Assembly: GCA_022453515.1 (NCBI GenBank)
Contig: JAJNNY010000126.1
Coordinates: 1-35,909, forward strand
DNA: 35,909 nt
Source of the DNA: Astrocystis sublimbata
Taxonomy: Eukaryota; Ascomycota; Sordariomycetes; Xylariales; Xylariaceae
Direction of reading: 5' to 3'
Shown piece after piece: positions 1-35,909 of the stretch. The position numbers were made by a program, and so were the translations under genes. The stretch's first letter is position 1. Every line of letters starts with the position of its first letter. The notes beneath the pieces are model-generated. The model did no database searches and had not been told where the DNA came from. It worked only from the letters and a program-made list of their open reading frames with translations.

Positions 1-417
1 ACCGACATGTGAGCTGACGTCTATGACGTTTGAATGCAAACTGCTTACCTGTGAGATCCTCAGCTTGTCGCAAGGGATCAATCTGGTTTCTTGGTGATCC
101 GTCACTATCTCCGATGTTTCGAGGATCGTAAATGAAAGCGTTGAAACCCGATGATTGGAATACTTCCGCAACATCTGGCAGGAGCATCTCTTTCACGCAA
201 TTGAACTACAACAGATTTAGCATGCTGCATCAGTAGTTTTGTACAACTCGAGTGGAGCATCGGACGATTATGAGTTCTATCTCGATGTTTTAAGACTTAC
301 CCCAGGTGTCATGATGATTGCGGGTGCCGGACCAGCAACTGCATAGAAACATCCCCGAATGGTCGTGTTGTCGATCGTCCGGCATTCTATGACTTGAAAT
401 GCGCTGATAGGAGCCAT
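1..417 (-). CDS. Alpha/beta hydrolase, 5' part only (left-arm copy)
   Basis: This is the mirror copy of the hydrolase start at 30449. The start codon is the CAT at 415-417. Exon 1 and exon 2, with the intron between them, are present, and the window begins inside intron 2. Only about 90 residues are encoded. The part with the nucleophile motif GMSFG, the acid and the histidine is missing, so this fragment alone cannot be an active enzyme. It is transcribed away from the left PKS copy, as in the right arm. It may be a truncated duplicate, an assembly edge, or a full gene that continues outside the window. No sequence difference from the right-arm exons was seen. Confidence 0.75.
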
Positions 418-1557
418 CTTAGAATATTCATGCACGTAGAATTCGACCTTTCAAAGCCACTAAGCACAGAGAGTTGATCTATAGCAAAGAAAATCTTCTG
501 ATAATTCGGGAACTTGATATCATATGGATGGTAAAGGGCGTTCCTCGTAATATGCTCAATTCGATTATCCTCGCACTATGACATCCGAATATCTGACGAA
601 GAGGCACGATAAAAGATTCACGTTAAATCTAGATCAACAAATAAACTGTTGGAGGATAGGAGCTCAACTTCGATCTCATGTACGTCAGATCTTGTGCCTC
701 CAATTAGAGGGCCTTAAAAGAAAGTTACAGAGCTACATTGCATGACTAGGTGAGGAATCGAATAAGCCTACCAATTCAATGTAGCAATGTAAGTGGGTCG
801 GGATAAAACCCCGATAATCTTCATCTCCATATATGCAACGTAATGTGGGTTAACAACTTATGCATGGCGAATGACCTAGAGGTATTGTAAGCTTATCCCT
901 CATGCAACCGCAAGATTATCAGCTTCTTATCGCCATAGAAACCTCTACCCAACCTGTTCTCTGTTTTTTTACGACTTTGATCTTACTACTCTCATGTCTC
1001 ATCAGCTGACGACGCATCGCCTGCGGTAGACTTCGTATGAGCCTCATGACGGGATTTCGGCCTCGGACATCAACCACCGAACAAAAAAAAGGCTTCCGTT
1101 TGCATGCATTCAGTATAATCGAAGAACATCATCGACGTATTGTCAGAGTCTGACTCTTACTAAGGGCCAATTACACACAAGTTGTGCCAATAGCATCATC
1201 AGTGGTGGTTGGTATCAGTTGAACGCCATGCCACAGTTTGCCACTATGACGCAGCAGAGCGGACTTCGGAGGCTTCGAAAGAGTAACCGTGCATGCGATA
1301 ACAGTAGAGAGTCTTGTTTGTTATGTCGCTGATCACCGATACTGCTGCCTTGTATAGGCAAACAATTGATGGCGCAGCTCGTTAGATCATATCCAACTTG
1401 CTGTGTTTTATCGCCATATATAACTGCAGCACACTTCTTAACAGCTCCACGATGCAATAGCAGGAACTCACACTCGTAACAAGCCGGCTCTTGTCAGAAA
1501 ACAGGAAGACTTGACAGAATTACCATTTTCACTCTTAGATCGTTCTACTTCAAAGCT
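418..1557. promoter_or_regulatory. Divergent promoter region, hydrolase/PKS (left copy)
   Basis: Gene-free stretch of about 1.1 kb between the divergent hydrolase and PKS starts, the usual layout for co-regulated cluster genes. A TATATAA box lies at 1417-1423 on the plus strand, about 135 nt before the PKS ATG. The region has T and A runs near 965 and 1083. Two one-base differences from the right arm fall near 650 and 849. I see no convincing pathway-specific binding site; near-matches to the tox-box are at chance level. Confidence 0.5.
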
Positions 1558-4500
1558 ATGGCGTCTTCACATTTCGTCCAGGAGCCAGTGGCCATCATTG
1601 GTTTTGCCTGTCGTTTGCCTGGCGGAAACACAAATCCCACGAAGCTCTGGAGCTTCCTCGAGAACGGCGGAGTGGCCTCAAACAAAGTCCCCAAGTCCAG
1701 ATTCAATATCGACGGGCACTGGGATGGTTCACATAAACCACGGACTATGCGCCCTTTGGGCGGTATGTTCTTGGACGGCATCGATCCAGCGGACTTCGAT
1801 GCCTCATTTTTCCAAATCTCAAAGGTGGAAGCAATCTCAATGGATCCAAACCAACGTCAAATGCTTGAAGTGGTTTTTGAGGGGCTGGAGAACTCTGGTG
1901 TCACTCTAGAAAGCCTCGATGGTGGTCCTGTGGGCTGCTTTGTGGGTTCTTTCGCCTCAGGTAAGTTCAAGTTATCTTCTTCCTTTTAAAGGTACACTGA
2001 TATTAACTCGAAACTATAGACTACGCCGACATGCAAACACGCGACCCGGAAGACCGACCGGCGAATATCACCGTAGGAGCCGGCCGCGCCATCTTAGCAA
2101 ACAGGCTGAGTCACTTCCTAAATATCAAAGGGCCGAGGCAAGCAACGCTCCGATCGAAAGCAAGAAATACAAGCTAACATGGGCGTATAGTATGACCATT
2201 GATACCGCCTGTTCCGGCAGCATGATTGGTGTTGATGTCGCCTGTCGCTACTTGCATTCACGTGAGATCGATACGGCTATCATTGCAACCAGCAATCTCT
2301 ATCTTAACCCAGAACATGTCATGGATACGGGGGCCGTCGGGAATGCCCATTCGCCTACAGGTCTATGTCACACTTTCGATGTTTCTGCGGACGGCTACGT
2401 CAAAGCGGAAGCCGTAAGTAGCCTGATAATCAAGCGGCTCTCTGACGCCATTCGTGATGGTGATCCCATTCGCGCAGTTATCCGGGGCTCCGCTAATAAC
2501 AGCGATGGTCGCACTCCTGGTATCGCTAGCCCCAGTGCCGAAGCCCAAGCCGTGGCTATTCGATCAGCCTACGCTAATGTGGGATCACCGACTTCAATGG
2601 TACAGCATATTTGGAATGCCACGGAACCGGCACGCAGGTAAATCATTGTCTGCAGAGTTTATTGCAATCAATCTGCTAACAAGCCGTAGGCTGGAGACCC
2701 GACTGAGGTCGGAGGCGCTAGCTCCGTATTTGCGGCCACACGCTCCGCAGACACGCCCCTGATTATTGGTTCGGTATGTTCACATACATTTAAATGCTGA
2801 TACCATGTTTTTCTTCTGTCCTTATCTTTCTGCACTAGTTAGCATACTGACATAATATCTTGCTAGATCAAAAGTAATGTAGGACACGCGGAACCAGCAG
2901 CAGGGATTTCGGGCCTCATGAAAGCCACAATGGCGATAGAAAAGGGGCTCATACCAGGAAATCCCACGTTCGAGAATCCTAGTCCCAAAAGTAAGGTATC
3001 TTTGGAATTTTTGAATATGTTCCGCCGCTGACATCAATTAGTTGATTTCGCCAGTTGGAAAGTCAAAGCTTCACGGACTGCTCTTCCATGGCCTGAGTGC
3101 TCTATACGACGCGCAAGTGTGAACTCATTTGGATATGGCGGTTCCAATGTCCATGTGGGTTTCTTCTCTTTAGCAACATCGAGGATTGTAGAACCGAACC
3201 GAAGCTAACTTATTGGTTCCCCAAGGTTGTTATCGAACAAGCGCCAGCCGTATCTGAAGGTCCACGCCATGTATCGTCGTATCTGTCGGATGATGACGAC
3301 TTCGACTTTGATAGGCAAGAAGCCGATCGGCCCTCGTTATTGGTGTTTTCGGCCAACGATGAAACCACCCTGAAGTCAAATGTTAATGGCATCGCCACTC
3401 ATCTGATGAACCCGCGGGTGAGCGTTGATCTCGCTGATCTCGCTTATACCCTTTCAGAAAAGCGCTCCAAACTTTTCCGAAGGGGTTTCATCACGACTAA
3501 AAGCACAGATCTTGACGAAAGCTCATTGACCACTGGAAAAAAGAAGTCCGAAACCCCAGGATTGGATTTGTGTTTACTGGTCAAGGTGCTCAATGGCCAC
3601 AAATGGGAAGGATTTGGTTACTTACTTTCCTTCCACCCGCCTGATTCTGGATGAGCTGGACCAAGTGTTGCAGGGTCTTCCCAGCCTCCTACATGGTCTC
3701 TTCTAAGTAAGCTTCTCTTCTCGAACGACTATCAAAAGCAAGCCGTTAACATGTGATAGGTGAATTGATTGAGCCACGCACGGCCGAACACCTTCGGCAG
3801 CCTGAGTTCTCTCAGCCTCTTGTGACGGCATTGCAGATCTGCATGCTCGCTGTCCTTAAGGATTGGGGTATCGCACCCCAGTGTGTGGTAGGTCATTCGT
3901 CTGGAGAGATTGCAGCGGCGTATGCTTCAGGTCATCTTTCTCGTTCCGATGCCATCAAAGCAGCTTTCTACAGAGGTCGCGCAGCGTTGAACTGCAAGTC
4001 GGAGACCGAGTCAAATGTTGGTATGCTGGCTGTTGGCTTAGGTGCTGAAGCCGTAGCTGCGTACCTGAAGAATTACGAGGGAAACGCATGGATTGCCTGC
4101 TACAACAGCCCCTCGAGCTTGACAATAGTGAGTACGACCATGGCTTTTCTTGGTTTCATCCAATGTTCAACATATAGATACTGACTCTGAGTTCATAGTC
4201 TGGGAGACAAAATGCCTTGGAAGCCCTCAGAGCCGATATATCCGGCGCAGGTTTCTTCGCAAGACTTCTGCAAGTTGACTTGGCTTACCACTCCAAGCTT
4301 ATGGGTGTTATCGGCGAAGAGTACCAAGCTCTCTTGGACAACGCCTTCAATCCCTTCACCGGCTCAACTGAGGTCGTCATGTACTCGTCAGTTCACGGCA
4401 CCAAAATGACGGACAAAATTACGGACACGGCGTATTGGAGAGCAAACATGGTTTCGCCAGTTCGGTTCGACGAGGCATTGACCACGATGCTTTCTGACAC

Positions 4501-7500
4501 TAATGCACCAAACTTCTTGATCGAGATCGGACCATCAGGTGCCCTTTCCGGCCCATTTCACAAATCAGGAAGGCTCTACCAGGCCAGGGCTCTGATGTCT
4601 CATACTTCCCGACGTGGTCCAGAGGTGCTGGTGCCGGAAAGTCAATCTTCGATCTTGCAGGTCACCTATTCGTCGCTGGAGGATCTGTAAATCTGGCCCA
4701 CGTCAATGAATATGATACTCAAGCGGTATTAGCCAATAGACCGCGAACAATCATTGACCTTCCCAACTACCATTGGAATCATTCGATCAAATATTGGCAC
4801 GAGAATGCCTCTAGCAAAGACTGGAGATTCAAGAGATTCGTCAACCATGATTTGCTTGGTAGCAAGATTCTCGGGACCTCATGGAAAACACCAACTGGGC
4901 GGAAGCTGTTGAACCTGGCAGACATCCCGTGGTTGAAGGATCATAAGATGGGGCCTGATGTCTTGATGCCCGGGTCTGGATACATTACCATGGCCCTTGA
5001 AGCCTTATACCAAAAGACAAAGGCTTTGGATACCACTGGAACCTATGTCGATGCTACTGCGAATGACCTTTGCTACCGATTCCGAGATACACGGTTCGAC
5101 AAAGCGCTTGTTTTGGAAGATGGGAAGGAGTCGGAAATCCTGCTAACATTGACTCAACAACCTGGTCCCAAAGTCTGGCATGAGTTCCGAATCTCATCAA
5201 TCAATGGGGACAACGAGATTGAGCACTGCTCAGGTCTGGTGCGTCTTCAAGATCCCATTGGGGAATCGGCAATTGACGACAAGGTTTCGCCCCCTACGAT
5301 ACCCTACATCTGGCCAGATGTGGTACAGAGCCCAAACAGAAGCAGGTTACGGATTTGGCCCCAGTTTCCAGAAGCTCCTCAGCGTCGAATCTAGAAGTGG
5401 ACGTAGACACGGTCGCAGTTTGGTATCGCTCTCCGAGCCCGAATCGAAGTGGGATCCCCAGTCCTACTACCCCATCCATCCGGCAGCTCTCGATGGTTGT
5501 TTTCAGACCGTGACACCTTCTCTGTGGGCAGGAGAGCGAAGCTCGATCAATGCGGTCTTAGTGCCCTCAATTATTGACGACCTTGGTGAGCACAATCCAT
5601 TTCATCTTCGAATGCATCTTTTAGCCACAAGAGATTGACTAACAAATGGTTTGCAGTCATCAACAAGTACCCGTGAACTTGACCGAGGGCCTTTCGGTAG
5701 CTAGCTCGGAATACACCGGTCGTGGCCGGACCGAGGAGGCAAAGAGCTATCTCGCAAACTGTGCCGTTTATGGCAGAGAAAACAGCACTCTCTTAATGCG
5801 TATGTCAGGCCTCCGCTTCGCCAAGCTCGATACCGGTGTTAAAGTCGACCCCCACGTCTTTAACGAGATCAGCTGGAAGCCAGACATTACTTTCATGACG
5901 CAGGATCGGCTGGATGGCCTGCTTGTCGCTGAGTCTGAGAACAAGCATGATTACGTGATTGATCTTGTGGCCCATAAGAAACCCGCCTTGAATGTGCTGG
6001 AGATTAACCTCGACCTGTCGGACTCTTCTTGCATGTGGTTTGAAGCTGGAGATGCTGCATCCAGAGCATCTTACCTTCGGTACGACTTCGCATCATCCGA
6101 TGCCAGGAACCTCATAGGTGTCCAGACAGCGCATGAGAGCAAGAGAAACTCTGCCTTCTACGTCATTAAGCCCGACAGCGAGAGGCTAGGCTTGACCGAG
6201 GGGGAATACAATCTTGTCATTGTGAAGATGTCTTCCGATGTAGACATCGACGTCACCACCCTCACACAGAACATCAAGCCGCTTCTGGCTCCCAGCAGTT
6301 TTGTGTTATGGACGCAACATGAAGCTGCCTTTATTCAGTCAGAGTCCGCAAGTGAGCACGAGAATGAATCCGTGAATGGTGTTGTCTTACCTAGCACGCC
6401 TAGATTTTCTGGTCACAATAGCACTGTTATAACGCCCACGCGTTCTATCCTAACAGTGTCCGACGCGATCGCGACCCCGCCAACTGTTTCAACACCTGCC
6501 AGCTCAGCCGGTGATACATCTGACCTGCAAGTGGACAAGAAGATGTTGGCGGAATTTGCCCAGAACCCATCGGACGAGGCCTTTGTCTCGAAGAAAGTTC
6601 AGCCCCTAATGGCAGCCCAGGAGCTCGGTACATCGTTGGAAATCCCTATGTCTACCTCTGGTATAGCAGCCTACTTGACCCGAGTCAAGGCAGCCGAACT
6701 AGACAATACAGCCGTCGAGACCTTGTCGTCGCGCGTTTTCAAGATGGTGCCCCAGAGCTCTCAACTGCTCTACGTGTCGGTCTCGAGGAGAATGGGTGGA
6801 ATGTGTTAAATCAAACATGCTCTTTCCCGGACGTGACTTCCAAGAGCGTAGTACTTGTTCTTGATGAATTGGACACTCCAGTCATGACCAAGATTGGCAA
6901 CCAACAGTGGGAAGGGTTGAAGGCTCTGATTAGTACTGGTGCTGTCATACTTTGGGTGACTCAGGGCGCCCAGTATCAGGTGACGAACCCCGACACAGCA
7001 CTTGCACACGGGCTGTTCCGTGTGGTGCGCATGGAAGATGCCAACGCCAAACTGGTTTGCCTCGATGTGCAGTCCAGCACAGCCGAGGATACGACTGCAG
7101 GCATCATCACCGAGCTTCTCGCTTCTCTGAGAGGTGAATGGCCAAAGAAAAACATCGAAACAGAATTCGCGGAGCGCGAAGGCCTTCTCTACATTCATCG
7201 CCTTGTCCCCGACCTCCAAGTCAACGAATTCAAGCGACAGGAAGCTGAGGGCGCGGAGCCAGTACCACAGTCGCTTCGCGAGAATCCTCGGCCTGTTTCA
7301 CTGCGCGTCGAAAGACTGGGCACTTTCCAGAGTTTGACTTGGAACGAGACAAATACTAGTGAAGTCCCCGTGCAGGATGGAAGAGTTGAAGTTGAGATCA
7401 TGGCTGTTGGAGTCAATTTCAAGGTAGATCTGATGATCCGTGAAGCATTGTCTGCATTGATACTAACGCATCGAAACTAATAGGATGTTGCCGTGACAAT

Positions 7501-9871
7501 GGGAATCGTTCCCGAGAACGAGTACACCCTTGGCTACGAAGCCTCAGGAGTTGTTACGAGACTTGGGCCAGGGGTAACAAAGTTCAAGGTCGGCGAACGT
7601 GTCTGCTTCTTGAACAACGGGAGCTACGCAAATCGTCTTCAGGTCCCTACTGGCCGAGCCCACGCCATTCCAGATAGCATGAGCTTTGAGGTGAGCGACC
7701 TTGTCGAGTCAAGTAATTCCTTGCAAGCAATTGTGCTCACTAATTGATAATAGGATGCTGCGACAATACCATCTGTTTACCTTGCCTCGATGTACTCCTT
7801 GTTCGATATGGCCAACCTGAAGAAGGGACAGGTAGTTTCTCCCGTGGATTCTGTTAGGCGTATCGATACTAACGGCATCCCAGTCCGTGCTCATCCACTC
7901 TGCATCTGGTGGTGTTGATATCTCAGCCATCCAGCTAGCTCAGTATATCGGGGCTAAAGTAAGTCTCACCCTGTCCAAATAGTACGCTGACAGATAGAGT
8001 GCTCGATACTAATAGACGCAGATTTACGTCACGGTCGGGACAGAGGAGAAGCGAAATTTCTTAGCCGAAAACTTTGGTATCCCGCGAGAGCACATGTTCT
8101 CTTCTCGTCACACCGGATTCGCTAAAGAAATCCTCCGCGCAACAGGTGGGCGAGGTGTTGATGTCATCTTGAACTCCCTTACGGGAGAGATGCTTGACGA
8201 GTCGTGGCGTATCTGTGCAGATGGCGGTATCATGGTTGAAATCGGGAAAAAGGACATTGTCGACCGCAACAGTCTTTCCATGGAGCCATTTGATCGTAAC
8301 TGCTCGTTCCGGGCCATGGATTTCTCGTACACCAATGACATATCCGATGCCCTTATCGAAAGGTAGGACTTAACCAAACTCTCTCGGGCACTTCATGACA
8401 GTCGTTGCTAATCTCCCGCTTTTAGATTGTTAGATCAAATATTTGATCTCGTCAATTCGGGACACATCGGTCCTGTGCACCCAATTACTACATTTGGTTT
8501 TGACGAGGTCGGATCCGCCCTTGCATACATCCGTAGCGGACGTCACATGGGCAAGGTTGTCGTTTCTGATATGGGGCGACGGGATGTAGAGGTTCCTATT
8601 CGGCCGGCGCTTGATCAATTGTGCCTCCGTGGCGATGCCTCTTATCTGATTGTGGGTGGCCTGAAGGGTCTATGCGGCAACTTGGCGATCCATATGGCAC
8701 GCCACGGTGCTAAGCACATCATCGTATGCTCGCGCAGTGGCATTTACGATGAGCAATCAGCCAAAACAATTCTGAATTGCGAAGCCTACGGCTGTGCTGT
8801 CACAGAAGCCAAGGGCGACGCTGGGAATAGGGACTTTGTGGAAAAGGTATTCTCGGAGGCTACACCGGCTGTGGCGGGTGTCATCATGGGGGCTATGGTT
8901 TTAAGGGTAAGTCAATGTCTGAGCATCGCCTACTTCCTTAAACCACCATGACGCTCGACCCCATCATCACAAACACCATCATCACGGTGCTCCTTCTGAA
9001 CCACCACTGACCACGTTAAACCTGGCAGGACAAGCCTTACGAGACAATGAGCCTGGAGGAGTACCATGCTGCCATCTATGGCAAAGTGCACGGTACATGG
9101 AACCTGCATCATGTTTCACTACAGCAGAGTCAGCCGCTCGAGTTCTTTACTATGCTATCCAGCATATCGGGAATCGTTGGGAAGAAAGGGCAAACGAATT
9201 ACTCCGCTGGTAATACGTTCTTAGACGCGTTCGCTTACTACCGCCAATCGCTCGGGCTACGAGCGAATACCGTCGATCTTGGCCTGATCGAGGACGTGGG
9301 GTATATCGCTGAACAAGGAGGTATGGATAGTCATTTCGACAGGACCCAGTGGGAACCCATCTATGAGGGAACATTGCGCAAGATCCTTTGCTACTCCGTC
9401 TTACAGCAGACCGCCCCTATCAACCGTGCCACATCCGCACAGCTCGTCACGGGCATATCCTTCCCGCTCCCATCGCATTCGGATCTGAGCCGAGAAGCGA
9501 GATTCGCACATCTGTTTGTGGCGAGCTCGGCCGGTGCCTCGGCAGGGGAGGGCAGCCAGGCCGATCAGGAGATTCGCACGTTCCTTATGATGGTCAAGGC
9601 CAAGTCGGACAGGACTGCACTTGCCAAGATGGCGGTCGAACTTCTGGTCTCACAACTGACCAAGATTCTGCGGCTAGAGACGGAGATGGAACCGGCCAAA
9701 TCCCTCCTCGCGTACGGGACCGACTCTCTGGCGGCGGTTGAATTGCGCAACTGGGTGCGTGTAGAGTTGGGGGCGGAACTCACGACTCTTGACATCACCA
9801 ACGCCGCGTCGATCAACAGCCTGGCGGAGAAACTCGTGTCCAAGATTCCCGAAAGCGCAGCTGCGTCATAA
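1558..9871 (+). CDS. Highly reducing type I polyketide synthase (left copy, frameshifted as written)
   Basis: Iterative HR-PKS, KS-AT-DH-(vestigial MeT)-pseudoKR-ER-KR-ACP, about 2,436 residues once indels are allowed for. Key residues, in that numbering: KS Cys181 in DTACSGS, with HGTGTQ and NVGHAEP histidines; AT Ser638 in GHSSGE; DH His963 in [10 protein letters not shown] and Asp1146 in [19 protein letters not shown] with Ser2200/2201 and Tyr2214; ACP Ser2389 in [14 protein letters not shown]. The MeT region has [10 protein letters not shown] in place of a Gly-rich SAM motif, so no C-methylation is expected. There is no thioesterase, reductase or condensation domain. Introns: 1961-2019, 2138-2190 (GC-AG), 2638-2689, 2774-2866, 2991-3041, 3155-3225, 3707-3759, 4128-4198, 5586-5656 or 5667, 7424-7483, 7691-7753, 7832-7883, 7959-8021, 8363-8425, 8907-9028. 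One-base breaks lie near 2579, 3557, 3607, 3681, 4551, 5292 and 6713; all are intact in the other arm. Position 4897 changes a conserved Trp to Gly. Confidence 0.93.
2138..2190 (+). other. GC-AG intron in PKS ketosynthase (left copy)
   Basis: Joining 2137 to 2191 gives the uninterrupted ketosynthase stretch ending in DTACSGS. The intron begins GCAAGC and ends TATAG, with a GCTAAC branch site at about 2173-2178. It is 53 nt long. The other PKS introns I placed begin with GT. The mirror copy is 28678-28730 on the minus strand. Confidence 0.8.
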
Positions 9872-11006
9872 CGGTTATAGATATGATGGGTTCAGGATGT
9901 CCTGTCGCCATAGGCCCCTAGCTGCTCCGGGATCCAAGGCAGGCAGCCTCCTGCATCAGCTCGCCTACATTAGCTGTACTTTGCATGCATTGTCACGCCA
10001 GGGCTGGGCTGGTCTTTCAGTATTAATGCGGCCATAGCTTGCCATACCTAGGTAGTAAGAGAAATGCTCTCGTTTCCATATCTCCACCGTCAGAATACTG
10101 CGCCAAACAACAGTGTGTTGCGTCTTCATATCTGAATCAAAAGATGTCGACATCTTTTCTCTCGTTGCATCATCCTAGCAGGCCGGCAACGGCAGGTCTG
10201 AAAGATATTAGCGAGGGAGGGCGGGGAAGGCTATCTTACTACCTACTTAGACTTGTCTACCTAGGCGCTTGAGGCGGAACGATAGCCCAGCCTCTCCCGA
10301 CGCCACTGTTTATTTCTGTCACTCCTTGGACAAGCGGAGAGTTAAACTGTCATGAATCATGGCAATGTAACGTCGGGGTGGGTTCAAAGTTGCCCAAGTT
10401 ACAACAGCAGAATGCCGTGAGAATATAGTGGGATTTAGTTCGATTCGCTTCAGCATTATATGGTAGCTCGCTACAACTCGCATTACGTACCTATGTTGGT
10501 AGGTTAGCAGTCTGAAGTTCGAGCGACGTCATGCGGACAACAGCCAATTGGATAATTATGCATGAACACTTTACTTGGGCTGCCTAGCTGGGCGGCTCAA
10601 GCCTGTAATACCGACGAACGGCCCGTGCTTTGTTAGTCAGTGTCCGGCGGTGCGGCAGTGTACGCCAACTGCATGGCGGATTCCGCTCTGGAGCCGCTCA
10701 TGGCGCACATACCGGTACATGATTTGGTATGTGTTGATGTGATTCGGGAATGCAGAATCTCGGATAGTTACCTGAGTCGTGGATAGTCGCTTGCCTTATG
10801 TTTGGCTATCGATCATATATACGAAATAAATGTAATTGGGCAGAGATAAGATATGAAAATGCCATAGTCAATTGACGTTCTCACTCTCGTCGCTCCGCTG
10901 TTGCATAGGCCGCGTACTCGGACTGTAAACCAGGAATAAACAAGGTGAATCGGCTATTTATGATTGGTAGTAAAGCGACGCCACTGCTCAAACGCTAAAC
11001 TAGGGC

Positions 11007-11015
11007 TATAAAAGG
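11007..11015 (+). promoter_or_regulatory. TATAAAAGG box in gene-poor stretch
   Basis: A perfect TATAAAAGG stands in a 2.5-kb region with no recognised gene. The first downstream ATG is near 11094 and opens only a 24-codon frame. It may be a promoter remnant of a decayed LTR element or of an unrecognised short transcript. The mirror copy is 19847-19855. Confidence 0.25.
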
Positions 11016-11490
11016 CAAGTGGGCAGATATAGATTTACCTTCCTCGCCTACCGCGGCGATGTATTCAAATCTAAATTCTCTAGAAAGAAAAACATGTTTC
11101 AACTAAACGAAACCAATTTGTATGCAAATACTAAAACTTACGTTGTTGGTGCTTTGTTCATAAGCTAGGCCTCAAAGTAAACTCAAGCGTTGTAGAAAGT
11201 GCCTGAAAGAGGGCTATTCTCCGCAATCCGGGCTGATTTCTTGCTCCTTTCGCATTAGTTCATAGCCCAGTATGTGACCGTGAACTCGGCATGCTCGGGA
11301 CCAAAACGCCAAGAGACGCTAGCCATGGAATCTGCAGCCAGCTGAAATCTGAAGCTCCAGTACCTTAACTTGAATGTGTTTTGGGCCCCTCGGAGCCCAT
11401 ACTTCGTACAAGGAGCTACAGACATAACAGTAGTAAGTACTCTGTCGATCTGTCCCGATCATTCCGAGATAGCATAGATCTCGGTTAAGA

Positions 11491-11722
11491 TACAAGTCAC
11501 CAGGATGATGATAGTTAGCTCAACGCCAGATATCAGAATAGCAGGAGTACTGCTGTTCACAAGGCTGTTATGCAGTCGTTTTTGCGACATTCAAGCCCCG
11601 GTTGAGTACTAAGTGGATAAACCTTTCGCAGTATCATACCAAAAGAGAAAAGAGGACCAAAAATCTCCTAACAGTACAAGTCTTTGGCGTCGAGCTAACC
11701 ATTATTATCCTGGTGGCCTGTA
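11491..11722. repeat. Imperfect 40-nt inverted repeat, transition-only differences
   Basis: Bases 11491-11530, reverse complemented, match 11683-11722 at 33 of 40 positions. All seven mismatches are transitions (C/T or A/G), the pattern expected if RIP acted on a repeated element. The spacer is about 150 nt. Mirror copies are at 19139-19178 and 19331-19370. It could be the remains of terminal repeats of a small element; no coding part was seen. Confidence 0.6.
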
Positions 11723-11869
11723 GCTTCCTCCGCTAGCAGGGAGGCTATGGGACTGAGCATAAACAAGACCTCGTCAGGCTGTTCATAAGCGCTACTGGCC
11801 GTTGAACCCAACAACGGAAAACGCGGGACGTATACGCACGCGACTATAGAGTCTGTCTGGATAGATTCG

Positions 11870-12005
11870 TACGACTGCATGGTGGTATTCACATACGGCT
11901 GCAGCGTGATCTGTATATACGACTGTCGAGTAATATATGCATACGGCTACCTATGGAGTGGTGTGCCTATACGTACAGTTACAGAGCAAGTTTATACATA
12001 CAACT
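11870..12005 (+). repeat. 24-nt phased degenerate array (TACRRCT)
   Basis: The heptamer TACRRCT starts at 11870, 11894, 11918 and 11942, exactly 24 nt apart. Looser copies follow at 11974 (TACAGTT) and 11999 (TACAACT). The bases between copies are much less conserved. The array lies about 400 nt before the bANK start codon. It may be a decayed minisatellite or a set of binding sites. The mirror copy is 18856-18991. Confidence 0.6.
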
Positions 12006-12399
12006 ACAGATTGGCCTGCAAGCCGAGGTGAATAAAGTGATGGCCCCCAAGTACTGCTGACTCCTAGTCCACATGCCACGACGTCGGTGGCGCTACTGGA
12101 CCCCCATACAGCTAACCTCAAGGAGCGCCAACAGCCGCATTGTCCCATCGTCCCATCTTGTCGCTTACATACCGACTTACTCAGGACAAGGAGAGAAAGC
12201 CACGATGGAATGCAGGACGTCCGTTCCGTACAAGTGCCAATACATGACTACAACTACTGTCGCATCAATATCGAGTCCATTCCGCAACACTGCCTGTCCC
12301 GACGTTCAAGCATCGATGCTGTCAGATTTCCATCCGAAAGACAGATAGCCGTGTGATAGACAAGTCGATTGATGGTTGGATGACCCAACCAGACCAGCA

Positions 12400-13621
12400 A
12401 TGGACATCGATATTCAATTGCCATCCGATGCCACTCAGCGCCGGCGACAACAGAACCGCATCGCACAGCGCAAGTTTCGTGGTAAGTCGTTTATGTCCCC
12501 CCCCCCCCCCCCCCCCCCCCCTTCGCCATCGCCAGTCTGTCCCAAGTCCGTCAATCGGTGATGCTCGCTCACAAGGCGAGGAACAGAGAAAAAGAACAGC
12601 AGCGGGCTGCCCAGCAATTCACATCAACTCCGTCGACGCCGCCCCCCTGGCCAGCAAGCCCGGCCCGGCTTCTGCCCAGGGCTCTATCGCCCTGCCTCCA
12701 ACCTCGCTATACTACCAGCATCGAGAGATCCCAAACCCTCCCCCTGCCGAATCCTTCGTACCAAGCGCCATGTCGACTCTAGCCCCGAGCGACTTCATGG
12801 CTGCCCCGGCTGCCCCGGCCTCCAACCCACGTTTCGCAGGCTCCGGATACTCCGATTCCGGCATGAGCTTAGACAACGTCGACTTATGGGATGTAGCCAC
12901 TATACAAGAATTCTTGTCGCAGGGTGTTAAATCACCACAGCTCACCACCGTTCGCCAGGCTCTGTCCCCGCCCATGAGTGATGGCCACTTGTCCGCTACT
13001 GCATCCTGTAACGGGCTAAGTGACGGCCCATTTCGCGACGTGTCGAGGCACGCTATGCTATCGAGCGCAACCACCACCCCACCGCCGCTCGACAGTGATG
13101 TGTCGTCAACACGTTCTCGCTCACAATCGAACGAGGTCTCCGCATCGAATCCTGTAGCCCCGGAGGCAAGATGGCAGAGTGCCTTACATATCGCCGCGCA
13201 AAACGGCCATGAGCGAATCCTAAGCGCTCTCATAGGGCGCGACGTAGACTGCAACGAGAAAGACAGCGACGGTCGCACCGCACTAGTCCACGCCGTCGTT
13301 CAAGATCACGAGGCCATCGCCCTAGTCCTGCTAGGCCACGGCGCCCGCGTAGATGAGACAGACCGCCAGCAGCGATCGCCACTCCATTACGCCGTACTAC
13401 ATCAGCGCGAGAACATGCTCAAACTACTGCTACAGCACTACAAGAATGATCCGCACCGCTTCGATGTGAATGCCGTGGATGAATCGGGGTGGACGCCACT
13501 GCATATTGCGATTCACAAGGGCTTCGAGGCCGGCGTCGATATGTTGCTGCAATGCGGCGCTGACATCCACAAGAAAGCTCGCTTCTGCCCTTTCACTGCC
13601 AAAGTGGCGCCGCATTCCTAA
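12400..13621 (+). CDS. bANK-type (TOXE-like) bZIP-basic/ankyrin cluster regulator (left copy)
   Basis: Predicted 375-residue regulator with two exons, 12400-12481 and 12576-13621, which join in frame. Residues 12-27 form a bZIP basic region (QRRRQQNRIAQRKFR, with the N-x7-R signature). No leucine zipper follows; a Pro/Ser-rich middle does. From about residue 245 there are about four ankyrin repeats (SALHIAAQNGH, GRTALVHAV, RSPLHYAVLHQ, GWTPLHIAIHKGF). A basic region without a zipper plus C-terminal ankyrins is the known layout of TOXE (HC-toxin) and Apf2 (apicidin), nuclear activators of their own clusters. ATG 12400 is chosen because an in-frame stop lies at 12370. The protein ends abruptly within the fourth repeat, so the true C-terminus may use more exons or be truncated. 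The intron carries a 25-base C run. This copy is open; the right copy is shifted. Confidence 0.85.
12497..12521 (+). repeat. Poly-C tract in bANK intron (25 C)
   Basis: A run of 25 C bases lies within the 94-nt first intron of the bANK gene. The mirror copy has 26 (18339-18364 read as G). Runs this long are hard to size by any sequencing method, so the true length is uncertain. It lies inside the intron, so it does not alter the reading frame if splicing holds. Confidence 0.95.
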
Positions 13622-14383
13622 CGGGACCTCGCAACACGGCAAGGGGGAAACAATACAGATGTAAGGCGTGCATTCTCTGAAACGGGACACACGCCTGTTC
13701 ACCACCCACGCAGCTGCGATACAGTCGCCGGAATTTGCCTTTGCCGCATGGTTTGGGTGATGGTGAGTGATACGAGTCGTAACAAAGCAACCCATTTTTG
13801 CGAGCTCCAGCATCGACCAGCTGCATGATGCGAGCATCCCAAACGAAGCGGCCGATAACGTTCAATCTGCTGAGATGGCGGCGGTTGTTGCTTGACCCCT
13901 GTTTGTTGAGTTAACATGATGGAATCATGACTCAGCACAGTTATGTCATGCGGCATGGAGGGCCGCTGTACATTCGTCTTATACTATGATGTGAACTAGG
14001 TTATTGCCTATAGACTCGCGTGACCCGAGACTGAAAGGCCCAAGGACGCCGTGGCTATGCTGCGAAAAGGCGATAAACACGTCTGGGGCAAGATACCGGG
14101 GTGGACGCCACTACATTGTGTTACTGCAATGTGGCGCTGATATTCATAAGGAAGCTCGCTTCTGGCAGGGTTTCCAGGCCTTTATTGTCGGCTCTACTAT
14201 GCTAAAACCTAAGCCAAAAGCCCCTGCTTGGCTAACTGAAATGGACCGTTCCTGCTACTAAGACGATCAACACCTTCCCTCCCCTCTCGGAATGCTAGCC
14301 AGCCACCTGTTATAGTCGCGAAGCGTATAACGCTAAATCTGACGGGCTATGCCGTGGAGTACAACTTATCGACCACAGGTGGA
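13622..14383. other. Stretch between bANK and kinase relic (left copy)
   Basis: No intact gene. A short open segment near 13800-13890 could be a further 3' exon of the bANK gene: a GTGAGT donor near 13763 and a CAG near 13810 would make a 48-nt intron. I cannot connect it in frame with confidence. The ankyrin relic at 14096-14166 also lies here. Its mirror is 16476-17237. Confidence 0.45.
14096..14166 (+). pseudogene. Ankyrin relic related to bANK C-terminus (left copy)
   Basis: This 71-nt segment repeats two blocks of the bANK gene found at about 13485-13588. The blocks are GTGGACGCCACT and the stretch encoding LLQCGADIHK-ARF. The roughly 35 nt that separate them in bANK are missing here. 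Several differences are C-to-T on the plus strand (TGCGGC to TGTGGC, GACATCCAC to GATATTCAT). It looks like a decayed partial duplicate about 600 nt downstream of its relative. The mirror copy is 16693-16763. Confidence 0.6.
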
Positions 14384-15247
14384 TTACTCTATATCTTCTG
14401 GAACACTACCCTCGCCATGGAGCTCGAAGAATCTTTTGACAGTCCAGTCGAAGACATGATCATACTCGAAACCCTCGGACCTAAAGCGATTGCGAAATAG
14501 GTTGCGAAGATACCGATAGTTAGGCTTGTCCCTAGCATCCACTGATCGCGTGTAGTTGATATATTTGGCAAACTCAATAAGCAGCAAGCCATCACAAAGT
14601 TCTTCGCCTAACAAGCTCATTTTCATTTCTTTTATAAGATCAAGTTCTTCGTCATTTATTACAGCCCTTAAGCCTTGCCATGGTAGAGACCCACGAGCAA
14701 AATATATAAACATATACCCTAGGGATTCCAGGTCATCGCTCCACGATTGGTCTTCGACTCTGTTAGAAACGACATAGTTATAACGAAGTCTTCGGGGGTG
14801 CTTACGGAGACCTTAGTGATTTTTTATAGTAGCGTAACAAGTAGTACCGCCAACGGGGAGGCCCCGGAGGCGTAAGTACCGCTCCTCACTAGAGAACTCT
14901 TTAGCCACGCCAAAGTTAATAGTATATATAATGTTCCCCTGCCTACCGGTGCCTAGTAAGAAATTGTCTAGCTTAATATTACGATAGATATAGCGCCGGT
15001 AGATTTGCTTGATCCGGTAGATAGCTTGGTTAGCGATAAAAAGAATAGTTTTAAGCGAGAATCTTCTGTTATAATAGTTAAAAAGGTCCTCGAGTAATAG
15101 CCCCAAAAGTTCAAGCACGAGCACATTATAGTCCTCTACCTCTCGTTCGTAATAGTATACCAACGGAATCCCCACCTTCCCAGCTAGCTCTCGGTATATC
15201 TCTTCCTTACTATCACGAACCAACAGGAAACGACCTGTCGGGAAGGC
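14384..15247 (-). pseudogene. Casein-kinase-1-like pseudogene, RIP-like decay (left copy)
   Basis: Read on the minus strand, this is the body of a CK1-family kinase: VGIPLVYYY, LEDLFNYYNRRFSLKT, DNFLLGTG, then DDLESLGYMFIYF, GSLPWQGL and a YDHVFDW block. The ATP-binding N-lobe is missing. The catalytic HRD is YRN, the following IKPDNF is IKLDNF, and DFG is NFG. Each of these changes fits C-to-T or G-to-A, and the catalytic aspartates are gone. One in-frame TAA follows KNH at about 14813, probably from CAA. In this arm the frame is otherwise continuous through five G bases near 14798; the right arm has four there and is shifted. It cannot be an active kinase. Confidence 0.8.
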
Positions 15248-15339
15248 CTAGTGAGGGCAGATAGTTATGCCTAAGCGGGTAGGCGCGGAGCTGGGAGGAC
15301 AAGCCAACGTAAAGCGCCAAGAGATAAGTCACGTAACAG

Positions 15340-15520
15340 GATTACTAGATCACGTTAGTAAGCCAGTGAGCCTGGATCACTAGCTTACGCTAGTAAGCTA
15401 ATAAGCTAAAATAGTTTACTAGCTTACTTATAGTAAGCTAGTAAACTATTTTAGCTTATTAGCTTACTAGCGTAAGCTAGTGATCCAGGCTCACTGGCTT
15501 ACTAACGTGATCTAGTAATC
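15340..15520. repeat. Palindrome centre with nested AGCTTAC hairpins
   Basis: The exact symmetry point is TAT at 15429-15431, flanked by AGCTTACT (15421-15428) and its complement (15432-15439). Within the left side a smaller hairpin pairs TAGCTTAC (15381-15388) with GTAAGCTA (15393-15400) around a 4-nt loop. It is mirrored at 15460-15479. Copies of AGCTTA/TAAGCT recur throughout. Such short inverted repeats can seed fold-back hairpins, both in cells after a break and during library amplification. No gene is present. Confidence 0.9.
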
Positions 15521-15612
15521 CTGTTACGTGACTTATCTCTTGGCGCTTTACGTTGGCTTGTCCTCCCAGCTCCGCGCCTACCCGCTTAGGCATAACTATC
15601 TGCCCTCACTAG

Positions 15613-16475
15613 GCCTTCCCGACAGGTCGTTTCCTGTTGGTTCGTGATAGTAAGGAAGAGATATACCGAGAGCTAGCTGGGAAGGTGGGGATTCCGTTGG
15701 TATACTATTACGAACGAGAGGTAGAGGACTATAATGTGCTCGTGCTTGAACTTTTGGGGCTATTACTCGAGGACCTTTTTAACTATTATAACAGAAGATT
15801 CTCGCTTAAAACTATTCTTTTTATCGCTAACCAAGCTATCTACCGGATCAAGCAAATCTACCGGCGCTATATCTATCGTAATATTAAGCTAGACAATTTC
15901 TTACTAGGCACCGGTAGGCAGGGGAACATTATATATACTATTAACTTTGGCGTGGCTAAAGAGTTCTCTAGTGAGGAGCGGTACTTACGCCTCCGGGGCC
16001 TCCCCGTTGGCGGTACTACTTGTTACGCTACTATAAAAAATCACTAAGGTCTCCGTAAGCACCCCGAAGACTTCGTTATAACTATGTCGTTTCTAACAGA
16101 GTCGAAGACCAATCGTGGAGCGATGACCTGGAATCCCTAGGGTATATGTTTATATATTTTGCTCGTGGGTCTCTACCATGGCAAGGCTTAAGGGCTGTAA
16201 TAAATGACGAAGAACTTGATCTTATAAAAGAAATGAAAATGAGCTTGTTAGGCGAAGAACTTTGTGATGGCTTGCTGCTTATTGAGTTTGCCAAATATAT
16301 CAACTACACGCGATCAGTGGATGCTAGGGACAAGCCTAACTATCGGTATCTTCGCAACCTATTTCGCAATCGCTTTAGGTCCGAGGGTTTCGAGTATGAT
16401 CATGTCTTCGACTGGACTGTCAAAAGATTCTTCGAGCTCCATGGCGAGGGTAGTGTTCCAGAAGATATAGAGTAA
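15613..16475 (+). pseudogene. Casein-kinase-1-like pseudogene, RIP-like decay (right copy)
   Basis: Mirror of the left relic. The frame opens after a TAG at 15610-15612 and has no proper start codon or N-lobe. The YRN that replaces HRD is at about 15874-15882, and the NFG that replaces DFG at about 15943-15951. The frame stops at about 16045 (CAC TAA). A four-base C run near 16061 then puts the downstream DDLESLGY/GSLPWQGL part in another frame, unlike the left arm. It is transcribed away from the palindrome centre and cannot encode an active kinase. Confidence 0.8.
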
Positions 16476-17237
16476 TCCACCTGTGGTCGATAAGTTGTAC
16501 TCCACGGCATAGCCCGTCAGATTTAGCGTTATACGCTTCGCGACTATAACAGGTGGCTGGCTAGCATTCCGAGAGGGGAGGGAAGGTGTTGATCGTCTTA
16601 GTAGCAGGAACGGTCCATTTCAGTTAGCCAAGCAGGGGCTTTTGGCTTAGGTTTTAGCATAGTAGAGCCGACAATAAAGGCCTGGAAACCCTGCCAGAAG
16701 CGAGCTTCCTTATGAATATCAGCGCCACATTGCAGTAACACAATGTAGTGGCGTCCACCCCGGTATCTTGCCCCAGACGTGTTTATCGCCTTTTCGCAGC
16801 ATAGCCACGGCGTCCTTGGGCCTTTCAGTCTCGGGTCACGCGAGTCTATAGGCAATAACCTAGTTCACATCATAGTATAAGACGAATGTACAGCGGCCCT
16901 CCATGCCGCATGACATAACTGTGCTGAGTCATGATTCCATCATGTTAACTCAACAAACAGGGGTCAAGCAACAACCGCCGCCATCTCAGCAGATTGAACG
17001 TTATCGGCCGCTTCGTTTGGGATGCTCGCATCATGCAGCTGGTCGATGCTGGAGCTCGCAAAAATGGGTTGCTTTGTTACGACTCGTATCACTCACCATC
17101 ACCCAAACCATGCGGCAAAGGCAAATTCCGGCGACTGTATCGCAGCTGCGTGGGTGGTGAACAGGCGTGTGTCCCGTTTCAGAGAATGCACGCCTTACAT
17201 CTGTATTGTTTCCCCCTTGCCGTGTTGCGAGGTCCCG
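16476..17237. other. Stretch between kinase relic and bANK (right copy)
   Basis: Mirror of 13622-14383. It holds the ankyrin relic and no intact gene. I found no sequence difference from the left arm in this part. Confidence 0.45.
16693..16763 (-). pseudogene. Ankyrin relic related to bANK C-terminus (right copy)
   Basis: Mirror of 14096-14166, with the same missing internal block of about 35 nt and the same transition-type differences from the bANK gene. Identity of the two relics shows that the decay came before the inverted duplication, if the duplication is real. Confidence 0.6.
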
Positions 17238-18461
17238 TTAGGAATGCGGCGCCACTTTGGCAGTGAAAGGGCAGAAGCGAGCTTTCTTGTGGATGTCAGC
17301 GCCGCATTGCAGCAACATATCGACGCCGGCCTCGAAGCCCTTGTGAATCGCAATATGCAGTGGCGTCCACCCCGATTCATCCACGGCATTCACATCGAAG
17401 CGGTGCGGATCATTCTTGTAGTGCTGTAGCAGTAGTTTGAGCATGTTCTCGCGCTGATGTAGTACGGCGTAATGGAGTGGCGATCGCTGCTGGCGGTCTG
17501 TCTCATCTACGCGGGCGCCGTGGCCTAGCAGGACTAGGGCGATGGCCTCGTGATCTTGAACGACGGCGTGGACTAGTGCGGTGCGACCGTCGCTGTCTTT
17601 CTCGTTGCAGTCTACGTCGCGCCCTATGAGAGCGCTTAGGATTCGCTCATGGCCGTTTTGCGCGGCGATATGTAAGGCACTCTGCCATCTTGCCTCCGGG
17701 GCTACAGGATTCGATGCGGAGACCTCGTTCGATTGTGAGCGAGAACGTGTTGACGACACATCACTGTCGAGCGGCGGTGGGGTGGTGGTTGCGCTCGATA
17801 GCATAGCGTGCCTCGACACGTCGCGAAATGGGCCGTCACTTAGCCCGTTACAGGATGCAGTAGCGGACAAGTGGCCATCACTCATGGGCGGGGACAGAGC
17901 CTGGCGAACGGTGGTGAGCTGTGGTGATTTAACACCCTGCGACAAGAATTCTTGTATAGTGGCTACATCCCATAAGTCGACGTTGTCTAAGCTCATGCCG
18001 GAATCGGAGTATCCGGAGCCTGCGAAACGTGGGTTGGAGGCCGGGGCAGCCGGGGCAGCCATGAAGTCGCTCGGGGCTAGAGTCGACATGGCGCTTGGTA
18101 CGAAGGATTCGGCAGGGGGAGGGTTTGGGATCTCTCGATGCTGGTAGTATAGCGAGGTTGGAGGCAGGGCGATAGAGCCCTGGGCAGAAGCCGGGCCGGG
18201 CTTGCTGGCCAGGGGGGCGGCGTCGACGGAGTTGATGTGAATTGCTGGGCAGCCCGCTGCTGTTCTTTTTTCTCTGTTCCTCGCCTTGTGAGCGAGCATC
18301 ACCGATTGACGGACTTGGGACAGACTGGCGATGGCGAAGGGGGGGGGGGGGGGGGGGGGGGGGGACATAAACGACTTACCACGAAACTTGCGCTGTGCGA
18401 TGCGGTTCTGTTGTCGCCGGCGCTGAGTGGCATCGGATGGCAATTGAATATCGATGTCCAT
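17238..18461 (-). CDS. bANK-type regulator (right copy, frameshifted as written)
   Basis: Second copy of the bZIP-basic/ankyrin regulator, transcribed away from its PKS neighbour's 3' end. The start is the CAT at 18459-18461; exon 1 runs to 18380 and the intron is about 18285-18379. Just after the intron this copy has six A bases (read on the coding strand, near 18270) where the left arm has five, which breaks the spliced frame. The ankyrin part is otherwise identical to the left copy. The extra A is in a homopolymer, so it is more likely a consensus error than a pseudogene mutation. The role is as for the left copy: a likely cluster-specific activator. Confidence 0.78.
   Translation of the reverse strand: MDIDIQLPSDATQRRRQQNRIAQRKFRGKSFMSPPPPPPPPFAIASLSQVRQSVMLAHKARNREKRTAAGCPAIHINSVDAAPLASKPGPASAQGSIALPPTSLYYQHREIPNPPPAESFVPSAMSTLAPSDFMAAPAAPASNPRFAGSGYSDSGMSLDNVDLWDVATIQEFLSQGVKSPQLTTVRQALSPPMSDGHLSATASCNGLSDGPFRDVSRHAMLSSATTTPPPLDSDVSSTRSRSQSNEVSASNPVAPEARWQSALHIAAQNGHERILSALIGRDVDCNEKDSDGRTALVHAVVQDHEAIALVLLGHGARVDETDRQQRSPLHYAVLHQRENMLKLLLQHYKNDPHRFDVNAVDESGWTPLHIAIHKGFEAGVDMLLQCGADIHKKARFCPFTAKVAPHS
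18339..18364 (-). repeat. Poly-G/C tract in bANK intron (26)
   Basis: Mirror of the 25-base C run in the left bANK intron, one base longer. The length difference is expected from slippage or base-calling and has no coding effect. Confidence 0.95.
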
Positions 18462-20989
18462 TGCTGGTCTGGTTGGGTCATCCAACCATCAATCGACTTG
18501 TCTATCACACGGCTATCTGTCTTTCGGATGGAAATCTGACAGCATCGATGCTTGAACGTCGGGACAGGCAGTGTTGCGGAATGGACTCGATATTGATGCG
18601 ACAGTAGTTGTAGTCATGTATTGGCACTTGTACGGAACGGACGTCCTGCATTCCATCGTGGCTTTCTCTCCTTGTCCTGAGTAAGTCGGTATGTAAGCGA
18701 CAAGATGGGACGATGGGACAATGCGGCTGTTGGCGCTCCTTGAGGTTAGCTGTATGGGGGTCCAGTAGCGCCACCGACGTCGTGGCATGTGGACTAGGAG
18801 TCAGCAGTACTTGGGGGCCATCACTTTATTCACCTCGGCTTGCAGGCCAATCTGTAGTTGTATGTATAAACTTGCTCTGTAACTGTACGTATAGGCACAC
18901 CACTCCATAGGTAGCCGTATGCATATATTACTCGACAGTCGTATATACAGATCACGCTGCAGCCGTATGTGAATACCACCATGCAGTCGTACGAATCTAT
19001 CCAGACAGACTCTATAGTCGCGTGCGTATACGTCCCGCGTTTTCCGTTGTTGGGTTCAACGGCCAGTAGCGCTTATGAACAGCCTGACGAGGTCTTGTTT
19101 ATGCTCAGTCCCATAGCCTCCCTGCTAGCGGAGGAAGCTACAGGCCACCAGGATAATAATGGTTAGCTCGACGCCAAAGACTTGTACTGTTAGGAGATTT
19201 TTGGTCCTCTTTTCTCTTTTGGTATGATACTGCGAAAGGTTTATCCACTTAGTACTCAACCGGGGCTTGAATGTCGCAAAAACGACTGCATAACAGCCTT
19301 GTGAACAGCAGTACTCCTGCTATTCTGATATCTGGCGTTGAGCTAACTATCATCATCCTGGTGACTTGTATCTTAACCGAGATCTATGCTATCTCGGAAT
19401 GATCGGGACAGATCGACAGAGTACTTACTACTGTTATGTCTGTAGCTCCTTGTACGAAGTATGGGCTCCGAGGGGCCCAAAACACATTCAAGTTAAGGTA
19501 CTGGAGCTTCAGATTTCAGCTGGCTGCAGATTCCATGGCTAGCGTCTCTTGGCGTTTTGGTCCCGAGCATGCCGAGTTCACGGTCACATACTGGGCTATG
19601 AACTAATGCGAAAGGAGCAAGAAATCAGCCCGGATTGCGGAGAATAGCCCTCTTTCAGGCACTTTCTACAAACGCTTGAGTTTACTTTGAGGCCTAGCTT
19701 ATGAACAAAGCACCAACAACGTAAGTTTTAGTATTTGCATACAAATTGGTTTCGTTTAGTTGAAACATGTTTTTCTTTCTAGAGAATTTAGATTTGAATA
19801 CATCGCCGCGGTAGGCGAGGAAGGTAAATCTATATCTGCCCACTTGCCTTTTATAGCCCTAGTTTAGCGTTTGAGCAGTGGCGTCGCTTTACTACCAATC
19901 ATAAATAGCCGATTCACCTTGTTTATTCCTGGTTTACAGTCCGAGTACGCGGCCTATGCAACAGCGGAGCGACGAGAGTGAGAACGTCAATTGACTATGG
20001 CATTTTCATATCTTATCTCTGCCCAATTACATTTATTTCGTATATATGATCGATAGCCAAACATAAGGCAAGCGACTATCCACGACTCAGGTAACTATCC
20101 GAGATTCTGCATTCCCGAATCACATCAACACATACCAAATCATGTACCGGTATGTGCGCCATGAGCGGCTCCAGAGCGGAATCCGCCATGCAGTTGGCGT
20201 ACACTGCCGCACCGCCGGACACTGACTAACAAAGCACGGGCCGTTCGTCGGTATTACAGGCTTGAGCCGCCCAGCTAGGCAGCCCAAGTAAAGTGTTCAT
20301 GCATAATTATCCAATTGGCTGTTGTCCGCATGACGTCGCTCGAACTTCAGACTGCTAACCTACCAACATAGGTACGTAATGCGAGTTGTAGCGAGCTACC
20401 ATATAATGCTGAAGCGAATCGAACTAAATCCCACTATATTCTCACGGCATTCTGCTGTTGTAACTTGGGCAACTTTGAACCCACCCGACGTTACATTGCC
20501 ATGATTCATGACAGTTTAACTCTCCGCTTGTCCAAGGAGTGACAGAAATAAACAGTGGCGTCGGGAGAGGCTGGGCTATCGTTCCGCCTCAAGCGCCTAG
20601 GTAGACAAGTCTAAGTAGGTAGTAAGATAGCCTTCCCCGCCCTCCCTCGCTAATATCTTTCAGACCTGCCGTTGCCGGCCTGCTAGGATGATGCAACGAG
20701 AGAAAAGATGTCGACATCTTTTGATTCAGATATGAAGACGCAACACACTGTTGTTTGGCGCAGTATTCTGACGGTGGAGATATGGAAACGAGAGCATTTC
20801 TCTTACTACCTAGGTATGGCAAGCTATGGCCGCATTAATACTGAAAGACCAGCCCAGCCCTGGCGTGACAATGCATGCAAAGTACAGCTAATGTAGGCGA
20901 GCTGATGCAGGAGGCTGCCTGCCTTGGATCCCGGAGCAGCTAGGGGCCTATGGCGACAGGACATCCTGAACCCATCATATCTATAACCG
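18462..20989. other. 2.5-kb gene-poor stretch between bANK and PKS (right copy)
   Basis: Mirror of 9872-12399, including the 24-nt array (18856-18991), the transition-only inverted repeat (19139-19370) and the TATA-like box (19847-19855, minus strand). Differences from the left arm that I saw here are one base near 20488 (GGG here, GGGG in the left arm) and one near 19672 (an extra T equivalent here). No gene is recognised. Confidence 0.6.
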
Positions 20990-23900
20990 TTATGACGCAG
21001 CTGCGCTTTCGGGAATCTTGGACACGAGTTTCTCCGCCAGGCTGTTGATCGACGCGGCGTTGGTGATGTCAAGAGTCGTGAGTTCCGCCCCCAACTCTAC
21101 ACGCACCCAGTTGCGCAATTCAACCGCCGCCAGAGAGTCGGTCCCGTACGCGAGGAGGGATTTGGCCGGTTCCATCTCCGTCTCTAGCCGCAGAATCTTG
21201 GTCAGTTGTGAGACCCAGAAGTTCGACCGCCATCTTGGCAAGTGCAGTCCTGTCCGACTTGGCCTTGACCATCATAAGGAACGTGCGAATCTCCTGATCG
21301 GCCTGGCTGCCCTCCCCTGCCGAGGCACCGGCCGAGCTCGCCACAAACAGATGTGCGAATCTCGCTTCTCGGCTCAGATCCGAATGCGATGGGAGCGGGA
21401 AGGATATGCCCGTGACGAGCTGTGCGGATGTGGCACGGTTGATAGGGGCGGTCTGCTGTAAGACGGAGTAGCAAAGGATCTTGCGCAATGTTCCCTCATA
21501 GATGGGTTCCCACTGGGTCCTGTCGAAATGACTATCCATACCTCCTTGTTCAGCGATATACCCCACGTCCTCGATCAGGCCAAGATCGACGGTATTCGCT
21601 CGTAGCCCGAGCGATTGGCGGTAGTAAGCGAACGCGTCTAAGAACGTATTACCAGCGGAGTAATTCGTTTGCCCTTTCTTCCCAACGATTCCGATATGCT
21701 GGATAGCATAGTAAAGAACTCGAGCGGCTGACTCTGCTGTAGTGAAACATGATGCAGGTTCCATGTACCGTGCACTTTGCCATAGATGGCAGCATGGTAC
21801 TCCTCCAGGCTCATTGTCTCGTAAGGCTTGTCCTGCCAGGTTTAACGTGGTCAGTGGTGGTTCAGAAGGAGCACCGTGATGATGGTGTTTGTGATGATGG
21901 GGTCGAGCGTCATGGTGGTTTAAGGAAGTAGGCGATGCTCAGACATTGACTTACCCTTAAAACCATAGCCCCCATGATGACACCCGCCACAGCCGGTGTA
22001 GCCTCCGAGAATACCTTTTCCACAAAGTCCCTATTCCCAGCGTCGCCCTTGGCTTCTGTGACAGCACAGCCGTAGGCTTCGCAATTCAGAATTGTTTTGG
22101 CTGATTGCTCATCGTAAATGCCACTGCGCGAGCATACGATGATGTGCTTAGCACCGTGGCGTGCCATATGGATCGCCAAGTTGCCGCATAGACCCTTCAG
22201 GCCACCCACAATCAGATAAGAGGCATCGCCACGGAGGCACAATTGATCAAGCGCCGGCCGAATAGGAACCTCTACATCCCGTCGCCCCATATCAGAAACG
22301 ACAACCTTGCCCATGTGACGTCCGCTACGGATGTATGCAAGGGCGGATCCGACCTCGTCAAAACCAAATGTAGTAATTGGGTGCACAGGGACCGATGTGT
22401 CCCGAATTGACGAGATCACATATTTGATCTAACAATCTAAAAGCGGGAGATTAGCAACGACTGTCATGAGTGCCCGAGAGAGTTTGGTTAAGTCCTACCT
22501 TTCGATAAGGGCATCGGATATGTCATTGGTGTACGAGAAATCCATGGCCCGGAACGAGCAGTTACGATCAAATGGCTCCATGGAAAGACTGTTGCGGTCG
22601 ACAATGTCCTTTTTCCCGATTTCAACCATGATACCGCCATCTGCACAGATACGCCACGACTCGTCAAGCATCTCTCCCGTAGGGAGTTCAAGATGACATC
22701 AACACCTCGCCCACCTGTTGCGCGGAGGATTCTTTAGCGAATCCGGTGTGACGAGAAGAGAACATGTGCTCTCGCGGGATACCAAAGTTTTCGGCTAAGA
22801 AATTTCGCTTCTCCTCTGTCCCGACCGTGACGTAAATCTGCGTCTATTAGTATCGAGCACTCTATCTGTCAGCGTACTATTTGGACAGGGTGAGACTTAC
22901 TTTAGCCCCGATATACTGAGCTAGCTGGATGGCTGAGATATCAACACCACCAGATGCAGAGTGGATGAGCACGGACTGGGATGCCGTTAGTATCGATACG
23001 CCTAACAGAATCCACGGGAGAAACTACCTGTCCCTTCTTCAGGTTGGCCATATCGAACAAGGAGTACATCGAGGCAAGGTAAACAGATGGTATTGTCGCA
23101 GCATCCTATTATCAATTAGTGAGCACAATTGCTTGCAAGGAATTACTTGACTCGACAAGGTCGCTCACCTCAAAGCTCATGCTATCTGGAATGGCGTGGG
23201 CTCGGCCAGTAGGGACCTGAAGACGATTTGCGTAGCTCCCGTTGTTCAAGAAGCAGACACGTTCGCCGACCTTGAACTTTGTTACCCCTGGCCCAAGTCT
23301 CGTAACAACTCCTGAGGCTTCGTAGCCAAGGGTGTACTCGTTCTCGGGAACGATTCCCATTGTCACGGCAACATCCTATTAGTTTTCGATGCGTTAGTAT
23401 CAATGCAGACAATGCTTCACGGATCATCAGATCTACCTTGAAATTGACTCCAACAGCCATGATCTCAACTTCAACTCTTCCATCCTGCACGGGGACTTCA
23501 CTAGTATTTGTCTCGTTCCAAGTCAAACTCTGGAAAGTGCCCAGTCTTTCGACGCGCAGTGAAAACAGGCCGAGGATTCTCGCGAAGCGACTGTGGTACT
23601 GGCTCCGCGCCCTCAGCTTCCTGTCGCTTGAATTCGTTGACTTGGAGGTCGGGGACAAGGCGATGAATGTAGAGAAGGCCTTCGCGCTCCGCGAATTCTG
23701 TTTTCGATGTTTTTCTTTGGCCATTCACCTCTCAGAGAAGCGAGAAGCTCGGTGATGATGCCTGCAGTCGTATCCTCGGCTGTGCTGGACTGCACATCGA
23801 GGCAAACCAGTTTGGCGTTGGCATCTTCCATGCGCACCACACGGAACAGCCCGTGTGCAAGTGCTGTGTCGGGGTTCGTCACCTGATACTGGGCGCCCTG

Positions 23901-26900
23901 AGTCACCCAAAGTATGACAGCACCAGTACTAATCAGAGCCTTCAACCCTTCCCACTGTTGGTTGCCAATCTTGGTCATGACTGGAGTGTCCAATTCATCA
24001 AGAACAAGTACTACGCTCTTGGAAGTCACGTCCGGGAAAGAGCATGTTTGATTTAACACATTCCACCCATTCTCCTCGAGACCGACACGTAGAGCAGTTG
24101 AGAGCTCTGGGGCACCATCTTGAAAACGCGCGACGACAAGGTCTCGACGGGCTGTATTGTCTAGTTCGGCTGCCTTGACTCGGGTCAAGTAGGCTGCTAT
24201 ACCAGAGGTAGACATAGGGATTTCCAACGATGTACCGAGCTCCTGGGCTGCCATTAGGGGCTGAACTTTCTTCGAGACAAAGGCCTCGTCCGATGGGTTC
24301 TGGGCAAATTCCGCCAACATCTTCTTGTCCACTTGCAGGTCAGATGTATCACCGGCTGAGCTGGCAGGTGTTGAAACAGTTGGCGGGGGTCGCGATCGCG
24401 TCGGACACTGTTAGGATAGAACGCGTGGGCGTTATAACAGTGCTATTGTGACCAGAAAATCTAGGCGTGCTAGGTAAGACAACACCATTCACGGATTCAT
24501 TCTCGTGCTCACTTGCGGACTCTGACTGAATAAAGGCAGCTTCATGTTGCGTCCATAACACAAAACTGCTGGGAGCCAGAAGCGGCTTGATGTTCTGTGT
24601 GAGGGTGGTGACGTCGATGTCTACATCGGAAGACATCTTCACAATGACAAGATTTGTATTCCCCCTCGGTCAAGCCTAGCCTCTCGCTGTCGGGCTTAAT
24701 GACGTAGAAGGCAGAGTTTCTCTTGCTCTCATGCGCTGTCTGGACACCTATGAGGTTCCTGGCATCGGATGATGCGAAGTCGTACCGAAGGTAAGATGCT
24801 CTGGATGCAGCATCTCCAGCTTCAAACCACATGCAAGAAGAGTCCGACAGGTCGAGGTTAATCTCCAGCACATTCAAGGCGGGTTTCTTATGGGCCACAA
24901 GATCAATCACGTAATCATGCTTGTTCTCAGACTCAGCGACAAGCAGGCCATCCAGCCGATCCTGCGTCATGAAAGTAATGTCTGGCTTCCAGCTGATCTC
25001 GTTAAAGACGTGGGGGTCGACTTTAACACCGGTATCGAGCTTGGCGAAGCGGAGGCCTGACATACGCATTAAGAGAGTGCTGTTTTCTCTGCCATAAACG
25101 GCACCAGTTTGCGAGATAGCTCTTTGCCTCCTCGGTCCGGCCACGACCGGTGTATTCCGAGCTAGCTACCGAAAGGCCCTCGGTCAAGTTCACGGGTACT
25201 TGTTGATGACTGCAAACCATTTGTTAGTCAATCTCTTGTGGCTAAAAGATGCATTCGAAGATGAAATGGATTGTGCTCACCAAGGTCGTCAATAATTGAG
25301 GGCACTAAGACCGCATTGATCGAGCTTCGCTCTCCTGCCCACAGAGAAGGTGTCACGGTCTGAAAACAACCATCGAGAGCTGCCGGATGGATGGGGTAGT
25401 AGGACTGGGGATCCCACTTCGATTCGGGCTCGGAGAGCGATACCAAACTGCGACCGTGTCTACGTCCACTTCTAGATTCGACGCTGAGGAGCTTCTGGAA
25501 ACTGGGGCCAAATCCGTAACCTGCTTCTGTTTGGGCTCTGTACCACATCTGGCCAGATGTAGGGTATCGTAGGGGCGAAACCTTGTCGTCAATTGCCGAT
25601 TCCCCAATGGGATCTTGAAGACGCACCAGACCTGAGCAGTGCTCAATCTCGTTGTCCCATTGATTGATGAGATTCGGAACTCATGCCAGACTTTGGGACC
25701 AGGTTGTTGAGTCAATGTTAGCAGGATTTCCGACTCCTTCCCATCTTCCAAAACAAGCGCTTTGTCGAACCGTGTATCTCGGAATCGGTAGCAAAGGTCA
25801 TTCGCAGTAGCATCGACATAGGTTCCAGTGGTATCCAAAGCCTTTGTCTTTTGGTATAAGGCTTCAAGGGCCATGGTAATGTATCCAGACCCGGGCATCA
25901 AGACATCAGGCCCCATCTTATGATCCTTCAACCACGGGATGTCTGCCAGGTTCAACAGCTTCCGCCAAGTTGGTGTTTTCCATGAGGTCCCGAGAATCTT
26001 GCTACCAAGCAAATCATGGTTGACGAATCTCTTGAATCTCCAGTCTTTGCTAGAGGCATTCTCGTGCCAATATTTGATCGAATGATTCCAATGGTAGTTG
26101 GGAAGGTCAATGATTGTTCGCGGTCTATTGGCTAATACCGCTTGAGTATCATATTCATTGACGTGGGCCAGATTTACAGATCCTCCAGCGACGAATAGGT
26201 GACCTGCAAGATCGAAGATTGACTTTCCGGCACCAGCACCTCTGGACCACGTCGGGAAGTATGAGACATCAGAGCCCTGGCCTGGTAGAGCCTTCCTGAT
26301 TTGTGAAATGGGCCCGGAAAGGGCACCTGATGGTCCGATCTCGATCAAGAAGTTTGGTGCATTAGTGTCAGAAAGCATCGTGGTCAATGCCTCGTCGAAC
26401 CGAACTGGCGAAACCATGTTTGCTCTCCAATACGCCGTGTCCGTAATTTTGTCCGTCATTTTGGTGCCGTGAACTGACGAGTACATGACGACCTCAGTTG
26501 AGCCGGTGAAGGGATTGAAGGCGTTGTCCAAGAGAGCTTGGTACTCTTCGCCGATAACACCCATAAGCTTGGAGTGGTAAGCCAAGTCAACTTGCAGAAG
26601 TCTTGCGAAGAAACCTGCGCCGGATATATCGGCTCTGAGGGCTTCCAAGGCATTTTGTCTCCCAGACTATGAACTCAGAGTCAGTATCTATATGTTGAAC
26701 ATTGGATGAAACCAAGAAAAGCCATGGTCGTACTCACTATTGTCAAGCTCGAGGGGCTGTTGTAGCAGGCAATCCATGCGTTTCCCTCGTAATTCTTCAG
26801 GTACGCAGCTACGGCTTCAGCACCTAAGCCAACAGCCAGCATACCAACATTTGACTCGGTCTCCGACTTGCAGTTCAACGCTGCGCGACCTCTGTAGAAA

Positions 26901-29310
26901 GCTGCTTTGATGGCATCGGAACGAGAAAGATGACCTGAAGCATACGCCGCTGCAATCTCTCCAGACGAATGACCTACCACACACTGGGGTGCGATACCCC
27001 AATCCTTAAGGACAGCGAGCATGCAGATCTGCAATGCCGTCACAAGAGGCTGAGAGAACTCAGGCTGCCGAAGGTGTTCGGCCGTGCGTGGCTCAATCAA
27101 TTCACCTATCACATGTTAACGGCTTGCTTTTGATAGTCGTTCGAGAAGAGAAGCTTACTTAGAAGAGACCATGTAGGAGGCTGGGGAAGACCCTGCAACA
27201 CTTGGTCCAGCTCATCCAGAATCAGGCGGGTGGAAGGAAAGTAAGTAACCAAATCCTTCCCCATTTGTGGCCATTGAGCACCTTGACCAGTAAACACAAA
27301 TCCAATCCTGGGGGTTTCGGACTTCTTTTTTCCAGTGGTCAATGAGCTTTCGTCAAGATCTGTGCTTTTAGTCGTGATGAAACCCCTTCGGAAAAGTTTG
27401 GAGCGCTTTTCTGAAAGGGTATAAGCGAGATCAGCGAGATCAACGCTCACCCGCGGGTTCATCAGATGAGTGGCGATGCCATTAACATTTGACTTCAGGG
27501 TGGTTTCATCGTTGGCCGAAAACACCAATAACGAGGGCCGATCGGCTTCTTGCCTATCAAAGTCGAAGTCGTCATCACGACAGATACGACGATACATGGC
27601 GTGGACCTTCAGATACGGCTGGCGCTTGTTCGATAACAACCTTGGGGGAACCAATAAGTTAGCTTCGGTTCGGTTCTACAATCCTCGATGTTGCTAAAGA
27701 GAAGAAACCCACATGGACATTGGAACCGCCATATCCAAATGAGTTCACACTTGCGCGTCGTATAGAGCACTCAGGCCATGGAAGAGCAGTCCGTGAAGCT
27801 TTGACTTTCCAACTGGCGAAATCAACTAATTGATGTCAGCGGCGGAACATATTCAAAAATTCCAAAGATACCTTACTTTTGGGACTAGGATTCTCGAACG
27901 TGGGATTTCCTGGTATGAGCCCCTTTTCTATCGCCATTGTGGCTTTCATGAGGCCCGAAATCCCTGCTGCTGGTTCCGCGTGTCCTACATTACTTTTGAT
28001 CTAGCAAGATATTATGTCAGTATGCTAACTAGTGCAGAAAGATAAGGACAGAAGAAAAACATGGTATCAGCATTTAAATGTATGTGAACATACCGAACCA
28101 ATAATCAGGGGCGTGTCTGCGGAGCGTGTGGCCGCAAATACGGAGCTAGCGCCTCCGACCTCAGTCGGGTCTCCAGCCTACGGCTTGTTAGCAGATTGAT
28201 TGCAATAAACTCTGCAGACAATGATTTACCTGCGTGCCGGTTCCGTGGCATTCCAAATATGCTGTACCATTGAAGTCGGTGATCCCAGCATTAGCGTAGG
28301 CTGATCGAATAGCCACGGCTTGGGCTTCGGCACTGGGGCTAGCGATACCAGGAGTGCGACCATCGCTGTTATTAGCGGAGCCCCGGATAACTGCGCGAAT
28401 GGGATCACCATCACGAATGGCGTCAGAGAGCCGCTTGATTATCAGGCTACTTACGGCTTCCGCTTTGACGTAGCCGTCCGCAGAAACATCGAAAGTGTGA
28501 CATAGACCTGTAGGCGAATGGGCATTCCCGACGGCCCCCGTATCCATGACATGTTCTGGGTTAAGATAGAGATTGCTGGTTGCAATGATAGCCGTATCGA
28601 TCTCACGTGAATGCAAGTAGCGACAGGCGACATCAACACCAATCATGCTGCCGGAACAGGCGGTATCAATGGTCATACTATACGCCCATGTTAGCTTGTA
28701 TTTCTTGCTTTCGATCGGAGCGTTGCTTGCCTCGGCCCTTTGATATTTAGGAAGTGACTCAGCCTGTTTGCTAAGATGGCGCGGCCGGCTCCTACGGTGA
28801 TATTCGCCGGTCGGTCTTCCGGGTCGCGTGTTTGCATGTCGGCGTAGTCTATAGTTTCGAGTTAATATCAGTGTACCTTTAAAAGGAAGAAGATAACTTG
28901 AACTTACCTGAGGCGAAAGAACCCACAAAGCAGCCCACAGGACCACCATCGAGGCTTTCTAGAGTGACACCAGAGTTCTCCAGCCCCTCAAAAACCACTT
29001 CAAGCATTTGACGTTGGTTTGGATCCATTGAGATTGCTTCCACCTTTGAGATTTGGAAAAATGAGGCATCGAAGTCCGCTGGATCGATGCCGTCCAAGAA
29101 CATACCGCCCAAAGGGCGCATAGTCCGTGGTTTATGTGAACCATCCCAGTGCCCGTCGATATTGAATCTGGACTTGGGGACTTTGTTTGAGGCCACTCCG
29201 CCGTTCTCGAGGAAGCTCCAGAGCTTCGTGGGATTTGTGTTTCCGCCAGGCAAACGACAGGCAAAACCAATGATGGCCACTGGCTCCTGGACGAAATGTG
29301 AAGACGCCAT
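20990..29310 (-). CDS. Highly reducing type I polyketide synthase (right copy, frameshifted as written)
   Basis: Mirror copy of the HR-PKS at 1558-9871, with the same order KS-AT-DH-vestigial MeT-pseudoKR-ER-KR-ACP, the same intron set and no release domain. The AT through the first half of DH is continuous here (about 25660-26650), where the left copy is broken. Breaks peculiar to this copy lie near 27577 (two bases missing), 25657, 25104, 24654, 24387, 23702, 23563, 22731, 22681, 22389, 21691 and 21215. A substitution at 22419 changes Phe to Cys after the ER. All these sites read normally in the left arm. The product should act in the cytosol on malonyl-CoA with NADPH, giving a reduced chain bound to the ACP. 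The start is [16 protein letters not shown], a normal KS beginning. If the inverted repeat is artefactual, this is the same gene as the left copy. Confidence 0.93.
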
Positions 29311-30448
29311 AGCTTTGAAGTAGAACGATCTAAGAGTGAAAATGGTAATTCTGTCAAGTCTTCCTGTTTTCTGACAAGAGCCGGCTTGTTACGAGTGTGA
29401 GTTCCTGCTATTGCATCGTGGAGCTGTTAAGAAGTGTGCTGCAGTTATATATGGCGATAAAACACAGCAAGTTGGATATGATCTAACGAGCTGCGCCATC
29501 AATTGTTTGCCTATACAAGGCAGCAGTATCGGTGATCAGCGACATAACAAACAAGACTCTCTACTGTTATCGCATGCACGGTTACTCTTTCGAAGCCTCC
29601 GAAGTCCGCTCTGCTGCGTCATAGTGGCAAACTGTGGCATGGCGTTCAACTGATACCAACCACCACTGATGATGCTATTGGCACAACTTGTGTGTAATTG
29701 GCCCTTAGTAAGAGTCAGACTCTGACAATACGTCGATGATGTTCTTCGATTATACTGAATGCATGCAAACGGAAGCCTTTTTTTTGTTCGGTGGTTGATG
29801 TCCGAGGCCGAAATCCCGTCATGAGGCTCATACGAAGTCTACCGCAGGCGATGCGTCGTCAGCTGATGAGACATGAGAGTAGTAAGATCAAAGTCGTAAA
29901 AAAACAGAGAACAGGTTGGGTAGAGGTTTCTATGGCGATAAGAAGCTGATAATCTTGCGGTTGCATGAGGGATAAGCTTACAATACCTCTAGGTCATTCG
30001 CCATGCATAAGTTGTTAACCACATTACGTTGCATATATGGAGATGAAGATTATCGGGGTTTTATCCCGACCCACTTACATTGCTACATTGAATTGGTAGG
30101 CTTATTCGATTCCTCACCTAGTCATGCAATGTAGCTCTGTAACTTTCTTTTAAGGCCCTCTAATTGGAGGCACAAGATCTGACGTACATGAGATCGAAGT
30201 TGAGCTCCTATCCTCCAACAGTTATTTGTTGATCTAGATTTAACGTGAATCTTTTATCGTGCCTCTTCGTCAGATATTCGGATGTCATAGTGCGAGGATA
30301 ATCGAATTGAGCATATTACGAGGAACGCCCTTTACCATCCATATGATATCAAGTTCCCGAATTATCAGAAGATTTTCTTTGCTATAGATCAACTCTCTGT
30401 GCTTAGTGGCTTTGAAAGGTCGAATTCTACGTGCATGAATATTCTAAG
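29311..30448. promoter_or_regulatory. Divergent promoter region, PKS/hydrolase (right copy)
   Basis: About 1.1 kb between the PKS start (minus) and the hydrolase start (plus). The TATATAA box serving the PKS is at 29445-29451 on the minus strand. A divergent start pair with one shared upstream region suggests joint control of synthase and hydrolase. No confident operator was found. This copy lacks one A and one G that the left copy has. Confidence 0.5.
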
Positions 30449-31623
30449 ATGGCTCCTATCAGCGCATTTCAAGTCATAGAATGCCGGACGATCGACAACA
30501 CGACCATTCGGGGATGTTTCTATGCAGTTGCTGGTCCGGCACCCGCAATCATCATGACACCTGGGGTAAGTCTTAAAACATCGAGATAGAACTCATAATC
30601 GTCCGATGCTCCACTCGAGTTGTACAAAACTACTGATGCAGCATGCTAAATCTGTTGTAGTTCAATTGCGTGAAAGAGATGCTCCTGCCAGATGTTGCGG
30701 AAGTATTCCAATCATCGGGTTTCAACGCTTTCATTTACGATCCTCGAAACATCGGAGATAGTGACGGATCACCAAGAAACCAGATTGATCCCTTGCGACA
30801 AGCTGAGGATCTCACAGGTAAGCAGTTTGCATTCAAACGTCATAGACGTCAGCTCACATGTCGGTATCACTGGCAGACATCATCACACACATCAGTGCTC
30901 TCCCAAGTGTCGATGCATCGCAAATTACCCTTTGGGGCATGTCATTTGGTGCCACGGTCAGTGCTTGCACAGCTTCTCTGGATCGTCGCGTCAAAGCACT
31001 AGTGATGGTCTGTCCTATTCTAAGCTTCGTAAAGCCCGAAAAGCGTGAAAAAGCCTTCGTTCAAATCATCAAGGACCGGCAATCCCAACTTCGCGGCAAC
31101 GAAGCGTTCACGCTGCCGCCTTTCAATGCCAGGGGCGAGAACCCAATCGGGATGGCGGGCTCGGGAGGGCCCGGCGGCCTCGAATCGTTCCAATTCATGA
31201 ATGCCGTGATCGATAGGGGCGCGCCCAGCTTTCGCAATCGCATCACTCTGCAGTCGTACTACAAGTTGGCACTGTTCGAGCCGAAGTCACTGCTTTGTAT
31301 GCTTGATGTGACACCCGTCATGATGATTGTACCTGAGTTAGGTAAGTTGAGATCCTCAGTTTTGAGAGTCCGTTGCAGCGCACGAAAAGAGATTGCTATG
31401 AATATGGACAATTAGAAGTTGAAGACTAATGAATCACTATAGATGCCATGTCGCCACCCGAGGAGCAAATGAAGCTTTTGAGAAGTTCCAGCAGCCCAAG
31501 GAGTTGTATACTGTCAAAGGCAAAGGACATTTGACCGTCTTGAGCGGAGATGGTTCGGAAAAGGTTTCGCAGGCACAGATTCAGTTCCTGGAGGCAATTC
31601 TTCACGGAGGGCTCGCTGATTAG
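30449..31623 (+). CDS. Alpha/beta hydrolase, PKS-partner type (full-length, one-base frameshift)
   Basis: Predicted hydrolase of about 300 residues. Exons: 30449-30565, 30661-30817, 30877-31341 and 31443-31623. The nucleophile elbow is WGMSFGAT (exon 3). The acid is likely the Asp formed across the last splice, before AMSPPEEQ, and the histidine lies in KGKGHLTVL near the end. Similar hydrolases beside fungal HR-PKS genes include the fumagillin polyketide transferase Af380/Fma-AT and related trans-acting enzymes. They release or transfer the chain when the PKS lacks its own thioesterase. The neighbouring PKS does lack one, which supports the same role (inference). In exon 4 the frame shifts at about 31474: the expected MKAFEKF needs one more G in GAAGC. 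This lies outside the inverted repeat. The first two exons lie inside it. Confidence 0.82.
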
Positions 31624-32421
31624 ATCAGAGTCTCATTGGGACAATAACTATAGATAGACTTTAATGGCCATACCTGTTTGATCAATATTAGTACCTAAGT
31701 GCCTAGGTAATATTTGGCTCACGTAAACTGTAGCGGGCGCATCAAGATCTCTCGCCCACCTTCTACCAACTTGTAAAGAAATGTAATTGTGTCTTGATGT
31801 CCTGGGTCGAGTCTGGCATCAAGTGGGCAGCTCCTTTCCGAATAGCAAATTGCAGGATTTGTCATTGCTTCGCCGCAATCATCGCGTACTTACACATAAT
31901 ACAGTTAGGAGTTGTGACAACATCATTCAGGGACTTTTACTAGGTACCTGGTAGTTCCCCGCCATTCCGCATTAGCCGCAGGTATCCATGTACTGTACTA
32001 TTTACCGGGACCTAATGCAAGGAAGGAAACGGGACCCACGGCTGCCATGTGCTAATGCAAGTAAGCTGCAAGGTAAGCTGTAAGCAGAGCTTAGCGCCAT
32101 GTGCGATGTAAGCTAGAGCGAAGTTCCTATTCTCTCGCATGCAACGGACCTGAGGCACTGCTGATGGAATGACGCACTCACGTAAACTCACGTAACTCAT
32201 GAAGTACGCTTACCAAGAATTGATTGAGTGATGAACGATTACCAAGCCCCTGAGACACGAAAGGCTTTGGTCCACTGAGACATGACCATAAGAAACACTA
32301 GTATTTATTTGCTCCCTCGCCTGGTGAGGTTTATATAGAGCCTTTGAAAACCATCATTGAATATCATCATCCAATACCATTATCCGAATCACAACGGAAG
32401 AAACAGCAACATACATTCATC
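31624..32421. promoter_or_regulatory. Intergenic region and promoter of the dehydrogenase
   Basis: About 800 nt with no gene. It holds the hydrolase 3' region, CCTAGGTA-type palindromic motifs near 31690 and 31940, a cluster of GTAAGCT copies at 32055-32115, and a TATATAG box at 32332-32338, about 85 nt before the dehydrogenase ATG. Confidence 0.5.
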
Positions 32422-33357
32422 ATGGCATCCCAAACAGTTGTTCTCATCACCGGCACCACGCGGGGTATAGGCGAAGGTATCTTGAAGGAGTACCTCGCCA
32501 AGCCAAACCACATCGTCATCTCAGCGAATCGCGATCCCAGCAACACCGCATCACAGGTTCTACTAAAGTACCCCACGGCCCAGAACACCAAGCACATTCT
32601 AGTCAAGGTCGACTGCGATACTCCCACAGATCCCGCCAATGCCGTCAAAGAGCTAGCCTCTCAGGGGATCGACCATGTAGACATCCTCATTGCCAACGCT
32701 GGCATCGCCCTACTGTGGACCAGTGTTGCCGAGGTCAAGCCCGAGGAGATCCAGAAGCACCTGGAAACCAACGTCTATGGCTTCCTTCACCTGTTCCAGG
32801 CTTTCTTGCCTGTGCTGCAGCGCTCCAAGAAGCCTACTTGGGTGACTATTGGTTCATGTGCCGCTTGGCTCACGGTATGTATAACACCACAATTCATAAA
32901 TTTTATAAAATTTTCAAAGGGAAAGCCCCGCTGACCATGCCACAGTGAGTAATCGCAATCGGAGCGAAAAGCCGATGATGTTGTACTGATAACGCGTAGG
33001 GAAATGATCCCGATGAAAAACGCTGCCTACGCGCCGACAAAACTTATGACGCACTGGTATACCAAGGCGATGCACATCGAGCACCCAGAGCTCTGCGCAT
33101 TCCCCATCGACCCGGGGTGAGTGAAACTACACCAACCCGATTAAGTAGCAACGGCCCTGAGACTAATCCCATTTTCCCAAATTAGCTGGGCGCAGACCGA
33201 TCTGGGCAACCGAGGCGCTGCTGCGTTCGGCTTCGAGCAAGCTGCCGTGCCTGTCGCCGACAGCGCCGGCGGTATTGTCAAGGTTGTGGATGCAGCTACG
33301 CGCGAGACTCATGGCGGCAAGATGTGGACTCACGATGGCAAAGATGTTGCGTGGTAA
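32422..33357 (+). CDS. Short-chain dehydrogenase/reductase, Nor-1 (norsolorinate ketoreductase)-like
   Basis: Classical SDR of about 250 residues. The NAD(P)-binding motif is TGTTRGIG near the N-terminus, followed by NAG in ANAGI, the catalytic Ser in TIGSCAAW and YAPTK (Tyr, Lys). The C-terminal part reads IDPGWAQTDLGNRGA, typical of the AflD/Nor-1-like group of fungal reductases that act on ketones of polyketides. Exons: 32422-32874, a 25-nt exon at 32920-32944, 33000-33116, and 33186-33357. The GTGAGT donor at 32945 and the frame on both sides support the small exon (GKAPLTMPQ). For exon 1 to join it, one G is needed at the CACGG|TATGT junction (about 32874), so a one-base loss is likely. 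The ATG is preceded by CATC and follows a TATATAG box. Substrate unknown; likely a tailoring enzyme of the cluster. Confidence 0.83.
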
Positions 33358-34224
33358 TCGCAAAGGTATCAGAACGAGCGACTGTCGCCTCATGGCCGGT
33401 GTTTAAGAACTCCTTTGTGGATTAGCCCCGCGCAATTAGCTACTCTAGAATTACCATGATTTTTTGACCTCTTATTTATCACGTCGATTCTATGCAAGCA
33501 AAGCTGGTTTTATCTGATAACCCAAAAGCACCTGGTGAGATGATCGTTCACTGCATCATCCCTAGGTACCTAGTTGTTCGGGAGGGGTGAACTAATTATG
33601 AGCCCTGCAGTTAGTTTTTTTGAATAAGGACTACCTAGTTCGTGTTGCAGGTGCCCTGTCATGCACTAGGTATTGTACGGTTGACCAGTGTCCGTAGTGC
33701 TAATATAGCCCACTTCGGCTGGCGCGCAACTAAGACATTGATTTATACTATCGCGTGAGAGCTGTTTTTGGACTGAAGTTCATAAGCAACGAGACAAGAT
33801 CTATACACACAACGCAATGAATCTTTTAAGCGTATATCGTGTTATGTTAGGTACCTGCAAGTACCAGATAAAAAAGCTCGACCCATAAATTCCCACCAAC
33901 TTACCTATGTGTGTATCAATTTGTAGGGGCAGTTTGGAGAAATCGGATGAATGCGGACTACATGATTCCAACTTGCTGATATTGATTCAACCATGCCGCT
34001 GTACATTTTAGGCTCATAGCTGCAATCTTTACAGGCACAAGAAGAATAACACATACTATCAAACGACATCATGCCTAGCAATGCATTGTTACTATCTAGC
34101 TCAAGAAACTTGAAAGAAATGGTCTAGTCTATTGAAAAGAATAAGAAAGTAGTCAGTTGCCTATCAGAAAAGTCTAAAACTTCATACAACCATGTGAATG
34201 GAATAGTAGAATGAACCGAAGGAA
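33358..34224. other. Convergent intergenic region
   Basis: About 870 nt between the 3' ends of the dehydrogenase (plus) and the FAD oxidase (minus). No gene. CCTAGGTACCTAG and related palindromic motifs occur near 33563, 33633, 33668 and 33848. Both genes should terminate here; I see no specific terminator. Confidence 0.5.
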
Positions 34225-35909
34225 CTAGTTGGACCTGCATAGGCGTCCCTCGTTGTCCGGCTTCACACGGTCACTACCAACAGATGCCGACCCATACAGC
34301 AAGAAAGCGGGATCGTATTTTTCCTTGACAGCCAAGAGTTTCGGATAGTTCTCACCAAAGTAGTCATTCTTCCAGTCAGGGTTGTCGAATGTCGCCTCGT
34401 TGATGTAGGCTCCGCCACCCGGTGTCAGGGCCTTGAGCAAGTCTTGATTGACGTTCATCTCGGCCTGTAGATCCTCAACGACGGAGATAGGGCCGTCGAG
34501 GTCGAAGTATACGTCCATATTGAGCCAGTACAGCGAATCACGCCATGCCGGTAGCACGACATTGTCTCCGGGGCGGTTCCCGATGCGGGCATGCGTGACA
34601 TTGTTCGCGATGCCATTCACGCGAAATGGATGGGTGGGGTTCTTCGTAGTTATGTTGCGAAATGTGGCCATGAGACTCGGAAGGTTATCTTGCACGGCCT
34701 TCCGCTGGATTAATCGTCCTCCTATGTTGTTGTTCGTAGTGTAGTCGCCGTACGGTAGATCAGGGTTGTAATGCGTGAAATGCTCATGATAAGTCGGCAT
34801 CCCACTTGTCGAGTAGGTGTATTGTAAACCAAGCTTCTTCAATGTCTCAATGAAGGGATTGAATGCATCTGCGATGGCTCCCTCCGTTGCATCGGGCAAT
34901 GTTGAAAAGTACAGTTCGAAGAAGCGGTCCGAGAACCCCCAGAAGGTATTGAAACCAGGTATCTGGTCAAACACGAGCAACTGTCTTTGCCAGGCCTCAA
35001 CAGCAGCCCAATACGCATCGTCATCGCCCGTGTTCGTAAAAGTCATCTCCACCCCAGCTACAGGGCCGTCGGGATGCGCTCTGGTAGTCTGCGAAATGAC
35101 AATAGCGTAAGCACTACCGCCTCCATTCATCGCCCAGAATAAATCAGAATTCTCAGATGGGCTGGCGACCAAATGCTTCCCTTCTGTGGTCACTACCTCG
35201 TACTCGAGAGTGTTATCCGTACCAAGTCCATAAAGGCTGCCCAATGCACCGTGGCCGCCACCTGAGACCCAACCTCCAGCTAGTCCGACAGTGGGACAGT
35301 ATCCACCAGTCACACGAAGTCCGTGTCTGGAGGCAGATTCGTATACTTCGAAGGCCTGTACGCCTGCACCGAGCTTTACAGCTGGGCCGTTATAGTGGGC
35401 ACTCGTATAGTTTGAAAAGGAGATGTCCTTGAGATTGTGCGTCCACAGTGCCAATGAACCCTTGCCGGTCGATCTGCCGAGATAATCATGACCAGTGTTC
35501 TTGACTGAAACGCGAATGTTCTTCTTCTTCGCGAACTTGACCGCTGTTTGAACATCACTTGCACTGCTCACATTGACAGCGTATGAAGCGAGGTTGCCAA
35601 GGGTGCATGATGCAGAGGGCGCTGTATATGGACTACAGCTCTCGTTCAGCCATAAGGGCGACATGACAGTGACAGGATCATCAAAGCTATGATTGTCAGA
35701 TATCAGATGCAGGTAATTCCGGGGGATGGCTTCACCATGACTCACTAAGGCATCGTCAGATTATATGATTCTCGGGTTGTCGTGCAAACACTCTCCAAAA
35801 ACGATTCGCCATGGCACATTTCAGCCAATGGTTTACCGACAATCAGTTGGCCATCCACAGATCGGTTGAAAACGCTCCATTCATGTTCGGTAGGCCATGC
35901 TGCATCGGT
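34225..35909 (-). CDS. Berberine-bridge-type FAD-linked oxidase (N-terminus off window, one-base frameshift)
   Basis: FAD-binding PCMH/BBE-family oxidase; at least 558 residues are visible. The downstream frame (34225-35745, no intron) has NTGHDYLGRS with the His expected to bind the flavin 8-alpha carbon (35488-35490). It also has GGYCPTVGLAGG with the Cys expected to bind the 6 position (35296-35298), so bicovalent FAD is likely. GGWVSGGGHGALG and a BBE-type C-terminus near YGSASVGSD follow. Upstream, in another frame, 35750-35909 encodes DAAWPTEHEW, FNRSVDGQLI and a MCHGE-type Cys, a usual N-terminal part of the family. The two join if one T is restored near 35747, so a one-base loss is likely. 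The start and any signal peptide lie beyond the edge. Family members oxidise small molecules with O2 and are often secreted. Tail-to-tail with the dehydrogenase. Probable tailoring enzyme. Confidence 0.85.

Follow-up and report, generated by a model that had tools for sequence, protein, structure and literature searches.

Gene content and structure of the window

The stretch of DNA analysed here (the window; 35,909 nt) is the whole of contig JAJNNY010000126.1 of Astrocystis sublimbata, positions 1-35909, referred to below as C31. When the window is compared with itself by BLASTN, positions 1-30865 align to 30865-1 in a single long inverted match with 99.786% identity, bearing out the giant inverted repeat that an earlier note had described from the sequence. 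The 4 mismatches and 60 gap openings of this match are counted twice, which makes 2 substitutions and some 30 indels for each arm. The arms are thus approximately 15.4 kb long and 99.8% alike, and at such length chance is no issue as an origin. A fold-back artefact is expected to show arms that mirror each other almost perfectly across a small spacer or none. The features of the window are as follows.

1-15415, minus strand: left arm of the fold-back, mirror of the right arm with a second copy of each right-arm feature (self-BLAST 99.786%; 99.9% to C123:340366-324915)
15188-15672, no strand: edge of an AT-rich degraded dispersed repeat, mirrored by the fold (98-99% identity of C31:15188-15444 and of 15416-15672 to the fold region of C123)
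15416-15422, no strand: left half (TTACTAG) of a native 7-bp inverted repeat, the presumed snap-back site (comparison with C123)
15423-15437, no strand: fold loop of 15 nt that resembles the reversed 14-nt native loop
15438-15444, no strand: right half (CTAGTAA) of the native 7-bp inverted repeat (comparison with C123)
15445-30865, plus strand: right arm of the fold-back (self-BLAST; matches to C123)
15613-16044, plus strand: weak protein-kinase-like piece, a relic (PF00069 at E 3.2e-5, short of the curated threshold); mirrored in the left arm
17241-18488, minus strand: ankyrin-repeat ORF, a putative regulator (PF12796, E 7.3e-27); mirrored in the left arm
20993-29388, minus strand: highly reducing polyketide synthase (HR-PKS) in exon pieces (Pfam); mirrored in the left arm
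30866-35909, plus strand: part that is single-copy within C31 and lies inside the C123 palindrome (containment in C123; Pfam pieces)

Pfam identifies ketosynthase (KS), acyltransferase (AT), dehydratase (DH), enoyl-reductase-type (ER; ADH_N and zinc dehydrogenase), KR and ACP pieces in the right arm, all on its minus strand. All of the domains sought for an HR-PKS are therefore represented, in exon pieces, while no methyltransferase matched among the HR-PKS pieces scanned. The earlier note had placed an HR-PKS, a bANK regulator and kinase relics in each arm. The synthase and the ankyrin part of the regulator are supported in outline by these matches; the kinase relics are reduced to one weak piece with a sub-threshold score. 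Beyond the arm, 30866-35909 carries alpha/beta-hydrolase-like (from 30846), short-chain dehydrogenase and FAD/berberine-bridge oxidase pieces, which at 30846-35760 adjoin the HR-PKS. The best named match of the oxidase (34228-35760) comes from Xylaria curta, at 77%.

The same locus is folded on a second contig

We searched the assembly (42,594,959 bases in 189 contigs) with two probes from the window. A 1.5-kb probe from outside the C31 palindrome (31000-32500) matched C31 once and a second contig, C123, twice in opposed orientation, along with two weak matches elsewhere. A probe from within the arm matched C123 and C31 twice each and C137 once, weakly, over 66 bases, and so revealed no unfolded contig for the window's locus.

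Over the part of C123 that we read (250001-350059 of 350059 bases), positions 299203-350058 form one inverted repeat with its centre at 324630.5 and 99.83% identity (totals of 18 mismatches and 62 gap openings, in which each difference appears twice). The final 50.9 kb of C123 are the window's locus, folded, with 25.4-kb arms. C31 is contained in it entirely, with a full-length match in both directions at 99.85-99.9%: the right arm and its outer extension match C123:324915-345412 at 99.87% and C123:324355-303854 at 99.85%. Compared with C31, C123 has about 560 extra bases at its centre. The earlier note had assumed unique sequence past 30865, and this did not hold, as 30866-35909 falls inside the longer palindrome of C123.

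Neither palindrome ends at a boundary within sequence. C31 starts within an arm, and the palindrome of C123 stops one base short of the contig end (350058 of 350059). In both contigs the mirror is bounded by the end of the contig, as expected for an artefact. A probe from outside the C123 palindrome (C123:290001-291500) is single copy in the assembly.

The fold points lie in an AT-rich repeat

The fold centres of C31 and C123 are approximately 280 bp apart, and C123 runs past the point at which C31 folds before folding itself. At both folds the GC content drops to 5-11% in C123, with the C31 fold at the edge of this stretch. The sequence belongs to a dispersed AT-rich repeat with at least 60 matches on at least 35 contigs, 40 of the 80 candidates of a first look having been scored. 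Its copies on C35 and C28 open with TGTCACGAACC, are presumably LTR-like, and continue past both fold points. No long inverted repeat is present near these two copies in the 3.5 and 3.3 kb read; the C35 region contains one self-mirroring stretch of 57 bases (84.7%) and the C28 region none. The alignment of repeat copies was used within the repeat only, and its C130 row did not align.

Comparison with C123 shows how the centre of C31 is arranged. The native order in C123 is TTACTAG, 14 bases, CTAGTAA. In C31 the left arm leads into TTACTAG, a 15-base loop and CTAGTAA, followed by the mirrored arm. The C31 loop aligns to the reversed native loop at a score of 23 (18 for the forward direction), with one mismatch and an insertion of one base; no loop among 2000 shuffles reached this score. 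The 3-nt spacer that the earlier note had reported is correct locally, because the innermost hairpin spans 15416-15444 (TTACTAG, CTTAC, TTATA, GTAAG, CTAGTAA). The native segment 324100-324631 of C123 contains 26 stems of 7 bp (loops up to 30), compared to a mean of 3.75 in shuffles, and a 7-bp match occurs in 31 of 15,576 possible switch pairs.

This arrangement of the C31 centre is consistent with snap-back of a DNA end, a step that we infer from it. However, the short inverted repeat bounding the loop (7-bp stem, 14-nt native loop) is common to snap-back artefacts and to fold-back duplications formed in vivo, which leave a similar repeat, so that the C31 junction alone cannot decide between them.

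Differences between the arm copies

We aligned the four arm copies, two from C31 and two from C123:303854-345412. With the junction left aside, 41 columns vary, comprising 39 single-base indels, mostly within or beside single-base runs, and 2 substitutions. All but one of the columns are private to one copy, and 33 of these 40 are on C31 (22 in its right arm and 11 in its left arm, with 6 in the first arm of C123 and 1 in the second). The remaining column, common to two copies, falls in a run of C. Over 299220-324300 we count 10 single-base indels and zero substitutions between the arms of C123, while the last 265 or so bases before its centre hold 37 differences, mostly A versus T. The outermost 17 or so bases of its palindrome are end noise. 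These differences look like consensus error in poorly covered sequence rather than the divergence of two old copies. Two haplotypes as the source of C31 can be rejected on this pattern of private differences (40 of 41) and single-base indels (39 of 41).

Unrelated contigs carry similar folds

Folds at or near a contig end, again the position expected of an artefact, were found on six further, unrelated contigs. For all except C23, the ends and the centre were compared rather than whole arms.

C172, 110927-127368: contig end 127368; found through the repeat search
C130, 269916-311294: contig end 311298; found through the repeat search
C9, 15101-67814 at least: contig end 67950; 15101-15970 mirrors 67814-66951; found through the repeat search
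C132, 259224-296260: contig end 296260; found through mirrored telomere words
C23, 1-4728: contig start; 99.87%; centre in DNA of about 20% GC
C59, 1-11392: contig start; ordinary composition, GC about 0.55

Among the 35 listed contigs that bear the dispersed repeat, five have folds (C172, C130, C9, C31 and C123). From the remaining 30 we read C35 and C28 around the repeat, which both contigs pass straight through, and C149 at its start only. We also fetched 20 contig starts at even steps and searched six of them, all of ordinary GC, against the genome. Two (C23 and C59) have an inverted copy in their own contig; in the other four (C176, C5, C14 and C140) such a copy of the start is absent. 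Two small contigs were read whole: C86 has no fold, and C95 has no long fold, although a 571-base stretch near its start (381-951) mirrors itself at 91.6%.

C59 gives the clearest evidence, in that its locus also occurs on a large contig, C126 (332,434 bases). The start of C59 matches C126:214089-214585 and its centre matches C126:208870-209000, each once on C126. Below 208870, in the 1,000 bases of C126 that were read (208001-209000), C126 diverges from C59:4201-7200. This locus is therefore present both folded and unfolded: folded on the small contig, and unfolded on the large one, which crosses the fold point. The C59/C126 pair differs in this respect from C31 and C123, which are both folded.

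The fold on C132 is more complex. Positions 272001-283489 mirror themselves at 97.2%, and 259224-260200 mirrors 296260-295285, at the contig end, at 99.9% with zero mismatches. Within C132:275001-280492, the two sides of the inverted repeat are 94.25% alike, and 154 of the 156 substitutions are transitions. These differences lie in one stretch of approximately 1.75 kb, with the 154 transitions (most often at CpA, 69), 2 transversions and a few indels. The inner 750 or so bases have 2 differences, and each arm contains two short TTAGGG arrays. We considered a real inverted pair altered by repeat-induced point mutation and rejected it. The mirror extends to the contig end, and C132 is therefore another contig-terminal fold-back, for which the point-mutation argument is withdrawn. 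Our guess is that another copy of the repeat probably leaked into the consensus of one arm. The divergent stretch is probably a telomere-associated element whose consensus in one arm was mixed with another copy.

Origin of the palindrome

Taken together, these results make it very likely that the C31 palindrome is a fold-back artefact, in which chimeric molecules or reads were taken into the assembly. The earlier note had offered this reading beside that of a real doubled locus. The artefact is strongly supported by the containment of C31 in C123, the two centres, the stops at contig ends, the indel pattern, the other folds and the C59/C126 pair, while the doubled locus, with the raised gene dosage and hairpin RNA proposed for it, is unsupported. 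What decides the matter is the spread over unrelated contigs, the contig-end stops, the two centres and the C59/C126 pair. The palindrome does exist as a string of letters in the assembly, but very likely not in the genome.

In the proposed sequence of events, a DNA end in the AT-rich repeat would snap back on a short inverted repeat, and the snapped-back end would be copied or read into its own complement. Such chimeras could have originated in library preparation, amplification or sequencing. The assembler would then likely have retained them twice, as the separate contig C31 and as the last 25 kb of C123. Several observations sit less comfortably with this account. Two contigs fold near one place, unlike the outcome of one random bad read, which calls for two or more chimeric molecules or for a site prone to folding. 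The window's locus turned up on folded contigs only, unlike the C59/C126 pair; four of the six contig starts searched, as well as C86, show no fold. Finally, the 154 transitions of C132 go beyond simple sequencing error, and there we suspect consensus mixing.

Palindromic reads are known to arise from missed adapters, unsplit strands and amplification and to disturb assemblies (PMC12870357, PMC6218980). The first of these reports, the Breakinator paper, adds that fold-back long reads can tangle the assembly graph (PMC12870357). The fold-back artefacts described there resemble the present case as near-perfect palindromes, often with nothing between the halves, but they are in reads, whereas the fold here is in assembled contigs. 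The whole-genome-amplification chimeras treated in the Pacasus report (PMC6218980) likewise gave artificial inverted duplications in an assembly, resolved by cleaning the reads; those chimeras arise after amplification, whereas here amplification is one of several possible sources.

These same sources describe missed hairpin adapters (PacBio) and unsplit template and complement strands (nanopore), either of which might have produced the palindrome in place of a snapped-back end. The centre of C130, which has no visible loop, would suit such an origin. At C31, by contrast, neither a missed adapter nor a blunt strand switch would be likely to produce a loop matching the native loop and a 7-bp inverted repeat, and we regard this other kind of artefact as unlikely.

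A real fold-back in vivo would begin with a broken end in the AT-rich repeat that folds and is copied, giving an inverted-dimer or hairpin-capped chromosome in some nuclei, with two such events 280 bp apart. The 7-bp inverted repeat flanking the short loop of C31 is a signature also described in human genomes (PMC3907307), and a real inverted dimer would give a similar contig tail limited by read length. As in those duplications, a short inverted repeat stands at the loop edge. The loop here, however, is about 14 nt, compared with spacers of mostly a few kilobases in the cases cited, and here there are two fold points at one locus and several unrelated folded contigs, one with an unfolded version. 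The six unrelated folds and the passage of C126 across the C59 fold point unfolded both argue against events in the nucleus. One junction is expected per event, so that two centres about 280 bp apart need two independent events. The end of the second arm should carry a new telomere or other sequence, and the palindromes stop at contig ends instead. The resulting chromosome would, by inference, also be dicentric and unstable. An in-vivo origin is accordingly very improbable. The broader proposal, that AT-rich degraded retroelement ends are fragile sites that fold back in vivo and leave some nuclei with inverted-dimer ends and doubled gene clusters, is fainter still.

A fold at a telomere was rejected, as neither C31 nor C123:250001-350059 contains an exact TTAGGG pair, an absence that also counts against the in-vivo reading; among the places listed, long TTAGGG arrays occur on C15, C143 and C156. 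A segmental inverted duplication that is old and stable, its two PKS loci homogenised by gene conversion, would account for near-identical arms carrying a whole biosynthetic gene, but its probability is close to nil given that no boundary leaves the mirror, with C31 beginning in an arm and the C123 palindrome ending one base from the contig end, and that the two contigs disagree on the centre.

Consequences for the record

If the palindrome is a fold-back artefact, the HR-PKS locus is most likely present once in the genome, near 300-324 kb of C123. The HR-PKS and the hydrolase-like, dehydrogenase and oxidase pieces probably constitute one biosynthetic cluster. Taken at face value the record would mislead, as it displays two HR-PKS loci in the window and four copies in the assembly in place of the one that the genome most likely contains. 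Fold-back contigs should be removed before gene counts, cluster predictions or claims of gene dosage and hairpin RNA are drawn from this assembly. Were the in-vivo reading true instead, the folds would represent break-induced palindromes at degraded repeats in a fungus.

Some contigs also overlap others or begin in unusual sequence. Relative to C126:208870-214585, C59 is a folded, redundant small contig. C5:1-500 is 100% identical to C153:183943-184442 in the same direction, and on this match C5 is possibly another redundant contig. The starts of C32 and C41 (1-500 in each) have GC contents of 0.00 and 0.19, respectively, and consist of simple or extreme AT sequence.
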